Assembly: GCF_003480915.1 (NCBI RefSeq)
Contig: NZ_QUKD01000001.1
Coordinates: 806,001 to 870,000 of the forward strand
Reading direction: 5' to 3'
Source: Parabacteroides sp. TM07-1AC
GTDB lineage: Bacteria > Bacteroidota > Bacteroidia > Bacteroidales > Tannerellaceae
Length of the DNA stretch: 64,000 nucleotides
In this document: in pieces, positions 1-64,000 of the stretch
Numbering within the stretch: the stretch's first letter is position 1
Layout: every line of letters starts with the position of its first letter
The notes under the pieces: model-generated
What the model was told of the DNA's origin: nothing
Database searches by the model: none
Seen by the model: the letters and a program-made list of their open reading frames with translations, nothing else
Made by a program: the position numbers and the translations under genes

Positions 1-2672
1 ATGATCATACCGCCACGTCCCATGATCTCGCATTGGTTCAGGGAAGACAGTTTGCCTTCCCATTGTGTGTTCCGGATCTCCGGCAACAGATAGGAAGACG
101 GCTTGAAGCCAAGCAGTTGTTCATCCAAAGTGATCTTTGCCGTTTGAGGAAGATCGGTCCAGTTTGCCAGTACGACAAGCGCTTTATCTCCGTTGATGTA
201 GACGGTGGCCGGGATATTAGCATTATCTGTTTTTACCGGACAACGTTCATCCCAATAGCCTCTCATCACGGCATTCTTCATACCGAAATCGTCCCAAATA
301 TGCCAAAGCGGAACAGGGTTTCCACTCCACGGCAGGCGGGGAAGCATACCGTAGACCATTCCACGGAACACATTCCGGGCATCCAACGTTTCACTCATCA
401 ATCCGAAAGGAATACCGGACATTTCCACCAGCCAAAAGTCTAGCGTATTGTTTGCAGGGAAACCTTCACCGATCCAGGTACGGTCTACATAAGGCAGTAA
501 CTCCAAATAAAGATGCAACGAGTTTGCATAACCAGCCCATTCATTCATGTGGTTCCAGGAGTGGATATCGATCAGGCGGCGTTTACCGTCGGCATCCATC
601 ACACGGCGGGCACGTTGCAAGGTCTGATGATCCAAAGCACTATCGTCGATATAGACACCATCCAGGCCCAGGTTTTTAATCATCCAGTCCAGCCCTTCCA
701 AGTAGTAATTGTTCCAACGGGAATCGGGGGTGGTGATAACCGAGATATCCATATCGCCGGCATATTTACCTTCTTTGAAAGCGTTATACCAGGCGGGGAT
801 GAAATGAGTCGTCAGGTTCTTGTTCAACCATTCGTGAGGGCCGTTGCGATGGATCAGTGTACGGGCATCCTTTCCGGGACCGTCATGAATCACTTCACTA
901 CCCAGGCTGCGCAATGCCCACAACTCCGGTATCTTCACCGTCAACTCACGGGTCGTATAATAAAGCCGGACATCCAAATCCTTGCTGTGTGCATCCGAGA
1001 TAAAGCGTTTCAGATCCGGAACGGCTTCATCGTAATACGGATAGTTGATGAACGGATAAATATCTTTCTTATGATGCACATTGATCATATTGGCTCCCGC
1101 TTTCAGGGCAGCAGGGATATAACCGGCACTCACATCGCTGTTGGAATGGTAGAAATGTTTTTCCGCCAGTTCCGGCAGGTTAAGCGGTTTCACCGGAGTA
1201 ACCAACATATTGAAATTATAATGAAGGACATCGCCTTTCTGCATCGAACGTTCACCGCTGTAGGCTGTCATCAGGACTGTGCCGTCTTTATCGGGCTGAA
1301 TGTCGATACCGCCCTTATTGGCATTTCCCCACGAAGCAGGCAGGTTCAACTTACCTAAACCATAATAGATATTCACCAGCGGACGCACATAGTTTTCATC
1401 TTTGAAGCAGAAGTTCAGACCGACGTTTATATTTCCCATCCAAATCTTATCCTGATGCTTGTCGACGTTCCATCGCCAGTTAATCAGGGAGTCGGGGCGC
1501 AAACCTCCTTTATGGCCCAATCCCATCATATACTTGGCGGCATACGCAGTATAAGGTACTTCCAAACGGATATCCTTCACCTTCACGTCTCCCAGCGACT
1601 TCACCTGTATCCGATAATCGACCAGACCGTCGAAACCGAAGGTACCTGAACACTGCACTTCAAAATGACGGCTCTTCCGGGTAGCCGTCCAGTTTACCGA
1701 CGCCTTATTTCGTCCGGTGATCCGCAGCGAACCGCCCTTTAATACTTCTTCGCCATTCTCCGTTTCGATCACGAACCGCATTTCACCTGCCAGGACAGGG
1801 TTATTGCTCTGATCGTTCAACTGGTTGCTCCGATCATAACGGGTAGAAAGGGATTGAGGCAACCCCTCTTTCGACAGTTCCATCGTCCCTCCCAGCCAAG
1901 AGATCGTTTGCTTCTGTAATTGAACGGGAATATACGGAGCCGTCGGTTCATCGGCATTACCGATGGAAGAATCCAGCCAGCGCAGACGGGTTTTACGCCA
2001 TCCTTCGTTATCTCCGTGGTTGACGATGGGAGAACCTTGTACAGTCAATTCGCAGGTAATCTCCACCGGTTTTGCATCAGCTGCTTTAATCGTCACTTTT
2101 CCTTTATAAACACCGTCAGCCGTTACGGGCACATCAGAGCCGATCCATAATGCCTGTACATTTCCTTTGGTAACGTTCACCGTCTTTTTAAAAGGGTTAC
2201 CGTTCGTATCGGTTCCTCCCAGGTTAAAGCAACGGAAAGCAGCCGCCGGAATCTTATTCCCTTTTTCATTCTTCCAGTCAGAGAAGGTTACAGACAGGTC
2301 CGATACAGTTTCATACGGAGCAAAGACTCCCACCTGCCAGGTATAGAACTCACCCGGAAGGCAATCGCCCTGGAACTTTGTACGCGAATCGGCCGACCGT
2401 TCCACCCAACGCACAGGTATCGCATCCGTCATGCGGATATCGTGTTCCCGGTCTTCCGTAAAACAGAAATAACCGGCTTCCGGGTTTTCCTGTATCAACT
2501 TCTTCACCGCATCCGACGAAGCGACACGGCGCATTTCCGAGTCCTGCTCGTTCACCGTACCCTGTCGTTTCAAGTCATCGAAGGCATTTGTTACATCATC
2601 CTGCGCCTGCATCACACAAGGCAGGGTCAGAAGCGAATACACCATCAGGTACTTAATTTGTTTTCTCAACAT
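1..2672 (-). CDS. Putative secreted glycoside hydrolase, DUF6067/GH123-like (partial at window edge)
   Basis: The reading frame is open from the ATG at 2672 to the window edge (890 codons plus 2 nt), so the C-terminus is missing. It starts with a signal peptide (MLRKQIKYLMVYSLLTLPCVMQAQ is split here as residues 1-24, ending in an AQ cleavage context). The N-terminal half looks like beta-sandwich domains. Residues about 440-800 resemble a TIM barrel, with GLDGVYIDD near 669-677 and IDIHSWNHMNEWAG about 20-35 residues further on. This resembles the Bacteroidetes DUF6067 proteins, some of which are linked to the GH123 N-terminal domain; that link is from memory. The start lies inside the 3' end of the GH89 gene (20-nt overlap), so the two are probably translationally coupled. 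The substrate is unknown; context suggests host glycans. Confidence 0.65.
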   Translation of the reverse strand, partial: MLRKQIKYLMVYSLLTLPCVMQAQDDVTNAFDDLKRQGTVNEQDSEMRRVASSDAVKKLIQENPEAGYFCFTEDREHDIRMTDAIPVRWVERSADSRTKFQGDCLPGEFYTWQVGVFAPYETVSDLSVTFSDWKNEKGNKIPAAAFRCFNLGGTDTNGNPFKKTVNVTKGNVQALWIGSDVPVTADGVYKGKVTIKAADAKPVEITCELTVQGSPIVNHGDNEGWRKTRLRWLDSSIGNADEPTAPYIPVQLQKQTISWLGGTMELSKEGLPQSLSTRYDRSNQLNDQSNNPVLAGEMRFVIETENGEEVLKGGSLRITGRNKASVNWTATRKSRHFEVQCSGTFGFDGLVDYRIQVKSLGDVKVKDIRLEVPYTAYAAKYMMGLGHKGGLRPDSLINWRWNVDKHQDKIWMGNINVGLNFCFKDENYVRPLVNIYYGLGKLNLPASWGNANKGGIDIQPDKDGTVLMTAYSGERSMQKGDVLHYNFNMLVTPVKPLNLPELAEKHFYHSNSDVSAGYIPAALKAGANMINVHHKKDIYPFINYPYYDEAVPDLKRFISDAHSKDLDVRLYYTTRELTVKIPELWALRSLGSEVIHDGPGKDARTLIHRNGPHEWLNKNLTTHFIPAWYNAFKEGKYAGDMDISVITTPDSRWNNYYLEGLDWMIKNLGLDGVYIDDSALDHQTLQRARRVMDADGKRRLIDIHSWNHMNEWAGYANSLHLYLELLPYVDRTWIGEGFPANNTLDFWLVEMSGIPFGLMSETLDARNVFRGMVYGMLPRLPWSGNPVPLWHIWDDFGMKNAVMRGYWDERCPVKTDNANIPATVYINGDKALVVLANWTDLPQTAKITLDEQLLGFKPSSYLLPEIRNTQWEGKLSSLNQCEIMGRGGMI

Positions 2673-4875
2673 TGTAGTATTCTTTTGATAATTGTTTGTA
2701 TTTGTCCAGCATTCGGCGGGCAACGGTCACTTCATCTCCTTCCGTTACCGGAGTACGGGCCTTACCCGGACGATCGACGAAAGCCAACTCCCAGTCAGCC
2801 AATGAATCATAAAACTCATTCGCACGGAAAGCCTGGCGGCCTAAATCCATCTTTGCATCTTCCTCCCTGTAAGCCGTTCCGTTATCGAGATGTCCCTGCA
2901 ACATATCATAGAACTTCGTCCAGCGTTGCAGATAATACCCCTCGATCAAACCGGTCCATTCGCGCCATGAATAATCGAACTGACGAACATCGACCTGTCC
3001 GCCCCAGATAGTCACCAGCGAAGAGGCATTCTTTTCAAACAAATTACGTTCCTCGTCGGTCGTACCCCAGGCACGGGCATCCGTCAACCACTGGTCAAAG
3101 TTAAACTCTGTACGGGTACGAAGCAAGATATCTACATCTTTTAATAACTCAAGGAAACGTCCGGAGTGCAGGGCAAACGCCTCTTTATCCTTTTTCTTAA
3201 ATGCTTCCGCCGCTTTTTTATGTATTTCCTGTCCCAGGTTAGACATGATCTGACGCTGCACATCGACAATATCGAAACGATAAGGTTTGGAACCTTTCAA
3301 TTGTTCCGCATCCTGCAACAAACAGGCTTCGGCTTCTATCAACGATTGAGGGTCGTAAGGGATATTGAAACCGGCATTCGGTCCCGACTTCTTTACATCC
3401 ACAGCAGGACGGGCACAGATGATCGAACTGGACTCCACCCCGTTCGTCCCCGCACGATAAGGACCGGCAAGCAATAACTCCCAGGCCTTACCGGCAGCTT
3501 CGGAAGGTGCGCCGTAACGACGCTGCGCATATTTATCCAACCACTCTTTCAGCTTCACCGAGTCCTGGTGAACAGGCATCTCAAAGGCTAACTCATAGAA
3601 TACGGGATTCTGTCCGATCGACTCCATAAACAAACCGGAGCCTACCACATTCGGTGTTTCCTGTTTCGCTTTCATAAACTGATTGGACGATATCAGCGGC
3701 AAATCTCCGTGAAGATTGACACGTCCGCCGAAGTTATGCAGATTACCTACCACAAAATCATGGTTACAGAAATGATCTTCTCCCCCTAACGCACCGTTCA
3801 GGCTCAATACGAGCAGGTCATGTTTCGGTACGACGGATGCAATATCTTTCCGGAAGCTCCAGGCTTGCATCACCCACAACGCATTCGGGTCGAATGTCTT
3901 CATCAATTTGTGGATAGAAGAACCTACTGCATTCAGATATTCAGGCGTATCCACAGGCGGTTTGCTTTCATGGAAAGGGTCGGCCGCATAGAGTCCGTAG
4001 GTCCCGTATAGTTTCTGTTCCTCTTCCAGAAAGGCTTTTCCCAGATCCGTAAACAGTGGGTCGAGCGGGTCTAACTGGCAGATACCTTCAAATCCGTACC
4101 AATCCGGTTGCTTCTGTATCTTGGCCTCCGGAAACTTTTCCATCATCTTACGAGGTACAGCACCGGAAAAACCTTGCTGTATCGGTGTCATTCCCAACTC
4201 CAACTGACGGTTTACCACTTGTTTACCCAATGCGATATGCGAATCGATCCATGATTTCGGCAGCGGTCCGCCGAAGCTCTCGATATTAGGCATCCACTGC
4301 CAGGCAAAATGGGCAGGATCGACCAAATAAGAACGTGCTTCCTCATCCGTAAAACCGAAACGAAGCAGTGTATTATACCAAACGCCTTCCAATCCGACAA
4401 CCGACAAAGGCGTATTGATCGAGTTCATAGCCATATAGTCGATCTCACGCTGCCAGCGTTCCCAATCCCACCAGGCACCGGTATAGCTCAACGTACAATA
4501 ATTAAAATAGACACGATACTTACCGTTAATGATCCGGTGTGTCGTCTCAGCCGGAACAGGCAGTGTTTCCGGTAAGTTCAACTGATCGCCGAACCAGGAG
4601 ACATGGGCATTACAATGATATTTCAGGTACTGGTTATAAGCTGTTGCCAACGATACCGTATTGTTCCCGCGCAACACGACTTTGCCGTTCTCCCCGGCCA
4701 CTTCATAGACATCGCTCCCGTTCTCCGGCCCGATCAGTTCCAGACAAAACTGTTTGCCATATCCAGGAGTTATACGTTCGATCAGGTCATAAGCCGCCTG
4801 TATCTGCGGGTCTTTCTGACAGGACATCAAAGATAAAAAACAAAAAAGCAAGAATACTTTACTTAGCATTTTCAT
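2653..4875 (-). CDS. Alpha-N-acetylglucosaminidase lipoprotein, GH89 (NAGLU family)
   Basis: This 740-residue protein should hydrolyse terminal alpha-linked GlcNAc, such as the alpha1,4-GlcNAc caps of gastric-type mucin or heparan-type ends. A lipobox (LSLMSC, Cys19) indicates a lipoprotein. The order of parts is NAGLU N-terminal domain (about 25-110), catalytic barrel (about 115-440, with NGKYRVYFNYCTLSYTGAWW) and alpha-helical C-terminal domain. Glu303 in DPFHES and Glu418 in FMESIGQNP match the positions of the two catalytic glutamates known from human NAGLU (Glu316 and Glu446). Length is normal for bacterial GH89. It leads a two-gene unit with the overlapping downstream gene and is separated from the upstream GH2 by a palindromic terminator. 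Cell-surface or periplasmic placement is inferred. Confidence 0.93.
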   Translation of the reverse strand: MKMLSKVFLLFCFLSLMSCQKDPQIQAAYDLIERITPGYGKQFCLELIGPENGSDVYEVAGENGKVVLRGNNTVSLATAYNQYLKYHCNAHVSWFGDQLNLPETLPVPAETTHRIINGKYRVYFNYCTLSYTGAWWDWERWQREIDYMAMNSINTPLSVVGLEGVWYNTLLRFGFTDEEARSYLVDPAHFAWQWMPNIESFGGPLPKSWIDSHIALGKQVVNRQLELGMTPIQQGFSGAVPRKMMEKFPEAKIQKQPDWYGFEGICQLDPLDPLFTDLGKAFLEEEQKLYGTYGLYAADPFHESKPPVDTPEYLNAVGSSIHKLMKTFDPNALWVMQAWSFRKDIASVVPKHDLLVLSLNGALGGEDHFCNHDFVVGNLHNFGGRVNLHGDLPLISSNQFMKAKQETPNVVGSGLFMESIGQNPVFYELAFEMPVHQDSVKLKEWLDKYAQRRYGAPSEAAGKAWELLLAGPYRAGTNGVESSSIICARPAVDVKKSGPNAGFNIPYDPQSLIEAEACLLQDAEQLKGSKPYRFDIVDVQRQIMSNLGQEIHKKAAEAFKKKDKEAFALHSGRFLELLKDVDILLRTRTEFNFDQWLTDARAWGTTDEERNLFEKNASSLVTIWGGQVDVRQFDYSWREWTGLIEGYYLQRWTKFYDMLQGHLDNGTAYREEDAKMDLGRQAFRANEFYDSLADWELAFVDRPGKARTPVTEGDEVTVARRMLDKYKQLSKEYYNVEKTN

Positions 4876-5008
4876 GGTATAAAACTTTAAATTATTTCTT
4901 ACTAGACGTAATAAAGGCGGTTTACCCTATGAATTTATAAAAATAAACGAAATATACCCCCCTCCGATCACTTCCTTATTAATCCTTCACGGTATGATTT
5001 TCTCCTAC

Positions 5009-5046
5009 AAAATAAGGGACTTTTGAATTCAAAAGTCCCTTATTTT
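5009..5046 (-). terminator. Perfect 38-bp palindrome, terminator of the GH2 gene
   Basis: A perfect inverted repeat is centred on GAATTC at 5025-5030. Both arms carry AAGGGACTTTTG, and the transcript would end in TTATTTTG. It begins 67 bp after the GH2 stop and lies before GH89, so it should end the GH2 transcript. Symmetry makes it potentially bidirectional. Confidence 0.7.
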
Positions 5047-5113
5047 ATAATCAAAAGTCCTGTCTTAACATTTCAAAAGACCGGACCTTTTTTCAAGTAT
5101 CATAGATCTATCT

Positions 5114-8017
5114 TTACGGATGAAAAGAAACCGTTACTTCTCCTTGTATTTTATCTCCTTTCCGCAACGGTCTGTATTCTTTTTCTGCATGAGGAATCAG
5201 GAAATTTTCCTTGCCCGGATTATTATAATCGGCAATCAATAAACGTATCGCATCGCCCTCTATCCAGGAACGAACATGCTGTGTTCCGTCAGACAGGACA
5301 GTTATGGATCTTCCCGATTTATCTTTCAATCCGGCAGAATAGATATTTTCTTTTGTGGAACGGAACAGATTTGATCCGGCTGCCGTTTGGTCATACGACC
5401 AGGAGTTTGCCGGTTGTTTGGAAGGACCGGCAAGTCCGGATACAGGCAAAGAGGTATCGAATGCTTCTGCTTCTCCCTCCAGGGCTGCGATATGATCTGT
5501 CGGATATACACTCCAATAACCTTTCCGTTTCCAGTCCAAGTGAGTAAAAGAAGAAGGCAAAGTAAATACCAATCCGGTCTGACGGGGAGAAACATCCTGA
5601 AGCATAGTGAAATCGTAAGCGAATGTCACGTTCCCATCTCTATGAAAACGATATTCCAATGTGCCTTCCGCTTCTTTATAAATTCCTTTTACTTTTATAC
5701 GAACAAGATCGTCGGCAGGCAGGCAAGTAATGGATTGAGCCACCCAGTTTTCACAAGTCGGATTGTAGGGATCAAACTTTTGGTTTTCGCCAGTCATCTG
5801 GATACCTCCACCTTCTCCGTTTAACGGCAGTACCATCAATGTCGGAGATTGCAGCAACACAGCATTGTTTCCCTGACCGGCAGACAATAACCCGTTACGT
5901 TTATCCACTGTAAACATTCCGCCTTTTGACTGAACCTCGATCACGTCATCCTTTTCCATGTAAGACAATTTGCCAGCCTGAATCTGCTCCTGCGGTTTCT
6001 GTTGTTCCGGCAGAAGACCGAAGCGGTATTCATCGATGTTATAGCCACGCACGCCAGTAACGGTCAATTCCAACATCTTCGTATTCCACAAAGATTCAGG
6101 CAACCGGATTTCGAATGTTCCTTCTGAACGGGGAGCCACATCTACTGCCACCTTACCGCTCTTTTCACCCACTTTCCATTCGATTGCACATTCCGACAGA
6201 TTACTGAAGTTATGGCGATTCTCCACTTCGAAACGAACCCTGCCGTCGGCAGACATATTTCCTTTTAGCCTGATCTTCACCGGACTGTAGGCTTTCTTCA
6301 TTTCCCAGTATTCCGGTTTTTCACGACGCCAACCGTCTAACGGTCCCCAGGTTCCATAACCGACAGCCTTTTCTCCCGGGAGGAAAAATGTATCGTCTAT
6401 ACCGACCCATATAGCACCTCCCAGTACCCCCTGGCTATGATACATATCACTCCACATCCGATCCAACAAGGGTCCCCACATCGAACGAAGTCCCGGGTCG
6501 GCAGCCTGTTCCAGACGGTTATAGGCATTCAGATGGCAGAATTCATCAAAGGTGACAGGGCGTTTGCTATTACGGTATTTATCCGGTCCGGTCGGTCCGG
6601 GATAATGATGATTGGTCACTTCCAATTCGCCTTCATCCGCATCCGGTCCCCACTGGCTGAAGATCCGTGGACGGGTCGGGTCCATTTGTTTGACAATTTT
6701 TGCTGCTTTTGAAAAGAATTCTTTATACAGGAGTGATTCATTTCCCATCGACCACATGATGACAGAAGGATGGCTTCGGTTCAAGTTCACCATTTCCACA
6801 TGCTGATTAATCAACCGGGCATGATCATCTTCCGTAAACTTCGTGTTATGTGCCCAGCAGAAAGGAGCCTCTACCTCCAAAAGCATACCCAGTTCATCAC
6901 AAGCCTCCAATAAAGCTTCATCGGGCGGATAATGGGAAGTACGGATATAGTTTACGTTTCCACGACGGAACAGTTCAACATCTTTACGCCACATATCTTC
7001 GTTCACGGAACGTCCGCGCAAGGGCATCACTTCATGATGGCATGCACCACGCAGCTTTACCGGCATATTGTTTATATACATCTGATTGCCACGAACTTCT
7101 ATCTGACGGAAACCGATACGGCGAATCGTTTCGTGCAACACCTTTTTTCCTTCTTTCAGTTGACAGGTAAAGGTGTACAGATTGGGATGTTCCGAATCCC
7201 ATTTCTCCGGCTTCGGGATCAGAAAGGAGACTTCCATTTTCTCGGAAGCTCCTGCTCCTATCTTATTTATTGATTTTGTATCTTGCTTCAGTGTAATCTC
7301 TTTTCCGTTTTTATCTTTCAACGTGAATTGTAGTGAAACTCCTTTGGCTGCTGCCATCGATTCATTGGTAACTTCCAACTCGGTTTTCAGCGTGGCATCC
7401 GTGTATGTCGAATCGAACAATGTAGCGGCATGGAACATCGACAAATTCACTTCCGGCAAAGCAAACAGATATAGATCACGCGGAATCCCTCCTAACGGAT
7501 GAGCTGCATACTGAGAACCGCTCGATGTGGAATCCGCCAGGCTCTCCGATTTAACCGAAACAGCTATCCGGTTCTCTTTTCCGATTTCTACCAGCTTGGT
7601 CACATCCAGTTCAAAAGCCGTAAAACCTCCCAAATGTGAACCGGCCTTCTTGCCGTTAATAAAAATCTGGCTGTCGCTGTATATCCCGTTACAACGCAGT
7701 TTTATTCGCTGTCCGTTCCAGGACGAGGGGACAGTAAATGTCCGGAAATACCCTGCTGCCTTCCCTTTCTCCACTTCAAATCCCTGCATCACCCACTCAC
7801 CGGGAACTTCAATATTTTTCCAGTGATTAACCTGTTGTTTCTCCCAAAAGTTTTTCTCCGGTGACGGGTTGAATTGCCACTTTCCGGACAAAGGTATTTT
7901 TTGATTCTCCACTTTCACCGGTAAAGGGGAAAGGCGGGGAATAACGAAGTCTGTTGCATAAATCGGCAAAGCAAATAATGCAACAAGCAACAATTGAAAA
8001 AATCGGTATAACTTCAT
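5114..8017 (-). CDS. Exported beta-galactosidase-like enzyme, GH2
   Basis: This 967-residue protein has a signal peptide ending near residue 21 (ALPIYA). The layout is typical LacZ-type GH2: sugar-binding domain (about 35-190), Ig-like domain (about 195-305), TIM barrel (about 310-600) and a C-terminal beta-sandwich region (about 690-960). Glu427 in WSMGNES matches the acid/base of E. coli LacZ, and Glu492 in TFDEFCHLN matches the nucleophile. Expected action is removal of terminal beta-linked galactose in the periplasm or at the surface; beta-glucuronidase or beta-mannosidase activity cannot be excluded by eye. It sits downstream of SusC/SusD but has its own promoter and terminator. It is closely similar in layout to the GH2 at 39299-42718. 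Confidence 0.88.
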   Translation of the reverse strand: MKLYRFFQLLLVALFALPIYATDFVIPRLSPLPVKVENQKIPLSGKWQFNPSPEKNFWEKQQVNHWKNIEVPGEWVMQGFEVEKGKAAGYFRTFTVPSSWNGQRIKLRCNGIYSDSQIFINGKKAGSHLGGFTAFELDVTKLVEIGKENRIAVSVKSESLADSTSSGSQYAAHPLGGIPRDLYLFALPEVNLSMFHAATLFDSTYTDATLKTELEVTNESMAAAKGVSLQFTLKDKNGKEITLKQDTKSINKIGAGASEKMEVSFLIPKPEKWDSEHPNLYTFTCQLKEGKKVLHETIRRIGFRQIEVRGNQMYINNMPVKLRGACHHEVMPLRGRSVNEDMWRKDVELFRRGNVNYIRTSHYPPDEALLEACDELGMLLEVEAPFCWAHNTKFTEDDHARLINQHVEMVNLNRSHPSVIMWSMGNESLLYKEFFSKAAKIVKQMDPTRPRIFSQWGPDADEGELEVTNHHYPGPTGPDKYRNSKRPVTFDEFCHLNAYNRLEQAADPGLRSMWGPLLDRMWSDMYHSQGVLGGAIWVGIDDTFFLPGEKAVGYGTWGPLDGWRREKPEYWEMKKAYSPVKIRLKGNMSADGRVRFEVENRHNFSNLSECAIEWKVGEKSGKVAVDVAPRSEGTFEIRLPESLWNTKMLELTVTGVRGYNIDEYRFGLLPEQQKPQEQIQAGKLSYMEKDDVIEVQSKGGMFTVDKRNGLLSAGQGNNAVLLQSPTLMVLPLNGEGGGIQMTGENQKFDPYNPTCENWVAQSITCLPADDLVRIKVKGIYKEAEGTLEYRFHRDGNVTFAYDFTMLQDVSPRQTGLVFTLPSSFTHLDWKRKGYWSVYPTDHIAALEGEAEAFDTSLPVSGLAGPSKQPANSWSYDQTAAGSNLFRSTKENIYSAGLKDKSGRSITVLSDGTQHVRSWIEGDAIRLLIADYNNPGKENFLIPHAEKEYRPLRKGDKIQGEVTVSFHP

Positions 8018-8052
8018 CTATATTACTATTTGATTTCAAAAGATCGTAAATA

Positions 8053-8084
8053 CAAAGAAATATGCTTTTTCAGAATAACCCAAA
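8053..8084 (-). promoter_or_regulatory. Candidate Bacteroides -33/-7 promoter for the GH2 gene
   Basis: On the minus strand TTTG (8084-8081) is followed after 20 bp by TTTCTTTG (8060-8053), one mismatch from TAnnTTTG. It lies 36 bp upstream of the GH2 start and downstream of the SusCD terminator. Confidence 0.45.
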
Positions 8085-8154
8085 ACGATGCGAAACTTAA
8101 AATGATATATTTCGGCACGGATTCCATAAAATACATTCGGATAAGGAACTTAAT

Positions 8155-8216
8155 AAAAAAAGGTGCAAACTCATTATTAAACTTGTCAAATAACAAGTAT
8201 CATAAAAAGTTGCACC
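8155..8216 (-). terminator. Terminator of the SusCD unit
   Basis: On the minus strand GGTGCAA (8216-8210) pairs with TTGCACC (8168-8162), and the latter runs directly into seven T. An inner 6-bp stem (ACTTGT/ACAAGT, 8181-8198) makes a branched hairpin. It begins 8 bp after the SusD stop. Confidence 0.7.
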
Positions 8217-8223
8217 CTATGTA

Positions 8224-9828
8224 TCAATACCCCGGATTCTGCTTCATATTAGGATTCCGATCCAATTCTGTCTGAGGAATCGGTAACAGATAATTTCGTT
8301 TAGCCTGGAAAATACGCTCTTCCAATTTGATAAAATCATCACTCCAAGTAACCTTTCCTGTTTTAGAATCAATTGTACCATTCCGACTACCTATAGCCCA
8401 ACCATTCAATAAAGTAGGTCCTAGGTCCCAACGCTTAAGATCGAAATAACGCAAACCTTCAAATGCCAATTCTATCCGACGTTCATAACGGACTATTTTC
8501 TCATTCAGCTCCGTAGCCTCCGGCATACCAGCCCGTTTGCGAACGGCATTTATATAACGGAGAGCCTTGTCTTTATCTTTTCCGGTCTGTAAAGCACATT
8601 CGGCAAATGTGATATACATCTCAGCCAAACGAATTACGATAGCATTACCATCATGGTTGTTAGCATCAACCACCGACATCGGATAAATATACTTTTTCAC
8701 CAGCAGACCACCTCTCGAAGCTGCCGCCTCTTCATGGTAATCCAGATTCTTACGATCTGCCTGACCATCAATAAATTTATCGAACGGGTTATAATAACGT
8801 CCGTTATATTCCTGCCCTGGACATAGAACGATCTTAGTCAATCGCGGATCACGACCTTTGAACGGCTCGTTCGGATTATAACCAGAACCCGTTTCATCGA
8901 TATATTTACCGTTTGCCATTTGGAATGCTTCAATAAACGGCCAAAGTGCATTCAAAGCAGACCATCCTCCTTCCGTTGCCGGTAAATTCAGTTGGGGAAG
9001 CATATTGAAATAGTCATTCTTCATATACTGTACATCCAAAATAGCTTCTTTATTGGACAATTCAGCAGAAGGCCAAAACATCTCCTCATATTCAGGATAC
9101 AACTCATAACAAGACATATTTATCACTCCCTCAGCCGAAGCCTGTGCCTGTTCATATTTTCCAAGATATAGTTCCAGACGAGCTTTCAACGCCAAAGCAG
9201 CTCCTTTCGTGATATGTCCTCCCGATTCTATCGTGTTTTGAACTGGCAATACGGCAGCAACAGCTTCAAGTTCTTTCAATACGAAATCTTCAACTTCAGC
9301 TTTAGGAGTTCTTGACAAATTAGCTTCTTCTGCAGAAGTTATCACTTTATCAACCAAAGGAACATCCCCGTAATACATGATCTTTCCATAATAATCGTAT
9401 GCTCTCAGGAAACGAACTTCGGCCTTATAACGTTCTTTCTTATCCGCATCCATCTCTACAGCTTCTATCTTTTCCAGGAAATTATTGTATTTACGAATAC
9501 GGTCGTATCTGAACCAACGGGTTGCATCACCGTCTACCCAAGGAGCATTCAATCCTGGAGCAGAAGTCGGTAATATCTGTCCGTTCCCAATAGATTGAAA
9601 GTTATAGTCAAACTGCTCATAACCATTGTCAGACGCCGCATCCATAAAAACAACATTCGATATGGCTTCCCATCCTTTATAACAGCCATTCAAAGCCATG
9701 TCTACATCTTTCTCACTCTGCCAAAATGTTGCATCCGACAATTTATCCTTTGGCGCAACATCCAGAAAACTATCGCCACATGACAATAAACCCATCATCA
9801 GTGCAAATCCTATTATATTCTTTTTCAT
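8224..9828 (-). CDS. SusD/RagB-family nutrient-binding outer-membrane lipoprotein
   Basis: This 534-residue SusD homologue has a lipobox (GLLSCGDSF, Cys17) and the usual CGDSFLDVAPKDKLSD start. The N-terminal SusD-like domain contains the helical repeats. The C-terminal RagB/SusD domain has AEMYITFAECAL and the ending NRNPNMKQNPGY that is typical of the family. It is a surface glycan-binding lid for the SusC barrel, which lies 14 bp upstream in the same operon. The glycan is not identifiable from sequence alone; mucin O-glycan fragments are inferred from the neighbouring enzymes. A terminator follows. Confidence 0.95.
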   Translation of the reverse strand: MKKNIIGFALMMGLLSCGDSFLDVAPKDKLSDATFWQSEKDVDMALNGCYKGWEAISNVVFMDAASDNGYEQFDYNFQSIGNGQILPTSAPGLNAPWVDGDATRWFRYDRIRKYNNFLEKIEAVEMDADKKERYKAEVRFLRAYDYYGKIMYYGDVPLVDKVITSAEEANLSRTPKAEVEDFVLKELEAVAAVLPVQNTIESGGHITKGAALALKARLELYLGKYEQAQASAEGVINMSCYELYPEYEEMFWPSAELSNKEAILDVQYMKNDYFNMLPQLNLPATEGGWSALNALWPFIEAFQMANGKYIDETGSGYNPNEPFKGRDPRLTKIVLCPGQEYNGRYYNPFDKFIDGQADRKNLDYHEEAAASRGGLLVKKYIYPMSVVDANNHDGNAIVIRLAEMYITFAECALQTGKDKDKALRYINAVRKRAGMPEATELNEKIVRYERRIELAFEGLRYFDLKRWDLGPTLLNGWAIGSRNGTIDSKTGKVTWSDDFIKLEERIFQAKRNYLLPIPQTELDRNPNMKQNPGY

Positions 9829-9842
9829 AATCTGTGTACGTA

Positions 9843-12800
9843 TTAAAAAGTTATATCCAAACCTATAGTATAAATAGCAACCTGAGGATATGAATATCCG
9901 GCACTACCACTCTTCACCTCCGGATCGAAATCTTTCGGGAACTTGCTAAAAGTCAATAAATTCTGTCCGCTTACATATAACCGGGCTCTGTTTAAGTGAA
10001 TGTTTTTCAACAAACTTTGCGGTAAGTTATATCCTATCTGCAAATTCTTTAAACGTAGATAACTAGCATTCATCACAAGAAAAGAACTCATGACACGATT
10101 GTGAGACTGATTAATCAATATACGCGGATAATGACCTAACTGCGTTACTTGTCCATTCTCTACAATCGTACGATCGAGGTGTTTTTCCTGCGCATTCGCT
10201 CCATCAATAAATCCCCACATCGACTCACGATCTACAGTACGATAAACGTCTGCCGCTCCTTGGAAAGATGCCAGAAAATCGAAATCACGATATTTCATAT
10301 TCAGATTAAATCCGTAAGTAATATTCGGAATCGTATTCCCAAGAACAACCCGATCCTCCGCATCTATCTTTCCATCATCATTCTGATCTTTAAATTTCAA
10401 ATCACCTGCTTTAGAGTAAACAGAATGAACCGGACTGTTTTTAGCTTCTTCGTCCGACATAAATATTCCAGTACATTCATATCCGTAAAAAGAATTCCAG
10501 GAATAACCTTCCATTTTAATATTATCACCTTTCTCCGGATTAGGATATTTTTCAACTTTGTTTTTATTATATGCCATATAACCATTGATATCATATTCAA
10601 CATTTCCTATTTTATAGGAATGTCCCAACGACACCTCTACCCCTCTGTTTCTCATGGCTCCGGCATTAGATACAGGTGCATCCAATCCAAAAATCAAAGA
10701 TACAGGTACTACTGCCAAAATATTATCGGTATACCGGTCATAATAATCGAAAGAAACATTGATCAGGTTATTCTTAAAACCGGCATCAAAACCTAAATCC
10801 AGTTCTTTAGTCGTTTCCCAGGTTATATTGCCATTATTCGCTTTTGTCTGTACGGCACCATCTGCCACAACATTATTAAAATTATAATTCTGTCCTAAAG
10901 CGATCATTGCAATATATTGATAATCATCCGTACGATGGTTACCCAGCTTACCCCATGAACCTCGAATCTTCAGATTATCCAACCAATGGATATTTTTCAT
11001 GAAAGCCTCTTCGGAAATACGCCATCCGGCAGAGAAAGAAGGAAATGTTCCCCAACGATGTCCTTTTGCAAACTTGGAAGAACCGTCGCTTCGCAGATTA
11101 AATTCCAACAAATATTTGCCTGCATAATCATAGTTGATTCGTCCGAAATAAGAACCTATGTTTGTTTCAAGTGCACTGCCATTATTACTCCATCCATTTG
11201 TCGAACCACCATCCAGTTCTGTCAATTCATTACTTGGAAAATTCTTACGGTATGCTTTCGTCAGATTCTTTTTATAGGATTCTCTGGATACACCCAACAT
11301 ACCTTTGAATGAATGTTTACCGATTTGTTTCTGATAGTTCAATAATCCCTGGAGAGTGACTGTCATCCAACGATCCAGATAATCTTCTACACTGTTAGGA
11401 CCTTGTACGGAACCATCCCCATAAGTAATTTCTTTAATATGTGTTTTTCCATCATCAAAATTGTAATCAATACCGGCAATACCTTTTAAGGTCAGCCCAT
11501 CAATGATCTTAAGTTCACCGAACGCACTACCCAATGCATGAGTATAAACCGATGTTGCTTTTCCTCCGGCTTCGATCCAGGCGATCGGATTACCATCAAT
11601 ATGACGCCCGTAAGTTCCGTCGGAATATTGATTGACAAAAGTATTAGGAATACGATTGGCCTGACGGAAGAACTGCCCCATACTATTCGAATATGGATTT
11701 GTCGGTGCTACAATCTCCCTGCGGGACAAACTTGAATTTATCCCGAACGTCAACCATTCAGTCACTTTGCTATCCAAATTGATACGGACATTATATCGCT
11801 CATGTGAAGTATTTTTCGTTAAACCATCCTGACTATAATAAGCCAACGATACTGCATAACGTGTCGCATCGGTACCACCATTCAGACTGATATTATGATT
11901 ATGGGTAAATCCACTTCCCTGCAAAAGAAGATCCATCCATTTCGTATTCGGGTAATTATCCGGATCAGAGCCGTTCCGATACTTTTCAATATCTTCTGCC
12001 GTATAAGCAGGAGCTGAACCTTCATTAATTCTTCCTTCATTAAATAATTCTGCATATTGTGCAGAAGATAAATGTTCCGGTGTTCTGATTGCTTTCTGCC
12101 ATCCGACATATCCGTTATAACTCAATACTGGTTTTCCTGTTTTACCCCGTTTGGTTGTTATCAGGATTACTCCGTTCGCAGCCCTGGTTCCATAAATAGA
12201 AGCTGCCGCCGCATCTTTCAAAACACTGATATTTTCAATATCGTTCGGATTGACATCATTCATTGAACTTTCCAGCCCATCGACTAATATCATCGGGTCT
12301 GAATTATTCATCGTACCTACACCACGGATACGGATAGAAGTTTCTTCACGTCCGGGCTGTCCGGTTTCTGCCGTAATAGAAACACCCGGCAATTTTCCCT
12401 GTAACATATTGGCGACATTCGTAGCCGGAAGTCCGCTCAACTGATCTCCTGACACCGCAGAAACAGCCCCTGTCAGATTTACTTTTTTCTGTGTACCAAA
12501 ACCGACTACAACCACCTCATCCAGTTTTTGAGTATCTTCCCGAAGAGTGATCTGAAAAGATGACTTATTTCCTACAGGTATTGACTGTGCCAAATAACCG
12601 ATATAAGAAATTTCCAGTGTTGCCCCTTCCGGAACTTCCAAAGAGAAATGCCCATCCACATCTGTTATAATACCATTAGTCGTTCCTTTTTGCACAACAT
12701 TGGCTCCAATAACAGGAAGACCTGTTTCATCGACAACCGTTCCGGTAATTTTTTTACTTTTTTGCTGACTTACATCATTGTTCAACTCGGTTGTTACCGA

Positions 12801-12917
12801 GTTGAACTGATTATAATCAGTTCCGGCTTTTAAACTGGAGAAAGAACCTGCGCCTAACAAAGTGACAGCAAACAAATATCTTCCTCTTTTCCAAATACAC
12901 ATTTTCTTGCTTTCCAT
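9843..12917 (-). CDS. SusC/RagA-family TonB-linked outer-membrane transporter (no STN domain)
   Basis: This 1024-residue protein imports oligosaccharides with its SusD partner. A signal peptide (to about residue 32) is followed by a carboxypeptidase-regulatory-like domain (about 57-130, ITGTVVDETGLPVIGANV), a TonB box region (LDEVVVVGFGTQKK, about 132-145), a plug domain and a large beta-barrel ending in IYTIGLDITF. It lacks the N-terminal STN signalling domain that the second SusC here has, so it is probably not read by a FecR/ECF system. No hybrid two-component or other regulator for it is visible in the window. The coding region is more AT-rich than the enzyme genes. Confidence 0.95.
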   Translation of the reverse strand: MESKKMCIWKRGRYLFAVTLLGAGSFSSLKAGTDYNQFNSVTTELNNDVSQQKSKKITGTVVDETGLPVIGANVVQKGTTNGIITDVDGHFSLEVPEGATLEISYIGYLAQSIPVGNKSSFQITLREDTQKLDEVVVVGFGTQKKVNLTGAVSAVSGDQLSGLPATNVANMLQGKLPGVSITAETGQPGREETSIRIRGVGTMNNSDPMILVDGLESSMNDVNPNDIENISVLKDAAAASIYGTRAANGVILITTKRGKTGKPVLSYNGYVGWQKAIRTPEHLSSAQYAELFNEGRINEGSAPAYTAEDIEKYRNGSDPDNYPNTKWMDLLLQGSGFTHNHNISLNGGTDATRYAVSLAYYSQDGLTKNTSHERYNVRINLDSKVTEWLTFGINSSLSRREIVAPTNPYSNSMGQFFRQANRIPNTFVNQYSDGTYGRHIDGNPIAWIEAGGKATSVYTHALGSAFGELKIIDGLTLKGIAGIDYNFDDGKTHIKEITYGDGSVQGPNSVEDYLDRWMTVTLQGLLNYQKQIGKHSFKGMLGVSRESYKKNLTKAYRKNFPSNELTELDGGSTNGWSNNGSALETNIGSYFGRINYDYAGKYLLEFNLRSDGSSKFAKGHRWGTFPSFSAGWRISEEAFMKNIHWLDNLKIRGSWGKLGNHRTDDYQYIAMIALGQNYNFNNVVADGAVQTKANNGNITWETTKELDLGFDAGFKNNLINVSFDYYDRYTDNILAVVPVSLIFGLDAPVSNAGAMRNRGVEVSLGHSYKIGNVEYDINGYMAYNKNKVEKYPNPEKGDNIKMEGYSWNSFYGYECTGIFMSDEEAKNSPVHSVYSKAGDLKFKDQNDDGKIDAEDRVVLGNTIPNITYGFNLNMKYRDFDFLASFQGAADVYRTVDRESMWGFIDGANAQEKHLDRTIVENGQVTQLGHYPRILINQSHNRVMSSFLVMNASYLRLKNLQIGYNLPQSLLKNIHLNRARLYVSGQNLLTFSKFPKDFDPEVKSGSAGYSYPQVAIYTIGLDITF

Positions 12918-12983
12918 AATAATAATAATGTTTTAATGAAAACTACTTTACACAATGCTTAATTCGATAAAGATTTACAATTG

Positions 12984-12991
12984 CAAAGTAA
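12984..12991 (-). promoter_or_regulatory. Possible -7 element upstream of SusC
   Basis: TTACTTTG on the minus strand is one mismatch from TAnnTTTG, 66 bp upstream of the SusC start. No good -33 box is present at the expected distance, as is often the case for activator-dependent promoters. The same octamer lies upstream of the RRM gene. Confidence 0.35.
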
Positions 12992-13117
12992 GCTATGATC
13001 TCATTCTCAGCAGGTATCATACTTAGGACAAGAACTTTTAAATTCGGAACAGATTTTTTAATAATGTATCAAATTAGGAACTGACACCAAAAAACATCCT
13101 GTTACCATAACAATAAC

Positions 13118-13151
13118 AAAAAAAGTCGGGTATGACTCACTCACACCCGAC
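13118..13151 (-). terminator. Terminator of the DUF2007 gene
   Basis: GTCGGGT and ACCCGAC pair (13125-13131 with 13145-13151). On the minus strand the stem is followed by seven T. It starts 29 bp after the DUF2007 stop and isolates that gene from SusC. Confidence 0.8.
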
Positions 13152-13180
13152 CTTTATATTTACAGAGCAATAACTCTACT

Positions 13181-13405
13181 TTATTCTTCTCCTACCAATT
13201 CAGGCAATGCCTTTTTCAGTATCTCTTTTGCCTTCTCGTAATCCTTTTCCATTACATATATCTCTCTTTGAAAACCAGGGATATTCAGTACGGAAGAGAT
13301 GATCTCGTTTTTTAGAAAAGACTCAATACCGTCATTTCTCAACAAATCCTGCAACAAGGTTGCCTGGAATTCGTTATCTAATGTTACCAAATAAATTGTT
13401 TCCAT
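13181..13405 (-). CDS. Small DUF2007-type protein
   Basis: This 74-residue soluble protein runs from METIYLVTLDNEFQATLLQ to a charged acidic end (ALPELVGEE). The pattern of a short beta strand, the helix ATLLQDLLRNDGIESFL, a strand with REIYVMEKDYEKAKEILK and a final helix fits DUF2007, annotated in databases as a putative signal-transducing or prokaryotic signal-transduction protein without proven function. It has its own near-consensus promoter and terminator, so it appears to be a single-gene unit inserted between two glycan-utilisation operons. No role in glycan use can be claimed. Confidence 0.75.
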   Translation of the reverse strand: METIYLVTLDNEFQATLLQDLLRNDGIESFLKNEIISSVLNIPGFQREIYVMEKDYEKAKEILKKALPELVGEE

Positions 13406-13435
13406 ACCTTTATGAATTTAGAGGTCCTTATTTCT

Positions 13436-13466
13436 CAAAGATATGTTTTTTTATTTGGAAAAACAA
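13436..13466 (-). promoter_or_regulatory. Bacteroides -33/-7 promoter for the DUF2007 gene
   Basis: On the minus strand TTG (13466-13464), 20 bp, then TATCTTTG (13443-13436), a perfect match to TAnnTTTG. It is 31 bp upstream of the start codon. Confidence 0.7.
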
Positions 13467-13496
13467 GCTTTTTAGTCGCAATCTAATACATAAACA

Positions 13497-15038
13497 TTAC
13501 ATTCTAAAAACCTCTAAAGAGGACTCTTCATGGGCTTCTTTCATCCGATTCCTCATTTGTTCCACTATATCCGGATGTTCGGAAGCAACATTGACCAGTT
13601 CATTCGGATCGTTTTCCAAATCAAATAACAGGAAATTGCCTTCTCCCTCTTTTTTAATGTTAAGTATCAACCCCTTCCATTTTCCTATACGGATAGCTTT
13701 CATTCCCTGCCCTTCCGGAAATTCCCAATAAAGATAGTCATGTTCTTGTTGCTCCTTACCTAACAATTCCGGTACAAAACTAATTCCGTCCGTACGTGGA
13801 GCACCTATTCCCGCCAATTCACAAAGAGTAGGCATTACATCCCACGAAGCACAAACGTGATTACTGACAGTCTTTCCTTTAATGCGTCCTTCCCAGGTAA
13901 CGATTAAAGGTACACGGATTCCTCCTTCACGCAGGAAACATTTTCCCCATCCATAGTCAGATTCAAAAGGTTTGGCACTATCAAACCAGGGGGAATCCGA
14001 ACCTCCGTTGAATGTAGGACCATTATCGCTGGTAAACATGATTACCGTATTGTCATATATGCCGAGTTCTTTCAACTTATCGATAAGTCCACCAATCTGC
14101 TCATCCCAATAACTGATCATAGCCGCATAGGTTGCATGCGGATAACGACAAGGGAAGTATCCCTGCTTACCCGTATAAGGCTCTTCTTCTCCAAATTTAT
14201 CGACATAATATTTTACCCATTTCTCCGGAGCCTGCAAAGGGACATGCGGCAACGGAGAAGTCCATGCCAAATAGAAAGTCGTATCTTTGTTATTCTCTAC
14301 GAACTTCAATATCTCATCATACATCGGATCACAACTGTAGACTTCTTTTGTGTACTTCGCATAACTATCTTCACTATAAATATCCACACCTTTATCCAGC
14401 ATCGTATTAGGGACCAGCAACTCGTTCGGTAAATATTCACGCGCTTCATTCCGGTAGAGAAAAGGAGGATAATAAGTATGCGCCTGCCTCTGACAATTAT
14501 ATCCGTAAAAGAAATCAAATCCCATTTTATTGGGAGTTCCCTCCGACCCCGGATAGCCGAGTCCCCATTTACCGATACAACCGGTTACATAACCGGCTTG
14601 TTTCAATACAGAAGGAATCGTCGCTGTACCAGCAGGTAAAGGACGTTGCCCTTCCAATGTGGAATCAGCCAACATAGCATGATGATCTCCGACAGCTCCC
14701 CTTTCCGACATCTCATCATTACCTCTGATATAAGCATGGCCGGAATGTAATCCGGTAAATGTAACACAACGGGACGGAGCAGAAACCGGAGAACCGGAGT
14801 AATTCTGCATGAAACGCATTCCCCGTTCTGCTAACTTATCTATATTAGGCGTTTCTATTTTTTCCTGTCCGTAACAACCCAATTCGGCATATCCCAAATC
14901 ATCCGCCAAAATATAAATGATATTAGGCTTTTTAGCTACTTCTGTCTGCTCTTTACAAGAAAACATTAAAGTTGCCAGGACAGGCACACAAACATATTTG
15001 TTGTACAAAAAATGATTCATCTTTCTTTTATTTGTCAT
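13497..15038 (-). CDS. Type I sulfatase lipoprotein, serine-type (S1 family)
   Basis: This 513-residue arylsulfatase-like enzyme starts with a lipobox (LATLMFSC, Cys28). The metal-binding start PNIIYILADDLGYAELGCYG (37-56) is typical of the S1 family. The activation motif is S86-A-P-S-R90, so the catalytic formylglycine must be made from Ser86 by an anaerobic sulfatase-maturing enzyme; none is encoded in this window. MFTSDNGP and the C-terminal KWKGLILN region complete the fold. It likely removes sulfate from galactose or GlcNAc of host glycans, but the subfamily cannot be set by eye. It is last in the FecR-SusC-SusD-GH27-sulfatase series, 14 bp after GH27. An alternative start is Met7. Confidence 0.92.
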   Translation of the reverse strand: MTNKRKMNHFLYNKYVCVPVLATLMFSCKEQTEVAKKPNIIYILADDLGYAELGCYGQEKIETPNIDKLAERGMRFMQNYSGSPVSAPSRCVTFTGLHSGHAYIRGNDEMSERGAVGDHHAMLADSTLEGQRPLPAGTATIPSVLKQAGYVTGCIGKWGLGYPGSEGTPNKMGFDFFYGYNCQRQAHTYYPPFLYRNEAREYLPNELLVPNTMLDKGVDIYSEDSYAKYTKEVYSCDPMYDEILKFVENNKDTTFYLAWTSPLPHVPLQAPEKWVKYYVDKFGEEEPYTGKQGYFPCRYPHATYAAMISYWDEQIGGLIDKLKELGIYDNTVIMFTSDNGPTFNGGSDSPWFDSAKPFESDYGWGKCFLREGGIRVPLIVTWEGRIKGKTVSNHVCASWDVMPTLCELAGIGAPRTDGISFVPELLGKEQQEHDYLYWEFPEGQGMKAIRIGKWKGLILNIKKEGEGNFLLFDLENDPNELVNVASEHPDIVEQMRNRMKEAHEESSLEVFRM

Positions 15039-15052
15039 TATTCTTTATGTTG

Positions 15053-16435
15053 TTATTCATATCGGATAAACAGGACACCATTCCCTGGGACTTCTATCAT
15101 CTTATCCAAACTTACAGATTTTCTGTCCTCCCATATATTTAAAAGACGATAATCCTTTTCCGGAGCCAACCCCAACTCTTCTTTTACAAATCTCCTGCTC
15201 CGAGTCTGTTGAGTACGATTAAAAATACCGATCCATCCGGCTTGCCGGTCTCTTTCTTTTACAGTCCAAACTTCAATGCCATTCTCTTCATAGATTAAAT
15301 TGCCCATTACCCCATTTTGATTACAGGCAAGCATATCCTTGTTTGTTAACAAACGAAGAGTAAAGTCATCGATGGACACTATACATCCTCCGTAAAATAA
15401 CGGAGAGGCAGCCATCGAACGTTGGGTTATAAATGTATATTTCTGAGATTCATTCAGTTCACTCCAACGATGGGTACCACGTCCGGCCAATGCTATTTCT
15501 TTTTGGTCTTTCGTCTTCCGGCCAGGAGGAGACATCAGTTGCAACTCACCAAACGGAATCATATCCAAATCCGGCCAAAAACCAGGTTCTTCTTTTCCTT
15601 GCCAACGTTTCCACGCATCAAAAGAAAGATGGATGCTATGTTGCGTATCCCAAATATCTGCAGTAACCCGCAACATATTGGCTTTCCGTAAAGCCGGCAA
15701 ATCTTTCTCTTCCACCTTATCACCGGGAGAAAGGCTTAAAACGATGGGACGACCACATTGCTCAATAGCTTTCACTATTGCTTCCACTTCTCTCGGATAA
15801 GGAACAATATCATCATACTTTATGAAATCAACACCCCACCCCGCCAAGTGGCTGATCAAACTGTTATAATACGCCTGGGCTCCGGGTTTATCCATATCAA
15901 TTCCATAATTATAAGTACACCAGGAACAAACATTCAAAGTGTCGGCTATATCTGCCGCCCGAAAATCCGTTCCTTTTATCGGAGTATTCAAAAGTACAGC
16001 TTTACGGGGAATCCCCCGCATCAAATGTAAACCGAACTTTAGCCCTTTGGCATGACAACTGTCGATGAGACTCTTAAAGCCATTCGGAAAGTATGTTCTT
16101 GAAGGTTCAAACAACCCATATTCATTGATATGAATATCCGATGCATGCCGCTCAACAGAAAAATGAGTATTCTCCTCCAACTCATATTCCCCAAACCAGC
16201 CATTATCGATCACAAAATAGACATACCCATAGGGTTTTAATTTTGTATTCATCGCTTCCAGGTTTGCAAAAGCTGCTGCTTCATAACAATAAACTCCATA
16301 AGAATTGAAACTATTCCATCCCATAGGAGGTTTATCCGCCAACAACCTAGTCTGTGCCTGTGTCATTGAATGCATGAACAGACTCACCCAAAAGAAAAAA
16401 CAGATAGAGAAACTCTTCATATCCATAAAGATCAT
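15053..16435 (-). CDS. GH27 alpha-galactosidase / alpha-N-acetylgalactosaminidase
   Basis: This 460-residue exported enzyme has a signal peptide ending in MTQAQ (about residue 28). The GH27 signature KPPMGWNSFNSYG is at 35-47 and FVIDNGWF follows. Asp208 in FIKYDD fits the nucleophile, and Asp260 in RVTADIWD aligns with the acid/base Asp231 of human alpha-galactosidase A. A C-terminal beta domain (about 380-460) is present. Substrates of GH27 include alpha-Gal and alpha-GalNAc, for example blood group B or A ends; which one applies cannot be told here. Three in-frame ATGs exist (16435, 16426, 16420), and the last gives the neatest signal peptide. It is 71 bp after SusD, across a hairpin. Confidence 0.88.
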   Translation of the reverse strand: MIFMDMKSFSICFFFWVSLFMHSMTQAQTRLLADKPPMGWNSFNSYGVYCYEAAAFANLEAMNTKLKPYGYVYFVIDNGWFGEYELEENTHFSVERHASDIHINEYGLFEPSRTYFPNGFKSLIDSCHAKGLKFGLHLMRGIPRKAVLLNTPIKGTDFRAADIADTLNVCSWCTYNYGIDMDKPGAQAYYNSLISHLAGWGVDFIKYDDIVPYPREVEAIVKAIEQCGRPIVLSLSPGDKVEEKDLPALRKANMLRVTADIWDTQHSIHLSFDAWKRWQGKEEPGFWPDLDMIPFGELQLMSPPGRKTKDQKEIALAGRGTHRWSELNESQKYTFITQRSMAASPLFYGGCIVSIDDFTLRLLTNKDMLACNQNGVMGNLIYEENGIEVWTVKERDRQAGWIGIFNRTQQTRSRRFVKEELGLAPEKDYRLLNIWEDRKSVSLDKMIEVPGNGVLFIRYE

Positions 16436-16465
16436 ATTTAACGATATAGTAAAATCATGTACAAA

Positions 16466-16492
16466 CAGGCCGCCACAAAAAGTGGCAACCTG
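16466..16492 (-). terminator. Hairpin between SusD and GH27
   Basis: CAGG-GCCAC and GTGGC-CCTG pair around an AAAAA loop (written on the plus strand) with a 2x2 internal loop. It is followed on the minus strand by TTTGTAC, a weak T-tract. It may partly end or stabilise the SusCD message, giving less GH27 and sulfatase mRNA. Confidence 0.45.
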
Positions 16493-16506
16493 CTATACAT
16501 TACGGA

Positions 16507-18336
16507 TCAATAATCATAACCCGGAGTTTTTCCCAAATTCGGATTTTTAGTCAACGCGCTTTGAGGAATCGGATAAACATACATATACTCTTTCCAGCCG
16601 AATCCCATGGCTACAGGATCATTGAAGAATTTTATATATCCTTCCGTATCGGTACCTCCTGTTATTTCCAGCTTCGGATAGTCAGCTTTTTTTATCCAGG
16701 CACCGGTTTGCTGTTTATTTACATATTCACCTTTATGCCACCGCTTCAGATCGTTCATTCTGAAGCCTTCAGCCATTAGCTCCACTCTTCTTTCACGACG
16801 GATTTCCCACAATACCGGATCCACTGCCTGGTCGCGCTTCGGATCGAATGAAGCATTTATATCTGAAACTTTCATTAAGGCAACACCTGCCCTCGGACGG
16901 AGTTTATTGATTGTCCGGTCAGCGACAGACTGGTCAAACTGCCCCATCTCCCATTTGGCTTCGGCATAATTCAACAAAGCCTCTTCAATTCTGAAAATCG
17001 GACAATCCGTTGTATTCTCCAGTTCACCGGCTTTTGCAAAAGAGTATTTATAGATAATATAACCCAATTCGGTCAGGAAGAACCCCGGGCTCGCCTGTTT
17101 TCTGAAGTTCGGATTATTTTGGACGATCTCGCCCGTATTCCAGTTTGTTACAGGGAGTGCTTTCACACCTGTACCGCTTCCTCCCTCACTGGTCGTTTCC
17201 AGTTTTGTCATCAGATCGATATATTCTCTGTCCTGCGGATCATCGGTATATGTCCAGGTTGTGTTAGGAGTTCCTTTATTTACTTTATAGGGAGGAGTAA
17301 CCGTATAATACAAGCGTCTGTCCCTGTTCCTGAACTCGTCATACATCGTCTTATCACCGGCAAAACCGGATTCCGGGTTATAGATAGGTTTCCCATTCGT
17401 ACATAAATAACTATTAACCCCATCCTTACTCATATCATAGAACCAGGAAGAACTTCTGTTATAACGATTCAGCATATGCGTACCATTGGAGGTTGCATAA
17501 GCCCTGTATAAAATAACCCCGTCGACACCTCCCAGTTTCTCCGAATTGAATAACAGGTCGTAACGACTACACACATTCGGATAGGCATCTATCAGTTTCT
17601 CTGAATATTTTATACATGCATTCAGGTAAACCTCCGGCTCCGATAAATTATGGTATTTACGCCACGTACCTTCATAAAGGGCAAAACGAGATAAAAGTGC
17701 TCTTACGACATGTACATTGATTGTATTGCTGCCTTCTCCGTCAGCTTTAATATGTTCTTCCGCCCATATCAAATCATTCAATATATTTTTTGCAACAAGA
17801 TCCCTTGGATCGCGCTCTCCGTATAGGATATCCGTATCGTTTTCCGTTAAAGTATGCTCAACCCACTGTATGTCGCCAAAAGTAGATAACAACTGATAAT
17901 AACGCAGAGATCTGAAAAAGAGTCCGACACTTCTCCAATAATCCTTATCTGCCTGACTCATGGAAGATGCTTCAATGTTATCAAGCATTACATTCGCCTT
18001 TCTTATAAAAGCATAATCATAATTAATCATATTTTGGGCTGGAGTCAGACGGTCGAATGCAAAGATCGACTCGTTTCCTGCCGAAGAATAAGATAAATTA
18101 TCTGAGTTCCTATCCCCTTTGATTATATTGGGATCACTTTCCCCCTTATAAGAAAATTCATCAAAAATACCATAAAGATTCCATGCATACGTTTTAAAAT
18201 TATCGTATGTTTTAAAAGCTGTCGCTTCCGTCTGTGATTCGATCGGGAACTTATCCAAATAATCATCACAACTTATAAACAGAGAAGAGACCAGGGCAAT
18301 CGCTCCTATTATTTTTGTTTTTTTCATGACATTCAT
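16507..18336 (-). CDS. SusD/RagB-family nutrient-binding outer-membrane lipoprotein
   Basis: This 609-residue SusD homologue has a lipobox (SSLFISCDDYLD, Cys23). FRIEEALLNYAEAKWEMGQFD marks the helical core, and the C-terminal RagB/SusD segment has RRERRVELMAEGFRMNDLKR and ends TKNPNLGKTPGYDY. It starts 6 bp after the SusC stop, as usual for a SusCD pair. It is longer than the SusD at 8224-9828 and only distantly related to it by eye, so the two pairs probably bind different glycans. Confidence 0.95.
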   Translation of the reverse strand: MNVMKKTKIIGAIALVSSLFISCDDYLDKFPIESQTEATAFKTYDNFKTYAWNLYGIFDEFSYKGESDPNIIKGDRNSDNLSYSSAGNESIFAFDRLTPAQNMINYDYAFIRKANVMLDNIEASSMSQADKDYWRSVGLFFRSLRYYQLLSTFGDIQWVEHTLTENDTDILYGERDPRDLVAKNILNDLIWAEEHIKADGEGSNTINVHVVRALLSRFALYEGTWRKYHNLSEPEVYLNACIKYSEKLIDAYPNVCSRYDLLFNSEKLGGVDGVILYRAYATSNGTHMLNRYNRSSSWFYDMSKDGVNSYLCTNGKPIYNPESGFAGDKTMYDEFRNRDRRLYYTVTPPYKVNKGTPNTTWTYTDDPQDREYIDLMTKLETTSEGGSGTGVKALPVTNWNTGEIVQNNPNFRKQASPGFFLTELGYIIYKYSFAKAGELENTTDCPIFRIEEALLNYAEAKWEMGQFDQSVADRTINKLRPRAGVALMKVSDINASFDPKRDQAVDPVLWEIRRERRVELMAEGFRMNDLKRWHKGEYVNKQQTGAWIKKADYPKLEITGGTDTEGYIKFFNDPVAMGFGWKEYMYVYPIPQSALTKNPNLGKTPGYDY

Positions 18337-18342
18337 TACTGA

Positions 18343-21300
18343 TTAAAATGAAACATTAAGACCAAAAGAATACTTCGTCATCAAAGGATAAACAGCTCCG
18401 CTCGTTGTCAGTTCCGGATCCTGTCCTTTGGCCAAATGATGCTTCGTAAAAAGATCCTCTCCACTGACAAACACTCTGACCTGATTGATCTTTATACGAG
18501 TTAACCATTCTTGCGGGAATGTATATCCTAACGTGATATTCTTAATTCTCCAATAAGCGCCATTGGACAAATATTTCGTTTGAGTATATCTGTTACGTGC
18601 CGAATTTTCACCGTCGCGTTGATAAATACGCGGGTAATAGCTATCAGTTTTATCCGGCATCCAATAATCGAGTGTATTAGCATGCAAAGCTGCAAACTCT
18701 CCGCATAGAGGCCATGAAAGCTGGCTGACAGCCCATACGTCTCTTTTTCCTATACCTTGAATAAAGAAAGAAAAGTCAAAACCTTTCCATGCGGCACCAC
18801 CTGTGATACCAAAATGATACCGTGGGGTATTATTGCCGATTATCTTCCGGTCACCCGGATTATGAACCGTATTCTCTTCCTGAGAAATATCACCGCTTCC
18901 ATTCAGGTCCTTATACAGAATATCACCAGGATTGGGAGTTGCCGTCCCTTTAATATAAGGTATACCGTCTTTTAATTTTCCGTTTTTCAAATTGGCATCC
19001 AGGGAACCTTCGACGAAATCATCGACTGTATAATAACGGTCTGTTACATATCCCCAAATCTCACCCATTTTCTTTCCTGTATAGAAGTTTGCATCTTTCT
19101 CTCCGTCAGCATCCGTATCCCAGTTATTAGCCAGATTACCCGTCGCGTTCTCAAATCGGGTAATAGTTGCCTGCGAATCAAACAGATTAAAGCCGATCGA
19201 ATAATTTACACTACCTATCTTATCTCTCCAATCCAATTGCAATTCCCATCCCTTAGTCTTCAAATCGGCAGAGTTCATAAAAGGAGCAGTCGTTCCCAAT
19301 ACATCCGGCAGGTCAGCTGACGGTCCGAACATATCTTTTGTCCGTCTTACATAATAATCGAATGAAGCAGTAAATCTATTCTTAAACAAACCGAGGTCGA
19401 TACCACCGTTTACTGTCTGCACTTTCTCCCAGGAAAAATTCTGACTAACCAGTCCGGGAGTATTCAATGTCCAGAACTGAGTTTCTCCGCTTCCCAACCA
19501 GATCGATTTAGCAGGGCTCATAACCGACAGAAATTGATAAGCCGGAATAACCTGGTTGCCGATATTACCATATGTTCCTCTTAATTTCAAATTTGACAGA
19601 AAATCAATATTCTTCATAAAGTTTTCCTCTGACAAACGCCAGGCTAATGAGAAAGATGGGAAAAAACCGAACCGATGTCCGCTTGGAAATTTGGAAGAAC
19701 CGTCATAACGCCCATTCGTTTCAAATAAATACTTTCCGTTATAATCGTATGTCAAACGATAGAAAGCTCCCAGAATAGCATATTCGGAATAACTATCCTT
19801 TCCGTCCAACGTCCCCGTGGCACTGGAGATTGAAGGCAGATCCGGATTGATCATATCCGTTTTACTTTCCCAAAGTAACTCATAACGGTTGTTCTCACTA
19901 TTGAAACCACCTGTTAATGCAAAATTATGTCCTCCAAATTCTTTCTCATAAGAAGCATAAATATTGGCAGCCATATATTGCGTATTACTCATATCCTTAC
20001 GATAGAAAGAGTTTGTTCTGGTCGACTCCACCAGGAAATTCGTTCCCTGTACGAAATCAACCTTCTTGTCATAACGATCTTTTCTCGTATTTTTCTTGTC
20101 GTAGGTGAACTCACCGATAATTTTCAGATCTTTCAATGGGGACACTATTATTTTTCCCAATGCACGGAACACTTCGTCATTCGTTTCAATAGGTTCCAAC
20201 AGATTGATCAGATTTCTGGGAGTTCTGAAAGGCAATTCTTCATCTCCAGTATTATAGTAACCCAGCGGAGAATATCCGGGTAATTGAGTCATTATATTCC
20301 ACGGATCGCCACCTCCATTTGTATTCGGTGCAGAAGTTTTACCTTTCGCATAGTTGATTGTTAACTGGGCAGTAAGCCATTTTGTAACATCCGAACTCAG
20401 ATACGAGCTGATATTCATTCTCGTGTACCTGTCTTTATCAGACACGAGTACACCATTCTGATCGGTATAACCAAATGAGAAACGATAAGCAGTCCTGGCT
20501 GTCCCGCCATTTACTGAAAGGTTATGCATTTGCTCAAAACCTCCGCCTTTCTGTGTCATATCCTTTGCTATATCATTCAGTCTTAGCTGATAAGGAGTAC
20601 TTCCTTCCATCGTATAACCATCCGGATATTTTGAGGGATTTTGTTGATATTCATCCAGATAAGACAACCATTTATCCACATCCTGTCCACTCCAGTATGT
20701 CGAATAACCGAAATCCTTAAAAGCCTTTACTGTTTCATATACTCCTGCTTTTTCTATCAGCTCATAAGGTTTGCTGACAGTCAGGTTGGTTGAATAATTA
20801 AACCTGGGGGTTTCATCCTTACTACCTTTCTTTGCAGTCAATAAAATCACACCATAAGCAGCTCTGGCACCATAGATGGCAGCAGAAGAAGCATCTTTCA
20901 ATACCGTAATAGACTCAATATCATTCGGGTTGATCGTATTGATATCTACCGGAACATTGTCCATCAAAATCAGAGGTTCAGCTCCGGTTATATTGGTCGT
21001 TCCACGGATATTGATCTTGCTGCTTGCTCCTGGAGCTGCATTTTCTGTTTTGATTTGTAACCCAGGTACAGCCCCTTCCAGTGCTTTCGACATAGAAGTC
21101 ACCGGTCGGCTACCTACCACATTATCCATATTGGCTACAGAAACAGCTCCCGTCAAATTCGCTTTTTTCTGTGTACCGTAACCTACTACCACCACTTCAT
21201 TCAGACTCTGTGTATCTTCTGCTAGAACGACATTTAAGGTTGTTTTACCCTTCAATGCGATTTCCTGTGGCTTATACCCTATATAAGATATGATAATTTC

Positions 21301-21810
21301 CGCATTATCGGAAGGAACTTCCAGCGTAAATCCTCCGTCAATATCTGTAATAGTACCGTTGGTAGTGCCTTTCACTGAAATATTTGCCCCGATGATACTT
21401 TCTCCGGTATGATCTTTTACCGTACCTGTTATCTTATGGGATTTCTGTGTGGGTTTAGGAGTCAATAATATCTTTCTGTTTTCTATCCGGTAGGAATAAT
21501 CTCTGAATACATCGCTTAATATTCCTTCAATATTCCCTTTCCGAATATTGACATCTACCTTTTTGGTCAAATCGACCTCTTCCGTACTATAAAAGAAAAC
21601 AAATTCAGTTTGCTTTTCGATGGCCTGTATAGCTTCTTTCAGCGAAACATTAGATAAATGTAAATCAATAGATGCTTTTTGTGCATAACCATTAACCGCT
21701 GATAATTGAAGAAAAGTAACAGAGACCAAAAATAGTATTAGTTTCATTTTCCTAAATGAATTAATGTTAAGAAAGGGCATATCATTCCCTCTCGTGGATT
21801 TTTTTTTCAT
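18343..21810 (-). CDS. SusC/RagA-family TonB-linked transporter with STN signalling domain
   Basis: This 1155-residue outer-membrane transporter has a signal peptide ending near residue 43 (VNGYAQ), then an STN domain (about 46-118, IDLHLSNVSLKEAIQAIEKQ), a carboxypeptidase-regulatory-like domain (about 126-198), a TonB-box region (LNEVVVVGYGTQKK, 203-216), plug and barrel ending YSFGLNVSF. The STN domain is the part that contacts FecR in trans-envelope signalling, and a FecR gene lies 156 bp upstream with an ECF sigma gene divergent beyond it. A run of nine A follows the ATG. The next in-frame ATGs are Met11 and Met22; the latter gives a simpler signal peptide. Confidence 0.95.
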   Translation of the reverse strand: MKKKSTRGNDMPFLNINSFRKMKLILFLVSVTFLQLSAVNGYAQKASIDLHLSNVSLKEAIQAIEKQTEFVFFYSTEEVDLTKKVDVNIRKGNIEGILSDVFRDYSYRIENRKILLTPKPTQKSHKITGTVKDHTGESIIGANISVKGTTNGTITDIDGGFTLEVPSDNAEIIISYIGYKPQEIALKGKTTLNVVLAEDTQSLNEVVVVGYGTQKKANLTGAVSVANMDNVVGSRPVTSMSKALEGAVPGLQIKTENAAPGASSKINIRGTTNITGAEPLILMDNVPVDINTINPNDIESITVLKDASSAAIYGARAAYGVILLTAKKGSKDETPRFNYSTNLTVSKPYELIEKAGVYETVKAFKDFGYSTYWSGQDVDKWLSYLDEYQQNPSKYPDGYTMEGSTPYQLRLNDIAKDMTQKGGGFEQMHNLSVNGGTARTAYRFSFGYTDQNGVLVSDKDRYTRMNISSYLSSDVTKWLTAQLTINYAKGKTSAPNTNGGGDPWNIMTQLPGYSPLGYYNTGDEELPFRTPRNLINLLEPIETNDEVFRALGKIIVSPLKDLKIIGEFTYDKKNTRKDRYDKKVDFVQGTNFLVESTRTNSFYRKDMSNTQYMAANIYASYEKEFGGHNFALTGGFNSENNRYELLWESKTDMINPDLPSISSATGTLDGKDSYSEYAILGAFYRLTYDYNGKYLFETNGRYDGSSKFPSGHRFGFFPSFSLAWRLSEENFMKNIDFLSNLKLRGTYGNIGNQVIPAYQFLSVMSPAKSIWLGSGETQFWTLNTPGLVSQNFSWEKVQTVNGGIDLGLFKNRFTASFDYYVRRTKDMFGPSADLPDVLGTTAPFMNSADLKTKGWELQLDWRDKIGSVNYSIGFNLFDSQATITRFENATGNLANNWDTDADGEKDANFYTGKKMGEIWGYVTDRYYTVDDFVEGSLDANLKNGKLKDGIPYIKGTATPNPGDILYKDLNGSGDISQEENTVHNPGDRKIIGNNTPRYHFGITGGAAWKGFDFSFFIQGIGKRDVWAVSQLSWPLCGEFAALHANTLDYWMPDKTDSYYPRIYQRDGENSARNRYTQTKYLSNGAYWRIKNITLGYTFPQEWLTRIKINQVRVFVSGEDLFTKHHLAKGQDPELTTSGAVYPLMTKYSFGLNVSF

Positions 21811-21882
21811 ATGTTTGTATTGCTTTAAATTAATAAGAAGCTCCCGATTGTCGCATTTTGAGAGCTGATTTTAATTACACAC

Positions 21883-21913
21883 ATTAGGCGGATGTTTCCA
21901 GCATCTGCCTAAT
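21883..21913. other. Hairpin in the FecR-SusC gap
   Basis: ATTAGGCGGATG pairs with CATCTGCCTAAT (11 of 12 positions) around a 7-nt loop, with a T-run following on the plus strand. It lies between FecR and SusC. It could be an attenuation or processing stem in the FecR-SusC message; with T-run only on the plus side, it is not a good terminator for the minus-strand genes. Confidence 0.5.
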
Positions 21914-21966
21914 TTTTTTCATTTTGACATTTATATCATAGGCTATCAGATTTAAAAAGGTGAATA

Positions 21967-22962
21967 TTATATTTTATAAAGAACTATGGTATCGTCTTTT
22001 ATGGTATAATCGATACGAACCAATATAGACAACATCTTCAGGATTTCCTCTTTCGATTCATTTCGTATCGTCAATGAATACCTGGAATCCAAAGGAACCC
22101 CCTGTTTACAGGAAATAGAAATGCCGTACCATCGTTCCATTTTCCGAAGGATAGTGGAAAGACGTTCATCCGCAAAGACTAACTTTTCTGCAGTCCATAA
22201 TGCATATTCGGCAGCATCTACCCGATCTACTGTATAACGGTTTGTCTGCCTGTCGAGAGATAACTTTTCATTTGGAGAAAGAACACGCCTTTCTCCGTTA
22301 CTTTTCATCATAACTTCAACTTTACCTGACAACAGAACAGTTTCCGAAATATTTTTCTTTTCATAATTCTGAACATCAAAACGAGTACCCAATACTTTGA
22401 CCGACATATCGGATGTCTCTACATAAAAAGGAGCTTTTACATTTGGCGTTACCTCAAAATAACCTTCTCCTATTAGTTTCACTTTACGAACTCCCTCTTC
22501 AAATTGATCCGGGTAAATCAATTTACTATTACTGTTCAGCCATGCCAATGTACCATCCGGCAATGTCACAGAACCTTTGTGTCCGGGTCCCATAATAGCC
22601 TGGTTCATGACAACATTCACTATTTGAGATGTATGTGGTGTACTCTCTTTTCCAATAAAAAATGCCATGGCGGAACAGGCTATCAGCAAAGCGATCGAAG
22701 CTGCAATCTTTACCAAACGTATAGAGATACCATTTTTACTCTTTCTATTTTCAAATGCCAGTGCATTTTCCCTGAAACGGCTGAAAGCATTGGCACTTTC
22801 TCCATAACGTGAAGAGACAGAGGCTTCCGATGCAAACCATAAATCTCTCGTTGTGGCAAACTGCCGCTGATTATCTATGTTTTCATCCAACCACTCCAGT
22901 AATGCTCTCATTTCATTTTCCGTAGCAGTTTGATTCAAATATTTTATAATAATATCTTCCAT
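21967..22962 (-). CDS. FecR-family anti-sigma factor
   Basis: This 331-residue inner-membrane regulator has an N-terminal cytoplasmic part (about 1-80, ENEMRALLEWLDENIDNQRQF) for sigma binding, one membrane segment (about 84-103, VKIAASIALLIACSAMAFFI), a periplasmic FecR domain (about 125-215, GSVTLPDGTLAWLNSNSKL) and a C-terminal DUF4974 domain (about 255-331, LSTILRKMERWYGISI). It should read the STN domain of the SusC encoded downstream and control the ECF factor. It is transcribed away from the ECF gene, with 190 bp between the two starts; in most Bacteroides pairs the sigma and FecR genes run in the same direction. Confidence 0.95.
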   Translation of the reverse strand: MEDIIIKYLNQTATENEMRALLEWLDENIDNQRQFATTRDLWFASEASVSSRYGESANAFSRFRENALAFENRKSKNGISIRLVKIAASIALLIACSAMAFFIGKESTPHTSQIVNVVMNQAIMGPGHKGSVTLPDGTLAWLNSNSKLIYPDQFEEGVRKVKLIGEGYFEVTPNVKAPFYVETSDMSVKVLGTRFDVQNYEKKNISETVLLSGKVEVMMKSNGERRVLSPNEKLSLDRQTNRYTVDRVDAAEYALWTAEKLVFADERLSTILRKMERWYGISISCKQGVPLDSRYSLTIRNESKEEILKMLSILVRIDYTIKDDTIVLYKI

Positions 22963-22976
22963 TTTATTCCTTGTTT

Positions 22977-23007
22977 ATAACTACCACATAAATCTTTCAT
23001 TTATCCC
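22977..23007 (-). promoter_or_regulatory. Possible ECF-type promoter for FecR
   Basis: On the minus strand GGGATAAATG is followed by a GTGGTAGTTAT stretch 15-45 bp upstream of the FecR start. The arrangement resembles regions often seen before FecR genes of Bacteroidales, which is recollection and not a tested motif. Autoregulation by the divergent ECF factor would be expected. Confidence 0.25.
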
Positions 23008-23088
23008 TTGCCCGACACTTAAAAATAAACATCATTTAACACATAGTCTGTTACAAACAGCCGAATAAGTCAAAATTCGGATAGAAAC

Positions 23089-23118
23089 TTGTATCGATCT
23101 ATAAAATAAATATCTTTG
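23089..23118 (+). promoter_or_regulatory. Bacteroides -33/-7 promoter for the ECF sigma gene
   Basis: TTG (23089-23091), 19 bp, then TATCTTTG (23111-23118), a perfect TAnnTTTG match. It lies 34 bp before the ATG at 23153, so the ECF gene appears to be read by the housekeeping sigma factor. Confidence 0.7.
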
Positions 23119-23152
23119 TAGAAGAGAAAAAGCTTATTTGATCAGAGAAAAA

Positions 23153-23752
23153 ATGCACAACGGATACGACATAACAAAAAACAAGGCCTTGAAACAAGAC
23201 TTCATTTTTTTCGAGGATTTATTTCATATCTATTACTGTTCCCTACTTGCATTTGCCAACAAGTATACTAACGACAGGCAGGCTTCCGAAGATATAGTGC
23301 AGGATGTTTTTATGGCTTTATGGATGAAGCGGGACACGATCAACTTTAACGACCCAATAAAGCCTTATTTGTATAAAGCCACATATAATAAGTCAATCAC
23401 CTATCTTAATTCATTACAAGAGAATGTCAATATAGACGAGCAAAATATCAAATTACAATTACAGCAAAAAATTATCAGCTTCGATCTGCAGGATTCATTA
23501 TTACTGAAAGAAGTATCAGAAGAAATCATTTCATGTGTAGATACGTTGCCCAAACAATGTCGTAAAGTGTTTCTGCTAAGCCGTGGACAAGGGCTTAAAA
23601 ATAAAGAGATCGCTTTACAATTAAATATCAGCGAGAAAACTGTAGAAGGACATATCAGTAAGGCTTTAGCAGAAATCCGGTCACATCTTAGAAAACTGGA
23701 CTTAATGCCTATGGTAGGATATATCTTATATCAATGCATAGGAATCTCTTAA
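23153..23752 (+). CDS. ECF RNA polymerase sigma factor (FecI-like)
   Basis: This 199-residue protein has sigma region 2 (about 20-90, DRQASEDIVQDVFMALWMKR) and a helix-turn-helix region 4 (about 125-185, LPKQCRKVFLLSRGQGLKNKE and LNISEKTVEGHISKAL). It should direct RNA polymerase to the FecR-SusC-SusD operon when the STN signal is on. I chose the ATG at 23153; an in-frame TTG at 23138 would add five residues but is too close to the -7 box for comfort. Its 3' end faces the GH3 gene across a shared hairpin. Together with FecR it forms a divergent sigma/anti-sigma pair. Confidence 0.93.
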   Translation: MHNGYDITKNKALKQDFIFFEDLFHIYYCSLLAFANKYTNDRQASEDIVQDVFMALWMKRDTINFNDPIKPYLYKATYNKSITYLNSLQENVNIDEQNIKLQLQQKIISFDLQDSLLLKEVSEEIISCVDTLPKQCRKVFLLSRGQGLKNKEIALQLNISEKTVEGHISKALAEIRSHLRKLDLMPMVGYILYQCIGIS

Positions 23753-23768
23753 AATGAAATTCTCTAAT

Positions 23769-23802
23769 AAAAAAGGGCTACCGTTCATTCCAACGTAGCC
23801 CT
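23769..23802 (-). terminator. Terminator between convergent GH3 and ECF genes
   Basis: AGGGCTAC and GTAGCCCT pair (23774-23781 with 23795-23802). On the minus strand the stem is followed by TTTTTTATT, ending the GH3 message; the stem may also slow transcripts of the ECF gene. Confidence 0.75.
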
Positions 23803-23827
23803 ATACATTCATTAATAAACTATTTTT

Positions 23828-26170
23828 TTATAATGTAAACTCCCCTTCCAGGCGAATATCATCCGAAGCAGCTCCAACCATCACCTTGAAATCTCCCGGT
23901 TCGACCACCTGTTTCATTTCCATATTATAAAGAGATAATTCCTCTTCACCCAACGTGAAAGTAACTTTTTTGCTTTCACCTTTCTTCAAGGTAATCCGCT
24001 CAAAAGCCTTCAACAGGATCGGAGCCTGGGAAACAGAAGCGACTTTGTCGCAAATATAAAGCTGGACGACCTCTTCACCGTCACGGTCGCCGGTATTGGT
24101 TACCGTACAACTTATCGTTTGCAAGGCATCTTTGCCGTTACCCTTTTGCATTTCCAGTTGGCTGTATTTAAATGTAGTATAACTCAAGCCATAACCGAAA
24201 GCATACAGAGGAGTACCTTCGCTCTCTACGTAAGCACGCTGCTTGCCCTGTGAATAGAACAAAGGCAACTGACCTTCGCTACGGGGAACGGATACCGGTA
24301 AACGTCCGGCCGGATTGTAATCGCCAAACAGAACATCGGCAATGGCTGTTCCTCCCTGCTCGCCCGGATACCAGGCTGTAAGTAAGGCCTGGGCTTTCTC
24401 CGAAGCCAGATTCATATTCAGTGTACGTCCCTGGATATAAACAACAACTAATGGCTTACCTGTGGCGGCAAGGGCTTCCAGCAATGGTTCCTGATCACCC
24501 AATAAACGCAAGGTGCTACGGTCGTATCCTTCGCCACAATCCATATCCGATAGCACTTGGATTCCATCCGTAGAAACATCGGCAGCGCCGGTTCCTATAT
24601 ATTTCGTTTTGAAATCACGTGCACTGGAACCACCGACTACCAATACCACCGCATCGGCAGCACGAGCGGCTTCCACCGCTGCAGGGATATTGCTGGCCGT
24701 TACATCACGGATCGCACAGCCTTTCACATAGTTCACTTTCGTAGAAGGAGAAACTGCTTTCCGTATGCCATCCAATACTGTAACGATCTCTTCACGTTCC
24801 TGAGGAGCCGTATAGTCACCCAGCTGGTTATACATCATATCGGCATTCGGACCGATCACGGCGATACTTCTGATATTTTTTTTCAAAGGTAATACTCCAT
24901 CGTTCTTTAACAGGACAATCCCTTCACGGGCTACCTCACGAGCCAGTTCCTTATGTACTTTCGAACGTACCAGCTGCTTCGCCTGTTCCGGAGAAACATA
25001 CGGATTCTCGAACAATCCCATGAGGAACTTTAAACGAAGCACGTTAGCGACTGCCCTGTCGAGATCCTCCATAGTAATGGAACCTTCTTCAAAGGCTTTC
25101 TTTAAATTCTTGCCATACGCATTTCCTCCCAGGTCCATATCAAGACCGGCTTTCAGTGCCAAGATGGCGGCTTCCTTATTATCTTTTGCCACCCTCGCTC
25201 CGACAATTCCTTCGATACTTGTCAGGTCTGAATAGACAAAGCCTTTAAATCCCCACTGATCACGAAGCACATCCGTCAGCAGATATTTATTAGAAGTACA
25301 AGGAACGCCATCGATAGAGTTATAGGAAGTCATGATCGTTCCTACACCTGCCTCCACTGCCTTTTTGAAAGGGGGCAGATAATCGGAGAAAAGCTGACGC
25401 ATACCAACATTGGCACGTGCACCGTTATGTCCGGCTTCAGGAATGCCGTAAGCGGCGAAATGTTTCAAAGTGGAAAAAAGATGTTTGCCATCACTTTGAT
25501 CATTCCCCTGCATACCTTTCATAAAAGCAACGCCTAAATTAGAGGTCAGCACAGGATCTTCCCCAAAAGTCTCCTCCATACGCGACCAACGAGGTTCACG
25601 GGCAATATCCAATACCGGACCATAACCGATGTTAGCGCCTTGTGAGCGGGCTTCCAAAGCGATCGCCTCTCCCATTTTATACATCAGTTCCTCATTCCAG
25701 GTACTTGCCTGCGCTAGTGAAGTCGGAAAAACAGTGGTTCCGATAGCCATGTGTCCGTGCGGACACTCTTCGGCAAATAAGACAGGAATTCCCAAACGGG
25801 TTTCCTCCACTGCATATTTCTGTAAAGCATTCAGTGCTTTGGCTGATAATTCGGGATTCAAACCTGTCTCCAATGTCTTTTGTGTCCAGGGATCTGCACG
25901 GAGAACCGCCCAGAATGAACCGATAGGCATTGCTTTCATCCGTTCTTTATAAAGGTCGGAGGCTACTACGTCCTTTTTTGTTTTGGTATACATTTCCCAA
26001 CCCAGCGGACAGCACAGCTGACCGACTTTTTCTTCGACGGTCATACGTCCTATCAGGTCTTTTACTCTATCTTCGACAGGTGCCGTAGCCTGTTTATATA
26101 ACGGCTGCTGAGCCATAGCCTGTCCCGCAAAAGCAATAAGGCCGATCAGTAAAGATGTTGTTTTACTCAT
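23828..26170 (-). CDS. Exported GH3 beta-glycosidase
   Basis: This 780-residue protein starts with a signal peptide (cut after about AGQAMAQ, residue 21). Parts in order: GH3 N-terminal barrel (about 30-385), GH3 C-terminal alpha/beta domain (about 420-640) and fibronectin type III-like domain (about 690-775). Asp315 in GFVYSDL is the expected nucleophile. KHFAAYG and GARANVG are typical of beta-glucosidase-type GH3 rather than of NagZ. The true sugar (glucose, xylose or other beta-linked residue) is not clear. It is 57 bp downstream of the GH29 gene and shares its promoter; the transcript ends at the hairpin near 23790. Confidence 0.9.
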   Translation of the reverse strand: MSKTTSLLIGLIAFAGQAMAQQPLYKQATAPVEDRVKDLIGRMTVEEKVGQLCCPLGWEMYTKTKKDVVASDLYKERMKAMPIGSFWAVLRADPWTQKTLETGLNPELSAKALNALQKYAVEETRLGIPVLFAEECPHGHMAIGTTVFPTSLAQASTWNEELMYKMGEAIALEARSQGANIGYGPVLDIAREPRWSRMEETFGEDPVLTSNLGVAFMKGMQGNDQSDGKHLFSTLKHFAAYGIPEAGHNGARANVGMRQLFSDYLPPFKKAVEAGVGTIMTSYNSIDGVPCTSNKYLLTDVLRDQWGFKGFVYSDLTSIEGIVGARVAKDNKEAAILALKAGLDMDLGGNAYGKNLKKAFEEGSITMEDLDRAVANVLRLKFLMGLFENPYVSPEQAKQLVRSKVHKELAREVAREGIVLLKNDGVLPLKKNIRSIAVIGPNADMMYNQLGDYTAPQEREEIVTVLDGIRKAVSPSTKVNYVKGCAIRDVTASNIPAAVEAARAADAVVLVVGGSSARDFKTKYIGTGAADVSTDGIQVLSDMDCGEGYDRSTLRLLGDQEPLLEALAATGKPLVVVYIQGRTLNMNLASEKAQALLTAWYPGEQGGTAIADVLFGDYNPAGRLPVSVPRSEGQLPLFYSQGKQRAYVESEGTPLYAFGYGLSYTTFKYSQLEMQKGNGKDALQTISCTVTNTGDRDGEEVVQLYICDKVASVSQAPILLKAFERITLKKGESKKVTFTLGEEELSLYNMEMKQVVEPGDFKVMVGAASDDIRLEGEFTL

Positions 26171-26227
26171 ATAACTATATTGTTGTTTTATTTAAGATAT
26201 TGTTGAGTTGACAGTTGTTGTCAATTG

Positions 26228-27613
26228 TCATTTGCTTACTGTAAACTGTAAAGCTATCGGTTCATTCTTTAATCCTTTCGGAAGAGTAACCTTTACTTTG
26301 CCGTCTTTGCTGGAGTATTTCACGGTTTTGTTTCCTTTCAGCATTTTCATCTTGCCTGTCGGAATATTTCCGCTCCATTCAATCGTTTCAGGCAGATTTT
26401 CCCCTTCCGGCAAAGCATAAACGGCATATAAGGTCTTACCGTCTTTATCCGCAGTAAACCAAACATTACCATCATTATAAACCGGAGTGATACGGGTATT
26501 ATAAATCGCTTTTCCATTTGCTCTCAGCCAGTCACCGATAACATGCAGACGTTCAGCCACCGCATCTTCAATAGTTCCCTGTGCTGTCGGACCAACACCT
26601 AATAACAGACAGCCCCCTTTGGCTGTGATCTCAGCCAAAAGACCGATCACTTTGGTCGGTGACTTATAAGGAGCATTGGGAACCCATCCCCAGTCATTAC
26701 TCAACGTAATACAGCTTTCCCACGGATTATTCAACTGCGTTTCGGGAATACTACGTTCCGGAGTCTGATAGTTTTCATTTCTTCCGCGGATCGTGCGGTC
26801 GACAGCGATCAACCCCGGTTGTGTGGAGGTACGCACCTTTGTCAATAACTTATCGAGATTGACATCGTCACCGGTTACCCAGCCGCCATCCAGCCAAAGG
26901 ATATCGAAGTTACCATAATCGGTCATCAGTTCGTTCATCTGGTTATAAGTGAAGTCCTGGTAGTTTTTCCACCAGTCCGGATGATTTTCTTTCTTATAAT
27001 TCTGACGACGGTTAGCTGTTGCGAAATAAGGATTCCAGAACCATTCGCAATGCCAGTCCGGTTTAGAGAAATAACATCCGATCATAAAATCTTTCTGGCG
27101 GAAAGCATCGAACACGTGACGTGCCACATCTTTTTTCGGATCAGTACCGAAAGGACCGTTTGCGATGGAGAAGTCTGTGAACTTCGAATCGAACATACAG
27201 AAACCATCGTGATGTTTCGTTGTAAAGATCATATATTTCATTCCTGCATCCTGCATGATATCCGCCCATTTAGCGGGATCGAACTGTGTCGGGTTCAAAG
27301 AGTCCTTCAAACCGTAATACCACTTCTTGTATTCATCGTAGGTCATATCTTTCCTGCGGGAGATCCAGTCTACGTCCTCGGAACAGATGGACCATGACTC
27401 TACAATGCCCGGAACGGAATAAAGTCCCCAATGGAACAAAACGCCGAATTTCTGATCCTGCCATTTATCCAGTTTATCCAAAACCTTTTGATCTGTAGGC
27501 CATTCATAGTCGGTTGAACGTTCGTGAACAAAACCTTGTACCTGTTGGGCGTTTACATTCATCGTCAAAACGGCTCCTGTCAGGCATCCGAATAGTGTTT
27601 TCAGGATTTTCAT
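26228..27613 (-). CDS. Exported alpha-L-fucosidase, GH29
   Basis: This 461-residue enzyme has a signal peptide ending near MNVNAQ (residue 23). GH29 marks include KFGVLFHWGLYSVP (55-68), TTKHHDGFCMFDS (131-143) and FDILWLDGGW (236-245), where Asp242 is the expected nucleophile. A retaining alpha-L-fucosidase is expected, removing terminal fucose from mucin or other host glycans in the periplasm. The acid/base Glu is less conserved in GH29; NYQTPERSIPE is a candidate region. A C-terminal beta domain follows (about 370-461). It heads a two-gene unit with GH3, behind its own promoter and after the terminator of the upstream unit. Confidence 0.92.
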   Translation of the reverse strand: MKILKTLFGCLTGAVLTMNVNAQQVQGFVHERSTDYEWPTDQKVLDKLDKWQDQKFGVLFHWGLYSVPGIVESWSICSEDVDWISRRKDMTYDEYKKWYYGLKDSLNPTQFDPAKWADIMQDAGMKYMIFTTKHHDGFCMFDSKFTDFSIANGPFGTDPKKDVARHVFDAFRQKDFMIGCYFSKPDWHCEWFWNPYFATANRRQNYKKENHPDWWKNYQDFTYNQMNELMTDYGNFDILWLDGGWVTGDDVNLDKLLTKVRTSTQPGLIAVDRTIRGRNENYQTPERSIPETQLNNPWESCITLSNDWGWVPNAPYKSPTKVIGLLAEITAKGGCLLLGVGPTAQGTIEDAVAERLHVIGDWLRANGKAIYNTRITPVYNDGNVWFTADKDGKTLYAVYALPEGENLPETIEWSGNIPTGKMKMLKGNKTVKYSSKDGKVKVTLPKGLKNEPIALQFTVSK

Positions 27614-27690
27614 AAAATAATCGTTTTAATTATTGTACATTATTAATTTTTCGTTTAAGTCTACTCTTAACGGGGATTAAAAAAGCACGG

Positions 27691-27719
27691 CAAGATACAG
27701 AAAATATCCTAAAAAGCAA
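27691..27719 (-). promoter_or_regulatory. Candidate promoter for the GH29-GH3 unit
   Basis: On the minus strand TTG (27719-27717), 19 bp, then TATCTTG (27697-27691), close to TAnnTTTG. It lies just downstream of the terminator that ends the previous unit. Confidence 0.45.
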
Positions 27720-27743
27720 AATGTAATTCTGACAGTATGTAAC

Positions 27744-27782
27744 AAAAAAAGATGCACGGATCTCATAGTAGATCCGCACATC
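27744..27782 (-). terminator. Terminator of the GH101-GH95 unit
   Basis: GATGTGCGGATCT pairs with AGATCCGTGCATC (minus strand, two mismatches) around a short loop and is followed by seven T. It lies 56 bp after the GH95-like stop. Confidence 0.8.
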
Positions 27783-27838
27783 TTCATCCAATTAACAATA
27801 ATACCAAATAACTTTTGCTAAAGTATTTCTCTTACTAT

Positions 27839-30133
27839 TTACTTATTAATGATATTTACCCACTCTCCTTTGCTCGTTTCAAAAGAAAGGATACCGTTCT
27901 CATTCGTAACTTCACCAGCATTTCCAGTGACAACCACTTCCTCCGCTCCAAACGGTGAAGCGATCCGGATAGTGCCGCCCTGCTCCGGATAGATATGCAG
28001 TTTGGTGATCTTTCCATTCTGTTTTTCTGCCGAAATAAGGAAAGCCCCCATAGCACGCAGGTTATCGAATGAAACGTTTGACCAGCCGGCAGGGATAGCC
28101 GGGAATACACGGATAATACCTGTGTGACTCTGCAATAACATTTCCTGAATACCGGATGCAAAAGCAAAGTTACCTTCCAGGGTAAACGGACGATAAGTAA
28201 ATTTCGATTTACCGGTCTTTGTCTGGTCACCGTTCGCATGGAATGTATTTCGAAGGCAGAAACATTCGGCAAATGTACGCAGTTTGTCGGCTGCACCTTC
28301 GCCGTCGAAAGCACGGGCCTTCATGTTACCACACCAACTGTATGAATAGCCACACCACCAATCCGGTCCATAATCTTCTAATTTCTGAATGGTAGCCCGA
28401 ATAATCTTCTGTGATTTTTCTCCCTGGCTCCAGTCCAGCAACCCCAGCGGATGAATAGCCATCGCATGAGAGAAGTGACGGTGGGACTGATCGTATGAGA
28501 AACCTTTGGCAAATGTCAGGGCACCTTCTTTATCGGTATCCAGTTCCGGCAGTTGTTCATTCAGCTTCTGCCAATGGGCGGCTTCTTCCGGAATATTCAG
28601 TTCACCTGCCAGCTCTGAAGCAGCGCCGAAAGCAAACTTCATTAAGGCCAGATCATAATTGGTCATATCTTTGAACCAGGCATTGATCGAATTATCATAT
28701 ATCTCCGGACTGGAACTCATCGTTAGTTTCCGGACACCCTGTGCATCCACTACGGATATCTGCTCCAGGAATGTAGCCACCTCTTTCAGGAATGGATAAG
28801 CACGGTCCTTCAGAAATTCACGATCCATCGAATACTTCCAGTGAAGATAAAAATGCTGTGCCAACCATGCTCCGGCAGTCTGCGACATAGAATACTGTAT
28901 CCATCCGCCCATCGGTACACCTAGTAAAGTACAGACACCGGGCACATTCATACCGTCTGTTTCAAAATACTGACGGGTATATTCTTTGTAGACATCCCTT
29001 TGATTCCACAATGTATTCAGATAACCCAAGCCCTCTTTCAGATGATTGCCCGTATAGGTCGGCCAGTAACTAAGCTGGGTATTCAGGTCATGGTGATAGT
29101 CGCCCTTCCAGGGGGGTAACTTACCGTTATCCGCTGTCCAGACAGCCTGCAACGAGATAGGATATGAATCTTCACGGGTAGCAGAACCGTACTTATACAT
29201 TTCATTATCATATTGTTTCTGTAAAACAGGATCGGGAAGTGTTATGGAAGACTGCGCCCAATAACTCTTCCAGAAATCCAAATGAGACTGATAATCCTGA
29301 TTTATACCGCGCGTCATCGCTTCCTGCGTTTCATCCGATGCTTTATCTTGTACCAATGAAGAAGTCACACTCCACACTCCGCAAAGTGTTTGTCCTTTTT
29401 GCTCCCAGCGGACATTTACATCATATGAAAAACCATTCCACCCCTCCTGATGATAGGTGATCTGATTGGCATCTTCATTGATTTCCCCCTGTTTATATCC
29501 GAGACGACGCAGATCCTGTCCTTCCACAGAATTGCCGGCTTCATTTCCTCCGGTATTGTATTTGGGAGAAATCAAGGTCGGAGTGATCGATGACGGTAAA
29601 TTCTCGAAAACAAACCAGCCGACCGGTTCGGTAGCATGGACAAACGTTTTCAATGTCGCCCCGTTCTCCCAGGTCGCTTCACAAAGCGCATTGTTCAGAT
29701 ACAAACGAACATCAGATGGAGATCCCAGTTCTTTCAACGAGAACTCCAACGCCGCTCCCGGTATTTTGGACGGAGCCGGTTGCCGGTCATACGGGTGATC
29801 GAACTTCTTTTGTACCGGCAGATAATCCCCTTTCATCACCTGCTCACGAACCCAGGCAAACCGGTTGTTCGGTCCCGAAATACTATCCATCGGGCGAAGA
29901 TCCCAAAGGTCTGTCCTATCCAGTGAAAAGCGTAACGCCGAATCCCGCTGCCACACCAGGGCACCGACCGTCGCATTTCCTAACGGCATTCCTTCATCCC
30001 AGGTCTTTGCCAGATCCGGGAACTGCAGATCGCTGTCCGATGATACCACCGGCAGGTCAACAGATACATTACAGGCTGTCAATAGCCATACACTCCATGT
30101 CAGTAATAAGTTTTTCTTCATAATATAATACAT
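27839..30133 (-). CDS. GH95-like alpha-fucosidase/galactosidase lipoprotein, variant active site
   Basis: This 764-residue protein starts 8 bp after the GH101 stop. A better start may be Met5 (MKKNLLLTW, at 30121), giving a lipobox WLLTAC. The order is an N-terminal beta domain (about 35-270), an (alpha/alpha)6 barrel (about 290-670) and a C-terminal beta domain. DLNTQLSYWP aligns with the GH95 N-x-N-x-Q-M-N-Y-W segment but has Asp for the first Asn. Glu in MSSSPEI fits the catalytic acid. TLEGNFAFASGIQEMLLQSH aligns with the canonical DGNFG segment but has Glu for Asp. The family is thus GH95 or a close sister, acting on an alpha-L-fucosyl or alpha-L-galactosyl end by an uncertain mechanism. 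Confidence 0.7.
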   Translation of the reverse strand: MYYIMKKNLLLTWSVWLLTACNVSVDLPVVSSDSDLQFPDLAKTWDEGMPLGNATVGALVWQRDSALRFSLDRTDLWDLRPMDSISGPNNRFAWVREQVMKGDYLPVQKKFDHPYDRQPAPSKIPGAALEFSLKELGSPSDVRLYLNNALCEATWENGATLKTFVHATEPVGWFVFENLPSSITPTLISPKYNTGGNEAGNSVEGQDLRRLGYKQGEINEDANQITYHQEGWNGFSYDVNVRWEQKGQTLCGVWSVTSSLVQDKASDETQEAMTRGINQDYQSHLDFWKSYWAQSSITLPDPVLQKQYDNEMYKYGSATREDSYPISLQAVWTADNGKLPPWKGDYHHDLNTQLSYWPTYTGNHLKEGLGYLNTLWNQRDVYKEYTRQYFETDGMNVPGVCTLLGVPMGGWIQYSMSQTAGAWLAQHFYLHWKYSMDREFLKDRAYPFLKEVATFLEQISVVDAQGVRKLTMSSSPEIYDNSINAWFKDMTNYDLALMKFAFGAASELAGELNIPEEAAHWQKLNEQLPELDTDKEGALTFAKGFSYDQSHRHFSHAMAIHPLGLLDWSQGEKSQKIIRATIQKLEDYGPDWWCGYSYSWCGNMKARAFDGEGAADKLRTFAECFCLRNTFHANGDQTKTGKSKFTYRPFTLEGNFAFASGIQEMLLQSHTGIIRVFPAIPAGWSNVSFDNLRAMGAFLISAEKQNGKITKLHIYPEQGGTIRIASPFGAEEVVVTGNAGEVTNENGILSFETSKGEWVNIINK

Positions 30134-30141
30134 CTAAAATT

Positions 30142-33100
30142 CTATTTTATCAACTCTCCTTTTATTCCGAAATCGTCGATAACCAGCAATCCGTTCCCCT
30201 CTTTCACTACGGCGATATAAAAATCCGTACAGTCAGGAGTCGTGAAACGGACGTTACATGTTCCGGGACGATTCAAGTCGTAGGAAAAGACCTCTTCACC
30301 GGTCGACAAGGATCTGCCAACCACCTTGTAAACATCCCTGGTATCCACCTTGTAATCAAATTCGACTTCATATACCTGTCCCGGAGCGAAACGGATCATG
30401 GCAGGAGAAGTACGATATACCTCCCCGTTTCTTTCGCGCCAGGTAGCCAACGACCAATTCCCGTGAATTGTATTATCCGTATAAACATCGTGTTTTTGAG
30501 ACAGATGCGTAGTAAATGCACTGGGCTGACAAGCTATAAAAGGCCCCCAGCCCTCATCGACATGTTCAAAATCTTCAAAATAAGCATAACCGGCTTTTTG
30601 TGTTTGCAGGCATTCCACCAGACGAACATCATCGAAACATACGGCTGCCGTATCCTCTGAAGCGACACCGCCATTCAGTGAAAGAACAATCTCTTTTTGA
30701 CCTGCCGGCATACGGAATGGTATCTTCAAACGCTGCCAGGTCGTCCGGAAACGATCCGTATTATCTGTATAATTCATGACACGGCTTTCCTGGATGGAAG
30801 TTTGTTTCTTCAACTCTTCTCCGCTTTGTATCGCCAGCGTCGCTTCTTTCCGGCCGATGACATTGACCCAAACAGAAGCTACATATTCCTTACCAGATAT
30901 CAGTCCGTTCACCACCTGGCTGACACCGGCAGCATCCTTTCCTTTTATCTCCAGATAGTCCTGTCCGTAAGCTGTTTCCCTGACAGCCAAAGCATCCGTA
31001 GCTCCCTGCTTCTTCTGCCAATAGTCAAACAACTGGCTGTCGAAACCTGTATCTTTTACCGGACTACCCTCGCTCCAGATCATTTCCGGTAAAGGAGCCA
31101 TCTCCCGTTTATAAACGACATACCCTTGGTCCGGCAAAGCATCTATCTCTATCCGACCGTTACGGACAGGAAGCGTTCCTGCCAACTTACGTCCCAGATC
31201 GCTCAAAGCATACAAATAAACTGTTTCCTGTCCTTTCCAGGATTCCGGCAACTGCCAGGTCGTTTTCCCTCCCTGTACATTATAGTGGTAAATCTTTTCT
31301 TCCGTTTCCGGATTCCAGGGAATGAATACACAGTCACCCGTCATTAGAGTCTGTTCTCCCCTCTGAATGACTGTTCCGTTCTTCCCGTCTCCCACGGCAA
31401 GTAAACCACTCTCCAATACAGCACGTGCCGTATCCAGCTGCAATACCGGATAATGCATCAAATACCGGTAAGGCAACTGTTTGGTAAAAAAGTTATGAAT
31501 CACACCTTTAAAATCACGTCCTTTTTGCCAGCCCATAAAACCGATCTCCGCTCCCCGGTTATATCCTCCGAGTAAAGCCGGATGCATAGCATAGCCGTCC
31601 CGGTACTGATGATGAACCAAACGATGTATCAAGCTTTTAGCCTCCGGATTATAATGGATCCATACGGCCTCCTTATCAAACACATCTGCATCTTCCGTCC
31701 ATACAGCCCAGCCATTTTGGTTGAATAACCGGGCAGTCTGATGAGCCAGCCAACGATATTCCCGATAGGTATCGAGATAAACAAAAGACAGGTCGGGCAC
31801 ATCTACTTTCAGCCGGTTCAAACGTTCTTCAAAAGAACCTGCCAGCATATCCGCCTCTTTGTTCAGGAAATAAGACTGGTCCAGCCAGCTCCATGCAGGC
31901 ATATCCGTCACGATCCGGTCATTGAAAGCTCTCGCCTCCGGATAAGATTCACTATGATTGATATGAACTCCGATATGCGCATTGTATTTCCGGGCTTCTT
32001 TTGCCAGAAATGCCAGATCGTCCTTTCCTCCCGCCCGTTCGTTATAATTACCGGAGTAATCCGGATGGGCACTGTCATGCCCTTCGCTCTGATATCCTTT
32101 CAGTTCGAGCATCTGTCCGAAACCATCGGTTGCCAGGTAAAACTTCTTGATATTATCCAACTGGCGAAGGAACGGATACTGGGCACAGCTGGCAAAATTC
32201 ATAGTGATCGTAGCATATGAGTTCTGTATCCTGTCTACACCGAAAGGAGCCGGATAGACACGCTGCAAAGCAACAGCTCCGTCTTGCCAGTCGACCTTAT
32301 TGTCCCGATTGCAATCATCGGAGAGGATCACCTTTATATAAGGCAGCCCGACTAGTTCTCCGTCATGTCCCCGATACATCCACTCGTTCCCCCAAATACC
32401 TGTCACCACCGAACCGGGTGTCTGTACCGATCGATACAAAAACTGACGGGTCGCATAAATAGAATTACTTTCAAGAGTTGCCACTAACTTATCTGAGTTC
32501 AGCAGTACAATGGAACCATACTGGCTGGTATTATCGACAGCCTTCTCTTTCAACGGATAGAATCTGTCGGCATGTACATTATCTGCTACAGACAGGCAAC
32601 TTCCCGGAACCGTATCCGATAGGGATACCAGATTATGATCCGGAAAAGCCAACGTCTTTACTTTAAAGTTTCCTTTTTCTTCTATTTCGGTTACGGATAG
32701 CTGAAACAGGTTATCGGTTACCTGACAGCAGACCTGCATCGTAACACCTATCTCTTTTACTTTTAATGTATACAGAATCCGGTCAGCTTCCGCTTTGCTT
32801 GTCACCTGAGGCTGATAACGATCACCATTGATCAGGATATCTTTTACATCAAAAGGCTGTCCGTCCAGCCGGGACTGAGTTTCTTTCCAAAGATAAGACT
32901 GTACGGATGGAAAATCTTTATTCAATACTACCTCCATTCGGGATGAAGACAAGGTATAACCGCTTTTCTTTTTAACAATCTCTCTCTTCTGCTCTTTCAA
33001 AGCCCGGCAAATGACATTGGATATCTGCACATTTCCCTGATCATGCACGCGGAAACCTGTCCGACCGGGCGAGAGAGGAAGATCCGGTATATATTTATGA

Positions 33101-33528
33101 GTAATCTGTTCCCCGTCCACATATACTGTCAGTGTACGTTCGATACAATTTACTTTGATATGCCGTAGATGATGCGCATATAATTTAGCAATATCACGGG
33201 CTATCTCCGTCTTACCGTTCGGTGTTTCCACATACCAATAGGCAAAGCCCAAATGATCCGTGGCCTTATCACAGCCTACATATATCCAATCGTTTTCATT
33301 TACATAACGGAGCAATACACCCACCTGTGCCGATGAATTTTGTGGCAACAGGTCGAACTCGACCGTACTGTTGACAGCCGAAAAACCATCCACCCATGCC
33401 AGGCTATCCTGTCCGCTTTTCAAATACCAGGTACAGGAAGAATCGTTTATACCTTTCTCCAATTGCGGAGAGGCGAAAGAAGTTACTGAGATCAAACAAA
33501 AAGTCCCTATAGTTAGGATTTTATTCAT
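30142..33528 (-). CDS. Endo-alpha-N-acetylgalactosaminidase-like enzyme, GH101
   Basis: The ATG at 33528 gives 1128 residues with a signal peptide (MNKILTIGTFCLISVTSFAS); an in-frame TTG three codons earlier is less likely. The order is a LamG-like beta-sandwich (about 25-180), a supersandwich-like region, a TIM barrel (about 430-720) and C-terminal galactose-binding-like modules (about 830-1125, the last beginning AYFEDFEHVDEGW). Asp586 in FVYLDTYREYRW and Glu612 in AVWTEDADV fit the GH101 nucleophile and acid/base. GH101 releases Gal-beta1,3-GalNAc (core 1) from serine or threonine. This is the strongest single pointer to mucin-type O-glycans in the locus. It heads a unit with GH95. Confidence 0.85.
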   Translation of the reverse strand: MNKILTIGTFCLISVTSFASPQLEKGINDSSCTWYLKSGQDSLAWVDGFSAVNSTVEFDLLPQNSSAQVGVLLRYVNENDWIYVGCDKATDHLGFAYWYVETPNGKTEIARDIAKLYAHHLRHIKVNCIERTLTVYVDGEQITHKYIPDLPLSPGRTGFRVHDQGNVQISNVICRALKEQKREIVKKKSGYTLSSSRMEVVLNKDFPSVQSYLWKETQSRLDGQPFDVKDILINGDRYQPQVTSKAEADRILYTLKVKEIGVTMQVCCQVTDNLFQLSVTEIEEKGNFKVKTLAFPDHNLVSLSDTVPGSCLSVADNVHADRFYPLKEKAVDNTSQYGSIVLLNSDKLVATLESNSIYATRQFLYRSVQTPGSVVTGIWGNEWMYRGHDGELVGLPYIKVILSDDCNRDNKVDWQDGAVALQRVYPAPFGVDRIQNSYATITMNFASCAQYPFLRQLDNIKKFYLATDGFGQMLELKGYQSEGHDSAHPDYSGNYNERAGGKDDLAFLAKEARKYNAHIGVHINHSESYPEARAFNDRIVTDMPAWSWLDQSYFLNKEADMLAGSFEERLNRLKVDVPDLSFVYLDTYREYRWLAHQTARLFNQNGWAVWTEDADVFDKEAVWIHYNPEAKSLIHRLVHHQYRDGYAMHPALLGGYNRGAEIGFMGWQKGRDFKGVIHNFFTKQLPYRYLMHYPVLQLDTARAVLESGLLAVGDGKNGTVIQRGEQTLMTGDCVFIPWNPETEEKIYHYNVQGGKTTWQLPESWKGQETVYLYALSDLGRKLAGTLPVRNGRIEIDALPDQGYVVYKREMAPLPEMIWSEGSPVKDTGFDSQLFDYWQKKQGATDALAVRETAYGQDYLEIKGKDAAGVSQVVNGLISGKEYVASVWVNVIGRKEATLAIQSGEELKKQTSIQESRVMNYTDNTDRFRTTWQRLKIPFRMPAGQKEIVLSLNGGVASEDTAAVCFDDVRLVECLQTQKAGYAYFEDFEHVDEGWGPFIACQPSAFTTHLSQKHDVYTDNTIHGNWSLATWRERNGEVYRTSPAMIRFAPGQVYEVEFDYKVDTRDVYKVVGRSLSTGEEVFSYDLNRPGTCNVRFTTPDCTDFYIAVVKEGNGLLVIDDFGIKGELIK

Positions 33529-33574
33529 CTGTTTCAAAATTTATAGTGCTTATATGATATATTACCTGAATATA

Positions 33575-33607
33575 CAAAGATAAAGAGTGAAAATATATTA
33601 GAGAAAC
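33575..33607 (-). promoter_or_regulatory. Promoter for the GH101-GH95 unit
   Basis: On the minus strand GTTT, 21 bp, then TATCTTTG (33582-33575), a perfect TAnnTTTG. It lies 47 bp before the GH101 ATG. The -7 box sits directly after the hairpin at 33585-33619, so the two signals overlap. Confidence 0.6.
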
Positions 33608-33619
33608 ATATTTCCACTC
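33585..33619 (-). terminator. Hairpin ending the GH31-GH2 unit, overlapping a promoter
   Basis: GAGTGGAAATAT pairs with ATATTTTCACTC (minus strand, one mismatch) around an 11-nt loop, followed by TTTATCTTTG. It could end the GH2 message, act as an operator, or both. Confidence 0.5.
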
Positions 33620-33692
33620 TCTTTTCCTGAATCTCGTATTTTGCAAAATATATCACCTTTTTTGCAAACATTCGACATGGATTATTCCTTTT

Positions 33693-36600
33693 TTACTCTT
33701 CCATTATCGCCACTTTCGAGATGACCAGATCCGGTCCGTTCTTTACTTTCGCTTTCAGACGAAGGATACCGTCGTTGGAGTCTTCACGCATAATATGCAG
33801 TTTAACCCATGACTCTTCCTGATCCTGCTTGCCGGATTCGTAATCGCGACCTTCGAAAACCAGATATCCCGTACGTCCTTTCTTATCCTTGTCTGCAAAA
33901 CAAACATATAAAGAACCGATAATTCCCGGCGGACACTCGATAGTCAACTCCATCTCCTTGCCCTGCCATCCCGGAGATACTTTCCAGGTTGTTTTTTTAT
34001 TGGCAAATGTCTTGTCCGGATTAGCACAATCGATATATAATAAAGCATTACTGAACTCACCCGTTACCGTACTTTTCAGCGGTTCGACAAAAGTAAACAT
34101 CTTTTGCAGTGAAGGGATATCTTTCTCCAGCGAAGGATTGAAGTCTTCAGAATCCATATAATGCAATATGCTCTTCTTCAGCTGACGGGCAACCGGATTC
34201 TTTTCATCCTTCAGATCAAAGCCGCAGACAACCAGTTTACCCTTACCAGCTTTCAGCTCAAAGATGGCCGCCAGCTTGTTATTCCGATGGAAATCGTCTA
34301 CCGGCTGAGCGATCGGTTTATACGCTTCCGGATAATCATTTATATAAAATGCCCTCGCATCTTTATAGACAGACTGCCATTGCCAGTCGCTATGAGAATC
34401 GGTCGGGAACTCTGCAAACAACGGATGTTTATCGCGTACCACCATGCCGATCGTATTCTTTCCCTGACCAGGGAAGAAAGTCAATGACCAGTATAAAGGA
34501 TAGTAACTGATCTTATCGCATGTTTCCTCCGTACCCAGTGCGGCTGCCTGCAAAAGAACTTTTCCACCGTTTTCAAGATGCTTTATACAGGCTGCATCCA
34601 TCCGGTCGGTTACGTAAACAGTTCCAGTCGACTCTTTCTGCCTGTCGGCAGAAGTATTTACCGACGGATATACCCAGATATTCCAGCGGTTAGCTATCGC
34701 CCGTCCCTGCAGACCGACTTCCACCGTCAGTTTCTGAGCCGTAGTTATCTGTGACAGGTCACAACTAATCTTTCCCCCTAACTCCGAACTTCCGACAGGC
34801 CAACGGCGTGAAGCCGTCTCACCGGAAGCGACTAGATTGCTATTCGCATCTTTTATCTTCCAGTAAAGGCCATCCTGCAAATCTTCCGTTCCGTAATGAG
34901 CCAGTTGCATCTCGGCAGTAAACGGCTCCTTGTTCTCCCAAACATATTTCGGCATACGCAGCAAAGTGACCGTCGTATCATGATGTGCCCGGAATTGTTC
35001 GGGCGTAGTAATACCTTTACTATCATAAAATACATCCAGCCATCCGATCAGTGCTTCTCCCTGTCCCTGATAATCCTGCATGCTGAGCAACTGGATTCCG
35101 GCACAGGAGGGTGTACGAAGGAAGGATTCTATCTCATATTTATACATGATCTGATTGAGCGCACCCGAAGCTGCAACAAACTCCCCATTCTGTTCTTCGA
35201 TCCTATTCTTACGTGCCTGCTCACGAAACTCTTCCAGGTTACGGGCTTTCAGGACACCGGTATATTTCTTTATCTCCTCCCATTTGGGATAGACCGGCCA
35301 TTGTCCGATCTCATGGGAAAGGATCGGTATGTTTGACTGGGAATAAACATCCTCAAAGTCCCATGCCGTGGAAGCTCCTCCGCGTAAACCGCGTGTTGCG
35401 CCCAACTTATCGATATAATGCGTGACCATATACTGATCGACTGGCATGATCTTACGGGCAGTCGATACGGCATACAAACGGCGGGAATCCTTTGCACGTA
35501 AAGGCTTTATCCATGATTCCATCACTTCAAAATCGGAATTACCCAACTCGTTACCGATACATTGCATCACAAAAGAGGGATGATTGCCGTAAGCATTGAT
35601 CATACGGTGCAGTTCCTGTTTTACATAACGGTCGGCAGACGGATTTTTTCCCAGTCCCTGTGGATGACCTTTCGTATCCATTTCTTTCCGTTCCTTTTGT
35701 TCGACAGACATCCACCAGTCTATCCAGATCGTTTCTGCCTGGATATAGATACCGATCCGGTCGGCAGCCACAAAAGCAGCTTCGGGAGGACACCAGGAAT
35801 GGAAACGGACATGGTTCAATCCGTAATCTTTATAGATACGGAAGATACGTTCCCAATCCTCTACCTTACAGGAAGGATAACCGGTCAATGGGAAATGAAC
35901 ACAATCGAGATTTCCGCGCAGGAATACCGGTTTTCCGTTGATCTGTATCTTCGACTTGGAAGAAGTTACTTCACGGAAGCCAAATTCTATCTCACGGGTA
36001 TCGTATGTTTTCTTTTTATCCTGTACGGTAACTTTCAATCGATACAGATTCGGGGTAACATCATTCCACAGCTTGATGCCGGCGGGCATCGCCGCCTGGA
36101 AGTCCAGCACATTCGCACCTTTCTGTAAAAGTTGTTCAGTTATCCGGCTAAAAACGACCGCTCCACTCTCCCGCTCCGTCAGTTGCCAGGAGATACGGGT
36201 ATCCACTTTCTTAGCAGATGTGTTCATGATCGTATCTGTTACCTGCAGAGTACAGGGAGAAACCTTGGTAAATACTTGCGGATTGGAGAAATGGATGGCT
36301 TCGACAGCTTTCAACTGTAGGCGGCCAACTGCACCATTCCAGATACTTTGTGTATATTCGGTATACACATGCCCTTTATCGCCGATATTATAGATCAGAT
36401 CGTTATTGATACGGATCGTCAACCGGTGTTTTCCGGGAGACAAATAACCGAGATCATGGTAATGGGGAGTGGAGAGTGCATCCTGTACGGATACTTCTTT
36501 TCCATCGACAAAAACACGTGATTCCCATAAGACCCGTTCCAGTTCCATCCGGATGCGTTTTCCATTCCATTCGGATGGGATTTCAATTTCTCTCGAATAC

Positions 36601-36875
36601 CAGGCAGGACCATAATATTTATAAGCACGTGTAAGGATACCGAAATCGGAGCCGGACGTTTTTTCACCATAATGCGCTTCATCGGTTGTTCCCGGTAAAG
36701 TTATATGATCGGTAAAAGAGGTTCCCTGCCAGTTTTCTTTCAACCCTTTGTCTTCGGGATCGAGCTTAAACTGCCAGGAACCGCTTAAAGATTGATTGTT
36801 TTGTATCTGTGCAAAAGCCGATATGCACCAATTGGCTACTAAAAAAAAGATTACTTTAGAGAGTTTTTTGTTCAT
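33693..36875 (-). CDS. Exported GH2 glycosidase, large form
   Basis: This 1060-residue enzyme has a signal peptide ending ISAFAQ (residue 23). Sugar-binding (about 28-190), Ig-like (about 195-300) and TIM-barrel (about 305-620) domains are followed by about 440 residues of beta-rich sequence with an apparent inserted alpha/beta region (about 740-900, VYVTDRMDAACIKHLENGG). Glu443 in CIGNELGNSD fits the acid/base and Glu522 in LSHEIGQW fits the nucleophile. These motifs differ clearly from those of the two LacZ-like GH2 enzymes here, so a different beta-linked substrate (for example beta-glucuronide or another beta-galactoside) is likely. It is 34 bp downstream of GH31 in the same unit. Confidence 0.85.
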   Translation of the reverse strand: MNKKLSKVIFFLVANWCISAFAQIQNNQSLSGSWQFKLDPEDKGLKENWQGTSFTDHITLPGTTDEAHYGEKTSGSDFGILTRAYKYYGPAWYSREIEIPSEWNGKRIRMELERVLWESRVFVDGKEVSVQDALSTPHYHDLGYLSPGKHRLTIRINNDLIYNIGDKGHVYTEYTQSIWNGAVGRLQLKAVEAIHFSNPQVFTKVSPCTLQVTDTIMNTSAKKVDTRISWQLTERESGAVVFSRITEQLLQKGANVLDFQAAMPAGIKLWNDVTPNLYRLKVTVQDKKKTYDTREIEFGFREVTSSKSKIQINGKPVFLRGNLDCVHFPLTGYPSCKVEDWERIFRIYKDYGLNHVRFHSWCPPEAAFVAADRIGIYIQAETIWIDWWMSVEQKERKEMDTKGHPQGLGKNPSADRYVKQELHRMINAYGNHPSFVMQCIGNELGNSDFEVMESWIKPLRAKDSRRLYAVSTARKIMPVDQYMVTHYIDKLGATRGLRGGASTAWDFEDVYSQSNIPILSHEIGQWPVYPKWEEIKKYTGVLKARNLEEFREQARKNRIEEQNGEFVAASGALNQIMYKYEIESFLRTPSCAGIQLLSMQDYQGQGEALIGWLDVFYDSKGITTPEQFRAHHDTTVTLLRMPKYVWENKEPFTAEMQLAHYGTEDLQDGLYWKIKDANSNLVASGETASRRWPVGSSELGGKISCDLSQITTAQKLTVEVGLQGRAIANRWNIWVYPSVNTSADRQKESTGTVYVTDRMDAACIKHLENGGKVLLQAAALGTEETCDKISYYPLYWSLTFFPGQGKNTIGMVVRDKHPLFAEFPTDSHSDWQWQSVYKDARAFYINDYPEAYKPIAQPVDDFHRNNKLAAIFELKAGKGKLVVCGFDLKDEKNPVARQLKKSILHYMDSEDFNPSLEKDIPSLQKMFTFVEPLKSTVTGEFSNALLYIDCANPDKTFANKKTTWKVSPGWQGKEMELTIECPPGIIGSLYVCFADKDKKGRTGYLVFEGRDYESGKQDQEESWVKLHIMREDSNDGILRLKAKVKNGPDLVISKVAIMEE

Positions 36876-36909
36876 ATGTATTTTGTTATTGTCAAAAGTA
36901 AATGTAACC

Positions 36910-39051
36910 TTATTTGGTCATAAACCGGAAATTATACTCACTGAATGACCAAACTTGTTTTCCCTTCGGAAGAACAGCCTTACCCTTCTTTTTGCCTTTT
37001 TTGTCGACCGTAACAGTCAAGTCGATGCGGGTATACTCACCTTTTTCGAAATCATAGGATGAACCGTCATCATCATAAAGAGAATAGGTTGCCGGTTTAT
37101 TTCCGTAGTGGCGTACTTCCAACGGATATTTCCTATCCTCAAACTTCGCCATAGCAGGCCATAAAGGAATTATACCGCCATCCTTTACATAAACAGGAAT
37201 ATGACGGCCGGGAGCTACCGTTATTACTTCTCCTTCACCGGCAAACTCTCCGGTATAGAAATCAAACCATTTTCCTTGGGGCAAAACCACTTTGCGCTCT
37301 TTCTCTCCGGCAAACAACGGAGCTACCAGGATATTCTCTCCTACCATAAACTGATCTTTCACTTCCCGGCGGATAGCCATTGCATATGGATTGTCCGTCG
37401 CATCCAGTTGTCCTTCTACCGTCTGTACTTCAGCCGCATATCCCTCTTCCAGGTTCATCGCCCGAACCGGAGGTGTCCCGTAAAAAGCATAATCAGCAAA
37501 CGCGGTATATAAATAAGGAATCAATTGGATACGCAACAATGCTATTTCACGAATGTCGTCCTCTACATCCGTAAACGTCCACGGCTTCGTACCATCCGCC
37601 CAGGCGTTCAGTTGTGCTATCGGCGAGAAACAAACCGTCTGCATCCGTCGGAGCCACTCTTCCGATGTCTTGGAAGAACGAACTTCCGGTGTCCACAATA
37701 CCCCGATAAAAGAACTGTTTATCAATGCCGTAATAAAACCCCGATGATCGTAATAATCATTATACAATACATATGGATAGGCATTCGTCCCTGCATTACC
37801 GGCACGCACCTGTCCGTAGGTACGCATATTCTTCTCACGATACATCTTTATGGTTGCCTGCTGCATCAGCGAACCATACAGGTTACGGAGCTGTTCCGCC
37901 GGAATACCGGAAGGGAAAGTAGCTACATCCGGCCAAAGCCAGGAATCATATCCGTCGTTTTCATCCATCTTATAACCGCTGATACCGAGATCGAGCTGGT
38001 GCTTGCGGAAATGATCGGTCATGATCTTACAGGCTTCCGGCATGGAATAGTCAGGCACTTCGCCCAACCAAACGGTATGCGAACCGGTATAGGGCTTTAT
38101 CTTGTCATATACCTCGCTATGCTTGGATACATACGGATTCATCCACAGATTCAACCGGATATTCTTATCCAGCATATCCTTTACAAAACCGGGAGCATCC
38201 GGAAAACGCCCCTTGTCCCACTCGTAGGTACACGGATAGGCTTTGCTATGCCATCCCGGTTCAAGCCCGATCACAGACAGAGGGAATCCCCGTTTCTCAA
38301 ACTCATCGACTTCCGTTTTCACATCTTTGTCGGTAAACAAAGTCGGTGTACGATGCCAGAACCCGAGTCCCCACCGCGGAGGTAAAGCCCCTCCGCCGTT
38401 ATACAGGTTGTAACGGCGGACAACATCCAGCATCGTCGGACCGGCAAAAAATACCATTTCCACACCTTCGGCGGGAACCAATACTTCTATATTATCTGAA
38501 TAGGGCTGTGCGGGCCAGGTCCGGTCAGTATTACGATCCTGTTCTTCGGGAGCATTCGGACCTTTGCGGACGGCAGTTCCTACCCAAAGATCTATGTAAC
38601 GGGCCGAATTGATCAATACACCGTATCCGCGCGAAGAGATAAAGAAAGGAACCGGTGCATGGGTACGTCCGTTGTCGCTGCCGGTATAATGGTCCATGTG
38701 AAGCCGCATGATCCTTCCGCGTTGTTCAACAGTTTTAAAGTTAAGTCCCAGTCCGAATATCTTCTCCTCCTTTTCCAAAGGAAAGCTGATATACGTTTTA
38801 CCATCTCTCAATTCCACCTTCACATCGGCGGGAGATATCGGCAAAACACCTTCCGGCATCTGTTGAAGAGCCTCTTTTTTCGGTGTGATATCGAGTTCAC
38901 TTAACAGGTTGATTTTCTCCGGTTTTCCGACAGATAGTTTCCAAACTCCGGCGTACTCACCAGTGCTCCAATCTTTCGAAGCGACATTCGATTGAGCAAA
39001 AGAAACAGCCACGTAACCAATAGCTGCAAATAATAAGGTAAGTTTTCTCAT
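36910..39051 (-). CDS. Exported GH31 alpha-glycosidase, possibly alpha-GalNAc-specific
   Basis: This 713-residue enzyme has a signal peptide ending VAVSFAQ (residue 20). A GH31 N-terminal beta domain (about 70-210) precedes the barrel (about 220-560) and C-terminal beta domains. PPRWGLGFW and the nucleophile Asp363 in GYKMDENDGYD mark the family; the usual WxDMNE is not present. The stretch YVLYNDYYDHRGFITALINS, then WTPEVRSS, recalls GH31 alpha-N-acetylgalactosaminidases (subfamily 18) as I remember them. Alpha-GalNAc activity would suit a mucin locus beside GH101; alpha-galactosidase or alpha-glucosidase remain possible. It leads a two-gene unit with the downstream GH2. Confidence 0.85.
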   Translation of the reverse strand: MRKLTLLFAAIGYVAVSFAQSNVASKDWSTGEYAGVWKLSVGKPEKINLLSELDITPKKEALQQMPEGVLPISPADVKVELRDGKTYISFPLEKEEKIFGLGLNFKTVEQRGRIMRLHMDHYTGSDNGRTHAPVPFFISSRGYGVLINSARYIDLWVGTAVRKGPNAPEEQDRNTDRTWPAQPYSDNIEVLVPAEGVEMVFFAGPTMLDVVRRYNLYNGGGALPPRWGLGFWHRTPTLFTDKDVKTEVDEFEKRGFPLSVIGLEPGWHSKAYPCTYEWDKGRFPDAPGFVKDMLDKNIRLNLWMNPYVSKHSEVYDKIKPYTGSHTVWLGEVPDYSMPEACKIMTDHFRKHQLDLGISGYKMDENDGYDSWLWPDVATFPSGIPAEQLRNLYGSLMQQATIKMYREKNMRTYGQVRAGNAGTNAYPYVLYNDYYDHRGFITALINSSFIGVLWTPEVRSSKTSEEWLRRMQTVCFSPIAQLNAWADGTKPWTFTDVEDDIREIALLRIQLIPYLYTAFADYAFYGTPPVRAMNLEEGYAAEVQTVEGQLDATDNPYAMAIRREVKDQFMVGENILVAPLFAGEKERKVVLPQGKWFDFYTGEFAGEGEVITVAPGRHIPVYVKDGGIIPLWPAMAKFEDRKYPLEVRHYGNKPATYSLYDDDGSSYDFEKGEYTRIDLTVTVDKKGKKKGKAVLPKGKQVWSFSEYNFRFMTK

Positions 39052-39077
39052 GATATTGTGTTCTACATATTTAGATG

Positions 39078-39108
39078 CAAAATAAAACTATTTAATCAGA
39101 ATAACAAA
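39078..39108 (-). promoter_or_regulatory. Promoter for the GH31-GH2 unit
   Basis: On the minus strand TTTG (39108-39105), 19 bp, then TTATTTTG (39085-39078), one mismatch from TAnnTTTG. It lies 26 bp before the GH31 ATG. Confidence 0.55.
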
Positions 39109-39237
39109 TGGATGGGAGATATTAAAAGATGGATAATATTGTGATCGGTTTAATCTTTATACGAAAGGCTTATTTCTTCCTTATCTTCTGCATTTTGTAT
39201 CCTTTAATTTTGTACCTTGGTTAAATTGAATTAGTAT

Positions 39238-39282
39238 GGGGTCTTTTTCTATTTTGCATGTATATAAATAGAAAAAGACTCC
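39238..39282 (-). terminator. Terminator of the 1139-residue GH2 gene
   Basis: GGGAGTCTTTTTCTATTT pairs with AAATAGAAAAAGACCCC (minus strand) around a short loop. The following T-tract is weak. It lies 16 bp after the GH2 stop and before the GH31 promoter. Confidence 0.65.
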
Positions 39283-39298
39283 CTTTCTATAATTGAAT

Positions 39299-42200
39299 TT
39301 ATTTTACATACAACATAACTGTTCCGCCAATCGTATCTCCCTTCTTTAACGGTTTCCGGAACGGAGCATAATAACTGCCCAGGAACATTTCATTTCCTGC
39401 CGTGACGAAATCGGCAACCAGGAAACGGATACGGTCTTTTTCCAGCCATGAACGCCAGTGTTGTTTTCCGTTGGAAACAGCTGTTACCTTATTTCCTGAA
39501 TGGTCTGTCAGACCGGCATACCAAATGTTTCGGCGGGTTGAACGGAAATCGTTACTTCCCAACTCATTATAATCCAGGCTCCAGGACCAGCTCGGTTCCA
39601 CACGGGGATCCAGACGGGCGGGCAGACCGGAATAGAACAACTCTGCCTCTCCTACCGGACGGCTGATATGGTCGTCGGGATAAACGCTCCACAAACCGTC
39701 ACGCCGCCAAAATGTTTTATCGAATGCAGCGGGAGCCTCGAAGACCAGTCCCCACTGACGGGGATTCACGTCTGCCAGCGCATCGAAAGAATAGCTGACG
39801 GAAAGTTTTCCTCCGGCATTGACAGTCAGCTTATAACTTCCCTCAAACTCCTTATAGCTTCCTTTAACGGTAACAACAACGTTCTCTCCTTCTTTGACAG
39901 CATCTATCTCCGTCGGTTTCCATTCGGTACAGATATCATTAAACAAAGGCGTGTTTGCATTATGATTCGGGAAGCAACCTCCGCCATTCAAAGGCAATGC
40001 CATCAGCCATGGACCTCCGTTCAGTATCTCCTGTTTTCCCTGCTTCAGGGACAGGATTTGTCCGGTCGTACGGCTCACCTCGCAGGAGAAGTTCTTACCC
40101 GTAATACGGTAAACGTCATTGCTCTTCTTCAGTTGAGTAGCTGATGATTGCAGTTCCGGCAATTCGTTCTGGACCTGTTTGCCGACCGGAATGATATATT
40201 CATCGGCAACAAAGCCACGCGGATCGGTGAATGAAAGATAAAGTTCGTTCGCTTTATCCGGATTTTCGATCGGGATACGTATCTGTCCATTCTCTCCCGG
40301 TCGGATCGAAGCAAAAGATATACCCTGCTCCTCCCCGTATTTCCAACGGATCTGCAACTCGCTGAAATCCGTATATGTATATCTGTTTTCCAATGCGATG
40401 GTCAGTTCCTTAGCCGGAGACAATTGTGCGGTATGTACCCGTACAGGACTGTATATCTTCTTCATATCCCAATATTCCGGTTTCGGACGACGCCATCCGT
40501 CGATCGGTCCCCACGGTCCGTAACCGACCGCATCTCCGTTCGGCATCTGGAAAATATCGTCGATACCCGACCAAATGGAACCACCCAGCACACCGTCCGT
40601 CTTATACATATTATCCCATGTCGGAGACAAAGCCAGTGCCCAGTCACTGCGCACACCCGGGTCTGTTACCAGTTCGCTCCGGTTATATACATTCAGGTGG
40701 CAATACTCACCATATACCATCGGGCGGTCACTTTTGGCCGCGACTTTATATCCGTCCGGCCCCGGATAATGGATATTCGCTATCGGTGCCGTACTTCCCT
40801 GATTATTGAAGCCACCGTATGCCTGGTCGTGGAACGTATGCGGACGTGTAGGGTCTGCCTTTTTCACATAGACTTCCACCTGGGCAAACTCCTTGTTCCA
40901 GTAAGATTCATTTGCCATCGACCAAAAGATCACAGAAGGATGATTCCGGTAAAAATGAATGGTTTCCATATTTGCCTGCAGGACATACGGATAATATTTG
41001 CTATCCTGATAATCGAGTGTTTTCCAATTCTCGTTGGCATGATGGCCGATCCAGCAAACAGGTGCTTCTACCTCGACGAACATACCCAGTTCATCACAGA
41101 GCTGAAGCAATTCTTCACAGGGAGGATAATGTGAAGTACGGATAAAGTTACAGTTTGCCGCACGGTATAATTCCACATCTTTCCGTTCCAGCTCGGGAGT
41201 CATGACACGCCCCGTAAGCGGGTGCGCTTCATGACGGCAGACACCTCTCAGTTTCACCGGTGTTCCGTTTACCAGCAGACGGTTGCCAACGATCTGTACC
41301 TCCCGGAAACCGAAGCGTTTCTCGATCTGTTCAGTCGTACGGTCACCAGTACCCAATTCAATCTTCATCGTATATAAATGAGGATGCTCATTGTCCCATT
41401 TCTGCGGATCACGTACTTTTCCTGTCAGCCAACCGTTCCATGTCTCGCCCGGAGCCAATGAAGGAATCTGCTGGTCCAGCACAACCGGCAGTCCGGCAAT
41501 GGAGAGACGGGCAGCGATATTCTCTTCAGTTTCTTTCCCGAAGTTCGTTACTGCCAGGTAGACTTTTAAGTCGGCATCCTTATATTTTTCATCCAGGTCC
41601 GTTACAATACGTATATCAGATATATGTACATCCGGGACGGTAAAAAGCGTCACTTTACGAGTGATACCGCCAAGTTGGTGAGCGGCATACTGCGTCAGGC
41701 TGCCCAGCATATCGGCAAGCGATTCGCTACGAACTTTCAGTGCCAACCGGTTCATGCCTGCTCGTAATGCCGGCGTAGCATCCAGTTCAAACGCAGTCAT
41801 ACCTCCCATATGGCTTCCTATTTCTTGTCCGTTCAGCCAGACGGTACATTCGCTGGAGACACCGTCGAAACGCAACTTCACCTGTTTTCCTTTCCAGTCG
41901 GCAGGTAAGGTAAATGTAGTCATGTATCCTCCGAATCCGGCCGAATCGACCTTGAAGCCCTGCATCGACCACTGCCCCGGTACAACGACCGGATACCATT
42001 CCCCTGCTTCAGCCTCCCGGTTCTGAAAACCGGCTTTCGGTGAAGGATTGAACTGCCAGGTCCCGTTCAACGAAAGAACCGGATCATATACGCCCGGAAC
42101 ACTGTAAGGTACAGCCGTATAAACCGGCAAATGCTCTTCTGCATTCACTGTCGTATCGACCCGGTAACTCTGCGTATGTATCAATGCCTGTTTCTGGTCG

Positions 42201-42718
42201 CCCTCGAACGGAATCGGTTTCTTCGGGTTGGAAGAATACAGATTCAGTTCGGACACCAGTGCATTCGGGCCTTTCAATACTTCGAAAACCAACACCAGCT
42301 GCCCGTAAGCAAATGCTTTCTTCGGCAGGTCGATGCGGTAACGTTGTTCTTTTCCTTTTTCCAGCAGAACAGGAGCCTGTACTTCGTTTCCATCGGCAAC
42401 GATCCGTTGCTGACGCTCACTGTCAGAGAGATAAACGACCTCCAACTGGTAGTCAGCCTGGATATCCATCCGGTCGAAAGCATAAATAACGGTTCCTCCG
42501 AAATTGCATGTCCGTGCCGTGGCGCTTCCGCCTATTTCGTCGGGCATCGTATAATTATCGCCTTTTACCAAAAACGGCTGTTTGCCGTCCATACCGCAAT
42601 CGTTGGAAGCGACTGGGTGCAAGGAAGTAGTCTGTGCACTTATTGTCAAGACAGAGAGTAATAATATCAAAGTACTTAGAAAAGGCATTCTATGCCTGGA
42701 TTGTTCAAGGTTATTCAT
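39299..42718 (-). CDS. Exported GH2 beta-galactosidase-like enzyme with N-terminal CBM-like domain
   Basis: The ATG at 42718 gives 1139 residues; an upstream in-frame TTG at 42748 is unlikely. The signal peptide ends LTISAQ. Residues about 35-165 form a malectin/CBM-like beta-sandwich absent from the 967-residue GH2 here. LacZ-type sugar-binding (about 210-365), Ig-like and TIM-barrel (about 480-770) domains and a C-terminal beta region follow. Glu604 in FWSMANES fits the acid/base, with Ala replacing the usual Gly, and Glu671 in MVYGEYCHLN fits the nucleophile. It most likely removes terminal beta-galactose; the extra domain may hold it on glycan. It is a single-gene unit, the most upstream in the locus. 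Confidence 0.88.
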   Translation of the reverse strand: MNNLEQSRHRMPFLSTLILLLSVLTISAQTTSLHPVASNDCGMDGKQPFLVKGDNYTMPDEIGGSATARTCNFGGTVIYAFDRMDIQADYQLEVVYLSDSERQQRIVADGNEVQAPVLLEKGKEQRYRIDLPKKAFAYGQLVLVFEVLKGPNALVSELNLYSSNPKKPIPFEGDQKQALIHTQSYRVDTTVNAEEHLPVYTAVPYSVPGVYDPVLSLNGTWQFNPSPKAGFQNREAEAGEWYPVVVPGQWSMQGFKVDSAGFGGYMTTFTLPADWKGKQVKLRFDGVSSECTVWLNGQEIGSHMGGMTAFELDATPALRAGMNRLALKVRSESLADMLGSLTQYAAHQLGGITRKVTLFTVPDVHISDIRIVTDLDEKYKDADLKVYLAVTNFGKETEENIAARLSIAGLPVVLDQQIPSLAPGETWNGWLTGKVRDPQKWDNEHPHLYTMKIELGTGDRTTEQIEKRFGFREVQIVGNRLLVNGTPVKLRGVCRHEAHPLTGRVMTPELERKDVELYRAANCNFIRTSHYPPCEELLQLCDELGMFVEVEAPVCWIGHHANENWKTLDYQDSKYYPYVLQANMETIHFYRNHPSVIFWSMANESYWNKEFAQVEVYVKKADPTRPHTFHDQAYGGFNNQGSTAPIANIHYPGPDGYKVAAKSDRPMVYGEYCHLNVYNRSELVTDPGVRSDWALALSPTWDNMYKTDGVLGGSIWSGIDDIFQMPNGDAVGYGPWGPIDGWRRPKPEYWDMKKIYSPVRVHTAQLSPAKELTIALENRYTYTDFSELQIRWKYGEEQGISFASIRPGENGQIRIPIENPDKANELYLSFTDPRGFVADEYIIPVGKQVQNELPELQSSATQLKKSNDVYRITGKNFSCEVSRTTGQILSLKQGKQEILNGGPWLMALPLNGGGCFPNHNANTPLFNDICTEWKPTEIDAVKEGENVVVTVKGSYKEFEGSYKLTVNAGGKLSVSYSFDALADVNPRQWGLVFEAPAAFDKTFWRRDGLWSVYPDDHISRPVGEAELFYSGLPARLDPRVEPSWSWSLDYNELGSNDFRSTRRNIWYAGLTDHSGNKVTAVSNGKQHWRSWLEKDRIRFLVADFVTAGNEMFLGSYYAPFRKPLKKGDTIGGTVMLYVK

Positions 42719-43106
42719 TCCGCTTTTGTTTAATATTTCACACTGCAATATTACAAATATCCGGCAGCTTACCCTCTATATATTATAAATGAAAAGAAAA
42801 GCGTGAGGGAACTATTCTTTCATAAAGATGTACAAAACGGAACTGTCCGCCATAAACATCCAACCGCCTCTTTCCCAATTTATGGCTTTATTTCATAATA
42901 ATAATGTATTATCAAAGAATAATCAAGAAGTATAGTGTTTTATCCAAATTGTTTCCGTTACTTTGCATCAGAAACAATAAGAGATTTATTTCGATCTTAC
43001 TCTAACATGTATCTTTCCGGTTCTCAAACACCGGGCATTTCCATCTCTGATAAAGACCTTCCTAAAGTTTTATTGTTAAATTATTAATTTTTTTATTTTT
43101 ATATTT
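42719..43106. other. 388-bp divergent intergenic region
   Basis: It separates the minus-strand GH2 from the plus-strand RRM gene. On the plus side is a -33/-7-type promoter at 42937-42965 and a predicted leader of about 130 nt. On the minus side GATATTTG (42761-42754), one mismatch from TAnnTTTG, lies 36 bp before the GH2 ATG without a clear -33 box. No ORF is convincing. Confidence 0.6.
42937..42965 (+). promoter_or_regulatory. Promoter for the RRM gene
   Basis: GTTTT near 42937, then TTACTTTG at 42958-42965, one mismatch from TAnnTTTG. A start near 42972 would give a leader of about 135 nt. Confidence 0.5.
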
Positions 43107-43352
43107 ATGAACATGTATATTGGTAACCTTAGCTACAATGTTAAGGAATCAGATTTGAGAGATGTAATGGAAGAGTTTGGAACAGTTGATTCTGTAAAAC
43201 TTATTGTAGACCGCGACACAAGAAGATCAAAAGGTTTTGCTTTTGTTGAAATGCCTGAAAGCTCGGAAGCTATGAAAGCGATCAACGAATTGAACGGTGC
43301 AGAATACGAAGGACGTGCTATGGTTGTGAAAGAAGCACTTCCAAGAAATTAA
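43107..43352 (+). CDS. Small RRM-domain RNA-binding protein
   Basis: This 81-residue protein is a single RNA-recognition motif. RNP2 is MYIGNLSY (3-10) and RNP1 is SKGFAFVEM (about 41-49); LIVDRDTRRSKGF and NGAEYEGRAMVVKEA complete the fold. Such proteins bind single-stranded RNA and are common in Bacteroidetes, where Hfq and CspA-like proteins are often missing and RRM proteins affect global mRNA levels, including polysaccharide loci. The gene is monocistronic with a long leader and a strong bidirectional terminator. Its place between a glycan locus and a transporter array may be chance. An alternative start is Met3. Confidence 0.95.
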   Translation: MNMYIGNLSYNVKESDLRDVMEEFGTVDSVKLIVDRDTRRSKGFAFVEMPESSEAMKAINELNGAEYEGRAMVVKEALPRN

Positions 43353-43385
43353 TTGACTGACATATTATTGTTAATACATCAATAG

Positions 43386-43417
43386 AAAAAGGATATCTGT
43401 AACAGATATCCTTTTTT
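43386..43417. terminator. Bidirectional terminator after the RRM gene
   Basis: GGATATCTG and CAGATATCC form a perfect 9-bp stem with a 3-nt loop, flanked by A-runs on the left and T-runs on the right. It ends the RRM message and, on the other strand, the permease gene ending at 43447. Confidence 0.85.
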
Positions 43418-43446
43418 GTTTTTATATGCGTACTTTACAACCTGTA

Positions 43447-45807
43447 TCATTCTGATTTCAGGCTATCTACCGGATTAGCATTGGAAGCGCGCCAGCTCTG
43501 GAAAGTGACGGTTCCGACTGTAATTACCAAAACGATCAGCAGTGCAACCATGTATACCCACCAATACATCGGTGTTTTATAGGCAAAGCTTTCCAACCAC
43601 TTTTTAATGCCATAATATCCTACCGGGGCAGCCAGTGCAAAACAGATCAGGACAATATAAACATACGAACGGTTCAGCATCTCCAATATCTCCATATTCG
43701 TCGCACCGTGAACTTTACGGACTCCGATCTCTTTCCGGCGGTATTGGGTTTCAAATACAACCAACCCAAAGACACCTACAAGCGATATAATAATAGCCAG
43801 TATACTGAACACCGTAATCAGGCTACGCAAGTTCTCTTCCTTATGATACAGTTGGTTAAATATCTCATCATAAAACTCGATATCATACGGATAAGACGGG
43901 TCTATATCTGCCATCGTATTACGGATATGGGAAACGGTACCGTGTATATCTGTTCCGGCTTTCAGGCGGATATAGGAAACAGTCATAGGAAAAGGTATAT
44001 TACCTGTCACAAAAGCAATATTATTCTCTCCGCTACGGAGTGAAGTAAACTTCACATCACCGGTCAGACCTACAATACGACCTGTTTTCCACGATGTTAC
44101 CTGATCACCGGCTTCCATATTCATTTCCATCTTAGCCGCATGGTTAAAGATATACACAAAATCTTCCGACAGTTTGTCTGCAGGCGAAAAATCGCGCCCT
44201 TCCTCGACCGGAATACCCATGACACGCAGGAAATTCTCTGATACAGGGATCATGAAGAACTGGAACTCTTTTTCCTTTACATAACCGCCATTGGTGCTGT
44301 AACCATCCTTCGAACCTACTTTTTCCATGGCAAAAGCCACATCTTCGATACCCGAATATTCTTTCAGACGATTCACATACGTATCGTGCGACTTATTATA
44401 GATCTCCCCGCTCAAACGGACAATAGCGATCTGATCCTTATCGAACCCCAAAGAATATCCGCGCATATAATTGTTCTGAAGGCGGACAAAGCTGGCGCCG
44501 ATGATCAACAGGATGGAAACGATAAACTGAATGCTTATCAGGATCGTACGCAGCTTGCGCCCGGAAGGAGAAAGTCCGAAACTGCCTTTCAGTACCAACG
44601 CCGGCGGGAAAGAGGTCACATACCATGACGGATATAATCCGGCAACGATCCCGGTAAACAAGGCTACAACTCCGGTCAGTAATATAACAGACAGGTTACT
44701 TACTATTGCCAGGTTTGCATCCACGAAAGGCAAGGCTTCCGTACGTCCCAATATCCAGACAATGAATAAACTCAACAGCCAGGAAATCATGCTGATGATA
44801 GCTGCTTCCGCCAGCAGGGCATGTCGCAATACAGCATCCGGGCTACCCAATACTTTCTGGGTATTGATACTCTTGATACGCATCGGCGTCAGAGATGTAC
44901 TGAAGTTCGTAAAGTTGATAGCAGCCACAATGATAATCAATAAAGCGATGAAGAACAGCAACATGGTCACTTCCTTATTTCCACTTCGGAAGATCGTTCC
45001 GTCCTGGCTCTCATTCATATAATAGATACTTGTCAACGGAGTCAGTTTGATACGTGTATCCTCCCCTTTATCTATCTTGGAGAAGTCAAAGTTGGCATTG
45101 AAATTATCCACTACGGTCTGTGCTGATTCAGGATTATCCAGTAACAGATAGCAAACATAATTACTAGCTCCGAAATTATCCCGTTGATAGGTTTCACCGA
45201 TAGCTGTATAGATCAGGTTACGCATCTGGGTATTACCGGGAAAATCCTTATAAACAGCTCCTACCGTATACTCGCGGTTATCTTTCGATTGTACACTTTC
45301 TTCCGCATGAAGTGCTTTTCCCACAGCCGGCTGGTCACCGAACATCTTGCGGGCTACACTCTCAGGCAGGATTACTTTTTCCGGATCATTCAGGCAATCG
45401 CGGTCCCCTTCAATGATCGGGAAATCGAACACTTTGGCTATATCCGGATGACAAGTTTGTACCAACTCCCGGTAACCGATCTTCTGCCCGTTCTTCACAA
45501 CAGAAAAATAGACAGCAGGATTGTAGGGATAGATCAGGCTACCTGCTTCGATATGGGGTGATGACTGGATAACCGACTCTACAAAAGCACGTGGCAGGAT
45601 CAATCCAAAAGTACCTGCCTGTGTTAATTCAAGGCGATACACCCGATCGGCAGTCGGGTGGCAACGATCAAAACTACGCTCGTAGTTCACCTGTATCAGA
45701 ATAACTATAAAGGCAGCAAAAGCCACAGCCAACCCAGCCACATTCAAAAGGGTCGCCATCTTGAAACGCCGCAATACGCTCAGAAAGTTTCTTAATATTG
45801 TTTTCAT
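43447..45807 (-). CDS. MacB/FtsX-type ABC transporter permease, subfamily A (copy 1)
   Basis: This 786-residue inner-membrane protein has eight predicted membrane segments: TM1 about 19-40, then a periplasmic MacB-core domain (41-278), TM2-TM4 about 280-299, 330-352 and 372-393, TM5 about 421-441, a second periplasmic domain, and TM6-TM8 about 664-686, 716-736 and 748-771. LKGSFGLSPSGRKLR and RRKEIGVRKVHGAT are the conserved cytoplasmic loops that should meet an ATPase. The family works by mechanotransmission in efflux or lipoprotein release; the substrate is unknown. It is most like the copy at 60770-63142 (shared FDRCHPTA/FDRCYPTA and VNRLKEY). It has its own sigma-54-like promoter and paired upstream dyads. 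Confidence 0.9.
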   Translation of the reverse strand: MKTILRNFLSVLRRFKMATLLNVAGLAVAFAAFIVILIQVNYERSFDRCHPTADRVYRLELTQAGTFGLILPRAFVESVIQSSPHIEAGSLIYPYNPAVYFSVVKNGQKIGYRELVQTCHPDIAKVFDFPIIEGDRDCLNDPEKVILPESVARKMFGDQPAVGKALHAEESVQSKDNREYTVGAVYKDFPGNTQMRNLIYTAIGETYQRDNFGASNYVCYLLLDNPESAQTVVDNFNANFDFSKIDKGEDTRIKLTPLTSIYYMNESQDGTIFRSGNKEVTMLLFFIALLIIIVAAINFTNFSTSLTPMRIKSINTQKVLGSPDAVLRHALLAEAAIISMISWLLSLFIVWILGRTEALPFVDANLAIVSNLSVILLTGVVALFTGIVAGLYPSWYVTSFPPALVLKGSFGLSPSGRKLRTILISIQFIVSILLIIGASFVRLQNNYMRGYSLGFDKDQIAIVRLSGEIYNKSHDTYVNRLKEYSGIEDVAFAMEKVGSKDGYSTNGGYVKEKEFQFFMIPVSENFLRVMGIPVEEGRDFSPADKLSEDFVYIFNHAAKMEMNMEAGDQVTSWKTGRIVGLTGDVKFTSLRSGENNIAFVTGNIPFPMTVSYIRLKAGTDIHGTVSHIRNTMADIDPSYPYDIEFYDEIFNQLYHKEENLRSLITVFSILAIIISLVGVFGLVVFETQYRRKEIGVRKVHGATNMEILEMLNRSYVYIVLICFALAAPVGYYGIKKWLESFAYKTPMYWWVYMVALLIVLVITVGTVTFQSWRASNANPVDSLKSE

Positions 45808-45832
45808 ATTATTTGTATTTACCTTTTATCAT

Positions 45833-45848
45833 TCAAAATATATGCCAA
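45833..45848 (-). promoter_or_regulatory. Sigma-54-like promoter A
   Basis: On the minus strand TGGCAT (45847-45842), 5 bp, then TTGA (45836-45833). The -24 GG and -12 G are at sigma-54 spacing; the usual C after the -12 G is A. The start codon is 25 bp downstream. Confidence 0.7.
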
Positions 45849-45900
45849 AAAGTTATTTAGCTATATTTCAACTATTTATGCAAACAAGGCAAAACAACAA

Positions 45901-45938
45901 TGTCTAATAATTAGACACTTATGTATAATTATTAGACA
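45901..45938. promoter_or_regulatory. Paired 17-bp dyads, activator-site candidate A
   Basis: TGTCTAATAATTAGACA (45901-45917) is a perfect dyad. TGTATAATTATTAGACA (45922-45938) differs at one half-site base. Centres are 21 bp apart, two helical turns. The pair lies 53 bp upstream of the sigma-54-like element. Confidence 0.75.
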
Positions 45939-45962
45939 TTGAAACAAATAAAAGAAGCAGTG

Positions 45963-48338
45963 TTATTCAGACTTTATGCTCTCAACCGGATTAGAGTTGG
46001 CTACATGCCAGTTCTGGAAAGTGACCGTAACGAAAGTAATAACAGAGATAATAACAAAAGCCAGCAGGAATACCCACCAATACATTGGTGTACGGTAAGC
46101 GAAGTTTTCCAACCAACGGTACATTCCATAAAAAGCGACCGGAGTAGCCAGCACAAAACAAGCGGTAAGGATGATCAGGTAGCTTCTGTTGAACATGACC
46201 AGTATCTGGGAGGTAGACGATCCCAACACTTTACGGACAGCCACCTCTTTCCGGCGGTACTCGCTCTCGAATACAACCAGGCCGAATACACCGACAATGG
46301 AGATAAAGATTGCAATAACGCTGAACAGGGTGATCAGGTTGCTGATCTTCAATTCCCTTTCGTATGTCTGCTGCAGGATCTCGTCATAGAATGTAGTTTT
46401 GAAAGGATAAATCGGATCTATCTTTGTTAAACAGGCTCGCACATGTTCCATGGCAGCCCGCAGGTCGCTGCCCGCTTTCACTTTTACGTAAGCGGCAGAA
46501 TAATATTTACTGTCGACTTCCTGTCCCCATCTGTATTTACCCCATACATAAAAGGTCATCGGCGACACTTCATTTCGGAAAGAAGCGAATTTGACGTTCG
46601 AAATAAAACCGACGATCTCATCGCCATCGATCTTCTCTCCCAGTTCCAGATTATACATCTCCCGGGCTTTCTCATTAAAAATATAGCTCCCGTTTTCTTT
46701 CAAATCATCTTCGGGGCGGAAATCACGACCGTCTGTTATCTCGATTCCCATGACACGCAGGAAAGAGGGAGAAACAGGGATACACTGGAAATTGATATCC
46801 TGGTCTTTGTATATACGTCCCCATCCCATATAAAAGTCACGGCTGGACAGAACCTGTTCCGCATAAGTAATATCTTCTATTCCCGAGAATGACTTCACCT
46901 CGCTGGTCAGGACTTCCTGGTTTTTATTGACTTTACCGTTCAATTCAACCACGATCAGTTCGTCTTTATCATATCCCAAGGGGGTATTTTGCATATACCG
47001 GTTCTGTAAATACATGAACAGAGAACTGATGATCAGGATAAATGAAGCGACAAACTGGATACTTATCAGTGCACTTCGAAGTACCCGCCCTTTCGGAGAC
47101 AAACCAAAACTGCCTTTCAACACCAACGCCGGAGGAAAAGAAGTGATATAACAAGCCGGATAAATACCCGCTAATACACCTACCGCCACAGCTAAAGCAG
47201 CTGTAGTCATAATGATACCCGACTGTGCCGAAAAAGACATGTCAGCATCTACCAAAGATGCGACAAAAGTCTGCCCGGCAATAAATAACAAACCCAGCGA
47301 AATAAGATAAGCCACGATACTCACAATGACAGCTTCTCCCAACAAACTCGTCCGGAGCACGCTATCGGGACTACCCAACACTTTCTGCGTATTGATACTC
47401 TTGATACGCATCGGGGTCAGAGCGGTACTGAAATTAGTAAAGTTAATACCGGCTATCAATAAGATGACAAAAGCGATCGCAAACAGTACATGCATCGTCT
47501 GCCGGCTGGCTTTCGGCATGGAATCGAAAGAGACATTCGTCAGGAAATGTAACTTAGGCAGCGGTGTCATCATCAGCTCGATGCCGTCTTTCTCCCACTT
47601 GAAATCTTTTCCGAATTGCTGGGAGGCATCGAAATTCTTTTTGAAGTTTTCTTTGACAACTTCTATGTTGGAAGGATCATCCAGACGGAAGAAAAAGAAA
47701 TAATTCTGGTTGCCGTACTCATTGTAATTTTCTTTATCGGACATTCTCCGGTAAATAATATTCCTGACAGACGAGTTACGGGGGAAGTCTTTAAAGACAC
47801 CGCTGATCGTAGCCAATGTATTTTCGGACTCCGCGCCCATCAAGCGTTTACCTATAGCCGATTCATTTCCGAACAGGCGGCGCGCCATACTTTCAGGGAT
47901 TATAGCTGTTTCCGGTTGATCGAGTGCTGTCTCATTCCCTTCTACCATATCAAAATGGAATACACGGGTAATCCCGGCTGTCGTGTTTACAACGGGGTCC
48001 TTGAAATTCTGCCTTTCGCCGCCTTGGTCCACGCTATAAAACAACTCGGAATTCCAGGAAGACATAATCATTCCGGCTTTTACATGCGGGGATGATTCTG
48101 TAAATCCTCTTGCAAAAGGACGGCTGATAACAGCACTCATGCTACCTTGAAAATCCATATCCATCCGATAAATCGAATTGGCTTCCGGCTGGCAGGAGTC
48201 GAAATAATTGTCGTAATTTACCTGCATCATGATCACCATAAAAGCGGTAAAAGCGATGCTTAATCCCAACACATTCAGCAGTGTCGCCATTTTAAAACGG
48301 CGAAGCACACTGATAAAGTTTCTAAAAAGAGTTTTCAT
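45963..48338 (-). CDS. MacB/FtsX-type ABC transporter permease, subfamily A (copy 2)
   Basis: This 791-residue permease has the same eight-segment plan as copy 1. It starts MKTLFRNFISVLRRFKMATLLN with TM1 about 19-39, and ends FQNWHVANSNPVESIKSE. Loops LKGSFGLSPKGRVLR and RRKEVAVRKVLGSS should contact the ATPase. It is nearer to the copies at 50995 and 53547 (shared MVIMMQVNYD and KASRQTMHVL-type segments) than to copy 1. Its 89-bp upstream gap has only a small hairpin and no sigma-54-like box, so it is probably co-transcribed with the gene at 48428-50785. No clear terminator follows; read-through into copy 1 is possible. Confidence 0.9.
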   Translation of the reverse strand: MKTLFRNFISVLRRFKMATLLNVLGLSIAFTAFMVIMMQVNYDNYFDSCQPEANSIYRMDMDFQGSMSAVISRPFARGFTESSPHVKAGMIMSSWNSELFYSVDQGGERQNFKDPVVNTTAGITRVFHFDMVEGNETALDQPETAIIPESMARRLFGNESAIGKRLMGAESENTLATISGVFKDFPRNSSVRNIIYRRMSDKENYNEYGNQNYFFFFRLDDPSNIEVVKENFKKNFDASQQFGKDFKWEKDGIELMMTPLPKLHFLTNVSFDSMPKASRQTMHVLFAIAFVILLIAGINFTNFSTALTPMRIKSINTQKVLGSPDSVLRTSLLGEAVIVSIVAYLISLGLLFIAGQTFVASLVDADMSFSAQSGIIMTTAALAVAVGVLAGIYPACYITSFPPALVLKGSFGLSPKGRVLRSALISIQFVASFILIISSLFMYLQNRYMQNTPLGYDKDELIVVELNGKVNKNQEVLTSEVKSFSGIEDITYAEQVLSSRDFYMGWGRIYKDQDINFQCIPVSPSFLRVMGIEITDGRDFRPEDDLKENGSYIFNEKAREMYNLELGEKIDGDEIVGFISNVKFASFRNEVSPMTFYVWGKYRWGQEVDSKYYSAAYVKVKAGSDLRAAMEHVRACLTKIDPIYPFKTTFYDEILQQTYERELKISNLITLFSVIAIFISIVGVFGLVVFESEYRRKEVAVRKVLGSSTSQILVMFNRSYLIILTACFVLATPVAFYGMYRWLENFAYRTPMYWWVFLLAFVIISVITFVTVTFQNWHVANSNPVESIKSE

Positions 48339-48363
48339 ATCGATTAATTATTATTTCGATTTA

Positions 48364-48386
48364 AGGTTGTTCCCACAAACAACTTT
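48364..48386 (-). other. Small hairpin between two permease genes
   Basis: AAGTTGTT pairs with AACAACCT (minus strand, one G-U) around a short GC-rich loop. It is followed by TAAATC, not a T-run, so it is more likely a processing or stability stem than a terminator. Confidence 0.35.
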
Positions 48387-48427
48387 ATTATAAAAAACGT
48401 AATAATTTTACAGAGGTTGCATGATTC

Positions 48428-50785
48428 TCATTCTGTTTTTATACTTTCTACCGGATTTTCGCTGGCTGTACTCCAATTTTGGAACGAAACAATCAGGATC
48501 GTGATAACTGAAACAAAAATAAAGGCAATTGCATACACCCACCAATACAAAGGTATCTTATAGGCAAAATATGACAGCCACCGGTTCATTGCAAAATAAG
48601 CAACAGGTATCGACAGGATAAAACAAATTACCAAAATACGCGCATATACTTTATTGAACATGATCAATATCTGTGAGGTAGTTGCACCATGTACTTTTCG
48701 GAGACCTATTTCTTTTCTCTTATACTCACTTTCGAAGATCACTAAGCCCAAAACCCCTACTATCGAAATAAAAACAGCTACCAGACTGAACAAAGAAATC
48801 AGCCAGCCTATACTCAACTCACGTTTATAAAGATTATTCAGGATCGTATCATAAAACGATACCTCGACCGGAAAATCCTTGTCTACCGAAGTAAACGCTT
48901 TTCCAATAGAGGCAATGGCTTCGCGGATATTGGCTCCGGCTTTTATCTTTATATAGGCATATCTCGGATGAAAATCTTTTTCAGCCGGTACATAAAATGC
49001 CATCGGTTCGACAGTGGTACGGAAAGAAGCATACTTTACATCATCTATAAAACCGGCGATCACGGCAGGAGGTACTTCAACATAAGCATTTCCTGTAATA
49101 TATTCACCTGCCACCAGGTCATACTGTAACCTGGCTGTTTCATTAAAGATATAAGCTCCTCCTGCCGATGCTGTATCTTCCTGATAAAAAGCACGACCGG
49201 ATATAACCGGAATATTCATTACCTGAAGGAAATTAGGATCAACTGTGAATAATTTAAACGTTAGAATATTATTTCTGTAGCCCCGTCCAAAAGTAGAATA
49301 TTGATCACCTCCTGACAATAAATCTTCGGCAAAAGCCACCTCTTGTATAGACGACTCATTCTTTAACTGGCTTTCCAATGTTCCTGTATTTTTTATCAAC
49401 TTCCCGCTTAACTCAACAATAGCAACCTGATCTTTATTAAAGCCCAAAGAAGAAGAAACCATATAATGATTCTGCAGATAAATAAACAAGGCAGCTATGA
49501 TCAATACAAAAGAGATGACAAACTGGAAAGAAATAAGAAGACTTCTTAATTTTCTTCCGGCAGGAGTCAACCCGTATGAACCTTTCAACACCAATGCCGG
49601 AGAAAAAGAAGTGATACGCCAGGCAGGATATACCCCCGCTAAAACTCCCACTGTTATGGCCAATATCCCCGTCAATGCCAACAAAGGAATATTGGAAGCC
49701 AGCGACATGTCTCCACTTATCATATCTGCAAGCCAGGTATTCGCCATTCCTCTGACAATAAACAGCGAAATAACAAAAGAAACCAAACAAATCATTACTG
49801 CCTCTACCAGCATGGCACAACGTAATATCCTATCGGAACCTCCCAGTATTTTCTGCGTATTAATACTACGGACACGTATTGGAACTAATGCATTGCTGAA
49901 GTTTGTAAAATTGATCCCGGCAATAAACACTATCAATAGAGCCACAGTGAACAGAATCAAGACCAATGTACGATTACCTTTATCTTTCAATGAATCGAAC
50001 TGAGAATCCGCTTCATAATAAATATCTGTTAATTGGGTAAGCCTTACATCACGCATTTCCCAATCATACTCTTGCCTGTTTAAATGTTTTTTGAAATTAG
50101 CTATTATCTGATCTTTTTGGTTAGGATCATCCAATAAAACATACAACTGATAACCATTAGCATTCCAGTTATCCTGATCTACTTTCCCATTGATTCCTTT
50201 ATACACTGCATTCTGTATCACAGAATTTGCTGGAAAATCTTTATATACGCCACCGACTGTAAATGATGAATTATCGGTCATCAACAGTTTACCGACAGCC
50301 TGATCTTCTCCAAAAAACTTTTGGGCCTGACTCTTTGAAATCAGAACAGTACCCGGATTCTCTACACTCTCAGCATTACCCTCCAGCATTTGGAAATCAA
50401 AAATAGCGGCATATTCCGGAGTCATACCGTTCACTGTACACCAAAAGCCAGCATCGTCATTATTTCCTGTTTCAGCCTTTAAAGCCAGTCGAGCTCCCCA
50501 AGAATTAAGTAATGCTCCTTTCTCTATATGGGGAGACGATTGAATAAAAGCATTGGCAAAAGGAGGAGATACAACTACCTGATTTCCCCAATCCGGAGTA
50601 TAAAGTCCTACCCTGAAGATTCGTTCCGCATTTTTCTGATACCTGTCGAATCCCCAGTCATATTGCAGCTGGATCATTAAAATTATAAAAGCTGCAAAGG
50701 CAACACTAAGCCCCAATACATTTAATAGAGTTGCCACCTTAAACCGACGAGCTACTCCCAACAAATTCCTGATAATTGTTTTCAT
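48428..50785 (-). CDS. MacB/FtsX-type ABC transporter permease, subfamily A (copy 3)
   Basis: This 785-residue permease shares the eight-segment plan (TM1 about 19-38, KVATLLNVLGLSVAFAAFIIL) and the loops LKGSYGLTPAGRKLR and KRKEIGLRKVHGAT. It is the most divergent subfamily A copy and visibly more AT-rich than its neighbours, which may mean a separate origin. Its upstream 209 bp hold a sigma-54-like element, paired dyads, and between them the terminator of the preceding gene. The predicted 5' leader is about 70 nt, longer than for the other copies. No ATPase gene is linked here. Confidence 0.9.
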   Translation of the reverse strand: MKTIIRNLLGVARRFKVATLLNVLGLSVAFAAFIILMIQLQYDWGFDRYQKNAERIFRVGLYTPDWGNQVVVSPPFANAFIQSSPHIEKGALLNSWGARLALKAETGNNDDAGFWCTVNGMTPEYAAIFDFQMLEGNAESVENPGTVLISKSQAQKFFGEDQAVGKLLMTDNSSFTVGGVYKDFPANSVIQNAVYKGINGKVDQDNWNANGYQLYVLLDDPNQKDQIIANFKKHLNRQEYDWEMRDVRLTQLTDIYYEADSQFDSLKDKGNRTLVLILFTVALLIVFIAGINFTNFSNALVPIRVRSINTQKILGGSDRILRCAMLVEAVMICLVSFVISLFIVRGMANTWLADMISGDMSLASNIPLLALTGILAITVGVLAGVYPAWRITSFSPALVLKGSYGLTPAGRKLRSLLISFQFVISFVLIIAALFIYLQNHYMVSSSLGFNKDQVAIVELSGKLIKNTGTLESQLKNESSIQEVAFAEDLLSGGDQYSTFGRGYRNNILTFKLFTVDPNFLQVMNIPVISGRAFYQEDTASAGGAYIFNETARLQYDLVAGEYITGNAYVEVPPAVIAGFIDDVKYASFRTTVEPMAFYVPAEKDFHPRYAYIKIKAGANIREAIASIGKAFTSVDKDFPVEVSFYDTILNNLYKRELSIGWLISLFSLVAVFISIVGVLGLVIFESEYKRKEIGLRKVHGATTSQILIMFNKVYARILVICFILSIPVAYFAMNRWLSYFAYKIPLYWWVYAIAFIFVSVITILIVSFQNWSTASENPVESIKTE

Positions 50786-50868
50786 AATCGTATCGAATTA
50801 ACGTTATAATCTGAATGATATATCCTCTTATGCTGTGCTATCCGTTATATCATTTTAGTTAATTCCAC

Positions 50869-50884
50869 TCAAATAATGTGCCAA
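50869..50884 (-). promoter_or_regulatory. Sigma-54-like promoter B
   Basis: On the minus strand TGGCAC (50883-50878), 5 bp, then TTGA (50872-50869). It lies 83 bp before the ATG at 50785. Confidence 0.7.
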
Positions 50885-50898
50885 AGACATAAATATGT

Positions 50899-50930
50899 AA
50901 AAAACAAGGCATTGCTTGCGCAACGCCTTG
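50899..50930 (-). terminator. Terminator of the permease gene ending at 50995
   Basis: CAAGGCGTTGC and GCAATGCCTTG (minus strand, one mismatch) form an 11-bp stem followed by six T. It lies between the dyads and the sigma-54-like promoter of the next gene. Confidence 0.8.
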
Positions 50931-50937
50931 CCGGAGG

Positions 50938-50975
50938 TGTCCAATATTTAGACACAGGTGTATAATTATTAGACA
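50938..50975. promoter_or_regulatory. Paired 17-bp dyads, activator-site candidate B
   Basis: TGTCCAATATTTAGACA (50938-50954) and TGTATAATTATTAGACA (50959-50975), centres 21 bp apart; the second is identical to the second dyad of region A. The pair is 54 bp upstream of the sigma-54-like element. Confidence 0.75.
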
Positions 50976-50994
50976 AAACAAACCATGAATCTGT

Positions 50995-53385
50995 CTAATT
51001 ATCTTTTATGCTATATACCGGATTTTCATTGGCTGTCCGCCAGTTCTGAAAAGTCACTGTCAGGATCGTGATAAAGAAAATCAGAGCGAAAGACAAGGCG
51101 AATACCCACCAGTAAACCGGAGTTTTATAAGCAAAGTTTTCCAGCCATTTATTGACGGCATAATAGGCCGCCGGAGCTGCCAGCACAAAACAAACTGCCA
51201 GAATCCGTATGTATGTTTTATTGAACATGATCAGGATTTGAGAAGTAGTCGAACCCAACACCTTACGGACACCTATTTCCTTCCGGCGATACTGGCTGTC
51301 GAACACGACCAGACCGAAAACCCCGACCATCGAGATAAAGACAGCGATCAGGCTGAACAGGGTAATCAATGCACCCAGGTTTGTCTCCTTCTCATACAAA
51401 TTATTCAGTACATCATCAAAGAAGCGGACATTAAAAGGATAATCCGATTGGATTTCACTCAACACCTTTTTTACATGCTCCATAGCAGCCAGCTTGTCCG
51501 TTCCGGCCCCCACACGGATGTAGCCAAAGGTGGATTGTTCGTTACGGCTGGTTCCGGGTACATAAAAGGCCATCGGCGTAATCTCCATCCGGAAAGAGGC
51601 CGCTTTAATATCCGGGCAGAAACCAACTATTTCCGCTCCGTAGATTTTATCACCCAACTGAATATCGTAGGCTTTCCGGGCTGATTCGTTGAAAACGTAG
51701 ACACCCTCTGCCGTCAAAGCATCTTCGGGCCGGAAGTCACGTCCTTCACTGACCGGAATACCTAATACCTGCAAGAAAGAGGGATCGACCGGCAGACATT
51801 GATACTGGATATATTTACCATTCAACTCACGTCCCCAGGTCGAATACTGGTCCTGTCCCGACAACTGAAATCCTGCTGCAGTCACATCCTCGATACCGGA
51901 GAAAGACTTCAGACGATTCTTGAAAGAATCCTTATTTTTCATAACTTTAGCAGTCAGGTCGGTTACGATAATTTCATCTTTGTCATATCCCAGGGAACTT
52001 GTCCGCATGTAGTTGTTTTGCATATACATAAACATGGCCCCGATGATCAAAGCAAACGAAGCGATGAACTGTACGCTGATCAATACATTCCGCAGCAACC
52101 GTCCTTTAGGAGAAAGTCCGAAACTACCCTTCAACACCAGGGCTGGCGAGAAAGAGGTAATATAGTAAGCCGGATAAAGTCCTGCCAACAAACCAAGCAA
52201 GATGGCAAGCACGCCGGTTACGCTAATCAATACCGGATGAGCCGTCAACGAGAGATCAGCTCCGACCAATGCCTTGAGTGGAGTATCAGCAGCCAGATAA
52301 ACAGCCACCAGTGCCAATATAAATGCGATGAAACTGATACCGACCGCTTCCATCAATAGGGAGAAACGCAAGGTACCATCGGAGCTTCCCAATACTTTCT
52401 GTGTATTGATGCTTTTGATACGCATCGGCGTAAGTGCCGTACTGAAATTGGTGAAGTTTATTCCTGCAATAAGTATAATCACAAAGGCGATAGCCATAAG
52501 CACTAACAGCGTCTGCCGGCTCGTTTTGGGAGCCATATCGAAGGCTACATCCGTTACGTAATGCAGTTCCGGCAATGGGGTCAACTGGAAATTCACAGTT
52601 TTGTTTCCCCACATATTTTTCTCCAGATCGTTTTTCTTGTAATAATCCAGAAACTCGCTGACCAGGTTTTCAGCCGATGCAGGACTGTCCAGAAGCAGAT
52701 AGGCATTATAACTGGAGTTTCCCCACTCATGCAATCCTTCTTTATCATCTATTTTCAGATAGACAGCATTCTGAAGGATACCGTTCACGGGAAAATCGCG
52801 GTAAACCCCTCCTACCGTATAATCGATCTCGGCAATGGTAAACATTCCCGAAAAGCGTCCTTGTGTATCTGCCGCTTTCATGTGACGTCCGACAGCAAAC
52901 TCCGTACCGAATATCTTCTGTGCCATGCTGGCCGGAATCAGTATCTTCTCGGGATCTTCCAGAGCCTTTGCCGAACCATCCAACATATCGAAAGTAAACA
53001 CATCGGCAAATGAAGAATAGACCGGCAAATTCGGCTCCATATAGCTGACCCGCTCTCCTGTGCCCACATCGGCCAGAAAAACCGTTTGGCTGTACATCGG
53101 ATAAGTCAGCGCACCGGCAACAATATGCGGTGAGAAATTGAAAAACGCATCCGCCAACGGCCTGGAGAGAACAGCTTGTAAGCCATCATCATCGCCCCAC
53201 TTCATTTCCAGCCGGTAAATCCGGTTGGCCTCTTTATGGAATTTATCGAAATTCCTGTCATAATCGACCTGCATCATGATTACCATAAAGGCTGCAAAAG
53301 CAATGCTCAGTCCCAATACATTCAACAGCGTCGCCATTTTAAACCGGCGCAATACGCTTAACAAGTTTCTAATAATTGTCTTCAT
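50995..53385 (-). CDS. MacB/FtsX-type ABC transporter permease, subfamily A (copy 4)
   Basis: This 796-residue permease has TM1 about 19-39 (MATLLNVLGLSIAFAAFMVI), a MacB-core domain to about 285, four central segments, a second periplasmic domain and three C-terminal segments, ending FQNWRTANENPVYSIKDN. It is a close paralogue of the next gene (53547-55934), and the similarity runs past the stop codon into the 3' flank, so the pair arose by a fairly recent tandem duplication. It has its own sigma-54-like promoter and dyads and its own terminator, so it is probably a single-gene unit. Confidence 0.9.
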   Translation of the reverse strand: MKTIIRNLLSVLRRFKMATLLNVLGLSIAFAAFMVIMMQVDYDRNFDKFHKEANRIYRLEMKWGDDDGLQAVLSRPLADAFFNFSPHIVAGALTYPMYSQTVFLADVGTGERVSYMEPNLPVYSSFADVFTFDMLDGSAKALEDPEKILIPASMAQKIFGTEFAVGRHMKAADTQGRFSGMFTIAEIDYTVGGVYRDFPVNGILQNAVYLKIDDKEGLHEWGNSSYNAYLLLDSPASAENLVSEFLDYYKKNDLEKNMWGNKTVNFQLTPLPELHYVTDVAFDMAPKTSRQTLLVLMAIAFVIILIAGINFTNFSTALTPMRIKSINTQKVLGSSDGTLRFSLLMEAVGISFIAFILALVAVYLAADTPLKALVGADLSLTAHPVLISVTGVLAILLGLLAGLYPAYYITSFSPALVLKGSFGLSPKGRLLRNVLISVQFIASFALIIGAMFMYMQNNYMRTSSLGYDKDEIIVTDLTAKVMKNKDSFKNRLKSFSGIEDVTAAGFQLSGQDQYSTWGRELNGKYIQYQCLPVDPSFLQVLGIPVSEGRDFRPEDALTAEGVYVFNESARKAYDIQLGDKIYGAEIVGFCPDIKAASFRMEITPMAFYVPGTSRNEQSTFGYIRVGAGTDKLAAMEHVKKVLSEIQSDYPFNVRFFDDVLNNLYEKETNLGALITLFSLIAVFISMVGVFGLVVFDSQYRRKEIGVRKVLGSTTSQILIMFNKTYIRILAVCFVLAAPAAYYAVNKWLENFAYKTPVYWWVFALSFALIFFITILTVTFQNWRTANENPVYSIKDN

Positions 53386-53417
53386 ATCTATTAGTTCATT
53401 TCTTTCTGGCCAATATA

Positions 53418-53433
53418 ATTCAAATACTGTGCC
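53418..53433 (-). promoter_or_regulatory. Sigma-54-like promoter C
   Basis: On the minus strand TGGCAC (53432-53427), 5 bp, then TTGA (53421-53418). It lies 32 bp before the ATG at 53385. Confidence 0.7.
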
Positions 53434-53454
53434 AAAAGAGATAAACCAATAATA

Positions 53455-53480
53455 AACAAGGCGTTATAAATATAACGCCT
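53455..53480 (-). terminator. Terminator of the permease gene ending at 53547
   Basis: CAAGGCGTTATA and TATAACGCCTTG form a perfect 12-bp stem with a 2-nt loop, followed on the minus strand by TTTATTATTGG. It shares the outer stem sequence with the terminator at 50899-50930. Confidence 0.75.
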
Positions 53481-53487
53481 TGCCGTA

Positions 53488-53525
53488 TATGTCTAATATT
53501 TGGACACTGATGTATAATAATTAGA
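53488..53525. promoter_or_regulatory. Paired 17-bp dyads, activator-site candidate C
   Basis: TGTCTAATATTTGGACA (53488-53504) and TGTATAATAATTAGACA (53509-53525), centres 21 bp apart, 55 bp upstream of the sigma-54-like element. Confidence 0.75.
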
Positions 53526-53546
53526 CAAAACAAACCATGAATATGC

Positions 53547-55934
53547 CTAATTATCTTTTATGCTGTACACCGGATTTTCATTGGCTACCCGCCAGTTCTG
53601 GAAAGTCACCGTCAGAATGGTGAGGCAGAAAACCAATAAGAAAGCAAGCATAAATACCCACCAATAAACCGGTGTTTTGAGGGCAAAGTTTTCCAGCCAT
53701 TTATGGATAGCATAGTAGGCAACCGGAGCCGCCAAGGCAAAACAGATACATAATATATATATGTAAGTCTTATTAAACATGATCAGGATCTCGGAAGTAG
53801 TCGAGCCCATTATTTTTCGTATGCCGATTTCTTTTTTGCGGTATTGGCTATCGAATACCACCAGTCCGAATACTCCGACCATCGAAATGAACACGGCAAT
53901 CAAACTGAATAGGGTTATCAGCGAACTCAGGTTCTCTTCCTTCTCATACAAAGTATTTAATACCTGATCGAAGAACTTAACGTTAAACGGATAATCCGGA
54001 TGTATCTCATTTAGTACACTTTTCACATGAGCCATTGCTGCTTGCAGGTTCGAATCACCCTTTACCTTTATATAAGCATAATCCGCTCCACCGCCATACC
54101 CCTTACCACGCACATAGAAAGCCATAGGAGTAACTTCTGTACGGAAGGACGCAAATTTTATATCCGGAATAAAGCCGACTATGTTGGCTCCATCGATCTT
54201 ATCCCCCAAACTTATATCGTATAGATTTCTCGCCCGTTCATTAAATATGAAAGCCCCTTCGGCTGTCAAAGCATCTTCCTCCCGGAAATCCCGGCCCTCA
54301 GTCACAGGAATATTCATGACCTTAAGAAACGACGGATCTATCGGCATGCACTGGAACTGTATATTCTCGCCTTTCAATTCACGCCCCCACTCCATATATT
54401 GATCCTGGCTCGATAGCATGAACTCACCATAAGTGACATCCTCTATACCTGAAAAAGTCTTCAGGCTACTCCTGAAAGCGTCCGAACTCTTCAATACAGG
54501 TGCAGTCAGGTTCGTCACAATTATTTGATCCTTATCATACCCTAACGGACTATTTTGCATAAAGCGATTCTGCAAAGACATAAACATCGAACCGATAATC
54601 AAAGTAAAAGAAACTATAAACTGTATGCATATAAGCACATTACGCAATCTTCGTCCTGCTGGAGACAGACCGAAACTCCCTTTCAAAACCAATGCCGGAG
54701 AAAAAGAAGTCATATAATAGGAAGGATACAAACCTGCTAGTAATCCGGTCAGCAATGCGATCAAAGCCGTTGCGGAAAGTAACAACGGATGGGCAAACAA
54801 AGACATATCCGCATCTACCAACTTCGCTATCGTACTGTTGCCAGCCATATGGACCATCCACAAAGCCAGTAAATAAGCCACCGTACTGATACAAACAGCC
54901 TCCATCAATAGCGAGAAGCGCAATACGCCATCGGAACTGCCCAACACCTTTTGTGTATTAATACTTTTCACACGCATCGGCGTCAGTGCCGTACTGAAAT
55001 TGGTAAAATTTATACCTGCAATAATCAGTATGACCAATGAAATAGCGATAAGAACCAATACCGTTTGCCGACTAGACTTGGGAGTCATATCGAAAGTTAC
55101 ATCCATTGCATAATGTACATCCGGTAAACGAGTCAAGCGAAAATTAGGCTCACCTGAATACCACGACATATTCTTTCCCAGTTCATTCTTTTTATAATAG
55201 ACTAAAAAATCACTCACCAGATCCTTTGCTGACTCAGGATGGTCAAGACGGACATAAAAGTTATAGCTTGAATTTCCCCAATTATGCAAATCTGCTTTCT
55301 CATCCATCTTCAAAAAAATAGCATTTCGGATAATACTATTAAGGGGAAGATCCTTATAAATGCCACCTATCGTGTAATTTCCTTCCGGTGTAGTGAAAAA
55401 ACCGACCAACAGTCCTTTACTCTCCTTTGCTGTAATCTGTTTACCAACAGCCGACTCTTCTCCGAATATTTTACGCGCCAAACTTTCCGGAACCAGCACC
55501 TTACCCGGTTCTTTCAGAGCATCTACCGAACCATCCAATATATCGAAGTCAAAGACATCCGTAAAAGAAGGATCAACAATCATGGTCGGTTCCATATAGG
55601 TACTTTTTTCTACTCCTTTATCGACCGAATAAAATGTTTCATTATAAAACGGAGAGGTAACCGCCCCTGCCACAATATGCGGAGAGAAATTCATAAAAAC
55701 ATTAGCCATCGGACGTGACAGGACAGCCTGTGTCGACTCCTTATCCCACTGAAGCTCCACTCGGTAGATATTATCCGCATTCTTATGGAACGTATCGAAG
55801 TTCTTATCATAGTCCACTTGCATCATTATCACCATAAAAGCGGCAAAAGCCACAGATAATCCAAGGATGTTAAGAATAGTTGCCATCTTAAAACGGCGCA
55901 ATACACTGATAAAATTTCGAATAATTGTTTTCAT
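53547..55934 (-). CDS. MacB/FtsX-type ABC transporter permease, subfamily A (copy 5)
   Basis: This 795-residue permease closely matches copy 4 along its length, including RRFKMATILNILGLSVAFAA at the start and the same last twelve residues. The loop RKKEIGIRKIMGSTTSEILI is the conserved cytoplasmic part. It starts 28 bp after the subfamily B gene at 55963-58305 stops, so it is most likely the last gene of a unit driven from upstream of 63142. It has no sigma-54-like box of its own. The perfect hairpin at 53455-53480 ends the unit. Confidence 0.9.
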   Translation of the reverse strand: MKTIIRNFISVLRRFKMATILNILGLSVAFAAFMVIMMQVDYDKNFDTFHKNADNIYRVELQWDKESTQAVLSRPMANVFMNFSPHIVAGAVTSPFYNETFYSVDKGVEKSTYMEPTMIVDPSFTDVFDFDILDGSVDALKEPGKVLVPESLARKIFGEESAVGKQITAKESKGLLVGFFTTPEGNYTIGGIYKDLPLNSIIRNAIFLKMDEKADLHNWGNSSYNFYVRLDHPESAKDLVSDFLVYYKKNELGKNMSWYSGEPNFRLTRLPDVHYAMDVTFDMTPKSSRQTVLVLIAISLVILIIAGINFTNFSTALTPMRVKSINTQKVLGSSDGVLRFSLLMEAVCISTVAYLLALWMVHMAGNSTIAKLVDADMSLFAHPLLLSATALIALLTGLLAGLYPSYYMTSFSPALVLKGSFGLSPAGRRLRNVLICIQFIVSFTLIIGSMFMSLQNRFMQNSPLGYDKDQIIVTNLTAPVLKSSDAFRSSLKTFSGIEDVTYGEFMLSSQDQYMEWGRELKGENIQFQCMPIDPSFLKVMNIPVTEGRDFREEDALTAEGAFIFNERARNLYDISLGDKIDGANIVGFIPDIKFASFRTEVTPMAFYVRGKGYGGGADYAYIKVKGDSNLQAAMAHVKSVLNEIHPDYPFNVKFFDQVLNTLYEKEENLSSLITLFSLIAVFISMVGVFGLVVFDSQYRKKEIGIRKIMGSTTSEILIMFNKTYIYILCICFALAAPVAYYAIHKWLENFALKTPVYWWVFMLAFLLVFCLTILTVTFQNWRVANENPVYSIKDN

Positions 55935-55962
55935 TTCTTTGTGTTGTTTATATATGGCTAAC

Positions 55963-58305
55963 TTAATTATCTTTTATATTATTCACCGGATTGGAAGTAG
56001 CCGCCTGGTAGCTCTGTACCAATACGGTAAAGAACGAGATGAACAGACAGAATACACCCGCTGCCGCATAAATCCAGGGAGACAGCTCGATTCGATACGA
56101 ATAATCCGAAAGCCACCCATTCATAAAATACCAGATTACCGGTATGGCGATGATAAAGGCGATTGCCACATAGGTAAGGAACGCTTTTACCAGCCGGACA
56201 AGTACCTGCGCATTTGTAGAACCGAAGACTTTACGTACTGCTATCTCGGAAGAACGCTGTTGGATAAAATAGGTTGACATCGCCAGCAATCCCAGTAAAG
56301 AGATCAGGATTGCAATCATGGCAAAGATCGATACGATCTTCAAGGTCCTTTGCTGGGCGGCAAACGACCGCTCTACCTGCTCGTTAATGAACATTCCCAT
56401 AAATTCCATTCCCGTATATTTCTCGTAAACAATATCTATCTCTTTACGGGCAGCAAACGGATCCCCTTTCACCTCTACAATGATATTGCGCGGATTCATA
56501 TCTTCCCGGTTCGAACAAAGTATCACAAGTCCCGGAAGTTTTTGCATCAGGATATTATTCATCTGGAAATCCTGAACGATACCGGCCAATGGCGTATCGA
56601 ACGCAGCCCTGTGCTTGAACGAGGCAGCATCTTCCGGCAGTTCCAGAGCTTTCATAAACTCTTCAGAGAGATAGTATTTGACCGATCCGGCGACATGATT
56701 GTCACGCAGTATCTTAAAGCCCAGAATATCGAAATAGGTCTGATCGCCCCGAAACTCTTGTGAGCTGATACTCTTATTGTCGTAACGGCCACTGAAGTTC
56801 ATACCCATAGTGAAAGGAGTTCCTTCCGCCAGTCCGACCCGGCTGACACACGCCAGTTGTTCCAGTTCGTTTGCCAGGGTATAGCTGCTTTTCTGATCAG
56901 GCAACTCTCGTGCATAGATATCGAGCACATTTACCGTATTATATCCTAACGGAGCATTTATCAGATACCTGATCTGCAAAAACATAGTAAGCGAGGCAGC
57001 CACCAGGCAGATTGTTATCAGATTCTGGAAAATGATAAAGAACTTGCTAAACACCATTTTCGTCTGTTTACGGAACGTACCCCGTACCACTTCGATCGGC
57101 TTCGCGTTCGATATCACGATGGCAGGCAGCAACCCGGCAATAAATCCGACCAGGACGATCAGACAAATGACGATAATACCATTCACCGGCGTGATCATCT
57201 CGGTGATCTCTATCTTTTTCTGCAACAGGTCGCCGGCATAAGAAGCAAAGAAAAAAGCAAGGAATAAACCGACTACAAAAGAAATAGCCGTCAGCAAGGT
57301 CGACTCCATGATCAGGCGGGTAAATAGCTCCTTTCGCGAAGAGCCCAGCAAGCGGCGGGTAGCCATCTCTTTTGCCCGGAATCCCGTCTGTGCCACCGTC
57401 AGGTTGATATAATTGATAACGGCAAACAGCAGGATCAGCAAGCCGACCGAAAGCAGAATGACCACAAACTTCCAGTCTCCCTTTTCTATTGTAACAGCTC
57501 CGAATGATCCCTCCGGTTCCCAGAAATACAACTTATTCAGCGGGATAAATACAACTTCTGTAGAAAAGCCTCTTTCATATATCCAGAAAAAAGTATTGAA
57601 CCAGTCTCTTACCTCTTCTGATTTGGAAGCAATATCAGTACCTTTACGCTCCATCACAAAGACGTTCACAACACCGGCACTATTATAATCGTCAAACATA
57701 TTCTGTCCTACCGCTTTGATATTCTCGACCTGGAACAGAATATCCTGATCGGGAATGACCGAATGACGAATATTTTCCATCACTCCATTGACCACCAGTG
57801 TCAACTCATCATTGATACGGATCGTTTTACCCATCGGGTCTTCTTTACCAAAGAACTTATTGGCAAAAGACTCGGAGATCACCGCATAGTTTTTGGCGGC
57901 CAATGCCTGTACCCGGTTCCCCTGTATCAACGGAACATTGAAAAAGTCGAAGAATGTCGTATCGGCCAGCATCAGATTGGCTGTCAGCGTTTCATTTCCA
58001 CGTTGAATCAAGGTATTGTCAAATATCCGGCACAAAACATGACAAACTTTCTCTATCTCCGGATAACGTTCTTCCAAACGGTATCCGATCTGGTAAGCTG
58101 ATCCGATATCCTCGCCATCACTTACAGCATAAATACGGGCTGCATTTTCATTTCCGCGGTCGGTCGACAACTCGCCGACCACGTAGGTTGCAATCAGGAT
58201 CACAAACATCAGCGAGACGGACAGACCGAACAGGTCGATCGCCGTATACCCTTTGTTTCGTCCCAGGAAATTAAAGAAGGACTTAAAATTCAATACATTG
58301 TTCAT
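55963..58305 (-). CDS. MacB/FtsX-type ABC transporter permease, subfamily B (copy 6)
   Basis: This 780-residue permease belongs to a second subfamily with a different start (MNNVLNFKSFFNFLGRNKGY) and TM1 at about 20-43 (LFGLSVSLMFVILIATYVVG). The central loop is KEMATRRLLGSSRKELFTRL, the later one SSEIAVRKVFGSTNAQVLVR, and the end FQ-type tail is replaced by VQSYQAATSNPVNNIKDN. Eight membrane segments are again predicted. It is a close paralogue of the next gene. A 96-bp gap upstream holds a hairpin but no clear promoter. A mixed operon of A and B types suggests that hetero-pairing of permeases around an ATPase dimer is possible. Confidence 0.9.
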   Translation of the reverse strand: MNNVLNFKSFFNFLGRNKGYTAIDLFGLSVSLMFVILIATYVVGELSTDRGNENAARIYAVSDGEDIGSAYQIGYRLEERYPEIEKVCHVLCRIFDNTLIQRGNETLTANLMLADTTFFDFFNVPLIQGNRVQALAAKNYAVISESFANKFFGKEDPMGKTIRINDELTLVVNGVMENIRHSVIPDQDILFQVENIKAVGQNMFDDYNSAGVVNVFVMERKGTDIASKSEEVRDWFNTFFWIYERGFSTEVVFIPLNKLYFWEPEGSFGAVTIEKGDWKFVVILLSVGLLILLFAVINYINLTVAQTGFRAKEMATRRLLGSSRKELFTRLIMESTLLTAISFVVGLFLAFFFASYAGDLLQKKIEITEMITPVNGIIVICLIVLVGFIAGLLPAIVISNAKPIEVVRGTFRKQTKMVFSKFFIIFQNLITICLVAASLTMFLQIRYLINAPLGYNTVNVLDIYARELPDQKSSYTLANELEQLACVSRVGLAEGTPFTMGMNFSGRYDNKSISSQEFRGDQTYFDILGFKILRDNHVAGSVKYYLSEEFMKALELPEDAASFKHRAAFDTPLAGIVQDFQMNNILMQKLPGLVILCSNREDMNPRNIIVEVKGDPFAARKEIDIVYEKYTGMEFMGMFINEQVERSFAAQQRTLKIVSIFAMIAILISLLGLLAMSTYFIQQRSSEIAVRKVFGSTNAQVLVRLVKAFLTYVAIAFIIAIPVIWYFMNGWLSDYSYRIELSPWIYAAAGVFCLFISFFTVLVQSYQAATSNPVNNIKDN

Positions 58306-58384
58306 TGTGGTGTTACTCTATATGTTACTACTAATTCATTAGCTCTATATAATATATAAAAGGTTTCGGTTGTTTCGGTTAAAA

Positions 58385-58410
58385 GATAATCAGGCAAAAG
58401 CCTAATTATC
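58385..58410 (-). terminator. Hairpin overlapping the stop codon of a permease gene
   Basis: GATAATTAGGC pairs with GCCTGATTATC (minus strand, one G-U) around TTTT, followed by TTTTAACC. The stem includes the TAG stop of the gene at 58402. It may attenuate transcription into the next two genes. Confidence 0.55.
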
Positions 58411-60750
58411 TTTTATATTTTCTACCGGATTGGCTGTTGCCGCCTGATAACTCTGTATAAACACAGTTACAAACGAGACAATCAGACAGAACATTCCGGC
58501 AACAACATAAATCCAGGGGGAAAGCTCGATCCGATAGGAATAATCGGTCAGCCATCCGTTCATAAAATGCCAGATCAACGGTATAGCGATGATAAAAGCA
58601 ATCCCCACATAGGTCAGGAAGGCTTTCACCAACCGGATCAGTACTTGTGCATTGGTCGAACCGAATACCTTGCGCACTGCTATTTCAGACGAACGCTGCT
58701 GGATAAAGTAAGTCGACATGGCCAGCAACCCCAACAACGAGATCAGGATCGCGATACCGGCAAAGGTCATAACGATTGTCAAAGTTCTTTTCTGAACCGT
58801 AAACGATTCTTCGATCTGTTCATCCATGAACTTACCAGTAAAGTCCAAACCGGTCAATTTTTTATAAGTGGCAGCCACTTCCCGGCGGGCAGTAAACGGA
58901 TCACCATTCACTTCTACGATGATATTATGAGGACGATCGAGTTCCTCTTTACTTTCGGTGAGAATCAGAACGACCGGAGAGTTCTTTTGTATTATATTAC
59001 GTAACTGGAAATCCTTTACAATACCGGCAACAGGATGTTTTCCCCAGGCGCTGAAATCAAAATCCGTAGCGTCTTCCTTCAATCCCAGAGCTTTTACCGA
59101 ACTTTCGGCAAGAAAATATTTATCCGGATCGGCTACATGGTTATCACGCAGGTATTCAAATCCCAAAATATCACTATATTCTTTATTACAACGAATGATC
59201 TGGAAAGGAATCGTCTTATCATCGTAACGGGCATTATAATTCATTCCCATATTGAAAGGAGTACCTTGTCCTAATCCTACCCGGTTGACGCTACCCAACT
59301 GTTTCAACTCACTCACCAGAGTATTACAGGATTGATTCTCCGGCAATTCATCTCCTTTTATATCGATAATATTGACTGAATTATATCCTAACGGAGCATT
59401 GATCAGATGCTTTACCTGCAAAAACATGGTAACAGAAGCTGCAATCAGACAAATCGTGATCGTATTCTGAAAAACAATAAAGAACTTGCTGAATACCATC
59501 TTCGTCTGTTTACGGAACGTACCCCGCACCACTTCGATCGGTTTTGCATTCGAGATAACGATTGCCGGTAACAAACCGGCTATAAATCCGATCAGGGCGA
59601 TCAGCAGTATCACAATCATACCATTCAACGGAGTGATCATTTCAACCAGATCTACTTTCTTCTGTAACAGATCACTCACAAAAGGAGCAAAGAAGAAAGC
59701 AAGCAACAAACCGACTAAGAAAGAAATAGTTGTCAACAATGTCGATTCTATGATCAAGCGGGAAAACAATTCTTTCCTCGAGGAACCCAGCAAACGGCGG
59801 GTGGCCATTTCTTTTGCCCTGAAACCGGTCTGTGCCACTGTCAGGTTGATGTAATTAATGACGGCAAACAACAAAATAAGCAAACCTACCGACAAGAGGA
59901 TCATCACAAACTGCCAGTTGCCTCTTTCTATCGCATAAAATCCATACGGATTGGTCTGTTCCCAAAAATATAACTCTGTCAGCGGAATGAAGCTAAGTCC
60001 CTTTACAGATCCATTCATATATGCCGGTACAAAGGCATTGAACCAATCCATGATATCCTTCGACCGGGAAGTAATATCTGCACCTTCCTGTTCCATCACA
60101 AAGACATTGGTCATTCCATAACTGTTGTAGTTAGCAATCCAACCTTCAGGAATTAAGGTATTGATATTTTCGATCCTGAACAGGATATCCTGATCCGGGA
60201 TAACGGAGTTCCGGATATCCTTCATCACACCATTCACCATCAGCGACAGTTTATCATTGATACGGATCGTTTTCCCCATCGGGTCTTCATTTCCAAAAAA
60301 CTTATTCGCAAAAGATTCGGAGATCACGGCATAGTTCTTTGCCGCCAATGCCTGCTCTTTACTTCCCTGTACCAACGGGAAATTGAAAAATTCGAAAAAA
60401 GTCGCATCGGCAAGCATCATATTTGCCGTTACATTATTCTCCCCGTTCCGGATCGGAGTATTTTCAAAGACACGGGTCATTGTATGACAGACTTTTTCAA
60501 TCTCCGGATAATGTTCCTCCAGACGAGTACCCAACGGATAAGCCGCACCGCTCGTTTGACCATCCGTCAAAACGTAGATACGGTCGGCATGCTCATGGTA
60601 ACGGTCGGTCGACAACTCACCGACCACATAGGTTGCGATCAAAATCACAAACATCAGCGAGACAGACAAGCCGAATAGGTCGATGGCAGTATACCCCTTG
60701 TTGCGTCCCAGGAACTTAAAGAATGATTTGAAATTTAAAATATTACTCAT
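58402..60750 (-). CDS. MacB/FtsX-type ABC transporter permease, subfamily B (copy 7)
   Basis: This 782-residue permease is the closest relative of copy 6: the first 50 residues and the last 120 are nearly the same, while the two periplasmic domains (about 45-285 and 440-660) differ more. That pattern fits a shared ATPase interface with diverged ligand or partner sites. It starts 19 bp after the stop of copy 8, so the two are co-transcribed from the sigma-54-like promoter upstream of 63142. A hairpin overlaps its stop codon. Confidence 0.9.
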   Translation of the reverse strand: MSNILNFKSFFKFLGRNKGYTAIDLFGLSVSLMFVILIATYVVGELSTDRYHEHADRIYVLTDGQTSGAAYPLGTRLEEHYPEIEKVCHTMTRVFENTPIRNGENNVTANMMLADATFFEFFNFPLVQGSKEQALAAKNYAVISESFANKFFGNEDPMGKTIRINDKLSLMVNGVMKDIRNSVIPDQDILFRIENINTLIPEGWIANYNSYGMTNVFVMEQEGADITSRSKDIMDWFNAFVPAYMNGSVKGLSFIPLTELYFWEQTNPYGFYAIERGNWQFVMILLSVGLLILLFAVINYINLTVAQTGFRAKEMATRRLLGSSRKELFSRLIIESTLLTTISFLVGLLLAFFFAPFVSDLLQKKVDLVEMITPLNGMIVILLIALIGFIAGLLPAIVISNAKPIEVVRGTFRKQTKMVFSKFFIVFQNTITICLIAASVTMFLQVKHLINAPLGYNSVNIIDIKGDELPENQSCNTLVSELKQLGSVNRVGLGQGTPFNMGMNYNARYDDKTIPFQIIRCNKEYSDILGFEYLRDNHVADPDKYFLAESSVKALGLKEDATDFDFSAWGKHPVAGIVKDFQLRNIIQKNSPVVLILTESKEELDRPHNIIVEVNGDPFTARREVAATYKKLTGLDFTGKFMDEQIEESFTVQKRTLTIVMTFAGIAILISLLGLLAMSTYFIQQRSSEIAVRKVFGSTNAQVLIRLVKAFLTYVGIAFIIAIPLIWHFMNGWLTDYSYRIELSPWIYVVAGMFCLIVSFVTVFIQSYQAATANPVENIKDN

Positions 60751-60769
60751 AATATCGATACTAAATTAG

Positions 60770-63142
60770 TTATTCACTTTTAACACTATTCACTGGATTC
60801 TCATTCGCTGCCTTCCAGTTCTGGAAAGTAACCGTCAGCATCGTGATCGCTGCCACAACGGCAAAAGCCAAAACAAACACCCACCAAAAGACCGGTGTCT
60901 TGTCGGAAAAGTTTTCCAGCCATTTATGTACTCCGTAATAAGCAAACGGGGCTGCTATGACAAAACATATACTGACAACCTTCAGGTAGATTTTATTGAA
61001 CATATTCAATATCTCCTGTACCGTCGCACCGAACACTTTCCGAACGCCGATCTCTTTCCGTCTGTATTGTGTCTCAAAGACTACCAAACCGAATACGCCC
61101 ACGATCGACAGAACGATAGCCAACAGGCTGAACAAGGTGATCATCTTTTTCAGATATTGTTCTTTATGATAGAGATTATTGAATACCGTATCGTAAAACT
61201 CGACTTCGAAAGGATAAGCCGGATCAATATCGGTAATCACCCGGTGGATATGGGCTACCGCTTCTTCCACGTTTGTTCCGACTTTCAGACGGATATAAGA
61301 AATAGTCAAACCACTGAATCTTTCACTAACCCTGAACATCAACGGTTTGTTAGACGAACGCAGAGAAGAAACCTTTATATTGTCGATGAAGCCGGCGATA
61401 CTACCTGTACCCATCCAGCTCTTTTCCAATGGATATCCCGGTTCCATATCAGGAACAACATCCAGCATCCGCTTGGTAAAGATACAAGCATAAGTAGAAT
61501 CACTTTGTGCATCCGAACGGCTAAAATCACGTCCGCTGGTGACGGGAATACCCATCACATTCAGAAAGTTCCATGAAACATCGATCACTTCGCTATTAAA
61601 TTCTTTATTATTGCAACGGAAATAATTGGCAGAATAGACATCCGAAGCTCCTACTATGGTATTGGCAAATCCTACATCCTCGATACCGGCATACTCTTTG
61701 AGCCGGTTTACCAATAGATCGCCGGACTTCGTGACTATATCCTGACTCAATGTCACCATCGCTACCTGGTCTTTATCGAATCCCAACTTGTAAGAACGCA
61801 TATAGTTATTCTGGATCTGTATAAAAGAAGAACCGATAATCAAACCGATGGAAACAACATACTGGAAACCGATCAAGGCCGTACGCAACTTCCGTCCTGA
61901 AGCAGACAGGCCGAAACTACCCTTCAATACCAGTGCCGGTTGGAAAGAGGTCATATACCATGCCGGATACAGACCGGCTACCAACCCCAATAATACAGAA
62001 ATACCCAACACCATAAATAACAGCGGTATATAATGCAGTAAATTCGTATCCGCTTCGACGAATGATAAAACTTCCGTCCTGTTCAATATCCAGGTCAATA
62101 AAAAGGCCAACAGGCAGGCAAATACACAAATAGATACCGCTTCGGCTACCAAACTTGCCCGCAAACTTGCTGTCGAACTGCCCAATACCTTCTGGGTATT
62201 GATACTTTTTATCCGCATCGGAGCCAGCGAAGTACTGAAATTCGTAAAATTGATCCCGGCAATGACGATGACCAGTAAAGCGATCAATACCAATAACCGC
62301 ATCGTATCGACATTTCCGGTCTTAATAAAATCATCCAACTGACCAGGCATATAATAAATGTCAGTGATAGGTATCAGTTGCAAGCGGGTTTCTTTATTGA
62401 CATTATATTTAGCAAAATCGAATGTACTATTGAAGTTATCCTCTACTACTTGGCGAGACTCAGGTGAATCGAGCAATAAATATCCCATAAAGTTCTGAGA
62501 AAGCCAATCATCTTCAAAGTGTTTATTCATTCGGGCATAAATCCCGTTTTCCATCTGCGAGTTTTCCGGAAAATCTTTATAGACAGCTCCGACGGTAAAG
62601 TTCATTTCATCTATATAAAACATTCTATCTTTCGAACGAATACTTTTGCCTATAGCCGATTCCTTGCCAAACATCCGTTTAGCCATACTTTCAGATATCA
62701 TTACCTTTTCCGGATCTTCCAGGCAAGTTGCCATTCCTTCCACCAAAGTCGGTTCGAATACTTTGGGAAAATCCGGATAGCAAGGGATAAATAGTTCTTT
62801 AAAACCTCTTTCATCATTTCCCTCTCCTACATTCACATAGGTTTTACTACTAAAAGAATTCAGCAATGTATAGGCTTCAATATGCGGAGACGAAGTAAAA
62901 GCAGCATTCGCTAACGCCTGGGGAATCACTGATGCATAAATATCTCCTTCGCCGTGATTCATATCTACCCGGCAAATACGGGACGCGGTCGGATAACACC
63001 GGTCGAAAGTCCGTTCATATTGAACCTGCATCATAATCACCAGAAAAGCAGTCAAGGCGACAGTCAGCCCCACCACATTCAGAAAAGACGCCATCTTGAA
63101 GCGGCGCAGTACGTTCACAAAGTTTCGTAATATTGTTTTCAT
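60770..63142 (-). CDS. MacB/FtsX-type ABC transporter permease, subfamily A (copy 8)
   Basis: This 790-residue permease starts MKTILRNFVNVLRRFKMASFLN, with TM1 about 19-39 and the same eight-segment plan; the loops are LKGSFGLSASGRKLR and RRKEIGVRKVFGAT, and the end is FQNWKAANENPVNSVKSE. It is the sister of copy 1 at the other end of the array. It is the first gene of a unit with copies 7, 6 and 5, behind a sigma-54-like promoter and paired dyads. Its function is unknown beyond the family role in ATP-driven export or envelope transfer. Confidence 0.9.
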   Translation of the reverse strand: MKTILRNFVNVLRRFKMASFLNVVGLTVALTAFLVIMMQVQYERTFDRCYPTASRICRVDMNHGEGDIYASVIPQALANAAFTSSPHIEAYTLLNSFSSKTYVNVGEGNDERGFKELFIPCYPDFPKVFEPTLVEGMATCLEDPEKVMISESMAKRMFGKESAIGKSIRSKDRMFYIDEMNFTVGAVYKDFPENSQMENGIYARMNKHFEDDWLSQNFMGYLLLDSPESRQVVEDNFNSTFDFAKYNVNKETRLQLIPITDIYYMPGQLDDFIKTGNVDTMRLLVLIALLVIVIAGINFTNFSTSLAPMRIKSINTQKVLGSSTASLRASLVAEAVSICVFACLLAFLLTWILNRTEVLSFVEADTNLLHYIPLLFMVLGISVLLGLVAGLYPAWYMTSFQPALVLKGSFGLSASGRKLRTALIGFQYVVSIGLIIGSSFIQIQNNYMRSYKLGFDKDQVAMVTLSQDIVTKSGDLLVNRLKEYAGIEDVGFANTIVGASDVYSANYFRCNNKEFNSEVIDVSWNFLNVMGIPVTSGRDFSRSDAQSDSTYACIFTKRMLDVVPDMEPGYPLEKSWMGTGSIAGFIDNIKVSSLRSSNKPLMFRVSERFSGLTISYIRLKVGTNVEEAVAHIHRVITDIDPAYPFEVEFYDTVFNNLYHKEQYLKKMITLFSLLAIVLSIVGVFGLVVFETQYRRKEIGVRKVFGATVQEILNMFNKIYLKVVSICFVIAAPFAYYGVHKWLENFSDKTPVFWWVFVLAFAVVAAITMLTVTFQNWKAANENPVNSVKSE

Positions 63143-63187
63143 CTATACTAATGTTTTGTCTTCTATTCTTTTTACATATTTGACTAT

Positions 63188-63203
63188 TCAAATCGTATGC
63201 CAA
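63188..63203 (-). promoter_or_regulatory. Sigma-54-like promoter D
   Basis: On the minus strand TGGCAT (63202-63197), 5 bp, then TTGA (63191-63188). It lies 45 bp before the ATG at 63142. Confidence 0.7.
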
Positions 63204-63256
63204 ACTAGTAAATTACTGATAATCAAGTAAATAACCAATCATTCTTTTAATATCTA

Positions 63257-63294
63257 TGTCAAATAATTGGACAGTTCTGTCTAGTTTTTTGACA
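63257..63294. promoter_or_regulatory. Paired 17-bp dyads, activator-site candidate D
   Basis: TGTCAAATAATTGGACA (63257-63273) and TGTCTAGTTTTTTGACA (63278-63294), centres 21 bp apart, 54 bp upstream of the sigma-54-like element. These are the least perfect of the four pairs. Confidence 0.65.
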
Positions 63295-63403
63295 TCCGAA
63301 GGCTATCAGTCTATTTATTTACAACAGCCATACAAAGTTTTTTAAAACAACCCTTCACCATCTATATTTTAGCCTCCAACTATTGATATTCATAACATAA
63401 AAA

Positions 63404-63433
63404 GGTGACGCCGCCTTGAAAAACAGCGTCACC
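63404..63433 (-). terminator. Hairpin with GGTGACGC arms, candidate terminator
   Basis: GGTGACGC and GCGTCACC form an 8-bp stem with a 14-nt loop; on the minus strand it is followed by TTTTTATG. It could end transcripts coming from the ninth permease gene. Confidence 0.55.
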
Positions 63434-63449
63434 CCATATTAGAAAGAAA

Positions 63450-63476
63450 TGACGCCGGAAATCACCTCCGGCGTCA
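63450..63476. repeat. Perfect 10-bp stem hairpin sharing the GACGCC arm
   Basis: TGACGCCGGA and TCCGGCGTCA pair fully around a 7-nt loop. It has no T-run and shares the GACGCC core with the hairpin at 63404-63433. Confidence 0.6.
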
Positions 63477-63505
63477 CCCTACAATTATTGAATATCAATC
63501 TACAT

Positions 63506-63530
63506 GCGTCACATTTTTTTTAGTGACACC
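63506..63530. repeat. Third GTCAC/GTGAC hairpin
   Basis: GTCAC (63508-63512) and GTGAC (63523-63527) flank a T-rich loop. The stem is short; it is noted because its arms repeat those of the two hairpins before it. Confidence 0.4.
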
Positions 63531-63672
63531 GAAAACTGATCAAACTTCAAAGTGTAGTATATCTCATCTATTCCCTTTGATAGTATTCTCCGGCAACTAT
63601 CTTCCTTCCGAACATCCACTAACAGCTAATTTACTATGCATTAATAGCTCCCTGCTTATTTTCTATTCTCAG

Positions 63673-63760
63673 CCTGTACAGGATAACAAAATACCCTGTA
63701 CACCCTAGTCGATTACCCTGTACATCGTACCGGATTATCCTGTACACCCTAGTGTTTGCA
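63673..63760. repeat. Four 22-bp direct repeats with CCTGTACA core
   Basis: CCTGTACA starts at 63673, 63695, 63717 and 63739, exactly 22 bp apart. The remaining 14 bp of each unit are partly kept (CCCTAGTCGATTAC-like). The core TGTACA is a palindrome. The period equals two DNA turns, as for a protein binding side by side on one face. Confidence 0.75.
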
Positions 63761-63848
63761 AACAGGCAGATATGCACTAATCTTCGACATAGCATACAAT
63801 AGATGCTCACCTGGTACCGGTTAGGAACTGGTTACATTCTACCTCTTG

Positions 63849-64000
63849 TTACTTATTCGATACACTATCTATCGGGTTGGCATTAGCAGCTTTGTAACTT
63901 TGGAAAAATACCGTTACAAGTGCAATGACGAGACAGAATATACCGGAGACAATAAAGATTAGCGGATTCAGGGAGATCCGGTATGAATAATCGGACAGCC
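63849..64000 (-). CDS. MacB/FtsX-type ABC transporter permease, subfamily B (copy 9, partial)
   Basis: Only the last 50 codons are in the window. The translation runs from LSDYSYRISLNPLIFIVSG through one membrane segment to YKAANANPIDSVSNK and a TAA. LSDYSYRI and the QSY-KAA-NANP tail place it with copies 6 and 7 in subfamily B. The rest lies beyond 64000. Candidate terminator hairpins for it are 400 bp downstream at 63404-63476, leaving an unusually long 3' region that includes the 22-bp repeats. Confidence 0.85.
   Translation of the reverse strand, partial: LSDYSYRISLNPLIFIVSGIFCLVIALVTVFFQSYKAANANPIDSVSNK

What the first reader, a model, noticed from the sequence alone, without database searches (positions are those of the whole stretch)
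45833..63294. Four matched sigma-54-like promoters with paired 17-bp activator dyads across the permease array
Upstream of the genes starting at 45807, 50785, 53385 and 63142 the minus strand reads TGGCA[CT]-N5-TTGA. In each case two dyads close to TGTCTAAT-N-ATTAGACA follow upstream, with centres exactly 21 bp apart. The gap from the -24 box to the first dyad is 53, 54, 55 and 54 bp. Such fixed geometry in four places means one regulatory module. By known precedent this is the layout of an NtrC-type enhancer-binding protein with sigma-54. The regulator is not in the window; I infer it lies past 64000 with a sensor kinase.
Basis: partly seen in the sequence, partly recalled or inferred. Interest (0 to 1): 0.85.

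Follow-up and report, generated by a model that had tools for sequence, protein, structure and literature searches.

The report
Sigma-54 switch for exporter gene array
Four copies of one genetic switch, of the kind worked by sigma-54 and an activator protein that binds upstream, appear to turn on a row of membrane exporter genes in a gut Parabacteroides, and the same switch with its likely activator recurs across the genus.

Summary
In detail: four sites, gaps 53/54/55/54 bp, dyad centres 21 bp apart in 4 of 4. The -24/-12 boxes alone are at chance level; the combination is far above it. The window is Parabacteroides close to P. faecis; the genes are eight MacB_PCD/FtsX permeases. The composite recurs in 28 of 38 genomes searched for the genus, 71 sites, 0 control hits. 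Of 64 sites read, 56 precede a permease, a TolC-type channel or the transporter ATPase. In P. goldsteinii, P. gordonii and G039 a response-regulator/AAA+/HTH_8 activator with a kinase sits at the upstream end of the array, three dyads beside its own gene. Activator (>=65% identity) and composite co-occur: 28 of 29 genomes with it, 0 of 9 without. Extra parts found: an IHF-like element 31-32 bp upstream of the -24 box in all four window sites; terminator-like hairpins between dyads and promoter at two; paralogous activators beside their own exporter sets with other dyads; a probable non-coding RNA behind the same switch in four genomes. The kind is known; our literature searches found no description of this operator, its activator or the RNA.

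The parts
45833..45847 (-). -24/-12 promoter, site 1 (TGGCATATATTTTGA), for gene 43447-45807
45866..45878 (-). IHF-like element (YAAN4TTGATW, 1 mismatch) at -31 from the -24 box, site 1
   Evidence: family register
45901..45917 (.). proximal activator dyad, site 1
45922..45938 (.). distal activator dyad, site 1
50869..50883 (-). -24/-12 promoter, site 2 (TGGCACATTATTTGA), for genes 48428-50785 and 45963-48338
50902..50914 (-). IHF-like element (1 mismatch) at -31, site 2, overlapping the hairpin's 3' arm
50903..50932 (-). intrinsic terminator-like hairpin (13 pairs), presumably of the upstream gene, between dyads and promoter of site 2
50938..50954 (.). proximal activator dyad, site 2
50959..50975 (.). 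distal activator dyad, site 2
53420..53434 (-). -24/-12 promoter, site 3 (TGGCACAGTATTTGA), for gene 50995-53385
53454..53466 (-). IHF-like element (1 mismatch) at -32, site 3, overlapping the hairpin's 3' arm
53455..53484 (-). intrinsic terminator-like hairpin (13 pairs) between dyads and promoter of site 3
53490..53506 (.). proximal activator dyad, site 3
53511..53527 (.). distal activator dyad, site 3
63188..63202 (-). -24/-12 promoter, site 4 (TGGCATACGATTTGA), for genes 60770-63142, 58402-60750, 55963-58305, 53547-55934
63221..63233 (-). IHF-like element (1 mismatch) at -31, site 4; an equal match lies at -47
63257..63273 (.). proximal activator dyad, site 4
63278..63294 (.). distal activator dyad, site 4
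43447..45807 (-). MacB_PCD/FtsX permease, 786 aa (own unit, inferred)
45963..48338 (-). MacB_PCD/FtsX permease, 791 aa (second gene of unit 2, inferred)
48428..50785 (-). MacB_PCD/FtsX permease, 785 aa (first gene of unit 2)
50995..53385 (-). MacB_PCD/FtsX permease, 796 aa (own unit, inferred)
53547..55934 (-). MacB_PCD/FtsX permease, 795 aa (unit 4, inferred)
55963..58305 (-). MacB_PCD/FtsX permease, 780 aa (unit 4, inferred)
58402..60750 (-). MacB_PCD/FtsX permease, 782 aa (unit 4, inferred)
60770..63142 (-). MacB_PCD/FtsX permease, 790 aa (first gene of unit 4)
63849..64000 (-). C-terminal end of a further protein, permease-like by eye (ends ...NPIDSVSNK), so the array seems to go on past the window; not searched
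   Evidence: sequence, frame

Best explanation
Each of the four sites is a sigma-54 promoter with a matched enhancer. Inferred mechanism: a histidine kinase phosphorylates a response-regulator/AAA+/HTH_8 activator (relative P0001 in P. goldsteinii). Dimers of it bind the two 17-bp dyads side by side on one helix face (21 bp, two turns), with the nearer dyad about 54 bp upstream of the -24 box. An IHF/HU-family protein bends the linker at the element 31-32 bp upstream of the -24 box, so that the activator touches sigma-54 RNA polymerase and opens the promoter by ATP hydrolysis. Four units carrying eight MacB/FtsX-type permeases are thus switched on together. In relatives the transporter ATPase and the TolC/HlyD operon carry the same address, and a dyad lies next to the activator's own gene, so the regulon is a whole tripartite ABC export system with many alternative permeases. 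Shown by sequence: boxes, dyads, spacing, conservation, gene content, gene order, co-occurrence. Inferred: binding, phosphorelay, bending, the signal (guess: envelope or antimicrobial-peptide stress) and the presence of the activator in the window's own genome.
For: Dyads far above chance and only at these places; exact geometry. Composite with both dyads in 28 of 38 genomes, 71 sites, 0 control; one-dyad form in 21 of 38, 62 sites, 0 control (totals recounted). In 49 of 51 strict sites a distal TGT...ACA dyad lies 21 bp away, in the other two it ends ACG; 34 of 44 have a gap of 55, the rest 53, 54 or 56. 56 of 64 sites precede a permease (33), TolC (17) or ATPase (6) gene (Pfam checks of the reference proteins; all 17 also match a Pfam-checked OEP protein). 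Activator plus kinase at the upstream end of the array with three dyads at the activator's own gene in P. goldsteinii, P. gordonii, G039. Activator (>=65%) and composite co-occur 28 of 29 against 0 of 9 (Fisher p 6e-8, lineages not independent). None of 20 paralogue neighbourhoods has such a 21-bp pair. Receiver, Sigma54_activat, HTH_8 domains. rpoN once in each of 3 relatives. IHF-like element: 28 of 51 linkers at <=1 mismatch against 4.9 expected from shuffles, 23 of them at two adjacent positions; all four window sites at those positions.
Against: No transcript, binding or mutant data. The window's own genome is not held, so its activator and rpoN are inferred. The -24/-12 match alone is at chance level in the window, and in three relatives a stricter box is only two- to fivefold above its control (20 against 7, 24 against 11, 10 against 2). 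Of 20 activator neighbourhoods fetched (12 of them from genomes that the strict pattern had missed), 17 show no 21-bp pair at the patterns used, so activator and targets are often unlinked. A 57% paralogue shares the helix letters SRQTLYNK, so cross-binding is possible. The pattern was shaped, and the 65% line drawn, after sites and identities in these genomes had been seen. Four of 64 sites precede genes that are not exporter parts by the test used.
Confidence: 0.87

Rival explanations
1. The dyads are operators of a repressor or one-component regulator (TetR/MarR/Fur type), and the promoter is an ordinary Bacteroidota sigma-70 promoter; the -24/-12 match is coincidence.
For: Symmetric 17-bp dyads are also typical of dimeric repressors (recalled); the -24/-12 pattern alone is at chance frequency in the window.
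Against: The dyads keep 53-56 bp from a TGGCAY-N5-TTTG box in dozens of loci, which puts their centres about 89 and 110 bp upstream of the expected start. No TTTG-N17-22-TANNTTTG match was found on the minus strand within 250 bp of the four sites. Genus-wide co-occurrence is with a sigma-54 activator.
Confidence: 0.05
2. The composite is right but the activator is a paralogue (for instance the 57% one), or several related activators share these sites.
For: The 57% paralogue has the same helix letters SRQTLYNK, and its own TolC-side promoter carries related dyads CGTCAAA-N3-TTTGACA.
Against: Those dyads are 23 bp apart with a 52-bp gap, the best or tied-best pair in 4 of 4 loci scored. The paralogue is listed in 7 of 38 genomes (a 56% hit in G011 has another helix, and is not counted), against 28 with the composite. 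The composite sits at the operon next to the P0001 gene, not next to the paralogue.
Confidence: 0.08
3. The sites are relics copied along with duplicated permease genes, not selected regulatory elements.
For: The permease genes are tandem paralogues, so upstream DNA could be copied with them.
Against: The same composite precedes unrelated genes (TolC, ATPase, a probable RNA) in diverged genomes, while the linker sequence changes except around the IHF-like positions and short TTG/TTA motifs. At sites 2 and 3 the linker holds a terminator-like hairpin, yet the geometry is kept.
Confidence: 0.02

Closest known systems
NtrC-type enhancer-binding protein / sigma-54 promoters with IHF (glnA, nifH type; recalled)
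   Same: Two activator dyads centred about 89 and 110 bp upstream, an IHF-like site between, -24/-12 box, response-regulator/AAA+/Fis-type HTH activator with a kinase.
   Different: Dyad TGTCTAAT-N-ATTAGACA, 21-bp spacing, loop GAFTDA instead of GAFTGA (listed among variants that keep activity in PMC4641369, passages seen), and export instead of nitrogen genes.
Predicted sigma-54 control of COG0577 (FtsX-like) permeases in Bacteroidia (PMC12316311, PLoS One 2025; passages seen)
   Same: Same sigma factor and same permease family in the same class; that paper calls it first evidence of the link.
   Different: In the passages seen it works from sigma-54 boxes and enrichment; the word Parabacteroides does not occur in its main text, and no activator operator, geometry, cognate activator, IHF-like element or RNA was seen there.
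MacAB-TolC-type tripartite ABC export systems
   Same: MacB_PCD/FtsX permease, HlyD-type adaptor, TolC-type channel, LolD-like ATPase.
   Different: The permeases have two FtsX stretches (8 of 8) and often two MacB_PCD stretches (5 of 8) and no ATPase domain; the ATPase is a separate gene; many permeases per ATPase. The one permease scanned against NCBIfam matches TIGR03434 (ADOP) and NF038008 (DarB) below their cut-offs.

Membership tests
sigma-54 (RpoN) promoter | TGGCAY-N5-TTGC-type box | tested here: met
   4 of 4 window sites TGGCAY-N5-TTGA; after TTTG the family has A 43%, C 39%. At the window sites the -12 GC is GA.
sigma-54 (RpoN) promoter | rpoN in the genome | tested here: met
   PF04552 once in each of 3 relatives; not testable for the window's own genome.
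sigma-54 (RpoN) promoter | transcription starts at the box and needs RpoN | not testable with these tools
   no transcript data
NtrC-type enhancer-binding protein | receiver + Sigma54_activat + Fis-type HTH | tested here: met
   P0001 of P. goldsteinii: PF00072, PF00158, PF02954 over cut-off; in relatives, not in the window's genome
NtrC-type enhancer-binding protein | GAFTGA loop | tested here: inconclusive
   GAFTDA in 29 and GSFTDA in 1 of 30 orthologue loci read. 43 of 45 distinct stretches found in all loci are GAFTDA or GSFTDA, 2 GSFTGA, so the variant is general here. PMC4641369 lists GAFTDA among variants that would keep activity.
NtrC-type enhancer-binding protein | cognate histidine kinase | tested here: met
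   HATPase_c protein directly downstream, P0002; P. goldsteinii by Pfam, others by length and start
NtrC-type enhancer-binding protein | binds the dyads | not testable with these tools
   only co-occurrence and gene order
IHF-assisted enhancer | IHF consensus between enhancer and -24 box at a fixed place | tested here: met
   consensus recalled; HU/IHF-family genes present; which protein binds is unknown
MacAB-TolC-type exporter | permease, adaptor, channel, ATPase | tested here: met
   permeases in the window; ATPase in P. faecis L001; ATPase, HlyD and OEP in P. goldsteinii and HlyD, OEP in Dysgonomonas. In the window only permeases are seen.

The most novel reading that the evidence does not exclude
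Parabacteroides runs a set of parallel, separately addressed sigma-54 circuits. Each pairs a kinase/activator with its own exporter set and its own enhancer code (dyad letters plus spacing, for example TGTCTAAT at 21 bp and CGTCAAA at 23 bp). An HU/IHF-family protein, in one circuit encoded next to the activator, bends the linker. In the P. goldsteinii group the first circuit also fires a roughly 170-nt non-coding RNA with two hairpins of near-identical tip (CTTGGCGA and TTTGGCGA), adding post-transcriptional control to the exporter response.
Probability: 0.45. Interest if true: 0.68.

Novelty: new member of a known kind. Interest (0 to 1): 0.55.

Why it matters
Sigma-54 circuits are worked out mostly in Pseudomonadota. 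Here is a compact, readable one in a common human gut genus: operator, spacing, promoter, likely activator and target genes can be named from sequence. It offers an explanation of how a long array of related permeases is expressed as one exporter response. It also gives a directly testable operator (two dyads 21 bp apart, about 54 bp from the -24 box) and a set of paralogous activators for studying how related circuits in one cell stay separate.

Tried and rejected
Repressor-operator reading: rejected for the fixed distance to the -24 box and the co-occurrence with a sigma-54 activator. Bacteroidota TTTG/TANNTTTG promoter: no match on the minus strand near the sites. Regulator inside the window: tblastn with the P. 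goldsteinii activator and kinase gave only one 26-residue match at E 0.23. Coding reading of the downstream RNA: the open frames differ between copies through 1-3 base indels, so a protein is unlikely, though a short peptide is not excluded (P. goldsteinii has an open frame of about 50 codons there, read by eye). No Rfam family reached its threshold; one chance microRNA match at E 0.31 (P. goldsteinii copy only). Composite outside the genus: 10 of 393 order genomes, 3 of them from the genus set, so it is mainly a Parabacteroides code. Literature searches (listings; open-licence papers only) showed no description of this operator, activator or RNA; passages were read in PMC12316311 and PMC4641369 only, and a term search of PMC3162934 found no mention of Bacteroidetes, ABC or FtsX. 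In one search the spacing search gave no convincing pair for the GTGCG, GTACG and CATTATCGGACA dyads seen by eye, so only the CGTCAAA type is claimed with a spacing. The first RNA alignment mixed strands and was redone.
Full report
What is there. On the minus strand each reads distal dyad, 4 bp, proximal dyad, 53-55 bp, TGGCAY-N5-TTGA, then a permease gene. The dyad occurs 8 times in the window at up to 3 mismatches, only here, against a mean of 0.32 in shuffles. The -24/-12 pattern by itself is at chance level; the combination carries the weight. The eight genes 43447-63142 are permeases with MacB_PCD and FtsX domains, which the promoters divide into four units of 1, 2, 1 and 4 genes (inferred from gene order and strand). 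The array seems to continue past 64000: the last 150 bases read as the end of another such protein (by eye).

Where it comes from. The first permease of the array has a 95% identical relative in Parabacteroides faecis (L001), then 83%, 75% and 61% in other Parabacteroides and 48% in a Dysgonomonas (5 loci found). No genome is held for the window itself.

Genus-wide test. With one dyad plus the box, 21 of 38 genomes searched for the genus have 62 sites; the same pattern read backwards has 0. With both dyads at exactly 21 bp and a looser box, 28 of 38 have 71 sites, control 0 (totals recounted). Among 393 order genomes drawn evenly, 10 match, 3 of them from the genus set. Of 44 distinct strict sites in the loci then held, 34 have a gap of 55, 4 of 54, 4 of 53, 2 of 56 (48-60 was allowed, though most loci had been found with 51-57). 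In 49 of 51 the distal dyad has TGT...ACA ends, in the other two it ends ACG. Downstream genes for 64 distinct sites in loci held at that time, the window's four included: 33 permease, 17 TolC-type, 6 ATPase, 4 other, 4 with no frame of 60 residues in reach. Of the last four, two are cut by the end of a locus and two are the RNA below. The reference proteins used for that sorting were checked by Pfam, and all 17 TolC-type proteins also match a Pfam-checked OEP protein.

The regulator. In P. gordonii, P. goldsteinii and G039 the minus-strand array ends upstream with permeases, a HlyD-type adaptor (416 aa) and a TolC-type channel (452 or 459 aa), with an ATPase gene (226 aa) within the array. 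Then, divergently, come an activator (450 aa) and a histidine kinase (438 aa), with three dyads in the intergenic region between channel and activator. In G039 the array is broken up by other genes and spreads over about 70 kb. The P. goldsteinii activator has receiver, Sigma54_activat and HTH_8 domains and a GAFTDA loop. An orthologue at 65% identity or more is listed in 29 of 38 genomes (in G023 in two pieces; the 65% line was drawn after seeing the list, where the next value is 61%). Of these, 28 have the composite; the exception, G034, has its activator on a 3.4-kb contig. Of the 9 genomes without it, none has the composite at that pattern. One of the nine, G010, has a 61% relative, and the permease behind its kinase carries a looser pair of the same dyads that the pattern does not match (L128, by eye). 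Related genomes are not independent, so the Fisher value (6e-8) is only indicative. Against a simple picture: in 17 of 20 activator neighbourhoods fetched, 12 of the 20 from genomes the strict pattern had missed, there is no 21-bp pair, so the activator is often far from its targets. In Dysgonomonas a related regulator and kinase sit beside the array, but no such dyad pair is seen there.

An IHF-like element. In the last 48 bases of the linker, YAAN4TTGATW (recalled consensus) fits 28 of 51 sites with at most one mismatch (shuffled linkers: 4.9 of 51), and 23 of these start 32 or 31 bp upstream of the -24 box. All four window sites, which are among the 51, have a one-mismatch match at 31 or 32; site 4 has an equal one at 47. 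At sites 2 and 3 this element falls in the 3' arm of a 13-pair terminator-like hairpin that fills much of the linker, so the previous gene's transcript should stop between the enhancer and the next promoter (inferred). HU/IHF-family matches number 43 to 60 per genome, some of them broken, and one such gene lies directly upstream of a paralogous activator gene in 3 of 3 genomes looked at. Which protein binds is unknown.

Parallel circuits. Counting strong PF00158 matches, 5 of 11 activators in P. goldsteinii and 6 of 12 in P. gordonii lie within 10 kb of a MacB_PCD gene, where 4.4-4.5% of the genome lies. Paralogous activators have other dyads at neighbouring promoters. The 57% paralogue has CGTCAAA-N3-TTTGACA-type pairs 23 bp apart with a 52-bp gap, best or tied best in 4 of 4 loci scored. 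Others seen by eye (GTGCG...CGCAC, GTACGATATCGTAC, CATTATCGGACA) were not confirmed by the spacing search. None of 20 paralogue neighbourhoods has the 21-bp TGT pair. P0001 and the 57% paralogue share the helix letters SRQTLYNK and a GTC-type half-site; the other paralogues read differ in helix letters and, by eye, in dyads. This suggests but does not prove a recognition code.

A probable RNA. One composite in P. goldsteinii, P. gordonii and G039 has no gene in reach. Downstream is a stretch of about 170 bases found in 4 of 38 genomes (those three and G023), with the composite upstream in 4 of 4. Aligned in one orientation it has 88% mean column identity with 1-3 base indels. It ends in a terminator-like hairpin and has two further hairpins with near-identical tips CTTGGCGA and TTTGGCGA (TTTGGTGA in G023); the P. 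goldsteinii pieces were folded, with part of each tip taken into the stem. In G039 a second sigma-54-like promoter with a different dyad (TGTCCATTAATGGACA) lies between composite and RNA. No Rfam family reached its threshold in the P. goldsteinii copy. Sigma-54 activators that control non-coding RNAs are listed for Desulfovibrio vulgaris (PMC4641369, passages). Whether the window's genome has this RNA is unknown.

What is known. PMC12316311 (passages) reports enrichment of predicted sigma-54 promoters at COG0577 permeases in Bacteroidia and calls this the first evidence of the link, so the sigma factor/permease link is in print. The operator, its geometry, the cognate activator, the IHF-like element and the RNA were not seen in the listings. 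Architecturally this is an ordinary NtrC-type enhancer promoter; what is unusual is its repetition across one exporter array and the parallel copies.

Noticed in passing
L043:16822-17000 (minus strand), L171, L172, L173: Probable roughly 170-nt non-coding RNA with two hairpins of near-identical tip directly downstream of the same sigma-54 composite, in 4 of 38 genomes.
   Followed up: partly
window:50903-50932 and 53455-53484: Strong terminator-like hairpins lie inside the enhancer-promoter linkers of sites 2 and 3 while the dyad-to-box distance and IHF-like place are kept.
   Followed up: partly
L132, L133, L134: An HU/IHF-family gene sits directly upstream of the 57% paralogous activator gene in three genomes.
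   Followed up: partly
L165 about 5191-5450 (minus strand): In G039 the RNA has a second sigma-54-like promoter (TGGCACAATCTTTGC) with another dyad, TGTCCATTAATGGACA.
   Followed up: no
L044:119-9527 and L043:17143-18537, P. goldsteinii: A second sigma-54 activator (with a 414-aa frame before it, probably its kinase, not scanned) near an ABC-2 exporter operon (OEP, ABC_tran, ABC2_membrane) that has its own sigma-54-like box, about 20 kb from the first.
   Followed up: no
window:5114-42748: The rest of the window looks like a glycan-use locus: SusD-like proteins, GH2 and GH31 enzymes, a sulfatase, FecR and an ECF sigma factor among the proteins scanned.
   Followed up: no
L068, L073: Two composites in other genomes precede genes that match no exporter reference, one with a TonB-receptor-like start and one lipoprotein-like (by eye).
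   Followed up: no
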